Part shown: in pieces, positions 1 through 46,228 of the stretch
Layout of the letters: every line of letters begins with the position of its first letter
Numbering within the stretch: the stretch's first letter is position 1
IMG/VR virus record: IMGVR_UViG_3300028831_000087
Location: 1 to 46,228 of that record
Source: a virus
Direction: 5' to 3' (one strand)
DNA length: 46,228 bases
Translations under genes and position numbers: made by a program
Notes under the pieces: model-generated
Database searches by the model: none
Told to the model about the DNA's origin: nothing
The model's input: the letters and a program-made list of their open reading frames with translations, nothing else

Positions 1-22
1 ATAAGATACATTACTTTCTCTC
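1..22. repeat. Terminal overlap, left copy
   Basis: These bases match 46171-46192 with one difference (C at position 9, A at 46179). An overlap of this size at the two ends of an assembly is the usual sign of a circular or terminally redundant phage genome. The right copy runs directly into adapter sequence, so the overlap may have been cut short. Confidence 0.7.
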
Positions 23-90
23 TAACTCATTGATTCTAAAGGACTTATACTTTTCATTTTCGCCTTTTATTCTACTATGCAATTTTTGCC

Positions 91-105
91 CGGTAAATTT
101 TACCG
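91..105. repeat. Perfect 15-bp palindrome CGGTAAATTTTACCG
   Basis: Seven-base arms (CGGTAAA and TTTACCG) surround a single central T. It lies about 40 bp upstream of the promoter at 144-172, inside the proposed origin. It could be an operator or an initiator-binding site. No protein can be assigned to it. Confidence 0.6.
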
Positions 106-143
106 AATCGTTCATTTTCATACCCTTTACACGGTACTGGGCC

Positions 144-172
144 TTGACACCAAGGAGGGCATAGGGTATCCT
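144..172 (+). promoter_or_regulatory. Sigma70-like promoter for the early plus-strand operon
   Basis: A consensus -35 (TTGACA, 144-149) is followed by exactly 17 bases and a -10-like TATCCT (167-172, four of six consensus). Predicted transcription starts near 179. It points at the overlapping plus-strand gene array that begins with the 306-791 frame. No other upstream gene lies between it and the terminator at 45921-45952 once the genome is closed. Confidence 0.6.
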
Positions 173-246
173 AGGCTAGGCTGCTATGTCCAATGGAATC
201 AACGCCAATCCCCCTATCCCCCAAGCCACCCCTTCCCATCCGAAGG

Positions 247-268
247 TCGTTCGCGGGCCGTTCGCCGG
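247..268 (-). repeat. Two 11-bp iteron-like units, inverted relative to 46009-46041
   Basis: The units TCGTTCGCGGG (247-257) and CCGTTCGCCGG (258-268) abut each other. They match the reverse complement of the right-end unit (ACGTTCGCCGG) at about 9 and 10 of 11 positions. An imperfect inverted repeat, CCGGT-AACCC-ACCGG, overlaps at 265-279. With the three units near the right end, they would flank the A/T-rich join of the closed genome. Confidence 0.45.
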
Positions 269-305
269 TAACCCACCGGTAGTCCCAACACCCCAAAATG
301 CCTCT

Positions 306-791
306 ATGAGCATAATTCTCAAACAAAAACCTGATCAGGACGACTACTACCGCCTTGATTCAACTGGTCCGAATAGCGGAACGTTCTACTCTAAGCGTTA
401 TTTCGCAACAAAGGAGCACTTAGAGAGATATCTTGACCTATCTCCTGAACGTAAGATCGTAAGAATAGTCCATTTCTCTAAAAGAATTGAAGACAGACAA
501 ATATTCGAAAACAGAGACGAGATAACAATTTGGCGCGTAACTCATGCTATTACTAATGAAGTGAGAAATTTCCTTAACGAGCAAGAAGCCATAGCTTTCA
601 GAGACACGGACCCCGCGCATTTCTTATCTTCAGGAATAGAGCCACCGAAAGAATTGGACACTTTTAAAAAGAACTTTCGAAGGCATCCCCATAAAGTCAT
701 CGAGTTATCAAAGGTTCCTACTCTCGATGAAATGATGAGGCAGGCAGTAGAAGCGGTACAACGAGAAAGGGAAAGAGAAGATAAAAGATGA
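306..791 (+). CDS. Hypothetical early protein, first gene of the replication operon
   Basis: The 161-residue product has no family I recognise. It is hydrophilic and mixed alpha/beta in appearance, with a C-terminal helix ending in a very charged EREREDKR tail. The frame is open back to an ATG at 186. However, 186-305 is C-rich, uses codons (CCC, GCC) unlike the rest of the genome, and contains the inverted iteron-like repeats, so I prefer the ATG at 306. Neither start has a clear ribosome-binding site. Its stop overlaps the next ATG (ATGA at 788-791), which implies translational coupling to the ribbon-helix-helix gene. The start is uncertain; the reading frame itself is likely real. Confidence 0.65.
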   Translation: MSIILKQKPDQDDYYRLDSTGPNSGTFYSKRYFATKEHLERYLDLSPERKIVRIVHFSKRIEDRQIFENRDEITIWRVTHAITNEVRNFLNEQEAIAFRDTDPAHFLSSGIEPPKELDTFKKNFRRHPHKVIELSKVPTLDEMMRQAVEAVQREREREDKR

Positions 792-955
792 AACCAATGG
801 TAACACTATCAGTCTCGGTTGAACCAGAAATTGCAGAATATCTTGAGTACTATGCTAGCGAGAATAATACTAGCAGAAACGCAGCACATAGACAAATTCT
901 AATTGAATGGTACGAGAAAAAGAAGATGGCTTGGTTAGAACATAAGGATGAATAA
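788..955 (+). CDS. Small ribbon-helix-helix (CopG/Arc-like) DNA-binding protein
   Basis: The 55-residue product begins with a short beta segment (MVTLSVSVEPEIAEYLEYYA), then a turn (SENNTSRNA) and a second helix. This is the classic ribbon-helix-helix layout, in which the N-terminal strands of a dimer read the DNA major groove. Such proteins are usually phage or plasmid repressors or copy regulators. It overlaps its neighbours at both ends (ATGA at 788, TAATG at 953-957). It lies next to the early promoter and the palindromes at 91-105, so autoregulation is plausible but unproven. Confidence 0.65.
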   Translation: MKPMVTLSVSVEPEIAEYLEYYASENNTSRNAAHRQILIEWYEKKKMAWLEHKDE

Positions 956-1737
956 TGACAAATTGCTCAGTCTGTAAAGAACAAATAACCGATATCGAAA
1001 TAATCATCGACCCGAAGCATTCCGTTTGCATTTCATGTTCAAATTGTCAAGTTTGCGGCAAGCAGGTAACTATTGACGACATAAGAACCTGTTTAATCCA
1101 CAATCGAACAATTAAACATGATTCATGCGCGCGCGTCCCCCGACGAAGATGCAATTATCTGGACAATCACGGTCAGCAATGCGATAAATGGTTCCCCGCG
1201 ATAGATTCAACCAAGCTCTGTGAGAATCACAGAGGAATCATAAGCTCAAACGGAACGAGCGATAAACTAAACGAAACGCCAAAATACATAGACCTAGTAA
1301 ATGATCAGAGACAATACTGTTATCATTTTCTAGACGGGACCGCGCAAAATCAATCTCAGAAGCTGATATTCGAGTTTAAAGACGACGAAGACGGATCAAT
1401 ATTCGATAAGCTAGATTCCCATATAGCTTTCATTGAGAAAGTCTTAGAGGACATGAAAGCTCGTCTTCACTCCGCTAGGGCTGTCAGAGGGGAGAAACTT
1501 GACGCTCTATCTGAATCAGAGAGAAGCGAACTCCGAAAGATAAAGCTTGATAAAGCAGTTAAAGAACCGAAAGTCAAAGCAGATAAAGCTCCCTCATTAA
1601 AGAAAGACCCAGTTTCATATCTAATGAAAACCAAGAAAATGAGCGAAGCCGACGCTAAAGAATCACTCAATATGGACGTAGACGCTTTGTTAGCTAAATT
1701 CGAATTAGCTCGAAAGAATAAGGAGATAAGTAAATGA
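955..1737 (+). CDS. Zinc-finger protein with a LIM-like N-terminus and a C3H finger
   Basis: 260 residues. C4-x2-C7, H22-x2-C25, C28-x2-C31 (or C31-x2-C34) and C46-x2-H49 give the ligand order of a LIM-type double zinc finger. A second cluster, C66-x9-C76-x12-C89-x2-H92, has the spacing seen in C3H fingers of the WRC type. The second half is charged and lysine-rich, with likely helices around residues 150-260. This suggests a nucleic-acid- or protein-binding adaptor. No catalytic motif is visible. The start overlaps the previous stop by one base, and the end overlaps the next gene (ATGA). Confidence 0.7.
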   Translation: MTNCSVCKEQITDIEIIIDPKHSVCISCSNCQVCGKQVTIDDIRTCLIHNRTIKHDSCARVPRRRCNYLDNHGQQCDKWFPAIDSTKLCENHRGIISSNGTSDKLNETPKYIDLVNDQRQYCYHFLDGTAQNQSQKLIFEFKDDEDGSIFDKLDSHIAFIEKVLEDMKARLHSARAVRGEKLDALSESERSELRKIKLDKAVKEPKVKADKAPSLKKDPVSYLMKTKKMSEADAKESLNMDVDALLAKFELARKNKEISK

Positions 1738-1925
1738 TTTTACAACACGCAAAATACTGTCAATTTTGTGGCGAGAGACAAGACACTTGTCCTCACCTGC
1801 CTAGCATATTTGGACCCACGGAAAAAGAAGCCCAAGAAATACGTGATGCAATAAAGAGAATAAACGAAGTTCACCCTAAACTCGTTTCTAAATTCGAAGC
1901 GGCGCGCGCGACTAAGAACAAATAA
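1734..1925 (+). CDS. Small Cys/His (zinc-ribbon-like) protein
   Basis: The 63-residue product carries C9-x2-C12 and C19-x1-H21 near the N-terminus, in a YCQFCGERQDTCPHLP segment that could hold one metal ion. A helical, charged C-terminus follows. The ATG overlaps the preceding stop. Its function is not known. It is one of an unusual number of small Cys-rich products in this operon. Confidence 0.65.
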   Translation: MILQHAKYCQFCGERQDTCPHLPSIFGPTEKEAQEIRDAIKRINEVHPKLVSKFEAARATKNK

Positions 1926-1944
1926 AATAAATAAGGAGAATGAA

Positions 1945-2136
1945 ATGCAAGTTATCGAAAACTGTCAGTTAGAGTGGGACAATATTAGGGGAGTCTTGTA
2001 TGTTCACAATAAGGACACTGGAGCCACGGTGCTACGAATATGTCGCTTAGAGTCGAGAGACGACAAGCGATCGCAATTAAAAGACGGTCAAATAGATTTA
2101 ACCGGACCATTTGAGTTAGCTAGTTATCCAGAGTAA
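1945..2136 (+). CDS. Small hypothetical protein
   Basis: 63 residues with no recognised family. The ATG is preceded by a good ribosome-binding site (AAGGAG at about 1933-1938). The middle (LEWDNIRGVLYVHNKDTGATVLRIC) looks like beta strands, so a small beta-rich binding protein is possible. Confidence 0.65.
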   Translation: MQVIENCQLEWDNIRGVLYVHNKDTGATVLRICRLESRDDKRSQLKDGQIDLTGPFELASYPE

Positions 2137-2145
2137 AGGAACAAA

Positions 2146-2328
2146 ATGAAATTCTGGTCAGTGCTTACGGACACAGCAGAGCGTAAAGTAAGAATCGCTC
2201 TAGACGGATCACGCTCAATAATCACATTCGACGCTAACGAAGCACGAGATATCGCAGTAGCTATAATGATAGCAGCTGATAGAATCGAAGAAGAGAACGA
2301 TAGATTGAAACTAAAGGCAATAAAATGA
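2146..2328 (+). CDS. Small hypothetical protein
   Basis: 60 residues with no recognised family. An N-terminal beta-like half is followed by a helix that is hydrophobic on one face (ARDIAVAIMIAADRI) and an acidic/basic tail. A short purine-rich AAAGGA lies before the ATG. The stop overlaps the ATG of the next gene. Confidence 0.6.
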   Translation: MKFWSVLTDTAERKVRIALDGSRSIITFDANEARDIAVAIMIAADRIEEENDRLKLKAIK

Positions 2329-2498
2329 GCGGAGAGATAAAGTTGCCAAGAAAAAAGCACTCACATCGCTGTCCGATTTGCGGATATGGAGTTTATTGTT
2401 ACAAAACTCAATGCACTAAACCTCAGAGATTCGAATGCGCTAATTGTATCTGGAAACGCAATAATGAAGCGATGAAAAATGAAGCGGTGAAACAATGA
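2325..2498 (+). CDS. Small zinc-ribbon protein
   Basis: A 57-residue frame reads ATG at 2325 to TGA at 2498, overlapping both neighbours by four bases (ATGA). C16-x2-C19 and C38-x2-C41, with further C25 and C30 between them, form a typical zinc-ribbon arrangement. It is basic at both ends, so nucleic-acid binding is plausible. Confidence 0.65.
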   Translation: MSGEIKLPRKKHSHRCPICGYGVYCYKTQCTKPQRFECANCIWKRNNEAMKNEAVKQ

Positions 2499-2728
2499 GT
2501 CCACAAAAGATTCCTCAAAATGAGATAAAAAGATCACGTGGTTTTCAATTGAAGTACCGAGACTTCAAAGCATTGGAGAGAATAATCGAAGACTATAACT
2601 CAGACGATAACGGAGTAATCAATTTCAATGAAATGAAGCCAGACGAGAAAGATATTCTCTGGAAAATAAAGACAATAATCCGAAACATGGAGTCAGTAAG
2701 ATTGAGAGTAAATAGTCCAGAATTATAG
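2495..2728 (+). CDS. Hypothetical helical protein
   Basis: 77 residues, mostly charged helix (FKALERIIEDYNSDDNG, ILWKIKTIIRNMESVRLRV), with no recognised family. DYNSDDNGVINFNE superficially resembles an EF-hand-like acidic loop, but its length and context do not support calling calcium binding. It sits eight bases before the helicase gene and may be translated together with it. Confidence 0.6.
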   Translation: MSPQKIPQNEIKRSRGFQLKYRDFKALERIIEDYNSDDNGVINFNEMKPDEKDILWKIKTIIRNMESVRLRVNSPEL

Positions 2729-2736
2729 GAAACTAA

Positions 2737-4398
2737 ATGCCATTCTTATCAGAGAAATGTCCGACCTGTCACAAAGTAGCTGAGACTGAGAAAGTCTTTA
2801 AGATAGGAGATAAGCTCGTTAATAGATTAAAATGCGGTCACTTACTCCTCGCGAAGCAGTTACGCGAGGCATCGCCTGAACAGATAGTCAGTTTAGACGG
2901 TAAGAAGCTTTACAAGTTCCAATGCGACGGAGTTAGATTCATAGAAGAATCGAACGCGCGCGCGTTAATCTCAGACGAGATGGGATTAGGAAAGACTCCG
3001 CAAAGCATCGCGGCTATATTCTTACACCCAGAACTTCAGCCTTTTTTAGTAATCTGTAAGTCTTCCCTCAAAGCTCAATGGCGTCACGAGATAATGCGTT
3101 GGATGGGAGAAGACTATTTCGCTCAAGTAATTGACACGCCGAATGACCTTCCGTTAATCGGATTGCGCGCGTTTATTATGAGTTACGATATCTTGAGAAG
3201 ATTCGATGAAAAGAAGAAAAAGAAGAAAAATTCTCCGCGAAGCGGCGCGATTGATTTAGAAGGATCTGATGAACGCAACAATGGTCAAACAGACGAAACG
3301 ACAAGCAAGTTAATCACGCTAATCCGAAAGGCCAAGATCAAGACAATCATCCTAGACGAGTGTCAGCAAATCAAGAATCCAGAAGCCCAGAGGACGGTAC
3401 ATGTTAGACAAATCTGTAAAGAAGTCGATCATGTAATCGCGCTATCAGGCACACCGATAAAGAACAACGCAGCGGAATACTTCCCAGTTCTGAACATACT
3501 CAAACCAGAAATGTTCCCACGTTATTCAACATTTCTAATGAACGAGTGCGACTCTTATTTCACAGGATACGGTTACAAAACCGGAGGACTGAAAAACCCT
3601 GAAGCTTTCTTGAGAAAAACATCCTCGTTCGTGATCCGAAGGACACGAACGGAAGTCCTACCCGACCTACCCAAGATAAGAAGAAGCTTCCAATTTCACG
3701 AACTCGGTAAAGAAGTCGAGAAAGCCTATATTGAAACGTTTAAAGAGTTCAGAGATAAGTATAACTCCGTCTCAAGCGACGATATGAGTTTCGAAGAGTC
3801 CGGAAACATTCTCGCTTATTTGTCCAAAATGCGACATCTTTCCGGTTTATCTAAAATCAATCCATGCATTGATTACGTAATGGAGATCATGGGATCAACT
3901 GACGATAGAGTAACGATATTCGTACATCATAAAGATGTTGCGGAAATACTTGAATCGAAGTTAAATTCGCTATTCAAGGAGCTAGATATTCCCCCGTGCG
4001 CGCGACACGAGGCAGGATCAAGCTCGCTCGACACGGAAAGAAGCTTCGAAAAGAGCAGAGTCCTAATCTGTTCGACACTCGCCGGAGGTGAGGGATTGAA
4101 TCTTCAGCACCTTTGCAGGAGATTCGTAATGCTTGAGAGACAGTGGAATCCGGCAAACGAAGAGCAGGCGGAAGCTCGATTTCCCCGTCCAGAAGGAATC
4201 CGTACAGACTTCATAGACGGAGTCTATATGGTCGCAATAGGGACCGTTGACGAGTTCTTCTCTGAGATAGTCGAACGAAAACGCGAGATAGTAACAAAAA
4301 CGCTCGGCGGCGAAGCAGCCGAGTGGGATCAAAGTTCGCTCATTAAGGAACTCGCTGAGACTCTCAGCATGTCCGGAGGAAGACGATGGAGTATTTAA
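2737..4398 (+). CDS. SNF2-family (superfamily 2) DNA helicase/translocase
   Basis: 553 residues. A short N-terminal Cys/His cluster (CPTC at 8-11, CGH at 33-35) precedes the ATPase. Motif I is DEMGLGKT (80-87), motif II DECQ (207-210) and motif III SGTP (237-240). Motif V is STLAGGEGLNLQ. Motif VI is a divergent EARFPRPEG in place of the usual QAxxRxxRxGQ. A lysine- and glycine-rich, probably disordered insert lies at about 159-190. These motifs define an ATP-dependent dsDNA translocase or remodeller, common in phage replication modules for fork remodelling. Its C-terminus overlaps the start of the lipoprotein gene. Confidence 0.92.
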   Translation: MPFLSEKCPTCHKVAETEKVFKIGDKLVNRLKCGHLLLAKQLREASPEQIVSLDGKKLYKFQCDGVRFIEESNARALISDEMGLGKTPQSIAAIFLHPELQPFLVICKSSLKAQWRHEIMRWMGEDYFAQVIDTPNDLPLIGLRAFIMSYDILRRFDEKKKKKKNSPRSGAIDLEGSDERNNGQTDETTSKLITLIRKAKIKTIILDECQQIKNPEAQRTVHVRQICKEVDHVIALSGTPIKNNAAEYFPVLNILKPEMFPRYSTFLMNECDSYFTGYGYKTGGLKNPEAFLRKTSSFVIRRTRTEVLPDLPKIRRSFQFHELGKEVEKAYIETFKEFRDKYNSVSSDDMSFEESGNILAYLSKMRHLSGLSKINPCIDYVMEIMGSTDDRVTIFVHHKDVAEILESKLNSLFKELDIPPCARHEAGSSSLDTERSFEKSRVLICSTLAGGEGLNLQHLCRRFVMLERQWNPANEEQAEARFPRPEGIRTDFIDGVYMVAIGTVDEFFSEIVERKREIVTKTLGGEAAEWDQSSLIKELAETLSMSGGRRWSI

Positions 4399-4637
4399 AA
4401 GTTGTCACTATTACAACAGCGCTACTTCTTTCAAGCTGTGCGCGCGTTGATTTCCAAAAAGCCGCAAGGATAGCCGGAGCAGCAGCCGGAGGAATCGCGC
4501 ACCCAGACACAGGAAACGGCTGTGGATTGAACCCAACAGCCATACAGAACAGGCAATACTGCGATGAAATGAAGCCAGTTTGTACTTGCGGAGTAAACGG
4601 AGACGACTGTCATTGGGTCTGGATTTGCGTGAGATGA
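4386..4637 (+). CDS. Cys-rich lipoprotein encoded in the early region
   Basis: 83 residues with a textbook lipoprotein signal: hydrophobic VVTITTALLLSSC with lipobox cysteine C18, so processing by signal peptidase II is expected. The mature part has a Gly/Ala stretch (AGAAAGG) and six further cysteines (CGLN, YCDE, CTCG, CHW, CVR). These could form disulfides in the periplasm. A strong GGAGGA lies before the ATG inside the helicase gene. A lipoprotein expressed with replication genes is reminiscent of superinfection-exclusion lipoproteins, but this is inference from position only. A lysis (o-spanin) role is less likely so far from late genes. Confidence 0.7.
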   Translation: MEYLKVVTITTALLLSSCARVDFQKAARIAGAAAGGIAHPDTGNGCGLNPTAIQNRQYCDEMKPVCTCGVNGDDCHWVWICVR

Positions 4638-4638
4638 A

Positions 4639-4821
4639 ATGAAAAATTCATATTGGTACGACGAGCAGAAAAGAGAATCTAAGAAAATCTTTGACAAATT
4701 TACCAGGATATTAATTTCTCTCGGTAGATTATGGGATATGGATACTCTTGATATTGAAGATTCGAGAAGAATTAAGGTGCTTGTTAAAGAGTTAGAAGAA
4801 ATGCAGAGTAAGTATAAATGA
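4639..4821 (+). CDS. Small hypothetical helical protein
   Basis: 60 residues, mainly charged helices with a likely coiled coil at the C-terminus (IKVLVKELEEMQSKYK). The ATG lies just after the preceding stop and the stop overlaps the next ATG. No family recognised. Confidence 0.55.
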   Translation: MKNSYWYDEQKRESKKIFDKFTRILISLGRLWDMDTLDIEDSRRIKVLVKELEEMQSKYK

Positions 4822-5006
4822 TGAACCCTAGAAAAGTAGCTAAGCTCATTGAGGAGACAGAAGTCGGCTATACTCTAGGCAATGCAATCAGGGCGATAAT
4901 CTATGCAAAAGATCCAAACCAGGACGAGAATAAGAGATTACAGCATCTGAAGGACGCGAGATTATTTCTAAACGACGAGATAAAACGACTAAGTAAGAAG
5001 AAATGA
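4818..5006 (+). CDS. DUF3310-like small protein
   Basis: 62 residues. The core (YTLGNAIRAIIYAKDP, then LQHLKDARLFLNDEIKRL) follows the DUF3310/SaV-like pattern of a GNAI(K/R) helix, an acidic/lysine turn and an LxDAR(x)(F/Y)L helix. That family occurs in many phage early operons and is often labelled nucleotide kinase without evidence. The match is by eye and partial. It overlaps the previous gene by four bases. Confidence 0.5.
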   Translation: MMNPRKVAKLIEETEVGYTLGNAIRAIIYAKDPNQDENKRLQHLKDARLFLNDEIKRLSKKK

Positions 5007-5041
5007 TTCGAGAGGAAAGTAATTCGAGAGGAAGATGACCC

Positions 5042-5482
5042 ATGCCAGACGCCTTGAAAATAGTTCAAAAGTTCTATCAAAATGTTACAGCAGTTAAAGA
5101 CGCAACTAAATCACTTGAGATTCAAGTTGAATCGAAAGACGTTAAAAGTAGTTCAGTTAGGAACCATAAAGAATGCGCGCTCGCTCACGCCTGTAAAAGA
5201 TTACAAGACGTGGACGGAGTAATAATGTCCGTATCGACCGCGTATATAATCAAAGGAGATATCGCTTACAGATATCAAGTTCCAGAGACAGCGTCACGAG
5301 AGATCGTCTCATTCGATAGAGACGCTGGATTCATGCCAGGAACTTATCAGTTAGTAAAACCGTATCCAACGAATCGAATCGGCGCTGAAAGACGAAGTAC
5401 TAAACCAAAAAAGAGAACTAGAGCATCATTAGTTCGAAGACATGTCACGGAAGGAATAAGAGCGAATTTACAGGCACCATGA
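5042..5482 (+). CDS. Conserved-type phage hypothetical protein
   Basis: 146 residues. The central segment (SVRNHKECALAHACKR, then DGVIMSVSTAYIIKGDIAYRYQVPE, then REIVSFDRDAGFMPGTYQL) looks like a compact, conserved early-phage domain I have seen in phage early operons but cannot name. The C-terminus is very basic (RRSTKPKKRTRASLVRRH), consistent with DNA or RNA binding. GAGGAAG lies about 8 bases before the ATG. The stop overlaps the next small gene. Confidence 0.65.
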   Translation: MPDALKIVQKFYQNVTAVKDATKSLEIQVESKDVKSSSVRNHKECALAHACKRLQDVDGVIMSVSTAYIIKGDIAYRYQVPETASREIVSFDRDAGFMPGTYQLVKPYPTNRIGAERRSTKPKKRTRASLVRRHVTEGIRANLQAP

Positions 5483-5628
5483 TTTACTGGATAATTGGCT
5501 CAATAATCTCAGCAGTAATCATAGCGATTATTGTAATCAACAAAAGGCCAAGAGAGCTGAAGTCAACTAATCAGCTTATGAAAGAAGTATTAGAGAAGTA
5601 TAGAAAAAGACACGAGAGGAAAAAATAA
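5479..5628 (+). CDS. 49-residue single-pass membrane protein
   Basis: ATG at 5479 overlaps the preceding stop (ATGA) and the frame closes at 5628, two bases before the nuclease ATG. Residues 1-20 (IYWIIGSIISAVIIAIIVI) form one strong transmembrane helix. The rest is a basic, helical cytoplasmic tail (RPRELK to RKRHERKK). Inner-membrane location is expected. The function is unknown. The position in the replication operon argues against a holin. Confidence 0.6.
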   Translation: MIYWIIGSIISAVIIAIIVINKRPRELKSTNQLMKEVLEKYRKRHERKK

Positions 5629-5629
5629 A

Positions 5630-6532
5630 ATGCAAAAGATACTTAGCTTCGACGCGACGATACTCAATACATTTCAGTCCTGTGCTCGAAAGACGAAATA
5701 CTCTTTCGTTGAGAACTTAAGATTACCAGAGAAAGAAGAAGCCCTTGAACGTGGTGACCTCATTCACAAGATGATGGAGGTTTACTATTCTCTTCAGTTA
5801 AAGCACTTCGACTTCGACACAGAAGTCTGGAAAGAAATCATCGCTTCAGGAATACAAGCTCCAATCTCACTTCCTGAAAGAAAACACCAGACAATCGTTG
5901 ATTTCTCTGTAACAGTTGGACGATACTTCTCCACGAAAATGGACCTACCGACGGAAGAGATCGAAGAGTCAATCTATCAATTCAGAGAATACGCAAAATA
6001 CTATGAGCACGACTCATGGTGTCCCTTAGCCGTCGAGGAAGTCGGTTCTAAGATTCTATTCGAAAACGACGATTACAAGTTCATTTACAACTTCAAGGTA
6101 GACTTAGTTGCCGAGAAAGGAAACGTAATCGCTCCGTTCGATCATAAGACTTCTAAGCGAAGACAAGAGCCAACGAGCCTTTCGAATCAATTCATTGGCT
6201 ACTGTTACGGACTCGGAATGAATAACATCGTAGTCAATAAGATCGGATTCCAGAAGAGTCTCACTCCGCAGCAGAGATTCAATCGCTTCATCCTCACAGT
6301 TGACGAGTCTCGGATTAATGAATGGGTCGAGAATACAATCTTTTGGTGCGCGCGATTGGTAGAATCCCAAGAGAGCAACAATTGGCCTATGAACCTCACA
6401 AGCTGCGACAAGTATTCCGGTTGTATTTACGCTCCACTCTGCGAGACAGATCCAGAGTCAAGACTCTATAAGATTGAACGAGATTTTCGAACAGAAAAAG
6501 AATGGGACGTTGCTTCTACGTTAGAGAAATAA
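5630..6532 (+). CDS. Cas4/RecB-type PD-(D/E)XK nuclease with probable Fe-S cluster
   Basis: 300 residues. An N-terminal FQSCARKTKYSF holds the lone Cys. A GDLIHKMMEVYY helix carries the family His. VDLVAEKGNVIAPFDHKTSK supplies the D...(D/E)xK-like catalytic core in a DHKT form, followed by QFIGYCYG, resembling the family QxxxY motif. Near the C-terminus, C-x5-C-x5-C (CDKYSGCIYAPLC) would complete a four-Cys iron-sulfur site as in Cas4 and AddB. It probably processes DNA ends for recombination or replication. It sits in the operon with a Sak4-like recombinase and an ssDNA-binding protein. Confidence 0.85.
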   Translation: MQKILSFDATILNTFQSCARKTKYSFVENLRLPEKEEALERGDLIHKMMEVYYSLQLKHFDFDTEVWKEIIASGIQAPISLPERKHQTIVDFSVTVGRYFSTKMDLPTEEIEESIYQFREYAKYYEHDSWCPLAVEEVGSKILFENDDYKFIYNFKVDLVAEKGNVIAPFDHKTSKRRQEPTSLSNQFIGYCYGLGMNNIVVNKIGFQKSLTPQQRFNRFILTVDESRINEWVENTIFWCARLVESQESNNWPMNLTSCDKYSGCIYAPLCETDPESRLYKIERDFRTEKEWDVASTLEK

Positions 6533-6543
6533 AGGAGAATAAA

Positions 6544-6828
6544 ATGATCGACTATACAAAAATACGACCCGATATGATTGAAGCATTAAAGCGATATATA
6601 GATCACGGTATTCCTCCAGGACATTTCTTGTCAGCCGTGATATGTAACGACTTGAAAGAAGCTTGCGCGCGCGCCGACTCAGACAACCAGAAAGCTCTCT
6701 TTGAAATCACTGCTTGGCTCTACAACTATGCTCCAGCGAACTGTTGGGGAAGCGAAGCGAGAATGAGAATCTGGATAAATTCCAAACAAAGGACCCTCGA
6801 TGGCAAAGAAAGCTCTGCATTATCATAA
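6544..6828 (+). CDS. Conserved-type phage early protein
   Basis: 94 residues starting at the ATG at 6544, directly behind AAGGAG. The frame is open further upstream, but that part overlaps the nuclease gene. The sequence RYIDHGIPPGHFLSAVICNDLKEACARAD...CWGSEAR resembles a compact helical family I associate with phages and prophages, of unknown function. The last 29 bases overlap the next gene. Confidence 0.65.
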   Translation: MIDYTKIRPDMIEALKRYIDHGIPPGHFLSAVICNDLKEACARADSDNQKALFEITAWLYNYAPANCWGSEARMRIWINSKQRTLDGKESSALS

Positions 6829-7069
6829 GTACATGCGTCTTAACTGGCCAAATGGCAAGGCGTATTACAAATGTATGGAACCTAATTGTCCCCACTATCT
6901 TCCAATAGCGGATTTAGTGATAGGCAGGGAGTCACTTTGTTGGGGCTATCTTTGTAGTAATTTAGTATTAATCACGAAGGAAGACGTCATGCGCGCGATT
7001 AAATACCCTCATTGTCAAGAGTGCAGGGAGAAGCGCAAGGAAAGACGAGAAGAATTAAGAGCGATATGA
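6800..7069 (+). CDS. Small zinc-ribbon protein
   Basis: 89 residues with AAGGA seven bases before the ATG. Metal-ligand candidates are C25-x4-C30-x1-H32, C47/C52 and, near the end, H72-C73-x2-C76 in a PHCQECREK knuckle. The last 15 residues are strongly charged (REKRKERREELRAI). It is likely a nucleic-acid- or protein-binding zinc protein. Its stop overlaps the next ATG. Confidence 0.65.
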   Translation: MAKKALHYHKYMRLNWPNGKAYYKCMEPNCPHYLPIADLVIGRESLCWGYLCSNLVLITKEDVMRAIKYPHCQECREKRKERREELRAI

Positions 7070-7338
7070 CCAGATATAAGTTCCCATTCGTCTATTGTGA
7101 TGAACATAAGGGTCCACAAAGGAGCATAGCGATCTGTAATCACTTGCGACACGAGCCAGATCATTACAATCTTGCGTCGTATACAGAACCCACCGATGAA
7201 GAGATGGGAGAAGCATTGTGTGATTTACATTTATTCGCTGGAATAAGTATCAATGCTGATGACCTATCAGTAATCTGCGAGTCTCATTTCAAAGAGATCT
7301 ATAGAGAGCAACTGGGGGAATACAATAAAACGAAATGA
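7066..7338 (+). CDS. Small protein with repeated Cys-x-x-His pairs
   Basis: 90 residues from the ATG at 7066 (ATGA overlap with the gene before); the frame remains open upstream inside that gene. Four Cys/His pairs recur (CDEH, CNH, CDLH, CESH), spaced through the chain. This suggests metal binding, although the spacing is not that of a standard zinc finger. No family recognised. Confidence 0.6.
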   Translation: MTRYKFPFVYCDEHKGPQRSIAICNHLRHEPDHYNLASYTEPTDEEMGEALCDLHLFAGISINADDLSVICESHFKEIYREQLGEYNKTK

Positions 7339-7493
7339 CCAGTCACGAATATTTCACATTTTTCTGTTCCTGCGGTAAAGAGTTACGAACAGGAAAAGAT
7401 CGTAAGGCTTATTGCGCGCGATGTGATAAGCACTATCAAGTAGAAATGATGCCACAAAAGTGTCTAATACCAGAAAAGGAAAAACAAAAATGA
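7335..7493 (+). CDS. 52-residue zinc-ribbon protein
   Basis: The frame ATG 7335 to TGA 7493 overlaps both neighbours. C11-x1-C13 and C27-x2-C30 (FCSCGKEL, YCARCDKHY) form a compact zinc ribbon. The tail is Lys/Glu/Gln-rich. It is one of at least six such small Cys proteins in the plus-strand operon. Confidence 0.6.
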   Translation: MTSHEYFTFFCSCGKELRTGKDRKAYCARCDKHYQVEMMPQKCLIPEKEKQK

Positions 7494-7744
7494 TGACCAA
7501 AGTAAGTCCTATAGGAGTTGATACCCACGATGAGCTATGGGACGCCATGCTCGCATTCGTGAAGCTCACGCTGCTTTTTCATTCGCCTGGTCCGTGGGAT
7601 GACAAGAAACAGCAACAATGGGCACAACTTCAGGAGCCTGTACTATCGCTCTCGACCATGCGCGGAAATCCGCATCGTCGTGACGGGATTCATGATGTGA
7701 CAACAAAGAGACTCTGTGATCTAGGCAGAGCTATAATTGGATGA
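7490..7744 (+). CDS. Small hypothetical protein
   Basis: 84 residues from the ATG at 7490 (next ATG at 7493), behind AAGGA. The segment ELWDAMLAFVKLTLLFHSPGPWDD is predicted helical, and the rest is Arg/His-rich (MRGNPHRRDGIHDV). Its codon choice looks more balanced and less A-rich than its neighbours, so it may be a later acquisition. No family recognised. Confidence 0.6.
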   Translation: MMTKVSPIGVDTHDELWDAMLAFVKLTLLFHSPGPWDDKKQQQWAQLQEPVLSLSTMRGNPHRRDGIHDVTTKRLCDLGRAIIG

Positions 7745-7765
7745 ATTAATAAGAGGAAAAACAAA

Positions 7766-8587
7766 ATGATACAATCAACAGAAAATAAAATACAAGAAAA
7801 AGGCTTACTTGCGATTTTCAAAGGCGAGAGCGGGGAGGGAAAATCAGTCGGAGCGCTTTCGTTTCCAAACGCTTACGTATTCGACTTCGACAGGAAAATG
7901 CCTTCGATAGCTAGAAAACATTTTCCCGACAAGAAAGTTGACTGGGAAACATTTGAAGACATCTTCCAAATACAACAGAGGCTGATTGAGTTTTCCGTCT
8001 CCTGTCCCTATGAGACTCTAATCGTAGACTCAATCACAGGGTTAGTTAATATCTGCGTTGACTCGGTCGGTCAAGTTAAAGGTGAATCAGTTCCAGACAT
8101 TCTCGCGCGGACGAAGGGAAGTAAGAATAAAACGATCGAGATGATGACAATTGATTATTATAGCGCCGAAGACAGGTTCTGTACGTTCTTTGTCGATCAG
8201 CTTAAGCTATTTTGGGCGCGCGATAGAAACCCAAAGCACGTAATAATAAACGCGCACGTAGTCACAGTAGAGAGTTCACCTGATTTGAAAACCAAGTTCG
8301 TGACAAAGACGCGCTCGATCGTAAGCAAGGGTAAGAAATTTGCCTCCTGGTTACCCTCAGGGTTCGACAACGTATATATTTTCGGTCGTGAAAGGCCGGA
8401 CCTGGGAGATATTGACCAGACGATTAAGAGAATTGTTCGAACGGAAGCTTATGGAGAAGATTCCGCTAAGTGCTCTTATAATTTTCCAGAGACGATAGAC
8501 TTCACGAATGGCTCTCTTTACGATATTCTCGTGGAGAATGGTTTACCAGAGTCTGAGAAGGTTGCCAGTTCGAGTCTGGCCGGATAA
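7766..8587 (+). CDS. Sak4-like RecA-fold recombinase (AAA ATPase)
   Basis: 273 residues. Walker A is GESGEGKS (20-27). Walker B is TLIVDSITGL, with the Asp at about 88. The chain has the length and order of the phage Sak4/AAA_24 single-strand annealing or recombinase group, which works with an OB-fold ssDNA-binding protein. That partner is the next coding gene (8730-9119). Basic segments (KTKFVTKTRSIVSKGKKF) fit DNA binding. AAGAGGA precedes the ATG. The stop is followed at once by a structured segment containing a tRNA-like D arm. Confidence 0.8.
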   Translation: MIQSTENKIQEKGLLAIFKGESGEGKSVGALSFPNAYVFDFDRKMPSIARKHFPDKKVDWETFEDIFQIQQRLIEFSVSCPYETLIVDSITGLVNICVDSVGQVKGESVPDILARTKGSKNKTIEMMTIDYYSAEDRFCTFFVDQLKLFWARDRNPKHVIINAHVVTVESSPDLKTKFVTKTRSIVSKGKKFASWLPSGFDNVYIFGRERPDLGDIDQTIKRIVRTEAYGEDSAKCSYNFPETIDFTNGSLYDILVENGLPESEKVASSSLAG

Positions 8588-8589
8588 TG

Positions 8590-8660
8590 CTCGTCCGTAG
8601 CTCAAATGGTAGAGCGTCTCAGGTGAGGGGGATCAGGTGGAGCCTACTGAATCCCTCTCA
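8590..8660 (+). ncRNA. tRNA-like D-arm remnant plus strong hairpin
   Basis: Bases 8598-8615 read TAGCTCAAATGGTAGAGC, an almost perfect tRNA positions 8-25 segment with a 4-bp D stem. No 7-base anticodon loop or matching acceptor strand follows. Instead 8624-8660 fold into a hairpin with a 10-bp lower stem (TGAGGGGGAT with ATCCCTCTCA, one G-U pair) and an upper 3-bp stem. The hairpin is followed by a short T run (TTTT at 8666-8669). It could be a decayed tRNA, a processing signal, or a terminator joined to tRNA-derived sequence. Folded by eye only. Confidence 0.45.
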
Positions 8661-8729
8661 TATAATTTTCGACCGTAAAACAGTCAAAGTCCAACAAACT
8701 AACAAACAGAAAAAGGATAAAAGAAGAAA

Positions 8730-9119
8730 ATGCCCGAAATCAGTTTTACAAAAGAAAACTTACTCGAACGCAAACAGCTGAAAGCAGGCTGGAGGAAACT
8801 CAAAGTCAAATCAGTTGACGAGAAGCCCGGAAAGAACGATCCTGATAGCATCGTCTGGCCTATGGTTTTCACCATCGAAGAGGGAGACGACACTGGAGTT
8901 CCGGTGAATCATTGGTTCACTGAAAAGCAGATGGGTCGTCTCGCTGACTTCATTCGCTGCTTCACTGGAGGTAACGTCGACGCAGGTAAGAAATACAAGC
9001 TCGAAGACACCGTAGGGCGCAGCGTTATGGGATACGCTGAGTACGACGTCGCAACGGGATTTAACGTGATTAAGGACTTCAAACCGGCTGGAGCAACAGG
9101 AGCAAAAGCTAGTGCCTAA
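8730..9119 (+). CDS. OB-fold single-stranded DNA-binding protein (DUF669-like)
   Basis: 129 residues. LKAGWRKLKVKSVDEKPGKND, then PMVFTIEEGDDTGVPVNHWFTE and a C-terminal VGRSVMGYAEYD...NVIKDFKP give the beta-barrel pattern of the phage DUF669/SSB group that normally accompanies Sak4-type recombinases. It lacks the long acidic tail of bacterial SSB, but the next gene encodes a separate acidic protein. Start ATG lies behind an AAGAAG stretch. It is flanked on both sides by structured non-coding segments (8590-8660 and 9278-9385). Confidence 0.75.
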   Translation: MPEISFTKENLLERKQLKAGWRKLKVKSVDEKPGKNDPDSIVWPMVFTIEEGDDTGVPVNHWFTEKQMGRLADFIRCFTGGNVDAGKKYKLEDTVGRSVMGYAEYDVATGFNVIKDFKPAGATGAKASA

Positions 9120-9270
9120 GTATAAAGTCGCAGTTGATTTAGACGTTGAAGCTGATACCAGCGACAGCGCAGGAGCAAAGGTGAAGGAAGCGTTATCGAA
9201 TTTTGATAACGTTGAAGTCAGTGATGTTGATGAACTCGAAGACGATGTAGTCGAAGAAGAAGAGGAATAA
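9112..9270 (+). CDS. 52-residue acidic protein, GTG start
   Basis: A GTG at 9112, placed 9 bases after CAGGAG and overlapping the end of the ssDNA-binding gene, opens a frame to TAA at 9270. The pattern KYKVAVDLDVEADTSDSAGAKVKEALSNFDNVEVSDV is strand-helix-strand, like a half ferredoxin fold. It is followed by an extremely acidic tail (DELEDDVVEEEEE). It may bind the recombinase or ssDNA-binding protein. The function is otherwise unknown. Confidence 0.6.
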   Translation: MPKYKVAVDLDVEADTSDSAGAKVKEALSNFDNVEVSDVDELEDDVVEEEEE

Positions 9271-9277
9271 TCTCTTC

Positions 9278-9385
9278 TGTTGGTGAAGGTCGTAGCCCTT
9301 TTAAATAAGGCGTTTGCTTGAGGACTCTTATCTGTATTCAGGTCCAGATTCGAGAGTCTCCTGATTCAGCAAGCTGCAGCCAACA
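9278..9385 (+). ncRNA. Candidate structured RNA, three-way-junction-like
   Basis: This stretch fills most of the 137-base gap before the 9408 gene. By eye it closes with TGTTGG (9278-9283) paired to CCAACA (9380-9385). Inside are a short hairpin (9295-9311, GCC...GGC) and a long irregular arm (9314-9372: TTGCT/AGCAA, AGGA/TCCT, CTCT/AGAG, ATCTG/CAGAT), then the 8-base palindrome GCTGCAGC. No known riboswitch or tRNA is recognisable. It sits directly upstream of a six-copy genome palindrome and a start codon. Read-through regulation or an independent small RNA are both possible. Confidence 0.4.
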
Positions 9386-9388
9386 ACC

Positions 9389-9403
9389 GTTCATTAGGTG
9401 AAC
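9389..9403. repeat. GTTCA-N5-TGAAC genome palindrome, copy 1
   Basis: GTTCATTAGGTGAAC with flanks AACC and ACTT. It ends five bases before the ATG at 9408 of the next gene. It shares orientation and flanks with the five other copies (26320, 34073, 36848, 41876, 44876). Confidence 0.7.
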
Positions 9404-9407
9404 ACTT

Positions 9408-9686
9408 ATGATAATAGATGAGAATAAATTTTTCGACTTCTTAATCGAGAACCAAGAGATTGACCCGGATAAATTCAAGGAAGAGGCTAAGTGCGTTCAC
9501 GACTTGGTAGTTAAATACCAAGAGTTAGCCTATTCAATGGCTCATAATCTGTATCAAAGCTTTAGTGAAGACTTCCCTCCAGCAGAGAATGGTTACAGTA
9601 ATCCCAAGAGAGTTCGAGCTTACGAACTTACACTCATTTGGACAGGCTTCCTGTTAGGAATAGATTCCGCAAATAGAGAGAAATAA
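9408..9686 (+). CDS. Hypothetical helical protein
   Basis: 92 residues, no recognised family. It appears wholly alpha-helical (KFFDFLIENQEI, CVHDLVVKYQELAYSMAHNLY, RAYELTLIWTGFLLGIDSA). The ATG follows directly on the palindrome at 9389-9403, and no normal ribosome-binding site is seen. Translation may therefore depend on how the palindrome and the structured segment upstream fold. Confidence 0.6.
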   Translation: MIIDENKFFDFLIENQEIDPDKFKEEAKCVHDLVVKYQELAYSMAHNLYQSFSEDFPPAENGYSNPKRVRAYELTLIWTGFLLGIDSANREK

Positions 9687-9690
9687 TTTT

Positions 9691-9897
9691 ATGACTCAAG
9701 GCTATGAATATATTAGAATCTCGTCCGATTTAGGTGACCTGGATGAACTAAACAATCTTTCAGTCAATGGCTGGCATGTAGTCTATGGAGATAAAGAGTA
9801 TCTTCTCTTAGAAAGGCCACTAACCGAAGAAGGAAGACGAAAGACGCTCGAGTATTACAAAGAAAGATATCAAAGGAAATTAAATTTCAGCAGATAG
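9691..9897 (+). CDS. DUF4177-like small protein
   Basis: 68 residues. YEYIRIS...LDELNNLSVNGWHVV...EYLLLERP follows the pattern of the DUF4177 group (a YEY strand, a helix, GW(E/H) and a final strand ending in ERP). The biochemical role of that group is unknown. The ribosome-binding site is poor; translation may be coupled to the gene four bases upstream. Confidence 0.55.
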   Translation: MTQGYEYIRISSDLGDLDELNNLSVNGWHVVYGDKEYLLLERPLTEEGRRKTLEYYKERYQRKLNFSR

Positions 9898-9905
9898 AGA
9901 AATAA

Positions 9906-11135
9906 ATGCCCGAAATAGCGATCAATCAAATCATTCCACCAGATACGAATTACCAATACGACCGTGAAGAACTTGAGCGACTCAAGAAATCAATCGAGGA
10001 AAACGGTTTATTTCACTCGATTATTCTTCAGGAGACAGAAAATCCAGAATCTTTTAAAGTTATTTCCGGGCGCGCGCGATTTGTAGCGATGCAAGAGTTG
10101 AAAAAGGAATTTATCTCAGCGAATATCCTCCCATTTTCCTGCCCAAATCCGCTAGAGATAAGCCTGCATGAAAACCTAAGAAGACATAACTTAGCCTGGT
10201 TCGATCAGGTTGAATTAGAGAAAGAGCTTCACGAATTGCGAATCTCTCAATACGGAGAAAAGCCAATAGGAAGACCTAAAGAGGGTCCTAAACAAGGCTG
10301 GAGTCAAAACGACACTGCAAGGGAACTCGGCCTCGCTTTAGGAACTTTCTCGCAGGATATGGCGCTAGCGACGGAATTAAGAAAGAATCCGTACTTACGA
10401 AATATCAAGGATAAAACGACAGCACTCAAAATCATCAGACAGATCACTAAGCAGCAAGTCTCAGAAATCGAACAGATGCTTCCGTCCGACATAGAGATGG
10501 ACGACGTCTTTCTAGGAGACTCTGAAGTAATCTTGAAATCATTTCCGAATGAAACGTTCGATTGTTGCATTTGCGATCCTCCATGGAGCGAATATAAAGA
10601 CGAAGCTTTGAGATCAGATCAATTGACTCTTTTACCGATCTTTCTGGAGCTTTACAGAGTTCTGAAACGCGATGCTTTCCTTTTCGTCGTGACCTCAACA
10701 ACGGATTTCTATTTTTACATGAAAGAACTTCAAAAACTCCGATTTCGAGTTCAACATTATCCAATCATTTGGCATAAGCCGAACACGATCACGTACGGAC
10801 GCGCGCAATGGCAATTTGCTAGAGACTACGAACCAATCGTAGTCGCGGTAAAAGGAGATCCTATTCTCACGACTAGAACAGAAATGAGCGCTATTCTCAA
10901 GTACGACAATGTGCATTATTCAAGAATGATTCACCCACATGAAAAGCCAGTCTTACTAATGGAATATCTGGTCAAATCATCAACCAATCCAGGTGCTAAA
11001 ATCGTCGATCCATTTGCAGGAAGCGGCGTCACATTAGAAGCTTGCAAGAGAACCGATAGAAGATACATTGGAATCGAGAAAGAAAAGAAATTCTACGACA
11101 AGATAGTTGAAAGGCTAGGAAGAAATGCTCTGTGA
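9906..11135 (+). CDS. ParB-like domain fused to DNA methyltransferase
   Basis: 409 residues. The N-terminal ParB/Srx-like domain (1-120) has SGRARFVAM where ParB proteins have a GxRR-type motif, and HENLRRHNL. A helix-turn-helix follows (WSQNDTARELGLALGTFSQ, 132-150). The C-terminal half is an N4-cytosine/N6-adenine methyltransferase, with catalytic motif IV CDPPW (223-227) before the SAM-binding motif DPFAGSG (368-374), the beta-class order. Such fusions are known in phages and are thought to modify phage DNA. ParB domains bind palindromic parS sites, which makes the palindrome 500 bp upstream (9389-9403) a candidate target. That link is inference. The last 11 bases overlap the next small gene. 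Confidence 0.88.
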   Translation: MPEIAINQIIPPDTNYQYDREELERLKKSIEENGLFHSIILQETENPESFKVISGRARFVAMQELKKEFISANILPFSCPNPLEISLHENLRRHNLAWFDQVELEKELHELRISQYGEKPIGRPKEGPKQGWSQNDTARELGLALGTFSQDMALATELRKNPYLRNIKDKTTALKIIRQITKQQVSEIEQMLPSDIEMDDVFLGDSEVILKSFPNETFDCCICDPPWSEYKDEALRSDQLTLLPIFLELYRVLKRDAFLFVVTSTTDFYFYMKELQKLRFRVQHYPIIWHKPNTITYGRAQWQFARDYEPIVVAVKGDPILTTRTEMSAILKYDNVHYSRMIHPHEKPVLLMEYLVKSSTNPGAKIVDPFAGSGVTLEACKRTDRRYIGIEKEKKFYDKIVERLGRNAL

Positions 11136-11280
11136 TCAAATAGATTGCTTAAATCAAGCCGATAGGTCTTATAGATGCGCGACTTGTGACTCCTACTTCT
11201 GCTCTCAGGAATGTCTCTCTGCGCACGTAAGAAGAATGATTGACAATGAAGACTTAATTTCGGAGCGCGCGACTGAATGA
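11125..11280 (+). CDS. 51-residue MYND/HIT-like zinc-finger protein
   Basis: ATG 11125 lies inside the end of the methyltransferase gene and TGA 11278-11280 overlaps the polymerase ATG. Ligands C3, C8, C18-x2-C21, C26-x3-C30 and H34 follow the start of the MYND/HIT finger pattern (C..C...C-x2-C-x4-C-x3-C-x3-H). It may be a protein-interaction module for its polymerase neighbour. This is inferred from position. Confidence 0.6.
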   Translation: MLCDQIDCLNQADRSYRCATCDSYFCSQECLSAHVRRMIDNEDLISERATE

Positions 11281-13727
11281 CCTATGTTGGCGCTGAGGGT
11301 CCAGCCAATGCCAGACTAGCCGCGATAGGGGAAGCTCCAGGAGCAGAAGAAGAGAGGCTAGGAAGGCCCTTCGTTGGATCGACTGGCAAGATTGTCGAGG
11401 ACTTACTCTCTTCACTAGGAATGCCGAGAGAAGAAGTTTATCTCTCTAACGTGGTAAAGATCAGGCCGCCTGGCAACAATCTTGAAGCTCTCAATTTAAT
11501 CGGAAAATCAATCGACGATTTCATTCCTCAGCTACAAGAGGAAATTAGAAAGTTAAGTCCAAACGCTGTTATAGCTTTCGGGAATACAGCTTTAACAGCG
11601 CTAACCGGACTCAAGGGAATTGAGAAGTATCGAGGCTCAATTCTTCCCTGTAGTTTTCACAGCACTAAGATAATCCCCACGATTCACCCTGCCTCGCTGC
11701 TTCATTCTGAAGGCGAAGAGGGAAAGCTTCGTTCCTGGAAAGATATCTCCTACATCAAATGGGACATAGCGCGCGCGATTGAACAAAGTAAGTTCTCCGA
11801 GTATAATCCACCGAGGCGTAATTTAATAGTCGCGCGCGATGCCTTACAACTAGATAGATTTCTCAGTAAATACGAAGGCTCGTCTTATGTCTCAGTCGAC
11901 ATAGAGACTTTTAAGACGATTCCTCTTTGCATTGGGATCGCTTTCTCTTCCGATGAAGCAATAAGCGTTCCCCTCTTTTACTCCACGATGACTCGTTCAG
12001 ACCAGATTTCCTGTTGGGAAATGTGCGCGCGATTACTTGCAGACCTAGACGTTCAGAAAATAGGTCAGAATTTCAAGTTTGACGAGAGGCTATTAAGAAC
12101 TTGCGTCAATGGGACAGTGAATTTTGGCTTTAAAGTTAACTCTTTCTTCTTCGACACGATGCTCGCGTTCAGGACTCTTTATCCAGAGTTGCCAAGTTCG
12201 CTACAATTTTCAACCAGCGTTCTAACAGAGGAAGTTTATTATAAAGATGAAGGCCGAGAATATAATCCTAAAAAAGATAAGTTCGACCGTTTGTTACTTT
12301 ATAACGCCAAAGATGCTGCTGTTACTTATGAAGTGTTTGAAAAAGAAACTTGCGAACTTATTAATAATGATCAGCTCGATTTCTTTTTCGAGCGAGTCAT
12401 GCCCTTACATCCTTTTTACTCGAGAATCGAGCAAAGAGGAATCAAGAGAGACAACTTTCAAAAACGAGTCCTTGAAGAAAAGTACAAAGGTCAACAAAAA
12501 GAACTCGAAGAGAAGCTCTATTCGCTAACGCAAGAGTACTTAGAGGAGCCAATTAACGTTAACTCTAACGGACGCAATGGCGATGTTCCGAAATTACTTT
12601 TCGGCTTGATGAAGATTCCAGTAAGAAAAGCGACTGACGAGAAGACTCTCGACGCTTTAATGCGAAATGCAGTCAAGGATGTTAACAAAAGACAAATCTT
12701 AGAGTTAATTCTCGAGATTAGAAAGGTCAAGAAGACAATAGGGACTTATGTCGATCACGAAACAGATTACAGGAATCGTACTCTCACCGGGGTTAGAATT
12801 GCACTTGAGACTGGAAGGACTGCTAATGGAATCCTTAAGGCTCCAGTCACAACTAGGCCAATGGGACTCGCTTTTCAAACTATTACAAAACATGGAGAAG
12901 TCGGAACTGACTTGGGAAGTATGTTCGTCCCTGATGAAGGTCATGTCTTCGTTGAGCCAGACCTTAGCGCGGCGGAAGCAAGAGTTGTCGCAAATCTTGC
13001 AAGAGATGAAAGACTCTTAAAAATCTTTAAATATGATCTTGACTTGCATAGAATCACGACTGGCTGGATTGAAGGAGTATGTCCTGATGATTTGCTGAAT
13101 GAGTTTTTTAATGAAACTGATGGAGAGAAAATTCACGAATTGAAAAGGCAAATCACGAAGATTCTTAAGGCGCGCATCGACGATGAGCAAAGACAAGAGG
13201 GAAAGAAATTCCGACATGCTGCGAATTACGACATGGGCAAGCGTGAGGCCTCAAGGCAGACTGGACTATCCGAGTGGCGTACGAATCAAATTTTGACAAA
13301 GGTGCACGCCACGAATCCAAATATTCGAGACGTTTTTCACAAAGAGATTATCGACGCATTAAGAGATAATAATCGAGTTTTAATCTCTCCCCACGGAAGA
13401 CAGAGGCAATTCTTGAACCGTTGGGGAGATGAACTGTTCAAGGAAGCTTACGCTTTTATCCCGCAAGCGACTGTATCAGATCATTTAAAGTTTTCAGCGC
13501 AAGTTATAGAATCACGTGCCCCGTGGATTCAGATACTCTCAGAAAGTCACGATTCATTCTTAGCTCAAGTCCCGATATCTCATGTTGACCGAGCGAAAGA
13601 GATTATTACTGAAGAACTTGAGAAGCCTATAGATTTTTCAAGGTGCTCATTACCAAGGAATAGCCTCATTATACCCTGTGAAGTGAAATTGGGAAAGAAG
13701 AATTGGGAAACAATGGAAGTAATCTAG
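11277..13727 (+). CDS. Uracil-DNA glycosylase - 3'-5' exonuclease - DNA polymerase A fusion
   Basis: 816 residues. Residues 5-170 match family 4/5 uracil-DNA glycosylases: GEAPGAEEE (18-26), GRPFVGSTGK (29-38) and IHPASLL (136-142). They contain only one cysteine in this region, so the usual four-Cys Fe-S site is absent. Residues 200-360 are a DEDD exonuclease (DIE 208-210, NFKFD 265-269, YNAKD 342-346). The rest is family A polymerase: motif A DLSAAEARVVA from D562, motif B around RHAANYDMG (646-654), motif C HDS at 758-760 in place of the common HDE. It is the likely replicative polymerase. The attached UDG suggests uracil surveillance at the fork. ATGA overlap with the finger gene upstream. 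Confidence 0.92.
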   Translation: MTYVGAEGPANARLAAIGEAPGAEEERLGRPFVGSTGKIVEDLLSSLGMPREEVYLSNVVKIRPPGNNLEALNLIGKSIDDFIPQLQEEIRKLSPNAVIAFGNTALTALTGLKGIEKYRGSILPCSFHSTKIIPTIHPASLLHSEGEEGKLRSWKDISYIKWDIARAIEQSKFSEYNPPRRNLIVARDALQLDRFLSKYEGSSYVSVDIETFKTIPLCIGIAFSSDEAISVPLFYSTMTRSDQISCWEMCARLLADLDVQKIGQNFKFDERLLRTCVNGTVNFGFKVNSFFFDTMLAFRTLYPELPSSLQFSTSVLTEEVYYKDEGREYNPKKDKFDRLLLYNAKDAAVTYEVFEKETCELINNDQLDFFFERVMPLHPFYSRIEQRGIKRDNFQKRVLEEKYKGQQKELEEKLYSLTQEYLEEPINVNSNGRNGDVPKLLFGLMKIPVRKATDEKTLDALMRNAVKDVNKRQILELILEIRKVKKTIGTYVDHETDYRNRTLTGVRIALETGRTANGILKAPVTTRPMGLAFQTITKHGEVGTDLGSMFVPDEGHVFVEPDLSAAEARVVANLARDERLLKIFKYDLDLHRITTGWIEGVCPDDLLNEFFNETDGEKIHELKRQITKILKARIDDEQRQEGKKFRHAANYDMGKREASRQTGLSEWRTNQILTKVHATNPNIRDVFHKEIIDALRDNNRVLISPHGRQRQFLNRWGDELFKEAYAFIPQATVSDHLKFSAQVIESRAPWIQILSESHDSFLAQVPISHVDRAKEIITEELEKPIDFSRCSLPRNSLIIPCEVKLGKKNWETMEVI

Positions 13728-13778
13728 GAAGTAAAAATTCTCCCCCAGGAAAATTTATGACAGGAAGCTTAATAAACG

Positions 13779-15005
13779 ATGAGTTGGTTAGAAGTTCTCT
13801 TAGATTCAACAAAAGAGGCCGAAGCCCCGATTCGCTACTTCTGGTGGTCAGGACTTGCTGCGCTTTCGGCTGTTGCAGGAAAGAAAGTTTATTTACAGCG
13901 CGGCCCTTTCTATAAACTTTACCCTAATATCTATGTTGCTCTCGTCTCCGCAAGAAGTGGCCTAAGAAAAGGAATCCCAATCATGGTGGCAAAGAAGCTT
14001 GTCACGGATTTAGATTCCATTAGAGTCGTTTCAGGCTGTAGTTCTATTCAAGCGTTGACTAAAGAGCTATCAATGCAACAGACCTTCAAATCCGGCGCAG
14101 TTGTCAACGAAGCTCAAGGATTAATGATTTCAGATGAATTTGAGTCCTTTCTAACTGAAGACCCAAGAGCTTTAACTTATTTAACTGCTCTGCATAATAC
14201 ACATGAGCACGAGGACTCTTGGAAAAAACGCTTAAAAGGCTCACCGTTAGAAGAACTAAAATCTCCATGTCTAACTCTTCTAGTCGCAAGCAATGAAGCT
14301 CTATTCGAGTCCGTAGTCAAACAGAAAGACATCGAAGGAGGCTTCATTGCAAGGACATTCATAGTCCATGAGTCGAAGAAAAAACTAATAAATGATCTTA
14401 TTTACACGGATGAAGAAATCGAAGATCTCTTAGAAAAAGACTCAAAAGCGCACGAGTTCCTGACGACGAGGCTCAAAGAAGTCAATAAGCTATCAGGAAA
14501 GATGGCTCTCGATTCTAAGGCAGTTAATCTCTATAGAAGCTGGTACGAGCAACTTTCTCTCTCAGATTTCGACGATAAAACAGGCTCAATAGATCGACTC
14601 GGAGATCAAGTTCTCAAAGTCGCGATGTTGATCTCAATATCGAACAGTAATTCTCTTTCTATTAGTGAGAACGATTTAGAGACTGCAATCGACGCTGCTG
14701 AGTTATGTATTTCAAACACGCGTCAGATTTCAATGGAGAAAGAGAAAGGTGATATCAACCCAGTAATTCAAAAGGTTCTCAAGGAATTAATCAAGGCTCC
14801 AGAACAAACTCTAACTCGAAAGAAATTAATGATAAATACGCACATCGAGTCTATAATTCTCGACCGCGCGATAGATACCTTAATTCAGCGTGGCGCGATT
14901 GATGAACCTAGACGAAATGGGAGAAAAGAGATCTATTACAAGATGAAACCTGACGTATTTAGTACTTACGTGAAGTTCCAAGCAATTGAAAAGAGGATGA
15001 ATTGA
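13779..15005 (+). CDS. DUF3987-like phage ATPase/primase-helicase candidate
   Basis: 408 residues. A conserved aromatic opening (RYFWWSGLAALSAVAGKKVYL) leads to a P-loop-like SARSGLRKGI (57-66). It lacks the Ser/Thr that normally follows the Lys. A Walker B-like GLMISDEF with acidic pair at about 119-120 follows, and a winged-helix-like C-terminus (LTRKKLMINTHIESIILDRAIDTLIQRGAI). This is the layout of DUF3987-type proteins found with phage polymerases and treated as helicase or primase-helicase candidates. The degenerate P-loop leaves ATP hydrolysis in doubt. AGGAAG precedes the ATG. Confidence 0.7.
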   Translation: MSWLEVLLDSTKEAEAPIRYFWWSGLAALSAVAGKKVYLQRGPFYKLYPNIYVALVSARSGLRKGIPIMVAKKLVTDLDSIRVVSGCSSIQALTKELSMQQTFKSGAVVNEAQGLMISDEFESFLTEDPRALTYLTALHNTHEHEDSWKKRLKGSPLEELKSPCLTLLVASNEALFESVVKQKDIEGGFIARTFIVHESKKKLINDLIYTDEEIEDLLEKDSKAHEFLTTRLKEVNKLSGKMALDSKAVNLYRSWYEQLSLSDFDDKTGSIDRLGDQVLKVAMLISISNSNSLSISENDLETAIDAAELCISNTRQISMEKEKGDINPVIQKVLKELIKAPEQTLTRKKLMINTHIESIILDRAIDTLIQRGAIDEPRRNGRKEIYYKMKPDVFSTYVKFQAIEKRMN

Positions 15006-15313
15006 GAGAAAGAGAATTCTTCAAGCTAGCTTCGAATTATCTCGCTTGCAGATGGGTCATGATGGGCCATGAATTGGAAGGCTACGAGAATGATTCAGAT
15101 CTAACTTTCACGCTATTAGGAATGACTGATTATCACCTTGAAATGGAGCTATTCTTTAGAAGGAGTTCTACTTTTGAGTTCCTTGGCGCGCGCGATCGCA
15201 TTCTCAAGAGTCCTCAGAGAAGCCACTCGTTTCAAACCAGCCTCATTGCTAATTGCTTTGAGATACTCAGCAGTTTTCGGAATGTTATCGAGATCAAAAT
15301 CGCCTTTTATTAA
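15002..15313 (+). CDS. Small protein at the convergence point, TTG start
   Basis: TTG at 15002 lies six bases after AGAGGA and overlaps the previous stop. The first 50 residues (REREFFKLASNYLACRWVMMGHELEGYENDSDLTF) look protein-like. The remainder is read antisense to the last 165 bases of the minus-strand gene ending at 15149 and looks like an arbitrary translation. The true gene may have been trimmed by rearrangement at the boundary of the two arms. No function assigned. Confidence 0.45.
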   Translation: MREREFFKLASNYLACRWVMMGHELEGYENDSDLTFTLLGMTDYHLEMELFFRRSSTFEFLGARDRILKSPQRSHSFQTSLIANCFEILSSFRNVIEIKIAFY

Positions 15314-17029
15314 ATACCTTGCCAGAGTCGTTTCCTTAGCCGCGCGCGCCGGAGCCTGAGATTCCTCGATTTGCTCTTGCGTAATCGGAGGCTTATAGGG
15401 AGGTTCTGTCTCTAGGAAAGCTTGATAGCCTGGAGGTTTTACTTCTCCTATATTTTTCGACCCCGGTAAAGTATCGGATTCTCCCTCTAGAAATTTTATA
15501 TATTCAGGGTCTAAAGGCTCTACTGGTCTATCTATATCTCCTTTACGATAAACCTCTCGACCAAGTGAATCCAATATCCTTGGAGGATTCTTAATCATCT
15601 CTTTATCAATAAACAATCTGTCAGGGTAATCAGACTCAAGTTCTGTACCATGCTCTAATTTACCAAGACTAGACTCGAAGTGAGCCATTTGTTCAGGAGT
15701 CAGCGATGGCATTGAGGGAACTTGGGAAGGTCTTAGATAACCTTGTTGTTCCGCGAGGAAAGCCTGATAGCCTTTAGGGAACTCTTCTCCTGGAGGCGTC
15801 AGAGGCTTTTCAATTAACTTCTCTTCTAGAGGATTCGCAAAAGGAGCCTTTTCTGAAGTTTTAGGAGGCTCGACTTTTCCAGCGCTAGGTTTACCTTTAG
15901 GAGGCTCAATTTTTCTCTCAGGCTTTCCAGAAGTTCCTTCTTCACCCTCTTTTTTAGCTTGATCTATTGTCCTTTGTAATTTGTTGGCCTCTAATTCTAT
16001 GTGATCAGCACGCATTCCCTGCTGCTTAAGCTCCTCTTTAAACCAGTTCATGTCTCTGTCACCAGAGATAACAGCGTCTTTTAGAGTGCCAAGCGAGGCT
16101 AATTTTTCTGGCTGACCTAGTGTCGGAGGATTCTGTCTTTCTAAAGCTGACCTCAAATTCCCTGAAATTATTTTCGCATCAGCAGCGCCATAATTTTTAA
16201 GCAGTTCAGATTCAAATTGCTCGAAAGTTATCTGTCCAGTCTTGACAGCGTCTTGAAGCTGAGATAAGTTAAGTGATTTTGGAGGAATTTCAGCTTGTCG
16301 AGGAAGAACTTGAGATAATCTGGTTTCCATAGGACTAACTGGCCCTTTAAAACCCTCTACAGCTCCCCTTCCAGCTCCAAGGAATTTGTTACCAAGCATT
16401 CCAGCTGCAAAACCAGGCAAGCGAAGGCTAGGATCAATAGCTTCTCCAACATGCTCTCCAATCCAGCCTCCCATAAATGGGTGACGTATCGGAGTATTCA
16501 TGAAACCTCTATACGCCCCTCCAGCAGCCCCTGATATATTTGGGCCGAGGCGCGCGCCGAGTCCTCCAGCAGCGAGGCCAGAAACGTCGCCAATAACATT
16601 GGAAACGTCCTCACTGGTTCCCATAGCACGAGGAATATAAGTCCCAGCTGTTTGACCGAGCGCTCCAAGAGCCATCGCAGGAAGAGTTACCTCAGGACTC
16701 GCGATAGCGGCAGCGACTCCTAAAGGAATCGCGGCTTTTTCAGCACCGGAAATCATCTCATGAGTTCCTTTAAGTCTTGACCCAGGAGTGAAAACGTCTC
16801 TTATTCCCTGACCAATCGAGCCTATCGTTGGATCATAGATTTTTCCTTTAAGAAAATCCCCGACTTTCCCAGCGTCGGACAGAACAGGCTGAGGAGGTTT
16901 TACCTCTTGCTGAGAAGTTTGTTTTATTCCTGGATTTAGAGCTTCATTGATCTGATCATCAGTGGCCTCAGCAGGGAAACGATGAGTCGTCCCGTCAGGA
17001 GTCCGAATTATCTTATATTGTTCGGGCAT
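15149..17029 (-). CDS. Large internal virion/ejection protein candidate
   Basis: 626 residues. The N-terminus (YKIIRTPDGTTHRFPAEATDDQINEAL) is the short motif seen at the start of many phage structural or internal virion proteins. Residues 90-250 are Gly/Ala/Pro-rich and hydrophobic (AAIPLGVAAAIASPEVTLPAM), consistent with membrane-active ejection proteins. The C-terminal half is Pro/Lys/Glu-rich and repetitive, probably disordered (KPERKIEPPKGKPSAGKVE). No lytic transglycosylase motif is evident. It is the last minus-strand gene, two bases after the preceding one, and its 3' end overlaps a plus-strand frame. Confidence 0.6.
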   Translation of the reverse strand: MPEQYKIIRTPDGTTHRFPAEATDDQINEALNPGIKQTSQQEVKPPQPVLSDAGKVGDFLKGKIYDPTIGSIGQGIRDVFTPGSRLKGTHEMISGAEKAAIPLGVAAAIASPEVTLPAMALGALGQTAGTYIPRAMGTSEDVSNVIGDVSGLAAGGLGARLGPNISGAAGGAYRGFMNTPIRHPFMGGWIGEHVGEAIDPSLRLPGFAAGMLGNKFLGAGRGAVEGFKGPVSPMETRLSQVLPRQAEIPPKSLNLSQLQDAVKTGQITFEQFESELLKNYGAADAKIISGNLRSALERQNPPTLGQPEKLASLGTLKDAVISGDRDMNWFKEELKQQGMRADHIELEANKLQRTIDQAKKEGEEGTSGKPERKIEPPKGKPSAGKVEPPKTSEKAPFANPLEEKLIEKPLTPPGEEFPKGYQAFLAEQQGYLRPSQVPSMPSLTPEQMAHFESSLGKLEHGTELESDYPDRLFIDKEMIKNPPRILDSLGREVYRKGDIDRPVEPLDPEYIKFLEGESDTLPGSKNIGEVKPPGYQAFLETEPPYKPPITQEQIEESQAPARAAKETTLARYLIKGDFDLDNIPKTAEYLKAISNEAGLKRVASLRTLENAIARAKELKSRTPSKE

Positions 17030-17031
17030 AA

Positions 17032-18465
17032 TTACTTCTTGGGAACTAATTTTCCAGTTTTAGGATCATTCACGTAGTCTATTATTTTTTCGGTCCCTTG
17101 AGAGCCACTCGATTTACCTATATCATTAGCGTAATTCTTAATTTCTTCTAGCGCCGCGAGCATGTTCTCAGGACTCTGCTTTCCAACGTCGATTAGATCT
17201 TTAAAATGCTCAAGTATCCTTTCACCGCCGCGCGCGCCTATATGCATGCGTAAAAGCAAAGTCTGAAGTAACGCGGCATTAGTTCTTAATCTCGTGAACT
17301 CTGGATTAGGCGCCCCGACCTTACCAGACATAAATTCAGACCAGCGACTCGCTGCCGGACCAAGAGATTTGATCTGCTGATTTATTAATTGAACCGTCCT
17401 ATCAACTAAGTCAATTACTTTCGGTACAGTCTCAGCCATCTGTCTCGTAGGAGCCGTTCCGACGACTTCAGAACTCTCACCAGCAGCGGTTTTGAACCTC
17501 TTAGGCGCTGTCATTCCTGGTTTAAGAGCTACGACTTTACCAGTATCTGCGTCGATAACTACAGGAGCAGCGGCATCTCTTTCAGCTGGAGTAAGCTGTT
17601 TATATTTAGCCGCTATTTCGTCATCGGTCATATTAGGATTTTTAGCTTTCATTCCAGCGTAAAAATCATTGTATTCTGTATGAGATTTTTCAACAGGCTC
17701 CTTTGGCTTAGCTCCTGGTTTATAAATGGCTTTAATCGCATCAGAGCCATAGAGATTACCAGCTGTATCTCTATACTGACCATCTCTTTGCTCATAAGCC
17801 GGAGTAATCGTCTTACCGTTTTCTAGTTCTAGCTCTACAGGAAGTTGGAATTTATTAAATCTATCGTCAGGATATTGAATCCTTAATAATCTCTCTTTTC
17901 CTTCGAACTCAGGAGTTCCTGGGGTTAAAGCTCTAGTTTCAGCGGCTTCTCTTCCCCGTCTTTCTTTCTCCGCTCCAGCGCGTTCGAGTTCCGCTCCCTT
18001 TCGCGCGCCCAGTTCACCGATTCTAGCTCCGCCTTCAGCGACTTTCTCTTCAGTCTCGTAAGCTTCTTTCTTTTGAGCTAGTCTCTTCTGATAGTCACTT
18101 AATTGCTTCTGATAAGGTCCGTAAACTATATTCTGCGCCGTTTCCACTCCAGCTTGAGGACGAGTCATACCAACTGTCGCTCCAAGAGTCGCGCCGATAA
18201 TTCTTCGTAATACTGACGGATGATAATCCGCTTGAGTCGGAACAGGCTGTTGCATCGCTTGTCTGTACTGACTGGCAGCTTGATCTAGAGGGCTAGGAGC
18301 CTGCGCTGGCGCTTGAACTGGCGCTTGAATTTGAGTTAGGTCAGCTTGAGGAGCTTGAGCAGGAATCTGTGACGGAGCCTGATCTAATCCAAAGTTAGGA
18401 TTATATAATCGCGCGCGCCGGATTATATCGAGGACATTCCCAGGGCTAACGATATTAGTTCCCAT
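17032..18465 (-). CDS. Internal virion protein candidate (Gln/Ala/Pro-rich)
   Basis: 477 residues from the ATG at 18465, which has GGGAG six bases upstream; an in-frame TTG at 18477 is less likely. Residues 30-75 form a Q/A/P repeat (QAPVQAPAQAPS). Then comes a short hydrophobic Gly/Ala segment (RRIIGATLGATVGM), a long coiled-coil-like charged region (120-175) and a helical C-terminus. Composition and place between two other Ala/Gln-rich genes fit a podovirus internal-core or ejection protein. No enzyme motif is seen. Confidence 0.55.
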   Translation of the reverse strand: MGTNIVSPGNVLDIIRRARLYNPNFGLDQAPSQIPAQAPQADLTQIQAPVQAPAQAPSPLDQAASQYRQAMQQPVPTQADYHPSVLRRIIGATLGATVGMTRPQAGVETAQNIVYGPYQKQLSDYQKRLAQKKEAYETEEKVAEGGARIGELGARKGAELERAGAEKERRGREAAETRALTPGTPEFEGKERLLRIQYPDDRFNKFQLPVELELENGKTITPAYEQRDGQYRDTAGNLYGSDAIKAIYKPGAKPKEPVEKSHTEYNDFYAGMKAKNPNMTDDEIAAKYKQLTPAERDAAAPVVIDADTGKVVALKPGMTAPKRFKTAAGESSEVVGTAPTRQMAETVPKVIDLVDRTVQLINQQIKSLGPAASRWSEFMSGKVGAPNPEFTRLRTNAALLQTLLLRMHIGARGGERILEHFKDLIDVGKQSPENMLAALEEIKNYANDIGKSSGSQGTEKIIDYVNDPKTGKLVPKK

Positions 18466-18485
18466 GATTTCTCCCAAGTTTACTT

Positions 18486-19271
18486 CTAAGCCGCTAGGAC
18501 TCCAGCAGCACCTTGCGCTCCAGCTTGGACGCCTCCACCGATCATTCCCATTAATTGCTGGAACATACTAGGATCTTGACTAATCCGAGCGAGAATGTTC
18601 GCAGCTTGTTCCTGAGTCGCAAAACTCAAGCCTAACGAGTCAAGAATCTGATTACCTAATTGAGTCACTTGTCCAGTTGCTGTATTATACAGTTGATTTA
18701 ATTGACTTCCAGCGGTTTCAGTGCCTTGTAATCTCTGACCAGCCTGAGCAGTCTGCAAAGCAGCAGAGCCACCGAGTCCAGCGAGCTTATTAGCAGTCTG
18801 CGCCTCATTTAGTCCTAATTGAGCATTTAGAGTATTCTGACCTTGAGTTTGCGCTAATTGACGAGCCATTTGACTCAGACCTCCGGTCGTACCGAGTCCG
18901 CCAGTTGCGATGCTAGCTCTCTTAGCCTGATCTTGTAAGGCTCCATAAGTGCTCTGAGTTCCCTCAGTTCCCCTCTGAAGGAATTGACTTGCTTGTTGAG
19001 GAGTATAACCGCCAGTTGTCGCTAAGTCGTTATAACCAGATAGAGTCTGATTGAACTGCACAGGATCATAGCCGCCAGTTGAAGCTAAGTTTTTCAGATC
19101 CTGAATATTCCCAGTCGCTCCAGAATAGAGATCACTCTGTCTTCCTTGAGCAGTCCCAAGAGAATTCTGGAATCCGGTCATAATCGGCGATCCTGGACCA
19201 GCGAAGCCTTGAGCTTGATTTAGCAAACCTTTTGCTGCATTAGCCGCGTTTCCAGTTGAACTATTAGGCAT
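18486..19271 (-). CDS. Internal virion/ejection protein candidate (Gly/Gln/Ala-rich)
   Basis: 261 residues, rich in Q, G, A, S and T, with repeated LQxTGGY/QxxQ segments (TGGYDPVQFNQTLSGYNDL and TTGGYTPQQASQFLQ). Low charge and pervasive helix-forming QA repeats resemble the small internal or ejection proteins of short-tailed phages. No signal peptide. It is the first of the three adjacent internal-protein candidates in transcription order. Confidence 0.5.
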   Translation of the reverse strand: MPNSSTGNAANAAKGLLNQAQGFAGPGSPIMTGFQNSLGTAQGRQSDLYSGATGNIQDLKNLASTGGYDPVQFNQTLSGYNDLATTGGYTPQQASQFLQRGTEGTQSTYGALQDQAKRASIATGGLGTTGGLSQMARQLAQTQGQNTLNAQLGLNEAQTANKLAGLGGSAALQTAQAGQRLQGTETAGSQLNQLYNTATGQVTQLGNQILDSLGLSFATQEQAANILARISQDPSMFQQLMGMIGGGVQAGAQGAAGVLAA

Positions 19272-19274
19272 GTT

Positions 19275-19514
19275 TTACTCTTTGAATTTTACAATCTTAT
19301 TCAAGCGAGCCATCTTATCTGCTAGAGGGCGCGCGAATCTCTGAGTGCTCTCATTAAATGAATCATAGTAAGCCTCCGCCCAAAGAGATCCATAAACATC
19401 ATTTAGAATCTCTCGAACCTCACTAGTTAAGTCATCTTCGATGAGCTTTGCTATCTCAAGGGTCGAGCCAAGGTCTTTAACGATAGATTCTAATCTAACT
19501 ACAAGGCCACTCAT
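19275..19514 (-). CDS. Hypothetical helical protein
   Basis: 79 residues from the ATG at 19514, preceded by AGGGA. An in-frame GTG upstream would overlap the neighbouring gene and is less likely. Mainly amphipathic helices (LVVRLESIVKDLGSTLEIAKLIEDDLTSEVREILNDVY) with a basic end. No family recognised. Confidence 0.55.
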   Translation of the reverse strand: MSGLVVRLESIVKDLGSTLEIAKLIEDDLTSEVREILNDVYGSLWAEAYYDSFNESTQRFARPLADKMARLNKIVKFKE

Positions 19515-19516
19515 AT

Positions 19517-20056
19517 TTATCCCTGCACTCGCCACTGTTTTCTCGGAGCCTTTTCATTATTCAGAAGCGCAGATATTTCATCCAGTTTCTCAGTCATATC
19601 GACTTTATTTTCATTAAAGTCAGCTCTTATCGCTGTATTCTCTCTCACTGACCAAGCATGTTGAATTTTTAACTTATAAGTCGTAAACCAGAATCCAGCT
19701 ATAGTAATTATCACTGTCGTAATCTGACCAGCTACGATTCCGTAAAAGTTATACTTACTTTCGTCCTTTGCTTTAGCGACTTCTGACTGAGTAAATGCAG
19801 CCCTGACCGCATTATCTATCGCAGCCTGCTGCGTTAACTTCGCATTAGTCTGCTCCTGTTCAGAGAGTATCCTTGCCTTCTCTTGAACTGCCGCTGTCGC
19901 TTCTTTTAAAGCAGTCCTTGATTGAACTTCATTAGCTTGAGATAAGGCTCTCAAATGTATTAATTCATTCTTCGACCTTTCTAATTCAGCAGCGAGTTCT
20001 TGCTCTCTTGTCTGCGCTTGAGCTTGCGCTAGAAAAAGAATTATAATAAACTTCAT
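19517..20056 (-). CDS. Exported coiled-coil protein with C-terminal membrane segment
   Basis: 179 residues. The N-terminus (MKFIIILFLAQAQAQTREQ) looks like a signal peptide or short anchor. Residues 18-95 are a long Ala/Glu/Gln coiled coil. GIVAGQITTVIITIAGFWFTTYKL (about 106-129) is a transmembrane helix, and a charged tail follows. A coiled coil plus membrane segments and location near the late end make it a candidate spanin or lysis accessory, or a host-envelope factor. No family match is claimed. Its stop lies two bases before the next ATG. Confidence 0.55.
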   Translation of the reverse strand: MKFIIILFLAQAQAQTREQELAAELERSKNELIHLRALSQANEVQSRTALKEATAAVQEKARILSEQEQTNAKLTQQAAIDNAVRAAFTQSEVAKAKDESKYNFYGIVAGQITTVIITIAGFWFTTYKLKIQHAWSVRENTAIRADFNENKVDMTEKLDEISALLNNEKAPRKQWRVQG

Positions 20057-20415
20057 GCTTTAATTCTAAGAGCTTTCACTTCTTCAAAATGATAATGCTT
20101 CTTTAAAAACTCAATGTATTCAGGATCAAACTCTTTCTCAAAAATAACAAAAGCATCGCTGATTCCTAGCTTCTCAGGAATCTCTTTCTTTAAGAAATTC
20201 ACTGTATAATGAATAGCGCGCGCGCGTTGTATTTTATTCAAGTTCTTCTTAAGAACCAGCGTTGGCTCTACAGTCGCGCGCACCCAAAATAAGCCAAGCA
20301 ATTTCCCTTTCTCACCGATAGCCTTAGCGATCTTGAATGGACCATTAAATAGACTAGGAAGCTCATAATTTTCAAACGCGACTAAATCATGAATATCTAA
20401 GTCTCTTATTAACAT
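20053..20415 (-). CDS. GNAT-like protein of the tail region
   Basis: 120 residues. The order (an initial helix, a strand LLGLFWVRATVEPTLVL, a central helix IQRARAIHYTVNFLKKEI, a strand DAFVIFEK, then YIEFLKKHYHFEEV) resembles a shortened GNAT acetyltransferase fold. Short-tailed phages often carry such a protein near tail or internal virion genes (compare T7 gp13). A clear acetyl-CoA pyrophosphate loop is not visible, so it may be structural only. It overlaps the next gene by four bases. Confidence 0.45.
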   Translation of the reverse strand: MLIRDLDIHDLVAFENYELPSLFNGPFKIAKAIGEKGKLLGLFWVRATVEPTLVLKKNLNKIQRARAIHYTVNFLKKEIPEKLGISDAFVIFEKEFDPEYIEFLKKHYHFEEVKALRIKA

Positions 20416-20428
20416 TATTTAACAAAAT

Positions 20429-20818
20429 TTAACAAGGCAAGCCCTTGAAAGAAATCGCGACAACTATCGTGCAGGAGACGTTAACTGTAGTACCAAGCGA
20501 ATCAGTTACTCTAATCGTGTAAGCAAAGGTTCCAGCTTGCGAGGGAGTTCCTGTTAAAGTTCCCGAGGAACTCATTGCTAATCCTGGAGGAAATGAGCCA
20601 GAAATCAAAGTTAAAGTAAATGGAGCTACTCCGGACAAAATAGCGAAGAAGGAAGAGTAAAAGATTCCTAACGAAGCAGCTGAGACCGGACAAGTAACTA
20701 TAATCGGCGGCGGAGGAGCCAATACTGCGTAGAGAATAGTTTTACTAACGCTCGCTCCTGTGGGAGGCTTTAGGACAGAGTAGAGATTTAGCTTACTAAT
20801 AGCTTCGAAATCAGCCAT
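20429..20818 (-). CDS. Ig-like (He_PIG) domain protein
   Basis: 129 residues. Residues 60-120 (SGVAPFTLTLISGSFPPGLAMSSSGTLTGTPSQAGTFAYTIRVTDS, written here in part) show the hallmarks of the putative Ig/He_PIG domain: a GxPPGL turn, SGxLxGTP and a final F-x-V-x-DS strand. Such domains decorate phage virions and bind cell surfaces weakly. It lies directly after the LamG-like fibre gene, so a tail-fibre or decoration role is likely. Confidence 0.65.
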   Translation of the reverse strand: MADFEAISKLNLYSVLKPPTGASVSKTILYAVLAPPPPIIVTCPVSAASLGIFYSSFFAILSGVAPFTLTLISGSFPPGLAMSSSGTLTGTPSQAGTFAYTIRVTDSLGTTVNVSCTIVVAISFKGLPC

Positions 20819-20820
20819 TC

Positions 20821-21789
20821 TTATCCAGACCTCGCGTTACTTTGCAGAGCGTTAATTTCAGCCATCGTGAATTGATTTAGAGTAACCGGATTCACTGGCA
20901 TTAGCCTCTCAAAAGTCGCCCAAGCTGTCGCCAGAGTCTGAAGTCCGGAGACGTTAACAGAGCCTCCAGATTTAACTCCTAGCGCAAGCCTTGTCGCGGT
21001 CGCGCCCGATGTAATCGACGCGCGCGCGGCCTCTTTCACCGCGAGGATCTGAAAAGTCCCAGCAGGGAGATCAGTTAAGTTGAACTGTTCATCTTGAGTA
21101 AGAGTATCCGTACTTATAACGTTAGAGTCATTGATCGCGGTTTCATTAACGTCAGTATAGGCTCCAGTCCAGGCGTCTGTATCTCCTGCTGCGTTAGGCG
21201 CAAGTGTACAGAGAGAATAAGTTCTCGTATCCTCGTTAGCTACGATAATTTCACTTGTATACAAAGGAGCGTTTCCAGTGCGCGAAATTATACTGTCAAC
21301 GCTCGTAACGCTACCGGAGAAGGTCAGATCTCCAGTATAGTTAATCTTTAGTACTCCATCGAGATAAACCTTTACGTTAGCTGTAACTCCCCAGGAGGAA
21401 ACTTGCATGTCGACTCTGTGAAGAACAGCGGTCGTGAACGACGTTCCAGCTTCGATATCAAGTTGCGTTAAACTGGGAGCTACAGAGTTGAATAACCAGA
21501 GTTTTATTCTATTAGAAGTATCAACTCCAAAAATAATTCCTTTTCCCGCAAGACCTGGTCCAATACCCTGGACCTCAGCACCTCCAAGCGTCGTAGCGTA
21601 ACAAGATACCCAGAACGAGACTTCGTGACCATTTGGAAACGAAGTAGACTTCATTACTCCAGCAGCGCCAGAAGCCTGTATCGCACAACGGGCATAACCA
21701 GAGCGAAATGCCCCTGCACTAGTTGTCGTATCAATAAGGCTTCCATTAGGGAAGTCAATGTCTTCACCGCCGCACCAAATGACTGGCAT
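20821..21789 (-). CDS. Tail fibre-like protein with LamG/concanavalin-type domain
   Basis: 322 residues, Gly/Ser/Thr/Ala-rich and almost entirely beta. The stretch HEVSFWVSCYATTLG ... FGVDTSNRIKLWLFN ... HRVDMQVSSWGVTANVKVYLDGVLKINYTG has the strand pattern of a laminin-G/concanavalin-like lectin, which suggests carbohydrate binding. The C-terminal 150 residues are a second beta region. It is probably receptor-binding or decoration. It is followed by the Ig-domain gene. Confidence 0.6.
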   Translation of the reverse strand: MPVIWCGGEDIDFPNGSLIDTTTSAGAFRSGYARCAIQASGAAGVMKSTSFPNGHEVSFWVSCYATTLGGAEVQGIGPGLAGKGIIFGVDTSNRIKLWLFNSVAPSLTQLDIEAGTSFTTAVLHRVDMQVSSWGVTANVKVYLDGVLKINYTGDLTFSGSVTSVDSIISRTGNAPLYTSEIIVANEDTRTYSLCTLAPNAAGDTDAWTGAYTDVNETAINDSNVISTDTLTQDEQFNLTDLPAGTFQILAVKEAARASITSGATATRLALGVKSGGSVNVSGLQTLATAWATFERLMPVNPVTLNQFTMAEINALQSNARSG

Positions 21790-21793
21790 AGTT

Positions 21794-22354
21794 TTATAAT
21801 TCTGTCAGTTCGTAAGTTCCGATCAGGTCAACGCTTATTCCACTTACAGTGGGATCAGTCGCTAATACGTCAACTCTAAGAAGATCATCTAATTCGAGCC
21901 TATTTATTGCGAACATCATGTTATGAGTTGAGGTCGTATTAGGAGGAAGAATTAGATTAGCTCCTGATCTGAATAGACTTTTAAAACTCGTCGTTCCTTT
22001 CTCTTGGCTCGTTTTTATGTCTATAGATAAGTCATTCGTAGTTCCCTGAACTTTAGCTGTGATACAGTAGCCTGTTAAAAGAATCGCATTAATTGACCAA
22101 TTTCCATCAGGATCTTTCGGAAGAACTACATGATATCTATAGGGCAGTATATCATTAGCAACAGCCGGATTCCCAGGGATGATAAAACTTTCCCTGAAGG
22201 AAAACATCGGCTTAGGAGGAAAAGTCGAGTTTATCAGAATTTTAGTCGCATCGCCTAGATTCTTAACTCCCCGAAAAAGCCTCGGGTGACTAGTCTGTAA
22301 TTCATTTATATTCGCGTCAACTGAAGCGAGATTCGATAATTTTTCCCTGTTCAT
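21794..22354 (-). CDS. Hypothetical virion protein of the tail cluster
   Basis: 186 residues. An N-terminal helical part (ASVDANINELQTSHPRLFRG) precedes a beta-rich domain (YRYHVVLPKDPDGNWSINAILLTGYCITAKVQG). Position between a gp12-like tail protein and the fibre genes suggests a structural tail role. No family recognised. The ATG lies within the end of the small zinc-ribbon gene on the same strand. Confidence 0.55.
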   Translation of the reverse strand: MNREKLSNLASVDANINELQTSHPRLFRGVKNLGDATKILINSTFPPKPMFSFRESFIIPGNPAVANDILPYRYHVVLPKDPDGNWSINAILLTGYCITAKVQGTTNDLSIDIKTSQEKGTTSFKSLFRSGANLILPPNTTSTHNMMFAINRLELDDLLRVDVLATDPTVSGISVDLIGTYELTEL

Positions 22355-22478
22355 TCTTCTTAACTTTTATTATGAAATTACAAACACCGCACTCATAAAC
22401 ATCTTCCTTATCGGTATGTCCTACTAGGTATACTTTTCTAGTACACTTACACTCAGGACAGAAGGTCTCCAGAATCAT
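22317..22478 (-). CDS. 53-residue zinc-ribbon protein in the tail cluster
   Basis: ATG at 22478, a single base after the preceding stop, opens a frame to TGA at 22317-22319. C7-x2-C10-x1-C12 and C30-x2-C33 form a standard zinc ribbon (FCPECKCTRKVYL and YECGVCNF). It overlaps the next gene by 38 bases in another frame. Conserved Cys spacing argues that it is real. Confidence 0.5.
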   Translation of the reverse strand: MILETFCPECKCTRKVYLVGHTDKEDVYECGVCNFIIKVKKNEQGKIIESRFS

Positions 22479-22481
22479 ATC

Positions 22482-24431
22482 TTAAACAGAAGGTCTCATT
22501 GCGAATCTTGGCTTGCAGAAAACGTCCAATCTCTGAAGACGAAATCCCCCTTTAGTCGCATTGCAGCAGATTTGAATCTCGCATTTTTCGTTCATGAAAT
22601 TGAACTCTCTGGTTAAGTCTCTACCAGGAGTGTAAGGAATATTAAATCCCGGAGGATTCTGAATGAAGGCTCCGTCCTCAGAAAATAGAGTCAAACTCAA
22701 ATTATCATTATAAGGCATTCTTGCTCTTAAGTACCTGAAAACGTTTAACGCTCCCTCTTCTGGAGTCAACGGCGCCGAGCGCCAAGTCGAAACAATCGGA
22801 GTTCCTAAGTCTGTCAAAAGACCAGGAACTAATTTATTAACTTTGTTTCCCGAGGCTATTCTCAGTCGATAAGCTAATTCAGTATCGTCTTTAATAAAAG
22901 CCATCCCTATGTCGTTTATCGTGTAAGAGAAGGTCCAAATTGACCATTTGATATTCTCAGGATCAAGACCTTCGTGATAATCAGCTACTAATATATTTGG
23001 ATAATTGGGAATAGAAGCGATGTAGATTAGTTTCTGATAAGGATCAATAGCGATTCTTACTCCTGACCAGTTAGTTGCCCTGTAAATATCGTCCCATAAG
23101 TCACTGATTTTATGAGTCAACGGCGGCTGAATTACAGTTCCATTGAAGAGATAAAGTCCACCAAAATCGCTTAATAAAGCTAACTGATATCTAGTTAGAG
23201 ACTGTCTTGCTAAATTAGCGGTCCCAAGTCCCATTGCAGAGCTACAACCAGCTCCAGCGTCAACAGTTACAACTTGCCAAGTATTCGGATTCCCTCCGTT
23301 GTCCACGACGGAATAGATTCCAACTGGCTTCATGAAATACAGAGCGTTCTGGAGAGTTATTCCAACGATTACATCGTTTCCATCGAATTGATCCTGTAAT
23401 TGAATAAATCCATTGACGTTATCTATAGCTTCAGCTGAGCCAGGATTAGTCACCCTAATGAGATTAAATTCACCGCCCCAATAGAATACTCGACCGCTAT
23501 AGTCAGTTATTCCAGCAATAAGAGAATAAGAACCTCCAGGGATAACAGGGAGCAAATCAAACAAAGAATCAGCCTGAACAGCAAGATCCGTATCGAAGAA
23601 CGAAATAATGATTGAGGTAAATAGATTATCAGGAATAATTCCATTCCAAGGATCGTAAGAAAGAGTAAAACCGTTCCACCTTTGGCCGCCAGCATAATAG
23701 AATAATTCTTGATCAGCTTGTGTGACTAATATCTGTCTAGCCACTGTGCCCGGAGGGCCCAGTGGGATATTATCAAGCTGTATACTAACCCCTCCAGTTG
23801 AAGTGACCGCGACTGGAGTAAAAGTAGGATTCTCCGCGACAGCGGGAGTCGGCGTTCCCAACGGCCCAGGTTGCGTCGTATAACCTGTATCAGTGATGAA
23901 AGAAACCGCGAACTTATGAACTCCTATGTCACAGTTGCCAGGAATTGAATTTTCAACTCCGGTCATTCCCAATCCAGGTCCGACTCCTGCGGCTGGCCTG
24001 ATCGGGATAGTATCTGGACCTCCTAGCGCGTCAGCTTGCCAGATATAAACTGGATTGTAAGGATTCGGAGTCGAAAGAATTGGGGAAATTAGAACGTAAG
24101 AAAAGATATTTATTGCGAAAAAGTCGACCATGTTCGTGACGGTTAGTAAGATAGTTCCTGTATCCGATCGGAATATGTTACCTAAACCGTCACAAGTAAG
24201 AAGAATCCCAAAATCAATATGTCCAAAATTGGCCACGAACATGCGCTTCACGGCACAAGGCGCCGTGAAAGAGGAAGTCGTGCCGTCCCTAGTGAAGGCT
24301 TCTCCGATATTGGAATATCTCAAGTTCTGAGCTACAGTTGAATGATCTGGAGGACAGGAGTCTTCCATTCCATGACGATAGAGTCCTTTGAACTGCGTGA
24401 TCGAGATTTTACTCAGTTCGCCGAGGGACAT
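22482..24431 (-). CDS. Tail tubular protein B-like (T7 gp12-type) protein
   Basis: 649 residues, beta-rich and low in charge. The opening (FKGLYRHGMEDSCPPDHSTVAQNLRYS...GEAFTRDGTTSSF) and repeated blade-like segments (FGHIDFGILLTCDGLGNIFRSD, DYSGRVFYWGGEFNLIRVTNPGSAEA, ALYFMKPVGIYSVVDNGG, LALLSDFGGLYLFNG) resemble the propeller-type tail-tube nozzle proteins of podoviruses. It follows the paralogous connector proteins in gene order, as expected for a nozzle. The match is to architecture rather than to an identified homologue. Confidence 0.6.
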   Translation of the reverse strand: MSLGELSKISITQFKGLYRHGMEDSCPPDHSTVAQNLRYSNIGEAFTRDGTTSSFTAPCAVKRMFVANFGHIDFGILLTCDGLGNIFRSDTGTILLTVTNMVDFFAINIFSYVLISPILSTPNPYNPVYIWQADALGGPDTIPIRPAAGVGPGLGMTGVENSIPGNCDIGVHKFAVSFITDTGYTTQPGPLGTPTPAVAENPTFTPVAVTSTGGVSIQLDNIPLGPPGTVARQILVTQADQELFYYAGGQRWNGFTLSYDPWNGIIPDNLFTSIIISFFDTDLAVQADSLFDLLPVIPGGSYSLIAGITDYSGRVFYWGGEFNLIRVTNPGSAEAIDNVNGFIQLQDQFDGNDVIVGITLQNALYFMKPVGIYSVVDNGGNPNTWQVVTVDAGAGCSSAMGLGTANLARQSLTRYQLALLSDFGGLYLFNGTVIQPPLTHKISDLWDDIYRATNWSGVRIAIDPYQKLIYIASIPNYPNILVADYHEGLDPENIKWSIWTFSYTINDIGMAFIKDDTELAYRLRIASGNKVNKLVPGLLTDLGTPIVSTWRSAPLTPEEGALNVFRYLRARMPYNDNLSLTLFSEDGAFIQNPPGFNIPYTPGRDLTREFNFMNEKCEIQICCNATKGGFRLQRLDVFCKPRFAMRPSV

Positions 24432-25126
24432 CAGAAATCTCTCAAGACTCGATTCCTTCCGTAGCCACGATGGTAGGGTCTTCTTTTAGCCGGAAGGTCC
24501 TGAAGTTCTTTAACGTTCATATCAATAATTCGAGCTAAGTTAACATCAGCAGCAGTGCTTAAATCTTGCCACATTTCCCTATTTCCAAGAGACTGATACG
24601 CTAATGCTGCGACACGATTTACGATAAAAAGCTGACCTAGTGGGACGATTAAAGAATCTGTATTCAATCTGGGGATTGGAAGATATCTCTGATAGCGAAT
24701 TTCGACCTGGATTGAATTTAAAGCGCCCCTGAGAAAGATCGTATTCTTCTGCCAGGACCAGTAGTGCAAGTAAATATCTAACGCGATATTCGGAATGAAA
24801 TCGCATTCGACCATATCAACGAAATCAGAGTTCATCTGACCAATTTGTCTTTCTTTAAGCCAAATCGGAATAATCATATCAGTTGGATAACCAGTTACTG
24901 TAGAAAGATCGAGATTATTATCGTCTATTGTTACCGGAGGAACTGTAATTATGGAGGAGATCGTATGAATAATTGGAATTCCAGCAACAATTAATTCAGC
25001 TTCAAGCTCTTCAAAAGCAGTAACAACTTTAGTATAAAGACGATAATCTGGCCAGTTCGCAGCGTCGTCGTCGTTCAGGAGAGTTCTAGCTCTCGAGAAA
25101 ACATCGGAAAGAAAAGCTACTGCCAA
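24431..25126 (-). CDS. Head-tail connector/adaptor protein, paralogue A
   Basis: 231 residues from a TTG at 25126, with AAGGA eight bases upstream. The opening (SRARTLLNDDDAANWPDYRLYTKVVTAFEELEAELIVAGIP) and later YLHYWSWQKN ... LPIPRLNTDS match the paralogue at 25482-26108 position by position. Helical adaptor-like architecture and location between capsid and nozzle genes suggest a ring protein at the portal-tail interface. The end overlaps the nozzle ATG by one base. Confidence 0.65.
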   Translation of the reverse strand: MAVAFLSDVFSRARTLLNDDDAANWPDYRLYTKVVTAFEELEAELIVAGIPIIHTISSIITVPPVTIDDNNLDLSTVTGYPTDMIIPIWLKERQIGQMNSDFVDMVECDFIPNIALDIYLHYWSWQKNTIFLRGALNSIQVEIRYQRYLPIPRLNTDSLIVPLGQLFIVNRVAALAYQSLGNREMWQDLSTAADVNLARIIDMNVKELQDLPAKRRPYHRGYGRNRVLRDF

Positions 25127-25305
25127 AGTTTTATCCTTTGACCACTAAAATCTCGAATTGCCAAAACAGACCACTCAAAACTAACACGTTTCCAGTATTG
25201 AGATTTTTTACAGTTACAACACTGACGCCATATGTGATCCTCATTTTCTATCACGAAGTACTCAAAGAAATGAATTCCAAATAAACAAAGGAGCTTGTAA
25301 AACAT
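25117..25305 (-). CDS. Small Cys-containing protein between the connector paralogues
   Basis: 62 residues. The N-terminus is hydrophobic (MFYKLLCLFGIHFFEYFVI). CCNCKKSQYWKR adds a single Cys knuckle (C29, C30, C32). The ATG follows directly on the preceding stop. No family recognised. It may be a membrane-associated peptide or a degenerate zinc ribbon. Confidence 0.45.
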   Translation of the reverse strand: MFYKLLCLFGIHFFEYFVIENEDHIWRQCCNCKKSQYWKRVSFEWSVLAIRDFSGQRIKLWQ

Positions 25306-25485
25306 CTACTTTGCTGGGGTCACTTGATAAATCTGCAATCGAGAAACATATCCAGCGTCTAGAACATGAATCTGTTCTACTCTACGAAGTGCTTCCCTGG
25401 CTTCGGCCTCAGTTTCATAGCCTTTTCCTCCAGCGTCCTGCATTTCCTGAGCTTCCTCAGCACTTAAAGCAATATACCAGCTCAA
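25306..25485 (-). CDS. 59-residue hypothetical protein, TTG start
   Basis: TTG at 25485 overlaps the stop of the connector paralogue (TTGA), with a strong GGAGGGAG about ten bases upstream. The TAG at 25306-25308 abuts the next ATG. The product (SWYIALSAEEAQEMQDAGGKGYETEAEAREALRRVEQIHVLDAG) is a small alpha/beta protein of no recognised family. The perfectly fitted ends and the ribosome-binding site support it. Confidence 0.6.
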   Translation of the reverse strand: MSWYIALSAEEAQEMQDAGGKGYETEAEAREALRRVEQIHVLDAGYVSRLQIYQVTPAK

Positions 25486-26108
25486 GGTTTAATACTCCCT
25501 CCGGGCATTTGAGGCGCGCGCCCTCTATTAGAAAGGATGACTTCAGCTAAGGAATTGTCAGCTAATTGCGCGAGCGCGGTCATTTCGGCAGCCTGCCCGA
25601 CAGCCCCCGCAGCTAAAGCTGCGGTGCGAGGAGCTAGATAGAGTTCTCCGTCTATAAAGCCTATTACATCGGTGTTAGCTTGCGGAATCGCTAAGGAACG
25701 CCAGTAAAGCATGAGAATCTGTCGAACAGCGCTTGAGCCTATGAAGGTCACGACTTCGTTCTTCCAAGACCAGTAAATCATCGTAGTCGTCGGAAGAACA
25801 TTTGGCAGCGGATCAGTCTCGGTCATTAGTGCATACGTATTGATCGCTCCACCTGAAGAGGTCTCCCAGAGTTGAATTGGAGCGACCAGATTCGCCGGCG
25901 GCGTCGCAAAGGCGGTTACGTTAGCTCCGACTACTTCAGTGTACTGAGCTTTCATAACCGGAGCGGCCGCGCGTCTAAGTTTTATTTGAAGCTCTCTATG
26001 TGCTTGTTGTAACTTAGGAATCAACGCAGCGTCGGTCCAATTCGAGGCCGCGTCATCGTTCAAGAGAGTCCGAGCGGTAGCTAATACGACTGAAGTTAAT
26101 ACGGACAT
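25482..26108 (-). CDS. Head-tail connector/adaptor protein, paralogue B
   Basis: 208 residues. The opening (ATARTLLNDDAASNWTDAALIPKLQQAHRELQIKLRRAAAP), the YWSWKNEVVTF segment and LAIPQANTD align with paralogue A. A is more charged, whereas B is Ala-rich at its C-terminus (AALAAGAVGQAAEMTALAQLADNS). Both are likely ring components of the neck. A gene duplication may have produced two distinct rings, as in phages whose adaptor and tail-gatekeeper are different proteins. Confidence 0.65.
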   Translation of the reverse strand: MSVLTSVVLATARTLLNDDAASNWTDAALIPKLQQAHRELQIKLRRAAAPVMKAQYTEVVGANVTAFATPPANLVAPIQLWETSSGGAINTYALMTETDPLPNVLPTTTMIYWSWKNEVVTFIGSSAVRQILMLYWRSLAIPQANTDVIGFIDGELYLAPRTAALAAGAVGQAAEMTALAQLADNSLAEVILSNRGRAPQMPGGSIKP

Positions 26109-26112
26109 AGTT

Positions 26113-26316
26113 TTAAATAAAAGGCTCGAATCTTTCTCTCAGGTAATCATGCATTGTCTCAGCAGCGTTGAAGCATTTCTCTATCAATCTACGAGCGTCC
26201 TCTAAGCATTCAGGAACTCCAGTTCTTATACATTCCTGCTGGAATAAACAGGACGCAAACGAGTTTATAGCTCGTAATCTCTCTTGTTGATCTTGCTTCT
26301 CTGCTGAGCTTATCAT
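26113..26316 (-). CDS. Small Cys-containing hypothetical protein
   Basis: 67 residues from the ATG at 26316, which lies directly after the palindrome at 26320-26334 in the direction of transcription. In-frame starts at 26325 and 26343 would run through the palindrome. Four cysteines (SCLFQQEC, PECLED, EKCF) lie in a helical protein. No family recognised. Position in the neck cluster suggests a structural or assembly role. Confidence 0.5.
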   Translation of the reverse strand: MISSAEKQDQQERLRAINSFASCLFQQECIRTGVPECLEDARRLIEKCFNAAETMHDYLRERFEPFI

Positions 26317-26319
26317 ACC

Positions 26320-26334
26320 GTTCATGCCGTGAAC
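26320..26334. repeat. GTTCA-N5-TGAAC genome palindrome, copy 2
   Basis: GTTCATGCCGTGAAC with flanks TACC and ACTTAA. It sits between the stop codon of the minus-strand gene at 26337-26732 and the start of the gene ending at 26113. Orientation matches the plus-strand copies even though the genes here run on the minus strand. Confidence 0.75.
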
Positions 26335-26336
26335 AC

Positions 26337-26732
26337 TTAACACTGTCCGACGAACATAGCCGCGATTACAATCAGATCACCAGATACATCTGCAGGGATA
26401 GCTGTTGCATTAGGAAACTCAGCCAGTCCTGCAGCAGCAGCGCCGTTAGAAGTGAAAATCTTCAGGAGTCCAGAAGAGGCATTAACACCAGGAACGTATC
26501 TGTATTCAAAGAGAGTCCCAGTCGTCCCTGCGCCTAGCCCTTGGACTATCGCTCCTTGGGGCGCGCGCGATGCTTTAACTAGAGGGATAGCGAGGCTACA
26601 AGCAATTCCTCCTGTTGTATAAGTCGCAGGGTCTGCACTAATTGAGACAACTCCAAGTGCAAAATATTTATTCCCTGCGGAGAACGAGTTTCTTTCATCT
26701 GTCAGTGTAATCGTCGCAACGGCAGCCGCCAT
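26337..26732 (-). CDS. Small beta-rich head decoration-like protein
   Basis: 131 residues, Ala/Gly/Thr-rich and almost without charge (ATITLTDERNSFSAGNKYFALGVVSISADPATY ... LLKIFTSNGAAAAGLAEF). AGGAGAG precedes the ATG. The composition resembles the virion proteins at 33695 and 36864. Likely a capsid decoration or fibre subunit. No named family. Confidence 0.5.
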   Translation of the reverse strand: MAAAVATITLTDERNSFSAGNKYFALGVVSISADPATYTTGGIACSLAIPLVKASRAPQGAIVQGLGAGTTGTLFEYRYVPGVNASSGLLKIFTSNGAAAAGLAEFPNATAIPADVSGDLIVIAAMFVGQC

Positions 26733-26745
26733 GATCTATCTCTCC

Positions 26746-27372
26746 TTAGACTTTCGCCAATCTCTCTTCAATCTCTTTTTGAAGTTTAGGGTTAACCACG
26801 TGTCCATTAGAACAGACTGGCAACCCTTTAGGAACTGAAGTACCACAATAAGGACAAGAGGAACTTTCCATCGTCGTTTGTGGACTCATCCACTCATGCT
26901 TACTCGAATCCCAACCGATGTATTCAGCGCACTTTCTCTGAAAGGTGCTAATTACATTATGCTGATGATACCGCGACCAGTCGTTGTCAGCGAGCATACA
27001 AATATTTAAAAACCAACGTTTCTGCTTTATCAGGTATCTTGCGATATCGACTTTGAACTTCTCTTGAATCTGAATAACGTTGAGATTCTCAGGAATCCAA
27101 AATAGCGCCGGACTTGCCTCGTCATCCACAGAGAGCTGTGAATTTGTATAATCTTCCACAATGGCGCGCGCCACTTGATCAGAAGGATCAGGGACTCGTA
27201 GGGACCCACGCGTTTCATCCAAGTAAGTATAATGATAACTCGTTCCCACATGGAGTAACTCAGGAGTCTTCATGTCCGAGGCTTTAATTTGGAAATACGG
27301 AGGATAGATTCCCGGCTTATGGGCCAGGATCTCAAATGGAACTAGACTTACGACTGTTGATTCAAGCGACAT
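26746..27372 (-). CDS. Virion-region protein with C-terminal zinc ribbon
   Basis: 208 residues. The first 165 form a mixed alpha/beta domain (VDIARYLIKQKRWFLNICMLADNDWSRYHQ). The C-terminus has CPYC and CSNGH knuckles (SSCPYCGTSVPKGLPVCSNGHVV), a rubredoxin-type zinc ribbon. It follows MCP and another hypothetical gene. It may be a chaperone or minor capsid protein. The start overlaps the previous gene by 11 bases. Confidence 0.55.
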   Translation of the reverse strand: MSLESTVVSLVPFEILAHKPGIYPPYFQIKASDMKTPELLHVGTSYHYTYLDETRGSLRVPDPSDQVARAIVEDYTNSQLSVDDEASPALFWIPENLNVIQIQEKFKVDIARYLIKQKRWFLNICMLADNDWSRYHQHNVISTFQRKCAEYIGWDSSKHEWMSPQTTMESSSCPYCGTSVPKGLPVCSNGHVVNPKLQKEIEERLAKV

Positions 27373-27901
27373 CTTTAAAGTCCTTCACTCCCTTCAGACC
27401 TCTCGTATACGCAATTGCGTTCCGAATCGCTCCAGACGTTCGGAAATCCGGCGCGTCGTCAAAAGTTTCCATCACGTATTTCATTTCCTTCTCTTCCAGA
27501 ACTCTTGGATCAATTTCTGTATCTTTATCAACATTCCCACGCATGTAATTAAGAATGAAATCCAAGACCTTTCTAGTTGGCGGAAGATAATTTCCACTCT
27601 TATCCTCAAAGACATAGATCGGAAGGTAATCTCCGTTGATGGAGTCTGGAAGCTCATTATTAGCGGTTAGATTACCTGGTGCCCATTTCTCTAAGATGAA
27701 TCTTTCTTTGATGTAGTTATATTTTTTGACTTTTCTCGTCTCAATGACTTCACGAATAAAGAGACCAGACCTAGTGAAGTCCCTAAACAGACCATGACGG
27801 TTCTCAAGAACATTTTCAGACCATACAAGTCGATACATGACTTGCCCAGTTATCGAGTTTCCTTGCGTAGCGAGATATTTGTTTAAATCGTCAATTAGCA
27901 T
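27362..27901 (-). CDS. Hypothetical protein downstream of the capsid gene
   Basis: 179 residues, alpha/beta, with several Arg/Lys-rich helices (FIREVIETRKVKKYNYIKERFILEKWAPGN). No family recognised. It is the first gene after the MCP terminator, so it is expected to be expressed at a lower level than MCP. Confidence 0.55.
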   Translation of the reverse strand: MLIDDLNKYLATQGNSITGQVMYRLVWSENVLENRHGLFRDFTRSGLFIREVIETRKVKKYNYIKERFILEKWAPGNLTANNELPDSINGDYLPIYVFEDKSGNYLPPTRKVLDFILNYMRGNVDKDTEIDPRVLEEKEMKYVMETFDDAPDFRTSGAIRNAIAYTRGLKGVKDFKDVA

Positions 27902-27906
27902 CTTTT

Positions 27907-27933
27907 AAAATCGGGGGAGACTTAATCTCCCCC
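27907..27933 (-). terminator. Intrinsic terminator after the major capsid gene
   Basis: On the minus strand GGGGGAGA and TCTCCCCC (27926-27933 and 27913-27920) make a perfect 8-bp stem around a 5-base loop. It is followed two bases later by TTTT (27907-27910). It stands 36 bases after the MCP stop, where partial termination would favour MCP over downstream genes. Confidence 0.75.
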
Positions 27934-27968
27934 ATGAGGAGTCACACGAGTACCAGTTTTTCCTTCCT

Positions 27969-29237
27969 TTAATATCCAGAAGGAATCGCTAATCCGTAGA
28001 TGTATGAGGCCCCGGCCGGCTGATTCATAAATAAATTGAAGGAAGTGACAATATAAAAGATCCAAGCAGCGGCCACTCCACCGCTTGGTCCCCTCAGTTC
28101 CCAAACTCTCTGATTGTTATCAGGATTCGTGTAAAAGCCGCAAGGCCTCAGTTCCGCGCGGCCCCAAACTTCCTGGTCGATAAAGTCGATTCTTGTTCTG
28201 TCCCAGGAATAGCTTATCTTCAGCGGCGCGCCCGCGATTCGCATGTTATCATTGAAATAGAGGTCAAGACCCTCTTCCTTAGCCGCTTTGTCAACGCGAA
28301 TCACGTTGAATCCAAGTTCCTCGTAAGCTGACTGCTGAGCTTTATGAGTCCAAGCGGTCATCTTAGAGCCTTTATTGATTCCAACTCGATCGCCGATCTT
28401 GTTCATCGCAAGTCGAGGAAGAGGAAGCGTCAGAGCCGAGCTGTTCGCATTCACAGCGTTAGCTCTGATCTCAGGATTAATTGATCTATCAAAGCTAAGC
28501 CAGGTTCCAACTGAAGAGTTGGAGTTATGGTATTTAACTCCATAGAGCGCCGTGGGAGGAATCATCTGAAGACCTCCGGAAACAATTAGATCTCCAGCCG
28601 TAGCTCCAGCGACCGCAGGAACCTGAATCTGACTGTTCGCTTGATCGTAATAAATGATCTTCGCTTGATTCTGGATTCCTCCAGCGGTTCGACAGACCGT
28701 CAAAGCAGAGTTGAAAATATTGATCTGCTGCTTCGGCCTTAAGAGTCGAACTCGGAATCCATCGGTCGTACAGGTATAAGTGTCGATTCCAGCGGTCGTC
28801 GTGACCGAAGTGATCGTCCCCAAGACTCCGGTTCCGTCGGTCATGCATTGAGAGTCAACGTCTCTTCGAAACTGCTTCATCTCTGTTGCTAGGCTATGTC
28901 TAAAGGCGTTAATAACAGCTTTTCTGGTGTTATCTGTTGACCAGATGGTTTTAGCTGTCATTTCAACTGGATGCTCAAGGTGAACTGAGTTTATCAGTCC
29001 CTTATCGAAATCCGAGATATCACCACGGCCCATGTCGCCACCGTCTGGGTCGTAATAAGATGTATTCCCATTGGGCCTGATCTCGAGTGGAACTCTCATG
29101 TCCCTAGAGGAAATTACCTCTACTGGTCGTTTCTCAATGGTACTGTAAAAGACATCATCCCGATCAAAAAGAGCCGGAACCTTTGGCAGGACTCTCTCAA
29201 GTTCTGCCCCAATGACCTGACTTTCGTTGCCTGCCAT
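27969..29237 (-). CDS. Major capsid protein
   Basis: 422 residues, no signal peptide, with a balanced alpha/beta composition. An N-terminal arm (ELERVLPKVPALFDRDDVFYSTIEKRPVEVISSRDMRVPLEIRPNG) precedes an HK97-like order of E-loop and spine/axial regions. A basic residue cluster in the middle (RKAVINAFRHSLATEMKQFRRDVD) resembles the spine helix. It follows a scaffold-like gene and has its own leader hairpin and terminator, both typical of the most abundant virion protein. AAGGA precedes the ATG. Exact family not assigned. Confidence 0.85.
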   Translation of the reverse strand: MAGNESQVIGAELERVLPKVPALFDRDDVFYSTIEKRPVEVISSRDMRVPLEIRPNGNTSYYDPDGGDMGRGDISDFDKGLINSVHLEHPVEMTAKTIWSTDNTRKAVINAFRHSLATEMKQFRRDVDSQCMTDGTGVLGTITSVTTTAGIDTYTCTTDGFRVRLLRPKQQINIFNSALTVCRTAGGIQNQAKIIYYDQANSQIQVPAVAGATAGDLIVSGGLQMIPPTALYGVKYHNSNSSVGTWLSFDRSINPEIRANAVNANSSALTLPLPRLAMNKIGDRVGINKGSKMTAWTHKAQQSAYEELGFNVIRVDKAAKEEGLDLYFNDNMRIAGAPLKISYSWDRTRIDFIDQEVWGRAELRPCGFYTNPDNNQRVWELRGPSGGVAAAWIFYIVTSFNLFMNQPAGASYIYGLAIPSGY

Positions 29238-29257
29238 CTGTTTAATTTCCTTTCATT

Positions 29258-29319
29258 GGTGGGTAAAGGGCCAGTTATCCCATTTTACTAGCTAAACCCT
29301 TACGGTATTAGTACCCACC
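29258..29319 (-). promoter_or_regulatory. Structured leader of the capsid gene
   Basis: In the 85-base gap between scaffold and MCP, GGTGGGTA (29312-29319 on the minus strand) pairs perfectly with TACCCACC (29258-29265). A second stem, AAGGG/CCCTT, lies inside it. The fold ends about 20 bases before the MCP ATG and leaves the ribosome-binding site free. It could stabilise the mRNA 5' end after processing, attenuate transcription, or mark an RNase site between scaffold and coat. Confidence 0.55.
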
Positions 29320-29322
29320 ATC

Positions 29323-30552
29323 TTATTTATACTTAATGTCGTCGTTAATTATGTCTGCATCTGAAGTCTTCGAGTAGTCAATGTGTTTCGGATTGTAGCT
29401 TCTGTCTCTGCTTCCAGAGCTTTTACCGGAAGCTCCCCCGTTAACACGAGAGGAAATCTCCTCTGACTTTCTCTTAGCCTCGGACGCGCTCCGTGTTCGC
29501 TGGCCTAATGCCTCGGACACGTACTTACTTCTTAGAGACGGAATTAACGACTTGGCGCGCGCGAGGTACGCGGAAAGGATTCTCGACTTATCCTTATCGG
29601 TTCTCCCGTTTCGTTTCGCTGAACTCCACAAGGAGTCCATGAACTTGATATGATCTCTATCGCTCGATAGCTGCTGGCCTAAGTCTGCGATGACTCTATC
29701 AATTATCGTATTCTTGATAAAAGGTGAAAATACAGAGTCAGGATCGAGTTTTGCTTTACCAGTTTGTGAGTCTTTTCCTTCAATTAATTTCACTAGTTCA
29801 GACCTAACGTCAGTTTCAACTGACGTTCGAAAAGCAGCGCCGCGTTCGTTATCGAATCTTTCTCGTTCCTGTTTTATAGCAGAGTCGTCTTCGATTTTAA
29901 CGATTGAAGTCTTCTTTCCTTCAGCAATCTCAGTATTTCCAAAGAAGTAATCTGATAAATAACGAGCAGCATTCTGCATTGACTCATTGTTTTCCTTCTT
30001 TCCCTTCTCGAACATATTTCGAGCAATGTCTTCGACTAGCGGATTAGCCGCGCGCCAGAAAGCTGGCGCGTGAGTCTGGAATAGAGTTGGAAGTACATTT
30101 GTCGCGAACTTCTCTAAGCTTTTCGGATCAACTTCTTTAATCGCAGAGAAGAACTTCTCCCCATTTCCGTCGAAAACTGACTCTCTTATTGAATTGAATG
30201 CCTCGTTATTCTCGCTGGCTTCTTTAGCGTCCTCAATAGTCGGGAAGACTCTAGAGTATTCAGCTTCCCTAAAATACATATCTCTAAGAGAGGGAAACTT
30301 TTTGAGCAGGCCAGGAAAGGCCTCTTCGACTTGCTTTAACGAGGGCCTCTCAAAAGGATGAGAAACTAGATCTTCAGGCGGTTCTTCAGAATCTTTTTCG
30401 TCTTCCTTCTCATCGGGCTGAAGCGCAGGCTCTTCATGGGGCTCAATTTCTTTCTCAGGAGCCTCTTCTTCGACTTCAGGAGCTTCGACCTGTCCGAGTT
30501 CCTCAACGTCAGAACTAATTGAAGTCGTTGAATCTTCTAATATTTCAGCCAT
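29323..30552 (-). CDS. Capsid scaffolding protein
   Basis: 409 residues, highly acidic at the N-terminus (EVEEEAPEKEIEPHEEPALQ), helical and charged in the centre. The C-terminus is basic and Ser/Gly-rich (SGKSSGSRDRSYNPKHIDYSK), as expected for a coat-binding tail. It contains no cysteine, no enzyme motif and lies directly upstream of MCP. These are the usual marks of a podovirus scaffolding protein. Confidence 0.75.
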   Translation of the reverse strand: MAEILEDSTTSISSDVEELGQVEAPEVEEEAPEKEIEPHEEPALQPDEKEDEKDSEEPPEDLVSHPFERPSLKQVEEAFPGLLKKFPSLRDMYFREAEYSRVFPTIEDAKEASENNEAFNSIRESVFDGNGEKFFSAIKEVDPKSLEKFATNVLPTLFQTHAPAFWRAANPLVEDIARNMFEKGKKENNESMQNAARYLSDYFFGNTEIAEGKKTSIVKIEDDSAIKQERERFDNERGAAFRTSVETDVRSELVKLIEGKDSQTGKAKLDPDSVFSPFIKNTIIDRVIADLGQQLSSDRDHIKFMDSLWSSAKRNGRTDKDKSRILSAYLARAKSLIPSLRSKYVSEALGQRTRSASEAKRKSEEISSRVNGGASGKSSGSRDRSYNPKHIDYSKTSDADIINDDIKYK

Positions 30553-30561
30553 GATATTCCT

Positions 30562-31839
30562 TTAAGAGTAAACAAAGAAGTCAACGTTCATTACTTCTTT
30601 GATGTCATCGTACATCCTTGTCAGAACTTTTCCTAAATCGGTCCTATACTGAACATCAGGAATCTTACAATTTTCCAGAATTTTGTAAACAGAATCGTAA
30701 CATTCTTCAGGAGACTCTCCTATATCACTTACACAAGCGATAACGCCAGTTCCAGAAGAGTGAACTAACATATCGTCTTGCTTCATTACTTCGTAGAAAT
30801 AAGAATTATCTTCTTCTAGTCCTAATATCGGGACATTTTCATTCGGATAAATCTTTTGAAGAGCTTTTACGTCATCAGGCTCGATCGGATAAGGCGGGAT
30901 AGAAACGCGCGCGCCGCCGGAGAAGCACTGAAGAAGATTCATTTCATTATCTTGGCCGTTTACAGCGTTTGAAATCACTCTTCCAATATCATCTTCAACT
31001 AGCGTAAGTAAAGTCGGCATAGCATCGAGGCCAAACCGAGGAGTCCACTCAAGACCAAAGATTCCTTCGTCGTTGATGATACAATTAATATCAATAGGTC
31101 CAACATAATGCTCTTTTACTAAATCTTCCTCGACTCTTCCCAAAGCAACTGCAAGATTAGAATCGTCATTCCCCTGCCAGACGATATTACCAGAACAGCC
31201 TGTACTAGGACCAATATCGTCATTCATGAACTTCTTTACTTCAATAGTGTGATTAATTGGCTCGATGAAACCGTTCTTTCCAACCCAGTACTCAGAAGAC
31301 ACGATCGAGCCTTCAATAAACTCTTGAAGAATAAATTCGTCGATTTCTTTTGAGAAGCTTCTCTCAACGAATTTCATATAAGTAATTAAGTCTTCGTAAT
31401 CTTGACCAGCGTAAGTTAATTTACATGGAAGATTTTTACCGCTAGGTTTGAAAACGAATCTTATTTTCTTATTAGATTTAACAAAATTAATTGCTTCTTT
31501 AAAGTCTTTAAATTCGTACGTATCAGGGACCATGATTCCATGATCTAGCATGAAATCGAGTCCAAATCTTCGATCATTTTCTAACTTATCAGCAAAAGCA
31601 GAAGCTCCGAAAACTTTGAACCCTTCTTTTCTAAAGTAATCAGCTTTCTGGCCGTTTCCAGAGGAGTCGAAGATTATTATATCATTCGTTTCTGGCGAGT
31701 CAGTTTGACATAAGATCCCGTCGTAAACATTTGAATAATCTTTTTCTTGAATATAAATTGAACAGTTATTTCCTTCGTCCTGAATTCGCTTTAACAATCC
31801 AGCGCCTTCGCCGCATTTACTCCACATAAAAAAGTTCAT
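30562..31839 (-). CDS. PurD-like ATP-grasp enzyme within the head gene cluster
   Basis: 425 residues from the ATG at 31839. The frame is open to 31950, but that part lies inside the preceding gene. An N-terminal pre-ATP-grasp domain ends in RRFGLDFMLDHGIMVPDTYEF, followed by the ATP lid FVFKPSGKNLPCKL. IGPSTGCSGNIVWQ aligns with the DTGPNTGGMG signature of phosphoribosylamine-glycine ligase, and VGPIDINCIINDEGIFGLEWTPRFGLDA supplies the metal-binding E and (N/R) motif. PurD ligates glycine to phosphoribosylamine. Here a purine role is uncertain, because no other purine gene is present. An amide-forming modification of a virion or host molecule is an alternative. It overlaps no neighbour. Confidence 0.8.
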   Translation of the reverse strand: MNFFMWSKCGEGAGLLKRIQDEGNNCSIYIQEKDYSNVYDGILCQTDSPETNDIIIFDSSGNGQKADYFRKEGFKVFGASAFADKLENDRRFGLDFMLDHGIMVPDTYEFKDFKEAINFVKSNKKIRFVFKPSGKNLPCKLTYAGQDYEDLITYMKFVERSFSKEIDEFILQEFIEGSIVSSEYWVGKNGFIEPINHTIEVKKFMNDDIGPSTGCSGNIVWQGNDDSNLAVALGRVEEDLVKEHYVGPIDINCIINDEGIFGLEWTPRFGLDAMPTLLTLVEDDIGRVISNAVNGQDNEMNLLQCFSGGARVSIPPYPIEPDDVKALQKIYPNENVPILGLEEDNSYFYEVMKQDDMLVHSSGTGVIACVSDIGESPEECYDSVYKILENCKIPDVQYRTDLGKVLTRMYDDIKEVMNVDFFVYS

Positions 31840-31840
31840 T

Positions 31841-32215
31841 TTATTGAGGTAATACAGCGTTTTCCGCCGCCGCTGCATCAGACGCAGCTTTAGTCGCGGC
31901 GTCTTTCTTAGCTTTGAATGATGCTGGTTGATACTGCTCCACGATATCACGTAGGTGGGGTCTTAATAGACTCGTGACGAATGCGGTGATGTTTGCGTAT
32001 TGCGGCTGTCCATTGGGAAGCCGCTGGTTCAGCCTCGCCGTTTCAAGCGCTGTTGCAAGATCGGCAGAAATTGGGATTGTGACAGTTTGTGCCTGTTGAG
32101 GCGTAGCTTTGGTTATCTTGGCTGGCACCGTCCCAACACCGGGAATGTTCTTCGGTGGTCCCTGTGCCATGACCGCTAACGCGATACTGGAAACAACGAA
32201 AATAATTCTGATCAT
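31841..32215 (-). CDS. Small exported protein
   Basis: 124 residues with a clear signal peptide (MIRIIFVVSSIALAVMAQG, cleavage expected after about residue 17-18). A segment (TVTIPISADLATALETARLNQ) superficially recalls a strand-helix pattern. An Ala/Lys/Asp-rich tail follows. It overlaps the fibre-like gene before it (ATGA) and ends just before the ATP-grasp ATG, so the three form one unit. Sequence composition here is more G/C-rich than nearby genes. No family recognised. Confidence 0.6.
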   Translation of the reverse strand: MIRIIFVVSSIALAVMAQGPPKNIPGVGTVPAKITKATPQQAQTVTIPISADLATALETARLNQRLPNGQPQYANITAFVTSLLRPHLRDIVEQYQPASFKAKKDAATKAASDAAAAENAVLPQ

Positions 32216-33705
32216 GGAAGAACCCTCACATTAAAAGCTGTAGCACTTGGAGTCAGGATTGCTAACCCACATAACTTGACCGTCACCGTATCAGGAGCAC
32301 TAACCCAAGCATTCCATATCGCTCCTGTGCCTGGATCAGTGACCGGACTCGCTACTGCTGTCATTCCTGTCGTCGCCCCTGTTACAGTCGCCGTTCCTGT
32401 GTCGCAGGTTCCGAGAGTCAGACCGCCTGAAACCGAACCTGTTGTTCCTGAGAGGTATGGGGTGGGTGTACTGAAGGCTCCGGTTCCATTAAAAAATTGA
32501 GTAGCGTCAGCGGGAAAGGGGACGTTCAGTAATTTGGTTCCCAGATTGGTTACGATAAGTGAATTCGCAGCGCCAGGGAAAAATGCATTTGACAAGCTGA
32601 TTCCAGCATCGGCGCCGATTATTAAATAGGAACCTCCAGAGCCCACTTTGATCCCCTGCGTGGCATTGTAATTGTCACCAAAAGCATAGGGAGTATTGTA
32701 AGGAAAGTTGATCGAGGCGTCCGAAGAGTTATCAATAATGGTTCCCCCGTCGGTGCCCAGAGAAGTCATCTGGAAAAAGTTACTGTATGGATCAACCATC
32801 GCACAATCCGTCCCAGCAAGAGTACGAAAGAAAATCGTCCCGGTTATCCTGGGATCTCCACCAGGCGGAGCGGTCACCATTACCTGTCCGTCCATAGTGT
32901 TATCGACCACCGTAACGGTTGTAAAGATTCCGTACGCGGCAGTCGGAAACGTATCCGCTCCGGTTGCTGACACGTAAGAATACGCATAGCAGTGAACACC
33001 GTTATCCACATTTCCCGCTCCAGCACCCGCTAGAGCTGCAGTCGGTGGGGTCATTGGATCAGGGACACCAAAAATATTAAGGTTTCCAAGACCATCGTTT
33101 AGAACGTTCGTCATGCCGCCGAGCGTTGAACCGTTGATTCGATATTGAATTGAGTTATCGGGAGTTCCTGGGGCCGCTCCACCACCCGACGCGTGGCAAG
33201 CTCCGTCTGCTCCGAGGTACTGAGTGCCGGAACAACCAGAGAACAGTCCGACGATTGTGCTTGGGGAGGCTAATGTCGCTTGCTTTCCATTAAGCTGCGT
33301 CTGGATAGAGCTAGTAGGATCGAGATAACCAAATATCGTCGGTGATACACCGTCCACCGTTTTGTTCGTAAGCGTTTGTGTGTCGGTCGTGCCAACCAGA
33401 AGGCCACTTGCCGGGGCCGTAGCACTGACGCCACCAATTTTCGCTACACCTGGATTAGGATAAGTTCCACTAAGGTCACCACCTGCTGATCCAGTGGGCG
33501 CGCCTCCTCCACCACCGACAGTAGCCCAGGTTCCTGAGGTACAACTATAGAGAGCTCCTGTTGAAATTACCCTTTGAATCGCTGCTGCATTATTACAGCT
33601 TCCTGAAGGAGCAGAGTTAACGTATTGAATCCTCTGAGCGGGCTGAGAACTTGCTAGCGGAGCAAGAATAATTGTTAGAATAAATAATCTAAATCTAAAT
33701 CCCAT
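32212..33705 (-). CDS. Fibre-like beta protein with signal peptide
   Basis: 497 residues. The N-terminus (MGFRFRLFILTIILAPLASSQPAQ) is a convincing signal peptide, odd for a virion protein. GDLSGTYPNPGVAKIGG and TNKTVDGVSP are motifs common in phage fibres and in surface proteins of environmental bacteria. The rest is Gly/Thr/Ser-rich beta structure with few charged residues. Base composition and codon use are less A-rich than in the replication genes. It may be a host-derived surface adhesin captured by the phage, or a fibre whose signal targets it to the envelope. Confidence 0.65.
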   Translation of the reverse strand: MGFRFRLFILTIILAPLASSQPAQRIQYVNSAPSGSCNNAAAIQRVISTGALYSCTSGTWATVGGGGGAPTGSAGGDLSGTYPNPGVAKIGGVSATAPASGLLVGTTDTQTLTNKTVDGVSPTIFGYLDPTSSIQTQLNGKQATLASPSTIVGLFSGCSGTQYLGADGACHASGGGAAPGTPDNSIQYRINGSTLGGMTNVLNDGLGNLNIFGVPDPMTPPTAALAGAGAGNVDNGVHCYAYSYVSATGADTFPTAAYGIFTTVTVVDNTMDGQVMVTAPPGGDPRITGTIFFRTLAGTDCAMVDPYSNFFQMTSLGTDGGTIIDNSSDASINFPYNTPYAFGDNYNATQGIKVGSGGSYLIIGADAGISLSNAFFPGAANSLIVTNLGTKLLNVPFPADATQFFNGTGAFSTPTPYLSGTTGSVSGGLTLGTCDTGTATVTGATTGMTAVASPVTDPGTGAIWNAWVSAPDTVTVKLCGLAILTPSATAFNVRVLP

Positions 33706-34066
33706 CGAGTCTTACCTCACAAGCCTGAGAAGCCGCTCCACCTTGAAGAAAATAATCCTTATAGCAAATTGTATTTCTGGTTGAAGTGACTGCAAAAGTG
33801 CTACCAGCGTTAAGAACTTTTCCTGTCGTGTTAGCAGAGTTCCTGTCATTTACTGTCAGAGTATTTCCATTTCCAGAGTCCGCCTGGACCTCGAGAAAAG
33901 TCCCTCGATCGGTTAGTATTCCATCCGTCGGGATAGCGCCAGTTATTGCAGTCTCATTAGTTCCATTGTTCACGAGGCCATAGTTTGCTGTCCCTACAAT
34001 GAGAGAAAATAGATTATGAACTGCCGTATCCGCTGGTAATGTTATCTTAAAAGTCCTGAATGCCAT
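33695..34066 (-). CDS. Small beta-rich virion protein
   Basis: 123 residues, Thr/Asn/Gly-rich (NLFSLIVGTANYGLVNNGTNETAITGAIPTDGILTDRGTFLEVQ). It starts right after the palindrome at 34073-34087 and overlaps the fibre-like gene at its end. Likely a decoration or head-completion protein. No named family. Confidence 0.5.
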   Translation of the reverse strand: MAFRTFKITLPADTAVHNLFSLIVGTANYGLVNNGTNETAITGAIPTDGILTDRGTFLEVQADSGNGNTLTVNDRNSANTTGKVLNAGSTFAVTSTRNTICYKDYFLQGGAASQACEVRLDGI

Positions 34067-34072
34067 TTAACC

Positions 34073-34087
34073 GTTCACTCCATGAAC
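34073..34087. repeat. GTTCA-N5-TGAAC genome palindrome, copy 3
   Basis: GTTCACTCCATGAAC with flanks AACC and ACTTAC. It lies in the 35-base gap between the portal stop and the next minus-strand start. Read on the minus strand it contains GGAG seven or more bases before the ATG at 34066, so it may also serve as a ribosome-binding site. Confidence 0.75.
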
Positions 34088-34101
34088 ACTTACTTCAAGC
34101 C

Positions 34102-36366
34102 TTATCTTGCCCCATTTGAACTTGTCGGAGGCTCCATCGCGTCGAGAATCGGCTTAGCTGTTACTTTGACTGCTTGTTTATTCACTTCAGCTTCAGCTTT
34201 CGTGTCAACGTAAGCCTTTGATCTTTTTTCTTGCTCTGCCTCAGCATTCTGTTGCACTAACTGTAAATGCTGCTGTAAATGCTGTTCGATCATCATGTAT
34301 TGATCGGGCGCGGTTTTCTTAAGGTCAAGGCCACGTTGCCCCGCGAGGAAATACTTACACATTTCAATATGAATCTCATTGTCGTCAACTATCGGATCAA
34401 CCTGAACGGGAACGCCTTTCATTATGTCGGCAATTTCGACGGCTTGTTTAGTTATTTGCTCTTCTCCAGGAATGTCTAAATCTGTGAACGATAACAAATC
34501 GGCTATAATGCGCCGATTTGGAGTCGCGAATAAAGCCGCGTTAATAAACTGATTATTAAGCTCAACAAGTTTAAAAAACAATGTCTGCTTCTGGGGGTTA
34601 CTAATTGGAAAACTATCAGCTCCTTCTGGCTCGACCTCTCCCACATGGCCTGTGAGATCTGCTTTTCTAATCCAAACGTTGACATAATTATCTTTCTGCG
34701 TGGGGTCTGGCGTCGTGAATCTCTCGTCGTCGATCATGTTTTCAACGTAGAGATGAACGCACTTCTCCATCAGTTTAGCCCAATTGATCGTGAATAAGGA
34801 CCAGGCGATCGACAGCCTCTGCAGTGCCATCGTGCGCGACTGCTGATATTCACCAAGCGTTCGCGATTTCCCCTCGCCTGGCCCTCCGTAGAGGGATGGG
34901 AATGATCCGACTACGAACTGAGAATCCTTGTCAACTTGCTGACCAAATGGAGCGACTTCTCGACTTAAGGTCGCGCGCCCTCCCTCATAAAAGCTATTTC
35001 CTAGCGTCTGTCCTTCTCGGGCGCGCGCCGGATAAATCATCCCAGGTCGCGCTTCATGCTTACTGTACACGTTGAAATTCAGGACTCTCGGATCAGCGAA
35101 CTGCGAGCCAATGCCCTGCTCGATAGTTTCAAGAGTTAGATTGAATAAGACGTTTCTTGACTCTTGCAGCGGAATTAATGGCTGACCTATTGCGTCAGCA
35201 TGAATATAAGTAGAAAGACCGACTTTACAAATCGTCCAGTATTTATCGAGGTCTTCGTCTCTTGACTCAGCGTATTTATTTCCTATGAACGAAACGTAAG
35301 CTCCATTTGGGAACTTTTTGTAAAGCTTTTTCTTCTCTGTCTCTTTATCCCTCGGAAGACCCTCGAAGGCCCAGGGTCTAAGCCAGCATTGTCGATGCGT
35401 TGCGAGGTCGTGGTTATCATCGGCTCGGGAAAAGGAAGTGAAAGTTGACGGAGTACGTGCCATTCTCTCGTATTGTTGCGAATCTTCATCATCGTTCTCG
35501 ATTTCATCTGCGATATGTGGATAAATACTTTTCAAAAAGGGTTTCGGTTGATCGAGAGCTTTAATTAGATAAGAAATATCGCCTTGCTTTCGCGCCCAGT
35601 AAGGAACTTTAACGTGAAGGCCTCCGAAGCAATCTATGATAACTCTCGATTTAGGACTTTCTTGAAAAGAATCCAAGACTGTGTTGACTTCAAGAGGCGA
35701 TCCACATTCCGGACAAGCATGCAAGCCCTCTTGCAAGTCCTCCTCGTCTTCAACCGGGAAATTCTTGTCGCAGTGTATACAAGAGAGCTGCTTCTTAAAG
35801 TTCTCAATGTTTACCATCCCGAAGGCTTTGTCACTCTTCGGCGCGTGGTACCAGGCAAGGAGTCCCTGATTCCAAAGAGTGAAGAGGCTCATCAACTGAA
35901 GGACTTTTACTTGATTATGCCTCTGAATCAGATCTGCTATTTTTGAGTACGTTTTCGAAGTCAAAAGATCATCGTCGTCTTCAGCGTCATCGGGAGGGAA
36001 TCTAACAGTCGGGACTTGAGCAGCAAGAGCCGCAATGATCGCTTCTCCATGCGCCTTATACACATTTATGACAAAATCGTAAAAAGGTCCTTCGACCCCT
36101 TCTCTTCCTTCATCTTCACTGAACCACTTGTAAGCTAATGGGCTTAGCCAGTCTTGGCGACTTTCAGACCAAAAGACAAATTGTATCCCATGCCAAAATT
36201 CCTCATTCTTTTTCCAAAGCTTAAGCTGTTGCTTACGAGTCCATGAGTCTTCTTTCTCATATTTATCTACAAGATACTTCAAACAATCCTGGAGATTTTT
36301 GTCCAGCTTGTGATTATTTGGATCTTTCTCTTCTGGTTTTCGTGGGTTTGGAGATTGAGGAGTCAT
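34102..36366 (-). CDS. Portal protein with zinc-ribbon insert
   Basis: 754 residues, the usual size for a podovirus portal. An N-terminal helical part (LKYLVDKYEKEDSWTRKQQLKLWKKNEEFWHGIQFVFW) resembles portal clips. Residues 196-221 hold C196-x2-C199 and C218-x2-C221 (CIHCDKNFP...CPECG), a zinc ribbon not present in the common portal families. A Glu/Gln-rich coiled-coil C-terminus (LQQHLQLVQQNAEAEQEKRS) fits a portal barrel. The start overlaps the stop of the upstream HNH gene (ATGA), so expression is coupled. Confidence 0.82.
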   Translation of the reverse strand: MTPQSPNPRKPEEKDPNNHKLDKNLQDCLKYLVDKYEKEDSWTRKQQLKLWKKNEEFWHGIQFVFWSESRQDWLSPLAYKWFSEDEGREGVEGPFYDFVINVYKAHGEAIIAALAAQVPTVRFPPDDAEDDDDLLTSKTYSKIADLIQRHNQVKVLQLMSLFTLWNQGLLAWYHAPKSDKAFGMVNIENFKKQLSCIHCDKNFPVEDEEDLQEGLHACPECGSPLEVNTVLDSFQESPKSRVIIDCFGGLHVKVPYWARKQGDISYLIKALDQPKPFLKSIYPHIADEIENDDEDSQQYERMARTPSTFTSFSRADDNHDLATHRQCWLRPWAFEGLPRDKETEKKKLYKKFPNGAYVSFIGNKYAESRDEDLDKYWTICKVGLSTYIHADAIGQPLIPLQESRNVLFNLTLETIEQGIGSQFADPRVLNFNVYSKHEARPGMIYPARAREGQTLGNSFYEGGRATLSREVAPFGQQVDKDSQFVVGSFPSLYGGPGEGKSRTLGEYQQSRTMALQRLSIAWSLFTINWAKLMEKCVHLYVENMIDDERFTTPDPTQKDNYVNVWIRKADLTGHVGEVEPEGADSFPISNPQKQTLFFKLVELNNQFINAALFATPNRRIIADLLSFTDLDIPGEEQITKQAVEIADIMKGVPVQVDPIVDDNEIHIEMCKYFLAGQRGLDLKKTAPDQYMMIEQHLQQHLQLVQQNAEAEQEKRSKAYVDTKAEAEVNKQAVKVTAKPILDAMEPPTSSNGAR

Positions 36367-36842
36367 TGTATTAACTCCTTAATATCCTTAGACTTCTTTC
36401 TAAGCCAATACTCTTTTGATCTAATACTCTGACAGATACTACAAGTCCTCTGTCCCCTATTATTCCAAGAATCGTATTTATGCCCTCTCGGACAAAGGGT
36501 CTTATTACTATTTCCGTGTCTTCCCTTTCGGTACATATCGGAATTATTATCAAGCTGGTCTCCTAAAAATAAATGACCAGGATTCCAGCAGTCGGGAACA
36601 TCACAATGATGGCAAGCCTGAACTTTAGGATCATCTAAATCTAATCCTAGGTGAATTGACGCTGCTAGACGATGTACCAGAACGACGTTATAAGTGATGT
36701 TTATAACTCCATATCCATTCTTATTCTTTCCTCCAGACCATCGCCAACAAGGTTGTCCATTATAAGTATGAGACTCATCAATCCAAGTCTTTGACCAAAG
36801 TCTCTCTTCTAATGACATGCCTCTTTTACTATATTTCCGCAT
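36363..36842 (-). CDS. HNH homing-type endonuclease upstream of portal
   Basis: 159 residues. CWRWSGGKNKNGYGVINI ... VHRLAASIHLG ... CHHCDVPDCWNPGHLFLGDQLDNNSDMYRKGR is the HNH_3 pattern with a DNA-binding NUMOD-like tail. A C-terminal CPRGHKYD...CSICQ zinc finger completes it. It is paralogous to 40691-41203 (same CHHCDV..CW.P.HLF.G core and CP.GH end). The ATG follows the palindrome at 36848. Its stop overlaps the portal start. It is likely a selfish homing nuclease. Confidence 0.85.
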   Translation of the reverse strand: MRKYSKRGMSLEERLWSKTWIDESHTYNGQPCWRWSGGKNKNGYGVINITYNVVLVHRLAASIHLGLDLDDPKVQACHHCDVPDCWNPGHLFLGDQLDNNSDMYRKGRHGNSNKTLCPRGHKYDSWNNRGQRTCSICQSIRSKEYWLRKKSKDIKELIQ

Positions 36843-36847
36843 TAACC

Positions 36848-36862
36848 GTTCACTCCGTGAAC
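36848..36862. repeat. GTTCA-N5-TGAAC genome palindrome, copy 4
   Basis: GTTCACTCCGTGAAC, the most symmetric copy (6-bp arms, 3-base centre), with flanks AACC and ACTA. It sits between the stop of 36864-37595 and the start of the HNH gene. On the minus strand GGAG falls just upstream of that ATG. Confidence 0.8.
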
Positions 36863-36863
36863 A

Positions 36864-37595
36864 CTAACTAGCGTCCTCAACGAACTCGACTTCAATGTCA
36901 ATAGAAGTCCCCGCCGGAACAGCAGCGCCGTTAAAATTTAAACAGAGGCATTGCGCCACGCCTCGAAGAACGATAGCTTGGTCATTCGTATTGGAAAATC
37001 TCCAGTCTATCATTCCGGCAGAACCAGCGGCGCCTAAGTTTAGTTTTCTAGCCCTTATCGTTCCGACAGCGGTTCCAAGAGTAGGGTTAGCGCTATATAA
37101 ATTAATCACGGCAGTCGCTGCCGCGTTATTCGAGTCATTCGGGATAATTGTCGGTTGAGTCGCTGTTCCGCCGGCGTCGGCAGAGGAACGGAAGATCAAT
37201 AATATATCAGGCGAAGCCCCGGCAGTTGCGATTCCTGTAATAGTCAATCTCAAGACTCTAACTGTCTTAGTCGCGCTTCCAATCAGCTCCCAGAAATCCG
37301 TCGCGGTCGCTGCTAGAGTTACTCCGAAGCTTGCTGAAGAATAAGTATTCTTAGTTCCTTCAGAGCTTACAGCTTGAACTCCTGTTGCTCCAGCACTCGC
37401 GCGCGCGGCATCGTAGTTCCCAGTAACGGGATTTTTCAGCGCGCTAGCTGAATATTCAAGCGCACCGAATTTTCCAGTAACATTAGTCGCGTCAGACACC
37501 GGAACAACTGCCTGAAGTTGCGACGCAGTTGTGGGATCGCCGTTTGTTACGACTAATTGAGTATTTCCGCCAACCGAGATGCCTGCTATTGACAT
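36864..37595 (-). CDS. Beta-rich head fibre or decoration protein
   Basis: 243 residues, Ala/Thr/Gly/Ser-rich (SASALKNPVTGNYDAARASAGATGVQAVSSEG ... RVLRLTITGIATAGASPDILLIFRSS), with predicted beta sandwich and few charges. AAGGA precedes the ATG. It resembles the head or tail decoration proteins common in phages of soil bacteria. Position is just downstream of another decoration gene (37771). Precise family not known. Confidence 0.5.
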   Translation of the reverse strand: MSIAGISVGGNTQLVVTNGDPTTASQLQAVVPVSDATNVTGKFGALEYSASALKNPVTGNYDAARASAGATGVQAVSSEGTKNTYSSASFGVTLAATATDFWELIGSATKTVRVLRLTITGIATAGASPDILLIFRSSADAGGTATQPTIIPNDSNNAAATAVINLYSANPTLGTAVGTIRARKLNLGAAGSAGMIDWRFSNTNDQAIVLRGVAQCLCLNFNGAAVPAGTSIDIEVEFVEDAS

Positions 37596-37617
37596 TCTTT
37601 CTTATTCCTTGTTTACC

Positions 37618-37699
37618 GGAGGCTTCAGCTGAGAAGGAAAATCAGCCTCCGCCTCCGACTCAGAGCGTCTTCTCTCCACCCTGAGACTTAATTTCAGGG
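37618..37699. other. Hairpins in the 175-bp gap between decoration genes
   Basis: GGAGGCT (37618-37624) pairs perfectly with AGCCTCC (37644-37650). CCCTGA (37679-37684) pairs with TCAGGG (37694-37699). No T run follows either stem on the minus strand, so they may be mRNA-stability or processing elements rather than terminators. No gene is seen in 37596-37770. Confidence 0.4.
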
Positions 37700-37770
37700 G
37701 CCACAGGGCGACTCGCCAGTTCCCCGCAGCCCCTTATCTCCCCCAGAGATGACCAAGCCGAAGGAGAAAA

Positions 37771-38520
37771 CTAATTAGTCGTTATAATACCGAACACGAA
37801 AACCTCAACGATTCCTGCCGTTAAAGCAGCAACAGCGACAGTAAGATTTATTTGTCCAGCCGCTGTCATCTTAAATGGCGCTGCGCCGAACGCTCCGGTT
37901 CCAGCGAGGAAAACCTGAACAGCGTTCGCTGAGAAGGCCGACTTAGCCGTTGCAATAAGGATCGAAGTCGCTGAACTTCCAGCAGTTGTTCCAATCGAAA
38001 CAGTTGCACTTCCACCAGAGGTTACTGCTGTCGGAGAATTAACGATCGCTCCAATGACTACAGCGTTAGCTGGAATCGTATCAGACTGCGCTGGAGTAAT
38101 CGCACCGACAGCTCCGCCGTCTACGGCGAAGTTATACAAGGCTTTCCAAACATACAGACCATCGTAGCGAGGAACTTGCGTGAACGTCGCTGAAGTGCCG
38201 TCATCTTTGAAGCCAGTTTCCGAGGTCGCTAGAAAGATCCCAGTCGCGCCGCTTGCTGGTGCGGTTGATGAAGTGCTTCTATACAGGATATAAGCAATCG
38301 CGCCCGGTGCTGGATTCCACTGGACCGCGACATTATTATCCCCATTCAGAGATGCTGGAGCGTGCGCGCCCGTGTTCGCTGCAGCAGAAAGTTGAGAATA
38401 CCCTCCAGGATACAGGGCTTGGACCCAGTAATAATAAGTCGTCGTGTTAGCTGAGCTTCCTTTTCCCTGGTATCGAGCCGTTACTCCGGTCGGTGCTGGG
38501 AGTTGTGCTGAGACTGCCAT
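37771..38520 (-). CDS. Fibronectin-like beta head or tail decoration protein
   Basis: 249 residues. The N-terminal half (PTGVTARYQGKGSSANTTTYYYWVQALYPGGYSQLS ... VAVQWNPAPGAIAYILYRST) has the PTG-V-A..YYYWV/Q pattern of a fibronectin-type fold. The C-terminal half is a second beta domain ending in a low-charge VFVFGIITTN. It is probably a surface decoration or fibre protein. No signal peptide. Confidence 0.55.
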   Translation of the reverse strand: MAVSAQLPAPTGVTARYQGKGSSANTTTYYYWVQALYPGGYSQLSAAANTGAHAPASLNGDNNVAVQWNPAPGAIAYILYRSTSSTAPASGATGIFLATSETGFKDDGTSATFTQVPRYDGLYVWKALYNFAVDGGAVGAITPAQSDTIPANAVVIGAIVNSPTAVTSGGSATVSIGTTAGSSATSILIATAKSAFSANAVQVFLAGTGAFGAAPFKMTAAGQINLTVAVAALTAGIVEVFVFGIITTN

Positions 38521-38538
38521 TTTTATTTCCTCGCTTCG

Positions 38539-38766
38539 TTAGTCGTTCAAAGATTCCGCGAAAGATTTCTTCTTTTTCTTAGATTCTTTTGACGCTGAGA
38601 CTTTATCTTTTCCACCCAAGCCAAGCTCGTGTTTTCTTTCCATACGCCGCCCTTCGGGCGTCGTTTTGGAACCTCTCATGGCTCCTATAGAATTCATTAT
38701 TTTATAGGGCACTGCAGAGTCCTTACCGTATTGCTTCTTTAACTTACTCTCAAGAAACTTTGGCAT
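38539..38766 (-). CDS. Small basic conserved-type phage protein
   Basis: 75 residues. The opening MPKFLESKLKKQYGKDSAVPYKIMNSIGAMRG is a short motif I recall as recurring near terminase genes in many phages, of unknown role. The remainder is Lys/Ser-rich (SKESKKKKKSF), so DNA or RNA association is plausible. Overlaps the upstream gene by 17 bases. Confidence 0.6.
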   Translation of the reverse strand: MPKFLESKLKKQYGKDSAVPYKIMNSIGAMRGSKTTPEGRRMERKHELGLGGKDKVSASKESKKKKKSFAESLND

Positions 38767-39100
38767 CTTGGCTCACTCTTTCGTGATCGTCCCTTTCCAT
38801 CGCGGTCTTCAGTTGAGACCAGCGTCTTGGGGAGGTTCTAATTGGACTGATATTCTCGGCTTCTCGTGCAGTCTCAGCGCTCTCGATTAAGCCAAATCTT
38901 TTATAAATTAGCTCCTGTAAGGACTTCCTGTCTTCCCGTTCAAGCTTGAGTTCATTCTCAAGATACTCAATTCGCGCGCGCGAGTAGTTCACGAGGTCAC
39001 GTTGAATATTGTATTGAAAAGTCACGGAGTCATATTGATCCTTACTTATCCCACCGAGCAAGGAAAGAAGAAAGTCAATGATTTTATTTATAAATTTCAT
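38750..39100 (-). CDS. Membrane-tethered coiled-coil protein next to TerL
   Basis: 116 residues. Residues 4-18 are hydrophobic (INKIIDFLLSLLGGI), followed by a coiled coil (ARIEYLENELKLEREDRKSLQELIYKRFGL) and a charged tail. The ATG overlaps the TerL stop (ATGA). It could be a lysis or packaging accessory. No family assigned. Confidence 0.5.
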   Translation of the reverse strand: MKFINKIIDFLLSLLGGISKDQYDSVTFQYNIQRDLVNYSRARIEYLENELKLEREDRKSLQELIYKRFGLIESAETAREAENISPIRTSPRRWSQLKTAMERDDHERVSQDAKVS

Positions 39101-40698
39101 CTCATTGCTCTATGAAATCGCTTCACTGGCACTTCAAAATCCCCAACTTGTTCAACACGTTCCATAGCGCGGTGAAGATAATTGTAATCATTTGTTCTCT
39201 GGAACTTCTCGAGGATCTGACTTACTCGGTCACGCTTATCACCTTCGAGCTTCAGAGTTCCTAAGTACTTGTCGACTGAGTTAATCAGATATCTCAGCGT
39301 GTCGTAAGGATCGTCTCCATTAAATTCGCGCACGTCCTCCGCTGGTTTATTCGTCGTGTTTGACTTTTTGTCGTATATGCATAGCGGAATGCATTTCCTT
39401 AATTCGATACAGTCGGGAAAAATTTGCAGTTTGGGAAGATTCTCTTCAGGCTTTTCGGGCTCGAATGAGGCTAGATAGCTTTTATAAGCTTCGACGCCTT
39501 GCATTCTTAAAACGCGCGCAGCGAAGTCTGAATCGAAGTTGTCTTTTACTATCTTGCTCTTAGGCTTTTCACGCCAGCGCAAGTATTCCTGTATAAGTAA
39601 TTTTCCGGCTATCCTATCGTTATCTGCTTGTCGCGCAGTTAAACCGGAATATTTAGTGAACTGCTCTTGCTGAGTTAACTCGTCGCCTCGGTTCTGCCAA
39701 GCGCTACGACATAAGACTATGTCAGAATACTTCTCTCCTTGAGAAAGCCTTCCAATATCCGTTGCCCAGGTTGAAGTCTTCGCTTCTTTAATCGCGTACT
39801 CTCTGTAAATGTATAAACGGTCTTTAGGACTAAGCGCGCCCCATAGCGCGACCGTCATCGCGCTGTAGCCCCAATCTATAGAGAGGAAACGTAACCAGAA
39901 ATCTGGAATTTGAAACGGCTGGACTATATGACAGGCGTTAGCTGGTTCACCTTTTGAATCGTTAGGAACCTCTCTGTATTCATCGAAAACCTGCCCAGAA
40001 AACGTGTCCCACGCGCCATAACGCTTTGCCTGCTTCTCGGCCTCTGGTAGAGACTCAAGTCTATTAACGTATGACGGATCGTTCGACATGAGGTATGGAT
40101 TGTCCTCTGCGAACGACTGAATAAAGATTCTTTTCAGTTTTGTGGTCTTATCAATAATTATCGTACCATAGGGTGCAGGCTGTATAAAGTAGTCTCTAAC
40201 CCATTGGTGCCCAATATTTCCAGGGTTAGTAGCGGAACGAACTATAGCAGGAAGCCTGTTTGAAGAAGACCGACAACGTGTTTTTGAAAGGTAAGTATAT
40301 TGAAATTCAGTAAAAGAAGTTAGTTCGTCGAATCCAATGTAGTTATATTCAGCAGTGTCGTATTTGCGGACGTCCTCCTCATATTCGGTATGCCCGAATT
40401 GCATGACCGCTCCAGAGGGGAATGTCCATCTCTTACGCTCTTCGTTGTATTTTGCACCCGTCAATTTATACCAATCGCGGGAGCGAATAATAATTTCTGA
40501 CTCCAATTCGGGGAAAGTCCTTCTAAGAATTAGACCTTTAAATTTAGGATCTTTGTAGAAGCCACGAACGATAGGAAGCATCAAAAGAGCTTCACTTTTT
40601 CCGCCACCTGCGGCTCCGCCGAACAGTCCCTCGAAGATTGTGTCGGGGAGGGAGAAAAAAGTCGTCTGCCTCTGGTGCGGCCGCCAGACCTTATCCAT
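39097..40698 (-). CDS. terL: Terminase large subunit (TerL)
   Basis: 533 residues. Walker A GGAAGGGKS (27-35), Walker B YIGFDE with acidic pair at 124-125, the motif III-like SATNPGN, and nuclease motif SIDWGYS with Asp at 275 are all present. This is the ATP-driven DNA-packaging motor with a C-terminal RNase H-like nuclease that cuts the concatemer. The order HNH - terL - small genes - HNH - portal keeps the packaging genes together. The ATG lies within the last codons of the HNH gene upstream (8-base overlap). The first six residues are mirrored in that HNH product. Confidence 0.95.
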   Translation of the reverse strand: MDKVWRPHQRQTTFFSLPDTIFEGLFGGAAGGGKSEALLMLPIVRGFYKDPKFKGLILRRTFPELESEIIIRSRDWYKLTGAKYNEERKRWTFPSGAVMQFGHTEYEEDVRKYDTAEYNYIGFDELTSFTEFQYTYLSKTRCRSSSNRLPAIVRSATNPGNIGHQWVRDYFIQPAPYGTIIIDKTTKLKRIFIQSFAEDNPYLMSNDPSYVNRLESLPEAEKQAKRYGAWDTFSGQVFDEYREVPNDSKGEPANACHIVQPFQIPDFWLRFLSIDWGYSAMTVALWGALSPKDRLYIYREYAIKEAKTSTWATDIGRLSQGEKYSDIVLCRSAWQNRGDELTQQEQFTKYSGLTARQADNDRIAGKLLIQEYLRWREKPKSKIVKDNFDSDFAARVLRMQGVEAYKSYLASFEPEKPEENLPKLQIFPDCIELRKCIPLCIYDKKSNTTNKPAEDVREFNGDDPYDTLRYLINSVDKYLGTLKLEGDKRDRVSQILEKFQRTNDYNYLHRAMERVEQVGDFEVPVKRFHRAMR

Positions 40699-41203
40699 TC
40701 AGAGGCCTCCCAACTAATTCATGATAGTAAACTCTCTTCCTTTGTCGATCACACTCTATGCACACTCGTGATCCCTGATTTATTCTCGTATTTTCAGGAG
40801 TGTACTCGTGACCCTGAGGACAATGGGTTTTATGACCATTGTGGCTTGCTCTTGAGGATATTCCCTTAGCTGCAGCGTCTCGACTATTATCAGCTTGAGT
40901 TCCAGGAAATAGGTGCGTAGGCTCCCAGCAATTTTTCACATCACAATGATGGCAAATATCTAAAGAGCTACTAATATCGAAATCAAAGAACAAACTCGCG
41001 GAAATCCTATGCACGCAGACCATATTTCCCAGGAACCTCATGTAGCCATAACCTCTTGAGGTAGACCCAAGGAATCTTCTACAATTAACTCCATCGTATG
41101 ATCTACTGCTATCAATGAAACTAGACCTGTTAAGTCTCCTCAAAGCTTTTAATTCGTACTTTGAGAGTTCCTCAACAGCTCTCGGTTTCCAGACTTTATC
41201 CAA
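40691..41203 (-). CDS. HNH homing-type endonuclease upstream of TerL
   Basis: 170 residues from a TTG at 41203. VCVHRISASLFFDFD...CHHCDVKNCWEPTHLFPGTQADNSRDAAAKGISS is the HNH core. CPQGHEYTPENT...CIECDR is a C-terminal zinc finger, as in the paralogue at 36363. The first residues MDKVWKP repeat the first residues of TerL (MDKVWRP), and at DNA level roughly 16 of 21 bases agree. This suggests insertion of the nuclease gene at the terL start with re-creation of the terL 5' end. Confidence 0.85.
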   Translation of the reverse strand: MDKVWKPRAVEELSKYELKALRRLNRSSFIDSSRSYDGVNCRRFLGSTSRGYGYMRFLGNMVCVHRISASLFFDFDISSSLDICHHCDVKNCWEPTHLFPGTQADNSRDAAAKGISSRASHNGHKTHCPQGHEYTPENTRINQGSRVCIECDRQRKRVYYHELVGRPLNG

Positions 41204-41466
41204 TTATTTCGCCTTTCGCGTTAGGCATTTCCTGACCCACGTAAACGAAACGATACATCCCTTCCTCTAGCGTGTTGAATCCCTTCTCTCCCTCTAGCGG
41301 GCGCGCGCGAACTCTCAGAAAGGACTAGAATCTCATCTCTTTCTGTGTGTTGCGCTGTCGTGAGCACGAGATAATACTCGCCCTTGTAATGTTTATAGAC
41401 TCCAGGTCGTGGGATCATCGTTGTTTCGTTTTCGTCTTGATCCATTGACTTCCAGTATGAATCCAT
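41196..41466 (-). pseudogene. DUF1653-like gene with an apparent +1 frameshift
   Basis: The first frame (ATG 41466) reads MDSYWKSMDQDENETTM, then PRPGVYKHYKGEYYLVLTTAQHTERDEILVL, the opening of the DUF1653 family. It then runs into an unlikely Arg/Gly-rich tail. Shifting one base near 41317-41321 restores the expected ending, VRARPLEGEKGFNTLEEGMYRFVYVG, with a stop at 41196-41198 overlapping the HNH TTG. The cause is a one-base indel in CTTTCT (error or mutation) or, less likely, programmed frameshifting. Adjacent to a homing nuclease and in an accessory region. Confidence 0.65.
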
Positions 41467-41495
41467 CGCGAGCTAAGTTCCCCAGACTATCACTC

Positions 41496-41585
41496 TTATG
41501 TCCTATTTTGCACCCAACAGGCTAAAAGTATAAAAATTATCCCAATTATTGTGATCTCAATAAAAAATCTCTTACTTTGGCGCAC
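41496..41585 (-). CDS. Possible 29-residue membrane peptide
   Basis: GTG at 41585 opens a frame to TAA at 41496. After a basic start it has one hydrophobic segment (FFIEITIIGIIFILLACWVQ) containing an LLAC lipobox-like end. It might be a tiny lipoprotein or a spurious frame. No ribosome-binding site is convincing. Confidence 0.3.
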   Translation of the reverse strand: MRQSKRFFIEITIIGIIFILLACWVQNRT

Positions 41586-41594
41586 ATAGGTCAA

Positions 41595-41750
41595 CTAACT
41601 AGTGAAAGATGCAGTCACTGCCTGACCAGCAGCGATGAAATTCTCGAGAGCCTCCTTCTCAGCTGGGGTCAGATTTGTGACCGAGGCAACGAAAGCTGCT
41701 GCGACTGAAGTTGCCTCTCTAATTGCGAACTGAAGCCAAAAGTTTTTCAT
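41595..41750 (-). CDS. 51-residue helical protein
   Basis: ATG at 41750 (AAGG twelve or so bases upstream) to TAG at 41595. MKNFWLQFAIREATSVAAAFVASVTNLTPAEKEALENFIAAGQAV reads as two helices, the first amphipathic or membrane-associated. Its size, Ala content and late position recall small phage lysis or head-accessory peptides. No function can be assigned. Confidence 0.55.
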   Translation of the reverse strand: MKNFWLQFAIREATSVAAAFVASVTNLTPAEKEALENFIAAGQAVTASFTS

Positions 41751-41893
41751 TTGTCTATTACCTTATTTATCTGCTGCCGTTCTGTCGATCTGTTACCGTT
41801 CTGACCACATGGCGTCTTTCTATAATCGCGCGCGCTCGTCTATCAACTTTTATCAACTACTGCGGCCGTCGAACTGTTCATCCCGTGAACGCT
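41751..41893. other. Non-coding spacer with repeats
   Basis: No convincing gene. It contains a GCGCGC run (41828-41836), a CTGACCACATGGCG segment repeated at about 42247-42260, short TTTTATCAACT repeats and palindrome copy 5 at its right end. Confidence 0.45.
41876..41890. repeat. GTTCA-N5-TGAAC genome palindrome, copy 5
   Basis: GTTCATCCCGTGAAC with flanks AACT and GCTT, three bases beyond the stop of the minus-strand gene at 41894-42187. Same orientation as all others. The flank is one base different from the commonest form. Confidence 0.7.
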
Positions 41894-42187
41894 TCAAGCA
41901 TCTTCTATCACGTAAGTTACTTTCGGATCACGGAAGAAAGGCTCGACGCTGACGATTAACTGATTCACTGCGACTATCGGATTAGTTGAGATCACTGATT
42001 GACTTCCATTAGCGATTACTCTGATTAACATATCAACCGGATAGGAGTCCGATGCGATTCTTATTGCGGAACCTATTGTATTCTTGATTGATTCTTCGGG
42101 CTCAGCGCATTTAAATGAGCGTATGTCATTGTCGATCTTCTCTGAGATTACTTTTGACTTACCAATTCTACTTACGCTCCAGCTCAC
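41894..42187 (-). CDS. Hypothetical accessory protein
   Basis: 97 residues from a GTG at 42187, overlapping a possible tiny upstream frame. The C-terminal strands (VDMLIRVIANGSQSVISTNPIVAVNQLIVSVEPFF) suggest an alpha/beta fold. No family recognised. It lies in a variable region between terL and the HTH gene. Confidence 0.5.
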   Translation of the reverse strand: MSWSVSRIGKSKVISEKIDNDIRSFKCAEPEESIKNTIGSAIRIASDSYPVDMLIRVIANGSQSVISTNPIVAVNQLIVSVEPFFRDPKVTYVIEDA

Positions 42188-42360
42188 GTCTCGCTCCTCG
42201 AGCCGAGATAGGCTCTCTGTTTATCACTTTGTCTGTCAGGCTCTTCTGACCACATGGCGTTTAATTTCTCAGTCTGAAATCCATCGCGCGTCTGACCTGA
42301 CTTCCAGTCTGAAATCCATAGCGTCTATCAGAATAAAATCGCGCGCGCCCTATCTAAAAT
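42188..42360. other. Repeat-rich spacer
   Basis: No substantial gene. TCAGTCTGAAATCCAT occurs twice (about 42271 and 42311), CTGACCACATGGCG recurs, and GCGCGC runs occur near 42341. A 23-codon minus-strand frame (42184-42255) encodes MWSEEPDRQSD, echoing the SEEPDR motif of the two genes at 42522 and 43436. It is too short to call. Confidence 0.4.
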
Positions 42361-42498
42361 CTATCTAATCCCAGGAATCATCATCGCAATGCAGAGTAAC
42401 AAGACTGCGACCCAAAGAGGAACTCTACCAGTTATTCCAGAAATTAATGTTAGTATGAAGGCAATGACGACTAGCGTTAGAGTAATAGTGATTTGCAT
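42361..42498 (-). CDS. 45-residue two-helix membrane protein, holin-like
   Basis: ATG at 42498 to TAG at 42361. Residues 3-20 (ITITLTLVVIAFILTLIS) and 26-42 (VPLWVAVLLLCIAMMIP) are two hydrophobic segments joined by a short GITGR turn. The size and topology are compatible with a small class II-type holin or pinholin, but no sequence family is recognised and no endolysin was found next to it. The upstream ribosome-binding site is weak. Confidence 0.45.
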   Translation of the reverse strand: MQITITLTLVVIAFILTLISGITGRVPLWVAVLLLCIAMMIPGIR

Positions 42499-42521
42499 TG
42501 ATTAGGTCTTTTTATCAGTTT

Positions 42522-43043
42522 TTATTTTACTGCGTTGAGCTTACTCGAAAGATGCGACTTTCTCGTACTCGCTCTGAACTGCTCACAAGCTGGACAGTTT
42601 TCTAAGTGCGCGCCTTGTCCCATTGGTGGGATGAGTAGATTCGTTTTCTCGAATAAATTCGCGTTTCTTTCGGCCATCTTAGCGTCTCTTTGATTAGCTA
42701 ACCAAAAGTCTGGATCTTTCGCGTTGAGTTTTCTATCTGGCTCCTCTGACTCTTCAGATGCTATAGCGCTTGGCTTTCGTAGCGAGTCCGACTCTGATCC
42801 CTGTTCAGATTCTGATCCCTGTTCAGATGCTATAGCGTTTCTTTCAGCGCGCGTTTCTTCAATCGCGCGCACGACTTCAGTCTCGGTTTCATCGTCTTTA
42901 TCAGGAATATATCCGAAGATTAGAGCAGTTTTCACTTTTCCTACTGCAGCAATGCAGATGTCGTGAAGTAACCAGCGACAATAGAAGTGACCTAGCCCGA
43001 ATCCGATTATGAAAGCGATTAAGAAAAGAAAAAATATGACCAT
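42522..43043 (-). CDS. Single-pass membrane protein with Ser/Glu repeats
   Basis: 173 residues. Residues 1-18 (VIFFLFLIAFIIGFGLGHF) are a membrane anchor. Residues 60-100 are a low-complexity acidic region with the 6-residue repeat SEQGSE (18-bp unit duplicated exactly), flanked by AIASE segments. The C-terminus holds CPAC and a basic SHLSSKLNAVK. The repeat region shares AIASEE/EEPDR with the HTH protein encoded at 43436. This suggests repeat expansion or sequence exchange. Unknown function, possibly an envelope or lysis accessory protein. Confidence 0.55.
   Translation of the reverse strand: MVIFFLFLIAFIIGFGLGHFYCRWLLHDICIAAVGKVKTALIFGYIPDKDDETETEVVRAIEETRAERNAIASEQGSESEQGSESDSLRKPSAIASEESEEPDRKLNAKDPDFWLANQRDAKMAERNANLFEKTNLLIPPMGQGAHLENCPACEQFRASTRKSHLSSKLNAVK
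42793..42828. repeat. Exact tandem duplication of an 18-bp unit
   Basis: TCTGATCCCTGTTCAGAT occurs twice in a row (42793-42810 and 42811-42828) within the membrane protein gene, encoding SEQGSE twice on the minus strand. CAGATGCTATAGCG flanks it at 42755-42768 and 42824-42837, with a one-mismatch copy at 43906-43919. Confidence 0.75.
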
Positions 43044-43044
43044 T

Positions 43045-43428
43045 TTATTTTAAATTTAGCTCTTTGAATCCTACTGCTATAGGTGGAGGTAATGGTATCT
43101 CTTCTCTTGTTGGTCTCCATAGATGTAGACAATATGGATGGTTATTGATCCACTGGCTCTTGGGTGGATGGAGTTGCATTACTGTTTCTTCGTCGTCCCA
43201 AAACAGCGATTTTATGTAACACATCTCTTCCCAATTTGGGCAGCGATTTGGGAGGCTTATTGAGACGTGCTCCCAAGTAAACTCTCCTTCTGCATCATTA
43301 GCGATAACCCTTAGATAATAGTTTCGAGATAAGTAAGGAATATGAAATGCTCCAAAGGTATCCCCAGTATCACTGGAGTATTCTCCATTCCTTACTCGAT
43401 ATTTCTCTAGATCAGAGGAAAATCTCAT
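43045..43428 (-). CDS. DUF7694-like phage protein
   Basis: 127 residues. The run WEHVSISLPNRCPNWEEMCYIKSLFWDDEETVMQLHPPKSQWINNHPYCLHLWRP (written in parts) carries the invariant-looking HVS...NRxPxWEEM...LFW...QLHPP...N.HP.CLHLWRP pattern of a widespread phage family (DUF7694-like). Its role is unknown. It usually lies near packaging genes. Confidence 0.65.
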   Translation of the reverse strand: MRFSSDLEKYRVRNGEYSSDTGDTFGAFHIPYLSRNYYLRVIANDAEGEFTWEHVSISLPNRCPNWEEMCYIKSLFWDDEETVMQLHPPKSQWINNHPYCLHLWRPTREEIPLPPPIAVGFKELNLK

Positions 43429-43435
43429 TAGATAA

Positions 43436-44029
43436 CTAAATCTCTATCGTCTTAAAGGCTCTCTCTTGCTTTAGCTCAGGAGAGTAAATGATGAAGTTTA
43501 TTTGATTCTCCGCGACGCTTGGCGGCGCGATCTTCTCAACTACTCGGCCCATGTTCGAAGCTATTAAACTTAAATCCTTCGCGCTGCAACCGGAAAGCTT
43601 ATCGTCAGTTAAGAGTCCCAGAGAAGCCATTAAACGTTCCAACGCGCGATCTCTAACGACTCCCGTGATCTCTTCGACTCTTTTTTCGTCGATTCCTTGG
43701 ACTTTCTTCCTCTCGATGTAGCTCACCGCTGCTTGAGTGATTCCGTGCGCGCGAGCGATATTAATCTGATCTTCTCCTGTTCTAGAGCGTATAGCGATTT
43801 CTGTTCTCTCGTCCTTTGTGAGATTGATTCGATTCTTGCCTGATAGAAGAATTGACTTCTCAGTTACTTGATAATCAGGCTCTTCTGTTACTCTGTCAGG
43901 CTCTTCAGATGCTATGGCGGGGGAGATTCTTTCGGGAGTTCTAGAGATTTCTTGACTCTGTTTGAAACGATTCGCGAGATTCTTTTCTGAACTTAGTCTT
44001 GCTCGAACTTGCTCTTCACTAAGGAACAT
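43436..44029 (-). CDS. HTH protein, candidate terminase small subunit
   Basis: 197 residues. After an acidic, repeat-containing N-terminus (AIASEEPDRVTEEPDYQVTEK) there is a helix-turn-helix (DERTEIAIRSRTGEDQINIARAHGITQAAVSYIERKK). A helical oligomerisation-like region (RALERLMASLGLLTDDKLSGCSAKDLSLIASNM) and a beta-like tail follow. DNA-binding plus oligomerising halves, and position as the first gene of the packaging/late arm, fit TerS. A late-arm transcription regulator is the alternative. Confidence 0.55.
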   Translation of the reverse strand: MFLSEEQVRARLSSEKNLANRFKQSQEISRTPERISPAIASEEPDRVTEEPDYQVTEKSILLSGKNRINLTKDERTEIAIRSRTGEDQINIARAHGITQAAVSYIERKKVQGIDEKRVEEITGVVRDRALERLMASLGLLTDDKLSGCSAKDLSLIASNMGRVVEKIAPPSVAENQINFIIYSPELKQERAFKTIEI

Positions 44030-44062
44030 GAGAGGGATTCCTGATAGGGCTAAATCGTACTA

Positions 44063-44123
44063 ATTATACACTTCTGGCATTGTTCTCTATCGTTAGTGTG
44101 CGCCCGTTGCCCTTTGAAGTCAA
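44063..44123 (-). promoter_or_regulatory. Putative late-arm promoters on the minus strand
   Basis: In the divergent gap 44030-44222 the minus strand has a perfect -10 (TATAAT at 44063-44068) about 35 bases before the ATG of the HTH gene, with only a weak -35 (GATAGA). Farther upstream TTGACT (44118-44123) is 17 bases from a poor CACACT. A half-site of the genome palindrome (GTGAAC, 44131-44136) adjoins them. Confidence 0.4.
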
Positions 44124-44170
44124 ATAAAAAGTGAACAATTTAATTCCTTTGTTTTCAACAACTTACGGCC

Positions 44171-44196
44171 ATTGCAATAATTGCCAAGATTGCAAT
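44171..44196. promoter_or_regulatory. Paired ATTGCAAT palindromes, likely operator
   Basis: Two identical 8-bp palindromes, ATTGCAAT, at 44171-44178 and 44189-44196, are 18 bp apart centre to centre, so they present on nearly the same face of DNA. They stand in the divergent control region upstream of the plus-strand zinc-ribbon gene. A dimeric repressor such as the ribbon-helix-helix or HTH product could bind. Confidence 0.45.
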
Positions 44197-44222
44197 TATG
44201 TGGTAGGCTAGTTCGGAGGCCC

Positions 44223-44366
44223 ATGCAAAAATTCAAGAGAAAATGTCCGGTTTGTGGAAAAGAGTTCGAGACAAAGAATACTAAAAAGATTTATTGTTCT
44301 CAAAGCTGTAACTTCAAGTCCTGGGATAAAAAGAATCCGAGAGTTAGAAAAGAGGAAAAGAAATGA
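44223..44366 (+). CDS. 47-residue zinc-ribbon protein
   Basis: ATG at 44223 with GGAGG just upstream. An in-frame TTG at 44181 lacks a binding site. CPVCGKEF...YCSQSCNFKSW (C9-x2-C12, C25-x3-C29) is a small zinc ribbon with basic ends. It overlaps the HNH gene (ATGA), so the two are co-translated. It could assist the nuclease in DNA recognition. Confidence 0.65.
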   Translation: MQKFKRKCPVCGKEFETKNTKKIYCSQSCNFKSWDKKNPRVRKEEKK

Positions 44367-44896
44367 GAGACGACAAGCCAGATTACGTAGGACTTTATGG
44401 AAATGTGCTTATAACTAAATCATGGTGTGAATCCTGTAACTGTTATGCTTTTGTTATAGGTGGTAAACTTCAATGTTGTGACTCTAAGCGCAGTGCCATT
44501 CCTCAACTTTTGAAACGAGAAACTATGCCAGAGCAAATACGAAAAAGACCCTCTCTACCTATGAGAAAACATATAATGGAATTACAGAATTACTCTTGTT
44601 TCTATTGCCTTCGTGAGTTTGGAACGAAAATAGTCTTTAAAAGTAAAGTAGTGACCCTAAGACTCCATTGGGATCACGTCGCGCCTTGGAGTTACCTACA
44701 AAATAACCAAACAGAAAATTTCGTCGCTAGCTGTCATTTATGTAATCTATGGAAATCTTCGACTGTCTTTCAAACTATTGATGAAGCTCAAATATTTCTG
44801 ATACTTAAGTGGAAAGAGGAGCTAGCTGGTAGTCCTGAGCCTATTAAGTTCGGAAGCTTCTCCAAGAGAAAAACTGTTCACCGTGTGAACACTTAA
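44363..44896 (+). CDS. HNH endonuclease (plus strand)
   Basis: 177 residues. CESCNCYAFVIGGKLQCCDS at the N-terminus can hold zinc. The HNH core is CFYCLREFG...LHWDHVAPWSYLQNNQTENFVASCHLCNLWKSS, including the DHV active site and two CxxC knuckles, differing from the HNH_3 pair. It may be a free-standing homing or packaging-associated nuclease. Its last codons include genome palindrome copy 6, so the protein ends VHRVNT. Confidence 0.82.
   Translation: MRDDKPDYVGLYGNVLITKSWCESCNCYAFVIGGKLQCCDSKRSAIPQLLKRETMPEQIRKRPSLPMRKHIMELQNYSCFYCLREFGTKIVFKSKVVTLRLHWDHVAPWSYLQNNQTENFVASCHLCNLWKSSTVFQTIDEAQIFLILKWKEELAGSPEPIKFGSFSKRKTVHRVNT
44876..44890. repeat. GTTCA-N5-TGAAC genome palindrome, copy 6
   Basis: GTTCACCGTGTGAAC, with flanks AACT and ACTTAA. 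It is the only copy inside coding sequence, ending the HNH gene. The arms are perfect for six bases around a 3-base centre. Confidence 0.75.
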
Positions 44897-45203
44897 GTGT
44901 GTATTTGTTTATTTATAATTCGCGGGGAGTCAATGTCCGTCCGCCCTCCGGCCTCATGGGACCCTTCGTGGAGGGGTGGTGGGGGTGGCTGGTGGAAAGT
45001 TCCATGAGTACTAGGAATGCTATGAGTAATAGAGCTAAATCTCTAGCGCGAGCCGTTATTAGAACTAAATCCTAAACTTTGGGAATTAGTCTAACTCTTT
45101 AGCGCTAGAGTCCGGCGCGCGCGTTGATCCTGAAGGCTTTAGGTTTGGTGGTTGGCTTGCTACTATATTGCTTCACGGTTCTTAAGACGAAAGGAAAAAG
45201 GAA
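44897..45203. other. Structured non-coding region with G-rich tract
   Basis: No gene seen. A C-rich segment (CCGCCCTCC, 44941-44949) can pair with GGAGGGGTGG (about 44970-44979). The G-rich tract to 44995 (GGGG, GGGGG and several GG runs) could instead form a quadruplex. A 70-base hairpin follows (45041-45110) and a GCGCGCG run at 45114-45122. AAGGAAAAAGGAA precedes the next ATG. Confidence 0.5.
45041..45110. repeat. Long nested inverted repeat/hairpin
   Basis: CTCTAGCGC (45041-45049) pairs perfectly with GCGCTAGAG (45102-45110). Inside, TTAG/CTAA (45059-45062 with 45091-45094), ACTAA/TTAGT (45064-45068 with 45086-45090) and CC/GG continue the stem. This could be a cruciform, an ncRNA or a replication/packaging signal. 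Folded by eye. Confidence 0.5.
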
Positions 45204-45416
45204 ATGACAGCCCAGAAAATGGTTCACTCAACAACGATTGCATATATTGACAGAGTATCTGGTTTCACCTGCGCGAATACTTACGCGATTTGGCTTGGCA
45301 ACGATGTAATGATTCAGCTCAGAACGCTGGAAGAAATCAACTTGATTGCCGACCAGCTTGACAAAGCAGTCGAGTACATTTCCAAGCTTAAGGAAAAGGA
45401 GGAAACGTCCGAATAG
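45204..45416 (+). CDS. Small hypothetical protein
   Basis: 70 residues with AAGGAAA and a second AAGGAA just upstream of the ATG. Strand-like N-terminus (STTIAYIDRVSGFTCANTYAIWLGNDVMIQL) and helical C-terminus (EEINLIADQLDKAVEYISKLKEKEE). No family recognised. Confidence 0.6.
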   Translation: MTAQKMVHSTTIAYIDRVSGFTCANTYAIWLGNDVMIQLRTLEEINLIADQLDKAVEYISKLKEKEETSE

Positions 45417-45444
45417 TTCAAACCAGTTTCAAGCCCAAGGCCCC

Positions 45445-45489
45445 GAAAATCCGCTACGGTATAATATATTAAAGCCTAAGCGGATTTTC
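45445..45489. terminator. Hairpin separating two plus-strand transcripts
   Basis: GAAAATCCGC (45445-45454) and GCGGATTTTC (45480-45489) make a perfect 10-bp stem with a 25-base A/T-rich loop. The T tract is within the stem, so it may end the 45204 transcript or insulate the promoter next to it. The start of the -35 (45493) follows four bases later. Confidence 0.5.
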
Positions 45490-45492
45490 CCC

Positions 45493-45521
45493 TTGACTTT
45501 TTAAGCCAGAAGCGTTACAAT
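45493..45521 (+). promoter_or_regulatory. Near-consensus sigma70 promoter
   Basis: TTGACT (45493-45498), a 17-base spacer and TACAAT (45516-45521) together match the consensus at ten of twelve positions. Predicted start near 45528 gives a 25-base leader to the ATG at 45553. It is the strongest promoter seen in the window. Confidence 0.7.
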
Positions 45522-45552
45522 TTCAATGGGCTTAGTTCCCAAGAAGGAAAAT

Positions 45553-45891
45553 ATGGAAACTCAAGATTGCGTAGTTACCGTAAACGTAGGCGACAAGGAA
45601 TTTTCCGAAACCTACAAACAAATCGTTCGCACTTCCGTAACAGTTGACGACTTACTCGGCTTGCTTAAAGACGAAAAAGAAGCAAAACAAGTAATTGCCG
45701 ATTGGCATTACGGACAAGATTTGCGCGCAAAAGCAGCAACAAGAAATAAGATCCTTGCAAAAGAAGCTGGTCCGGAGAAATCTTTCGAAAAGAACGTGAA
45801 AGAGTTCATGAAACTCCGTGAGATTAACGGAAAACCAGTCACTGAAGAGGCTGCAAGGCGTATTGTCAAGGCTATGCAAGAAGCTGAATAA
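45553..45891 (+). CDS. Hypothetical protein in its own transcription unit
   Basis: 112 residues from the ATG at 45553, with AAGAAGGA upstream. An ATG at 45526 coincides with the predicted transcription start and is unlikely. Strand-like start (VVTVNVGDKEFSETYKQIVRTSVTVDDLLGLL), then helices with Lys/Ala/Glu (KAATRNKILAKEAGPEKSFEKNVKEFMKL, EEAARRIVKAMQEAE). Rather uniform codon use. The private promoter and terminator suggest a gene expressed on entry or independently of the other arms. No family recognised. Confidence 0.65.
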   Translation: METQDCVVTVNVGDKEFSETYKQIVRTSVTVDDLLGLLKDEKEAKQVIADWHYGQDLRAKAATRNKILAKEAGPEKSFEKNVKEFMKLREINGKPVTEEAARRIVKAMQEAE

Positions 45892-45920
45892 GCTTTTACT
45901 CTTGTAGTAGTTCAACTCTC

Positions 45921-45952
45921 AAGGCCAATCTTTAAAGAGATTGGCCTTTTTT
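45921..45952 (+). terminator. Strong intrinsic terminator
   Basis: AAGGCCAATCT and AGATTGGCCTT form a perfect 11-bp stem with a 6-base loop, followed by TTTT. It ends the 45553 unit and isolates the origin-like region after it from read-through. Confidence 0.85.
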
Positions 45953-46008
45953 CTTGAGAAAACAGCTTGGTACTCGAAAAGCGAACAAAAGGCGACCCCA
46001 AGGTACTA

Positions 46009-46041
46009 CCGGCGCACGTCCGGCGAACGTCCGGCCAACGT
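46009..46041 (+). repeat. Three 11-bp iteron-like tandem repeats
   Basis: CCGGCGCACGT, CCGGCGAACGT and CCGGCCAACGT follow without gaps (46009-46019, 46020-46030, 46031-46041). The 11-bp period matches one helical turn, as in iteron-type replication origins. Inverted relatives occur at 247-268 on the other side of the join. Confidence 0.6.
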
Positions 46042-46114
46042 CCCTATTCCTACCGTAGGCACCCCTAACGTAACTACCGCATATAAAAGGTTATACGCGC
46101 CGAAAGGGGGGGAG

Positions 46115-46132
46115 TATAGGGTATACCCTATA
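46115..46132. repeat. Perfect 18-bp palindrome TATAGGGTATACCCTATA
   Basis: This exact inverted repeat sits between the iterons and the A/T-rich tract (46140-46180). Part of it (ATAGGGTAT) recurs at 161-169 within the early promoter spacer. It is a candidate binding site for an initiator or repressor. Confidence 0.6.
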
Positions 46133-46170
46133 TAAAGGAAATAACAAAAAAAAAAATAAATAATAAATAA

Positions 46171-46192
46171 ATAAGATAAATTACTTTCTCTC
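46171..46192. repeat. Terminal overlap, right copy
   Basis: Equal to bases 1-22 apart from position 46179 (A instead of C). It supports joining the ends. The A/T-rich run before it (46145-46175) is typical of an origin melting region. Confidence 0.7.
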
Positions 46193-46228
46193 AGATCGGA
46201 AGAGAGTAGCATAGAGAAAGAGTGTAGA
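46193..46228. other. Illumina adapter read-through, not phage DNA
   Basis: The last 36 bases begin AGATCGGAAGAG, the constant start of TruSeq-type adapters, and end AAAGAGTGTAGA. By my comparison they match the universal adapter at about 31 of 36 positions. This part should be trimmed. Confidence 0.85.

Follow-up and report, generated by a model that had tools for sequence, protein, structure and literature searches.

The region in which the two ends of the window meet (the window being the whole analysed stretch of 46,228 nt from an IMG/VR virus record) is probably an initiator-dependent replication origin of the iteron/unwinding-element kind, and this is the best-supported reading of its sequence. 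The least stable duplex in the genome lies between an array of three tandem 11-bp units on its left side and a pair of inverted units on its right side, the same plan recurs in relatives with changed repeat letters, and a conserved, virus-enriched 25-bp near-palindrome (the 25-mer) lies beside the AT core. This 25-mer, which on sequence comparison is the best-conserved part of the region, was missing from the original prediction, while the repeats listed there do exist. The proposal that the phage uses the region as its origin is strengthened by the conserved plan, by the stability minimum and by copies of the 25-mer beside primase genes in several unrelated named phages. The repeat letters are absent from close relatives, and two proposed initiators, the products of the genes at 306 and 788, gave no detectable homologue in the relatives searched.

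Anatomy of the join region

The seam itself is artefactual, since adapter sequence and a 21/22 overlap sit there, and the adapter at 46193-46228 together with the repeat of 1-22 at 46171-46192 sets the size of the circle at about 46,170 bp. The drawing of the region through the join was nevertheless judged to be right, because the relative G003, whose terminase is 83% identical to that of the window, keeps both flanking genes within one contig: the distance from the gene at 45526 to the helicase gene is 3130 bp there and 3016 bp via the join in the window. The same stretch was also found internal to the contigs of relatives.

After trimming of the ends, the repeats make up one region of about 430 bp, which runs from 46010 through 46170/1 to 267 (428 bp; Table 1). 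The order on the circle is terminator, three direct units, 18-bp palindrome, AT core, 25-mer, small inverted repeat, two inverted units and gene; for this gene 186 and 306 are both possible starts, and the former would put the inverted units inside the reading frame.

Table 1. Features of the join region and related sites in the window
Feature	Position	Strand	Basis
Intrinsic terminator, left border, closes the 45526-45891 unit	45922..45952	+	stem AGGCCAATCT/AGATTGGCCT then T-run, read directly
Three tandem 11-bp iteron-like units CGGCGMACGTC	46010..46042	+	0/500 shuffles
18-bp perfect palindrome TATAGGGTATACCCTATA, edge of AT core	46115..46132	.	genome-wide not significant
AT core, site of lowest duplex stability genome-wide, candidate unwinding element	46128..46170	.	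duplex stability
AT core, continued	1..22	.	duplex stability
Assembly overlap	46171..46192	.	copy of window 1-22, 21/22
Illumina adapter read-through, non-phage	46193..46228	.	31/36 bases to AGATCGGAAGAGCGTCGTGTAGGGAAAGAGTGTAGA, first 12 exact
Conserved 25-bp near-palindrome TAACTCATTGATTCTAAAGGACTTA	23..47	+	0 expected in shuffles
15-bp inverted repeat CGGTAAATTTTACCG	91..105	.	sequence inspection
Two inverted 11-bp units	246..267	-	repeat comparison
Candidate origin helicase: DUF3987 protein, predicted to be AAA+ and MCM-like, winged helix at the C terminus	13779..15005	+	structure model
Second, weaker 25-mer copy, 2 mismatches, divergent gap upstream of TerS-like gene	44141..44165	-	pattern search

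Tandem direct repeats with helical spacing, as in iteron-type origins, are present as the three 11-bp units (CGGCGCACGTC, CGGCGAACGTC and CGGCCAACGTC), accompanied by the two inverted ones, and the tandem units outscored 500 of 500 dinucleotide shuffles of the region. Both groups had been predicted one base off, at 46009-46041 and 247-268. The terminator hairpin ending at 45952, the A/T-rich run (placed at 46140-46180), the 18-bp palindrome and the palindrome at 91-105, an inverted repeat, were all found where they had been reported. The 18-bp palindrome is unremarkable genome-wide and not diagnostic, because 8 of 30 whole-genome shuffles reach this length (2 of 500 shuffles of the region do).

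An AT-rich segment that could serve as the unwinding element adjoins the repeats, and the genome-wide minimum of duplex stability falls in it, over 60 bp that start at 46128, cross the join and end near 17. Cumulative GC skew had been proposed as a check for a turning point here. Its minimum lies at 43.8 kb, about 2.4 kb off, and a near-equal second minimum lies at 0.5-0.75 kb; the third-position skew has opposite signs on plus- and minus-strand genes, and since the skew tracks the coding strand it is not decisive for the origin. No exact DnaA box was present in the region, the nearest TTWTNCACA being at 44253; a DnaA box is not obligatory for phage origins.

The plan in relatives and the 25-bp near-palindrome

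Absence of the repeat units from close relatives had been named as evidence against an origin. The letters are indeed absent, and the same arrangement stands in the same place with other letters. In G013 five ATGTCTCGGGT units are followed by 25-mer, AT core, 25-mer and five inverted units; in G003 the elements are four GGCACGTATGA units, AT core, one or more 25-mers and inverted units; and in G001, where no inverted units are clear on the right, four to five CCGTTTAGTGC units accompany a TATATA core that has 25-mers on either side. The outer repeat edges are 428 bp apart in the window, 424 bp in G013 and 447 bp in G003. Duplex stability reaches its genome-wide minimum at the AT core in five of seven genomes (the window, G001, G003, G009 and G013), and in G005 the core ranks second. 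Facing iterons with freely changing letters and a nearly fixed span of 424-447 bp suggest a geometric constraint on initiator assembly.

The 25-mer was searched for with the degenerate pattern TAASTYRTTGAWWMTAAAGGRYTTA. It matched exactly in 51 viral contigs, where about 0.02 matches would be expected by chance (an estimate that assumes some 43 Gb of sequence), and nearly all of these matches lie outside ORFs longer than 450 nt, the exceptions being locus L119, where it lies inside one such ORF, and L108, where it overlaps the ends of two. Only seven stretches carried the pattern in 257 Gb of genomes, three of them representing one coding locus in Nitrospirae and one more overlapping coding sequence; the 25-mer had no match in plasmids, nor in E. 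coli genomes by BLAST. With up to three mismatches allowed it was found in 27 of 32 records, against none for the backwards control. The copies are frequently paired, and their orientation relative to genes varies. When TAANNNNTTGA alone was searched near known copies, 32 extra sites were obtained, versus 11 in reversed sequence, and many of the 32 again carry the right half AAGGACTTA. Tandem iterons were found near the 25-mer in 11% of all carriers versus 3% of control stretches (at 0.85), a modest difference, and the iterons belong mainly to the window's own clade. In the literature, the letters of the 25-mer led only to a primer and a taxonomy paper, neither of them related.

Among named phages the BLAST E-values of the 25-mer matches are individually weak (0.03 to 4), thus the argument rests on location. 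The annotated matches of the first query are all non-coding save one, in a cyanophage tail-lysozyme gene; the second query gave a noisier list, several of its matches being coding. In Stenotrophomonas phage A1432, Burkholderia phage WTB and Klebsiella phage K49PH164C2 the 25-mer lies a short way upstream of a primase or primase/helicase gene, and in Burkholderia phage KL1 three small genes lie between it and the primase gene. Furthermore, inward-facing copies enclose an AT-rich core in KL1, Henu15 and Flyfo Tbat2_2, with inverted TGTTGCAG-type repeats outside them in Henu15.

Two other identities of the 25-mer were considered and rejected. As an RNA hairpin it would have arms that pair incompletely in the window (TAACTC against GACTTA), and the right arm is missing in several named phages; Rfam gave no match within the window. 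A T7-class promoter is at odds with the varying orientation to genes, and no phage RNA polymerase was found among the proteins searched.

We tentatively propose, with some reserve, that the 25-mer is a previously undescribed origin element spread across structurally unrelated phage lineages and recognized by one conserved reader, either a protein of the host or one of the phage that has so far escaped notice. To our knowledge, the origins of virulent phages are rarely annotated. If the 25-mer is such a shared element, it could be used to find origins in uncultured phages, for which a virus-enriched non-coding site adjoining the genome's weakest duplex would be a searchable marker. It also poses a testable question, namely what reads one site in phages without any tested replication gene common throughout.

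Other readings of the repeats

A variant of the origin reading would make the 25-mer a strong site for host IHF inside the origin, with no phage-specific reader. Its left half in the window, TAANNNNTTGATT, matches on the other strand the IHF consensus, WATCAANNNNTTR, and a host reader would suit the finding that no tested phage gene family is common to all carriers. However, conservation reaches the right half (TAAAGGRYTTA) and positions that IHF ignores, also in the sites found by the left half alone, and copies with TTGAAAA violate the consensus; we regard this variant as rather unlikely.

It is possible that the region has a transcription-control role, alone or alongside that of an origin. 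That both the 25-mer and the 11-bp units serve as operators, through which phage or host regulators act on the flanking early promoters, is unlikely in our estimate, even if the near-palindromic 25-mer resembles dimer sites and its second copy in the window sits 112 bp upstream of the TerS-like gene. The phage contig G028 carries at least 12 copies over 9 kb, in gaps between small genes, and G034 carries 6-7; these would agree with operators, and one origin would not explain the scattered copies in G028. On the other hand, the inconstant orientation to genes is not what operators would predict, and both the AT core as the stability minimum of the genome and the 25-mer beside primase genes in several named phages would be left unexplained.

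A packaging role, with the 25-mer as cut site or TerS-binding site and the contig ending at the end of the virion DNA, is considered improbable. It would account for the adapter junction at 22|23, which coincides to the base with the start of the 25-mer, and for 4 of 27 contigs longer than 25 kb ending within 300 bp of a 25-mer, against 0.39 expected (P 6e-4; with the window left out, 3 of 26, P 0.006), and a TerL or TerS-like gene is also present in 14 of 45 locus groups. Nevertheless, relatives read through the site, and the assemblies of G003, G009 and G021 are circular with end overlaps of 123-127 bp. KL1 carries the element, yet the paper on this phage reports no cos site, and it describes no origin (PMC3483164). 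The primase genes beside the 25-mer in A1432, WTB and K49PH164C2 point to replication instead, and assemblies also break at AT-rich DNA; a physical DNA end at the 25-mer is possible.

An asymmetric near-palindrome of 25 bp flanked by direct repeats resembles attP layouts, and the 25-mer of prophage locus L104 stands 65 bp after an integrase gene, but an attachment or recombination site with the 25-mer as tyrosine-recombinase core and the 11-bp units as arm sites is hardly credible here, with Phage_integrase (PF00589) absent from the window and 12 relatives and no matching attB-like site in bacterial genomes.

Candidate initiators and known origin systems

For the initiator-dependent origin, which is the reading that we prefer, the products of the genes at 306, 788 and 13779 had been put forward as initiator-like candidates. 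The first two gave no detectable homologue among 18 genomes searched, and no homologue of the 306 product was confirmed in viral contigs. The third is a DUF3987 protein: its AF2 model (pLDDT 82) has a predicted AAA+ MCM fold with a C-terminal winged helix, and every one of the top Foldseek matches listed is an MCM (E 4e-8 to 1e-5, TM 0.36-0.48 by query length). According to a published prediction, DUF3987 is a family of helicases found in mobile elements (PMC5862659), and the helicases SaPI Rep and SCCmec Cch2 work at repeat-bearing origins (PMC7581432). The window also encodes an SNF2-type helicase, an exonuclease, a Sak4-like protein and a UDG-PolA fusion.

Since the winged helix is 83-84% identical across genomes with unrelated iterons, it does not resemble an iteron reader; this role is not supported, and the DUF3987 protein is probably not what recognizes the iterons. 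It may recognize the 25-mer instead, yet a DUF3987 match was found in only 11 of 27 carriers. Co-occurrence of the 25-mer with the other tested replication families was not universal either (Sak4 in 17/28 and PolA in 16/28), and no tested family is shared throughout.

We infer from this anatomy how the origin might work, as for every biochemical step given here. An initiator would bind the two facing arrays of 11-bp iterons, and the 25-mer adjoining the AT core would be bound by a second factor; the core would then melt, and the MCM-like DUF3987 helicase and polymerase A would be loaded, probably bidirectionally.

The iteron-type origins of the lambda ori, P4 and pSC101 class likewise have direct tandem repeats of about one helical turn by an AT-rich non-coding unwinding segment; unlike in these, the two arrays here face each other in mirrored order on either side of the AT core, a conserved 25-mer is present as a separate element and no Rep gene was identified adjacent to the repeats. 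The SaPI and SCCmec origins, served by the MCM-like self-loading initiator helicases Rep, Cch and Cch2, share with our model an AAA+ MCM-like helicase with a C-terminal DNA-binding domain (predicted here) and short repeats as presumed binding sites (PMC7581432), whereas in the window the helicase gene lies about 13.8 kb from the repeats instead of next to them, and the winged helix stays constant while the repeat letters change. Vibrio PLE origins, read by RepA, resemble the region in their semi-palindromic repeats of about 30 bp and in an origin module that is swapped between relatives (PMC8263062), but here no RepA_N protein was identified and 11-bp units are combined with one 25-mer. The T1-like phages, such as TLS, also have a conserved short intergenic element with unknown function, a 21-nt repeat, which differs from the 25-mer in its consensus (aaATAGCACnnnTTGnTAAAA), in its number of about 21 copies per genome and in being always oriented along transcription (PMC11447400).

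Genes around the origin-like region and fusion proteins

The Cys-rich protein encoded beyond the origin-like region (see the table) shows 64% identity in the related phage G001 and 61% in G003, and the versions of G003 and G005, a further relative, are devoid of the N-terminal Cys part. The relative G009 (loci L182-L184) carries its counterpart of the 45526 gene reversed with respect to the helicase gene on the other side of the region, as opposed to the arrangement in the window, thus the origin-like region of G009 is located at a divergent switch.

Protein-coding features of the window
Feature	Position	Description
DNA polymerase A fusion	11277-13727	N-terminal uracil-DNA-glycosylase domain (residues 7-155) and 3'-5' exonuclease domain
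N6/N4 DNA methyltransferase	9906-11135	Fused ParB N-terminal domain
Cys-rich protein	955-1737	Zinc-ribbon-like; nearest conserved gene following the origin-like region

Further occurrences of the 25-mer

The phage contig G028 (L156/L157) has, at 19806-28881, at least 12 copies of the conserved 25-bp near-palindrome in a symmetric form (TAANNNNTTGATATTCAANNNNTTA). Several are paired in tandem, separated by about 14 bp of GC-rich DNA, and the set resembles an operator array or a dispersed repeat element. In the acidobacterial phage Tunturi_3 (L216, about 2600-3020) a 1.7-kb non-coding gap contains 13-bp tandem repeats (AATAAACGTACTC) and also several 25-mer-like cores. In the prophage locus of Pseudomonas sp. 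Irchel s3h14 (L104 4200-4340) the 25-mer occurs together with GTGTTAC repeats and inverted repeats, and this cluster lies 65 bp past a tyrosine integrase gene.

Adapter and oligo-like sequence at contig ends

Positions 46193-46228 of the window are Illumina adapter read-through retained in the contig; the adapter has 5 central mismatches, which may have allowed its escape from trimming. A sequence resembling the SMART template-switch oligo occupies the contig start of locus L117 (1-25), 35 bases ahead of a 25-mer.

Follow-up and report, generated by a model that had tools for sequence, protein, structure and literature searches.

KorB of plasmid RK2, a clamp-forming CTPase of the ParB family, acts as a global repressor through dispersed operators, and the stoperators of phage L5 and the CIRs of phage phiC31 are dispersed repressor sites of temperate phages. 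Noc, from Bacillus and its relatives, is a ParB-fold protein with several palindromic sites termed NBS (PMC7383237; see also PMC8429893), and a Gln in its recognition helix is reported to recognize adenine (PMC7383237). Fusions of ParB-CTPase domains to N6_N4 methyltransferases (MTases) are frequent in phages according to a 2025 survey, which leaves their role open (PMC12704722), and it has been suggested that such fusions steer modification toward particular places on the viral genome (PMC12704722, PMC6536676).

The window, by which we mean the whole 46,228-nucleotide stretch of viral DNA analyzed here, encodes the same fusion, and the palindrome GTTCA-N5-TGAAC recurs along it (Table 1). As in the KorB/RK2 system, a ParB-type N-terminal domain and an HTH are combined with dispersed palindromes in a genome of similar size, some of them at gene starts; unlike in that system, the phage protein has a C-terminal methyltransferase, the half-site spacing is different, sites also lie in genes, and no ParA-type ATPase was found in the window (PF13614 search, positive in 14/14 control genomes; the record may be incomplete). 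What recalls the L5 stoperators and phiC31 CIRs is the scattering of short words along a phage genome, frequently at the borders of genes, whereas here the proposed reader is a ParB-methyltransferase and copies are also coding; no repressor or integrase was recognized among the proteins scanned. In the available text on Noc, NBS (TATTTCCCGGGAAATA) is without a spacer, Noc is without a methyltransferase, and its adenine-reading Gln occupies a helix position different from that of the phage Gln150. The N5 spacing of the phage half-sites exceeds that of parS or NBS. Canonical parS (TGTTTCACGTGAAACA) has 0 matches in the window within 3 mismatches, and this, together with the lack of a ParA-type ATPase there, makes a plain partition role unlikely; from the ParB/parS analogy drawn in the preliminary description we retain a ParB-type reader and drop canonical parS. 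The available parts of the papers on the phage fusions give no DNA target site for them, and a literature search of limited depth found no published report of such sites. The candidate target and specificity residue offered here, with their residue-to-base code, make the role of ParB-MTase fusions directly testable.

The palindrome in the window and in related phages

Exact copies of GTTCA-N5-TGAAC number six in the window, at precisely the places and with the flanks given in the preliminary description, against a mean of 0.02 in shuffled sequence (0/100 shuffles reached 6). When ≤2 mismatches are allowed, 28 matches are obtained and 22.8 are expected, which is no excess, so that the family consists of six near-perfect copies. 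These score 27.6 to 34.9 bits; the runner-up, at 42581, reaches 15.2 bits and falls inside the shuffled range (highest, 16.0). The word is the core of a longer symmetric element of ~27 bp.

With 65 reading frames picked by hand, 8% of the window is noncoding. For gene 26113 the start was shifted to the ATG behind the site, and both versions were counted: five of the six copies are fully noncoding if it starts at the ATG at 26316 (P = 1.2e-5) and four if it starts at the GTG at 26343 (P = 4e-4). The proposed placement in gaps between genes therefore applies to four or five copies, the sixth ending an HNH gene, and four copies (9389, 26320, 34073, and 36848) lie 3 to 6 nt 5' of an ATG. The common orientation reported earlier holds for all six copies in the window; as a conserved property it was rejected, since polarity differs at the orthologue of 34073 (flanks aacc...actt in the window, aact...ggtt in G001 and G002, and atgt...ggtt in G003). 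At the orthologue of 26320, polarity is alike between the window and relatives. No tRNA genes were found in the window, and a search of the phage collection with the 754-aa protein encoded at 34102-36366 gave no match.

Table 1. Palindromic sites of the window and the protein proposed to read them
Feature	Position	Strand	Context
Site 1	9389..9403	no strand	GTTCATTAGGTGAAC, 29.0 bits; 4 nt 5' of the ATG of 9408-9686; 502 bp before the ParB-MTase gene
Site 2	26320..26334	no strand	3 nt before the minus-strand ATG at 26316
Site 3	34073..34087	no strand	in the 35-bp gap following gene 34102-36366; 6 nt 5' of the ATG of 33695-34066
Site 4	36848..36862	no strand	21-bp gap before HNH gene 36363-36842
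Site 5	41876..41890	no strand	intergenic gap; the minus-strand genes on either side lack orthologues in compared relatives
Site 6	44876..44890	no strand	last codons of HNH gene 44363-44896; upstream of HTH (small-terminase-like) gene
Proposed reader, ParB-HTH-methyltransferase	9906..11135	+	ParB_N (CTPase fold) ~1-93, ParB/KorB/Noc-like HTH ~94-191, N6/N4 DNA MTase ~196-406
Gln150 codon	10353..10355	+	recognition helix GTFSQDM; residue tracking the innermost arm base

In related phages the ~27-bp element is kept at orthologous places, some of them within genes. The repeat recurs beside orthologous genes at site 2 (at 7962 in G001 and 2043 in G003) and at site 3 (at 41812 in G001, 1606 in G002, and 10401 in G003); the genes adjoining site 4 have no orthologues in the compared relatives, and in G001 a site directly precedes the MTase gene. 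Many relatives carry sites within coding genes (helicase, primase, and MTase), and this retention of copies inside coding sequence as well supports the earlier claim that the six palindromes are DNA-level sites, as judged by sequence comparison.

The arm word varies between phages (GTTCA, CTTCA, TTTCA, and GTTCG) with the dyad unchanged, and in Desulfofustis phage LS06 the arm is GTCCC, again with the dyad kept (site sequence, GTCCCAANTTGGGAC). Selection of the cores CTTC, TTTC, and GTCC, and of profile-like patterns for G001, G003, G004, and G005, followed the scans. Across 43 MTase-bearing records GTTC-N7-GAAC ranks first of 256 4-mer dyads (170 versus 82 for the second), and 30 records hold 128 dyads versus 21 for the reversed pattern. 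No clear dyad is present in 11 of the 43 MTase-bearing records (G039, G040, G041, G043, G048, G049, G050, G058, G062, Microcystis phage Mel-JY34, and MW202489), and G038 is doubtful, with 4 dyads versus 3 in the reversed control. A flank-specific scan of viral contigs recovered at least 118 stretches, with contigs L020, L061, L127, L128, and L145 also among the relatives, of which one search kept 79 distinct loci out of 173 confirmed.

The ParB-HTH-methyltransferase protein

The Pfam ParB_N model matches the protein at 7e-8 and 9/10 members of set A1. A whole-protein structure search had methyltransferases only among the matches listed, and the N-terminal part was therefore folded and searched alone. 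This fold was aligned to the ParB CTPase (Z 13.4, rmsd 2.2, 90 residues), KorB (Z 11.8, rmsd 5.5, 172 residues), and Noc (Z 11.1, rmsd 6.7, 171 residues), with KorB structures 8qa8, 8qa9, and 1r71 among the structure matches; Noc was also recovered with phmmer (residues 6-186, E 3e-6) and Foldseek (199 columns, E 1.7e-9). Nucleotide binding is predicted from the boxes GxxR and ENLxR, whose G55, R58, and R93 are kept in 78/79 alignable sequences. In the HTH domain, helices are predicted at 134-141 and 145-160; Pfam HTH models gave no match in the protein, and its DNA-binding part alone scored Z 5.4-5.7 against the DNA-binding domains of Noc, KorB, and ParB, level with sigma-factor rows.

In place of the ParB-type C-terminal dimerization domain, which is absent, residues 196-406 form an N6/N4 methyltransferase domain (Z 23.7 and 23.9 against CcrM and MboIIA, respectively). 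The window protein, a putative beta-class N6/N4 MTase, has DPPW followed by DPFAGSG, the motif order of that class (DPPW, then DPFxGSG). Methylase motif I is GSF in 28/78 sequences and G003 has DPLW; with motifs so varied, methylation is perhaps not what these proteins share. A scan of genome contigs with the MTase alignment yielded 29 loci (best E, 1e-13), none of whose matches extended N-terminally beyond residue 177, so that no host was found.

Links between the protein and the sites

Among the 65 genes of the window, that for the ParB-MTase alone is present in 12/12 motif-bearing relatives (counting those with the replication module) and in 0/6 motif-free ones (G027, G028, G029, G032, G035, and G037, with 2 dyads altogether), which may form one clade and include two fragments, G028 and G029. 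These six have capsid and terminase genes in 6/6, primase in 5/6, and polymerase in 4/6. Dyads occur in 3/9 MTase-negative records (G002, 1; G017, 5; G024, 6); these three are missing the greater part of the replication module and look similar to motif-bearing families. G000, G001, and G003 (all GTTCA) have identical HTH sequences; that of G004, G005, and G007 (CTTCA) differs from the GTTCA-class HTH and is alike among the three except for one substitution near the end, and the remaining motif classes have differing HTH sequences. When records with <2 sites are dropped, a site lies in or ≤600 bp from the MTase gene in 24/35 records versus 10.2 expected, and the VRPLN-encoding genes there use site-making codons in 10/10 cases (4 distinct strings) versus 0.46 expected.

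Residue 150 of the recognition helix goes with the innermost arm base: Gln/Met accompanies A, Glu accompanies either G or a mixture of G and A, and in LS06 Arg accompanies C. The G fraction at ±3 is 0-0.125 in 17 Gln/Met records and 0.14-1.0 in 17 Glu/Asp records (7 versus 11 after 60% dereplication, P = 5e-4); the idea was spotted by eye in 43 records ahead of testing, and the count dropped L299, L300, L301, G062, and records with <2 dyads. A dyad was present in 35/40 held-out loci (absent from 5), 22 of the 40 sharing >90% nucleotide identity with an earlier record over some stretch and three (L342, L354, and L356, the same as G067, G065, and G066) having dyads already listed earlier. Their half-sites had A in 28/28 cases with Gln and G in 56/92 with Glu (29 A, 7 other). 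In the strictest subset of 13 loci, excluding near-duplicates and sites seen before, the counts were 6/6 A with Gln and 15 G, 6 A, and 3 other of 24 with Glu. The held-out loci thus follow the pattern, although their numbers are small. Independent switches of residue 150 number only 4-5, and 4/4 pairs agree (P = 0.125).

In an F-test column scan residue 150 ranks first of 334 MTase columns (P = 0.0019), and a better-fitting column by the same test occurs in each of the four control proteins (polymerase, primase, terminase, and capsid). Plain class disjointness in ungapped columns gives 1/375 for the MTase versus 21/4448 in 13 control proteins, which is no excess; an excess appears only when ≤5 residue types are required (1/375 versus 2/4448, both in the 34102-36366 protein). 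A hand alignment of G142 with ParB G170 and of Q150 with N178 (numbering from PMC7383237) is tentative and differs from the phmmer alignment.

That the ParB-MTase at 9906 reads the palindromes, as the preliminary description supposed, is backed by the co-occurrence, the HTH classes, residue 150, and the sites near the MTase gene; on these sequence-based grounds we consider the phage's own protein to be probably the reader.

Possible roles of the sites

It seems likely from the same comparisons that the phage's own ParB-HTH-methyltransferase binds or loads at the dispersed palindromes, which would then be akin to parS, NBS, or the KorB operator. One subunit would use its HTH to read one half of the ~27-bp dyad, and residue 150 would determine the base pair at ±3, the innermost of the arm. 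The nucleotide-bound ParB-type N-terminal domain would then close as a clamp at the site and slide, and the attached methyltransferase could mark phage DNA in cis, with some four to twelve spread-out points of entry; where a copy lies within or close to the protein's own gene, autoregulation would be possible too. Whether in-cis modification is the main purpose we rate at somewhat less than an even chance. We propose, more tentatively still, a self-marking that is private to each phage: clamps would load at cognate palindromes, slide away as controlled by nucleotide, and methylate in cis, so that modification would fall on the phage's DNA and spare the host's, and site and HTH would coevolve by the code Gln/Met-A, Glu-G, and Arg-C at ±3. 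If clamp loading does direct methylation in cis, the virus could mark its own genome and the ParB switch would be extended beyond segregation.

The same reader might instead use the sites as KorB/Noc-like operators at which adjacent genes, its own included, are repressed or roadblocked, methylation being secondary; we regard this as possible but on the doubtful side. The noncoding position of four or five of the six window sites, with four 3-6 nt before starts, points this way, as do LS06, where 5/9 sites fall in the 4.9% noncoding part (P = 7e-6), the frequent occurrence of a site within or close to the MTase gene, the best match beyond 170 residues, which is to the ParB-family plasmid repressor KorB, and the HTH being kept while methylase motifs vary. 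The sites inside the helicase, primase, and MTase genes of many relatives argue against it, and promoter operators would not give an even genome-wide spread: with genomes treated as circles, sites are more evenly spaced than chance in 15 representatives (P = 0.0006), and the mean percentile across all 23 records with ≥4 sites is 0.295.

Operators of another phage DNA-binding protein, either the HTH (small-terminase-like) product of 43436-44029 or an unknown one, are improbable. Sites do lie upstream of this gene in G001, G003, G004, and G005 too, its product has a weakly recognized HTH, and control proteins also contain base-tracking columns. In tblastn searches, however, the gene was not found in motif-bearing G007, G015, G016, G023, and G036, where diverged copies could have been missed, and it is present in motif-free G032; the co-occurrence and the recognition-helix residue favor the ParB-MTase.

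An RNA hairpin whose loop and 3' arm contain the Shine-Dalgarno sequence and to which a translational repressor binds would suit the several sites of the window and nearest relatives that lie 3-6 nt before an ATG with GGAG, GGTGA, or GGGTGA on the sense strand; we set it aside as very unlikely, since conserved copies sit inside helicase, primase, and MTase frames, one copy is at the 3' end of an HNH gene, and the base tracks a DNA-recognition-helix residue.

Least credible is a functionless origin, by spread of a small mobile palindrome or by compositional accident: the window flanks are alike, as if recently copied, and two sites adjoin genes without orthologues in relatives, but separate lineages use different words in the same dyad, orthologous positions and synonymous sites are kept, and accident is excluded by the shuffles.

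A conserved family of palindromic sites

The window, a 46-kb tailed-phage record, encodes a helicase, an exonuclease, Sak4, the ParB-methyltransferase (MTase), a DNA polymerase, and a primase on its plus strand and the structural genes and the terminase on its minus strand. PHROGs was run on 30 of the window proteins, Pfam on 10, and NCBIfam on 10 (some proteins twice; a subset of all), and no integrase or repressor was recognized among them. The palindrome GTTCA-N5-TGAAC occurs in six exact copies, where the preliminary description had located them; shuffled sequence gives 0.02. That description had assigned five copies to gaps between genes, and either four or five prove to be wholly noncoding, depending on the choice of one gene start (P = 4 × 10−4 or 1.2 × 10−5, respectively). 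A profile built on 11 exact copies, from the window and two near relatives, describes a symmetric element of ~27 bp, roughly TTAASTSTTCA-N5-TGAASASTTAA; the six window copies score 27.6 to 34.9 bits, the next best place scores 15.2 bits, and the top shuffled score is 16.0 bits. That next best place is a weak, imperfect seventh copy, GCTCACAAGCTGGAC, inside the shuffled range. The sequence CGCGCGCGCG is present as a dyad five times in the window, five times in the relative G001, and eight times in the relative G003.

Features of the window
Feature	Coordinates	Strand	Remark
Palindrome copies (starts)	9389, 26320, 34073, 36848, 41876, 44876		exact
Seventh copy	42581-42595		15.2 bits
ParB-methyltransferase gene	9906-11135	+	ParB CTPase fold, ParB/KorB/Noc-like HTH region, N6/N4 methyltransferase domain
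Codon of residue 150	10353-10355	+	Gln, in GTFSQDM
754-aa protein	34102-36366		86-88% identity in G001-G003
HNH gene	36363-36842		
HNH gene	40691-41203		
HNH gene	44363-44896		just below Pfam cutoff

The palindromes form a genuine family of sites in the DNA, and this family is conserved. Among relatives gathered with a terminase query (53 loci), the dyad recurs at orthologous places in whole records. G001 and G003 both have it after the gene for the 754-aa protein (as does G002), at the boundary at 26320, and upstream of a terminase-small-like gene (as do G004 and G005); it also lies within the helicase (G001, G004, and G005) and primase (G004 and G005) genes. Other lineages use other words, namely, CTTCA-N5-TGAAG (G004 to G008), GTTCG-N5-CGAAC (G009), TGTTC-N7-GAACA (G015, G016, G017, G023, and G024), TTTCA-N5-TGAAA (G063), and, in Desulfofustis phage LS06, six GTCCCA-N3-TGGGAC copies plus three more at one mismatch. 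Throughout, the dyad axis and arm position stay constant while the word changes, which speaks for a DNA-binding dimer with drifting specificity. At least four GTTC-N7-GAAC dyads are found in 24 of 43 MTase-bearing records, versus 4 for a CTTG control dyad; adding CTTC, TTTC, GTCC, and profile-defined groups, picked after the scans, gives 32 dyad-bearing records, G038 being doubtful among them. The remaining 11, in which no such dyad appeared by any scan run, may read other words.

The ParB-methyltransferase as the probable reader

The proposal that the phage's own ParB-methyltransferase recognizes the site gains backing from comparisons, among them its co-occurrence with the motif and a residue of its recognition helix, and this protein is probably the reader. 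Of 65 window genes, tblastn detects only this one in every one of the 12 motif-bearing relatives that have a replication module and in none of the 6 motif-free ones, although this co-occurrence is weak by itself because two motif-free records, G028 and G029, are fragmentary and all six may be one clade. Those six have capsid and terminase (6/6), primase (5/6), and polymerase (4/6). The HTH is identical in the window, G001, and G003 despite 71 to 74% protein identity, and the HTHs of the CTTCA group are alike, with one substitution in G007.

Residue 150 goes with the innermost arm base (±3). The G fraction there is 0 to 0.125 in 17 Gln/Met records and 0.14 to 1.0 in 17 Glu/Asp records, without overlap. 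At held-out MTase loci, Gln accompanies A at 28 of 28 half-sites, and Glu accompanies 56 G, 29 A, and 7 other bases at 92; in the strictest subset (13 loci), all 6 Gln half-sites have A, where two of the three informative loci have the HTH type of G053 to G060, and the 24 Glu half-sites comprise 15 G, 6 A, and 3 others. Phage LS06 combines Arg with C. Contacts well known from protein-DNA recognition include those of Gln with A, Glu with C, and Arg with G. An F-test found a better-fitting column in four of four control proteins; disjoint columns number 1/375 in the MTase versus 21/4,448 in 13 controls, or 1/375 versus 2/4,448 with at most five residue types. Since fitting columns occur in controls too, residue 150 is singled out by lying in a DNA-binding protein's recognition helix, together with the co-occurrence, not by the column statistic alone. 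When HTH columns are left out of the tree (five residue and six base changes), the independent pairs agree in 4/4 cases (P = 0.125). The two control columns that remain at the limit of five residue types, and so likewise follow the arm base, belong to the 754-aa protein.

Site placement and possible roles

On the simplest reading, the protein is of the ParB type and its cognate sites are dispersed; the function is now within reach of direct testing. Such sites could be spread loading points for in-cis modification of phage DNA, which fits the methyltransferase domain, the coding copies, and the even spread. Across 15 representatives, the sites are spaced more evenly than chance would give (P = 0.0006); with seven at or below the tenth percentile and three above the median, evenness is general, not universal. 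Unlike this spread, G003 has four dyads within ~850 bp (18915, 19162, 19252, and 19756), upstream of the terminase-small-like gene. A passage in an earlier paper (PMC6536676, citing its reference 37) carries the proposal that phage ParB-like proteins may steer the modification apparatus to viral-genome sites during packaging.

Alternatively, the protein might regulate genes in the manner of KorB or Noc, which fits the gene-boundary copies, the copies at its own gene, and the variable methylase motifs. Of 35 records, 24 have a site inside the MTase gene or within 600 bp of it, against an expectation of 10.2, and all 10 MTase genes encoding VRPLN at one position use site-forming codons for it (four distinct strings; 0.46 expected). 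Motif I reads DPFxGSF, not DPFxGSG, in 28 of 78 sequences, counting near-duplicates (G003, G023, G052, G053, G055, G057, G060, G061, and held-out loci), and G003 additionally has DPLW in place of DPPW; judged by these motifs, methylation is possibly altered or lost in such proteins, with the ParB and HTH parts retained. By a small margin, we favor in-cis modification.

Neighboring genes and other palindromes

Two of the palindromes are touched by HNH genes. The HNH gene at 40691 matches that at 36363 by tblastn, and the two may be related; none of the three has an orthologue in the seven relatives' records compared. The 754-aa protein, with no match in PHROGs or in the annotated phage collection, is perhaps the portal, judging by position. 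Palindromes of other geometry are enriched in some MTase-bearing phages (TTAAGA-N8-TCTTAA in G043 and G046; GTTAT-N2-ATAAC, eight copies, in G051) and are perhaps sites of a second protein. The G007 dyad signal stems from a tandem repeat at the record end (15-bp units, 30758 to 30845), and that of G062 (GCTAGC-N3) may be of the same kind.
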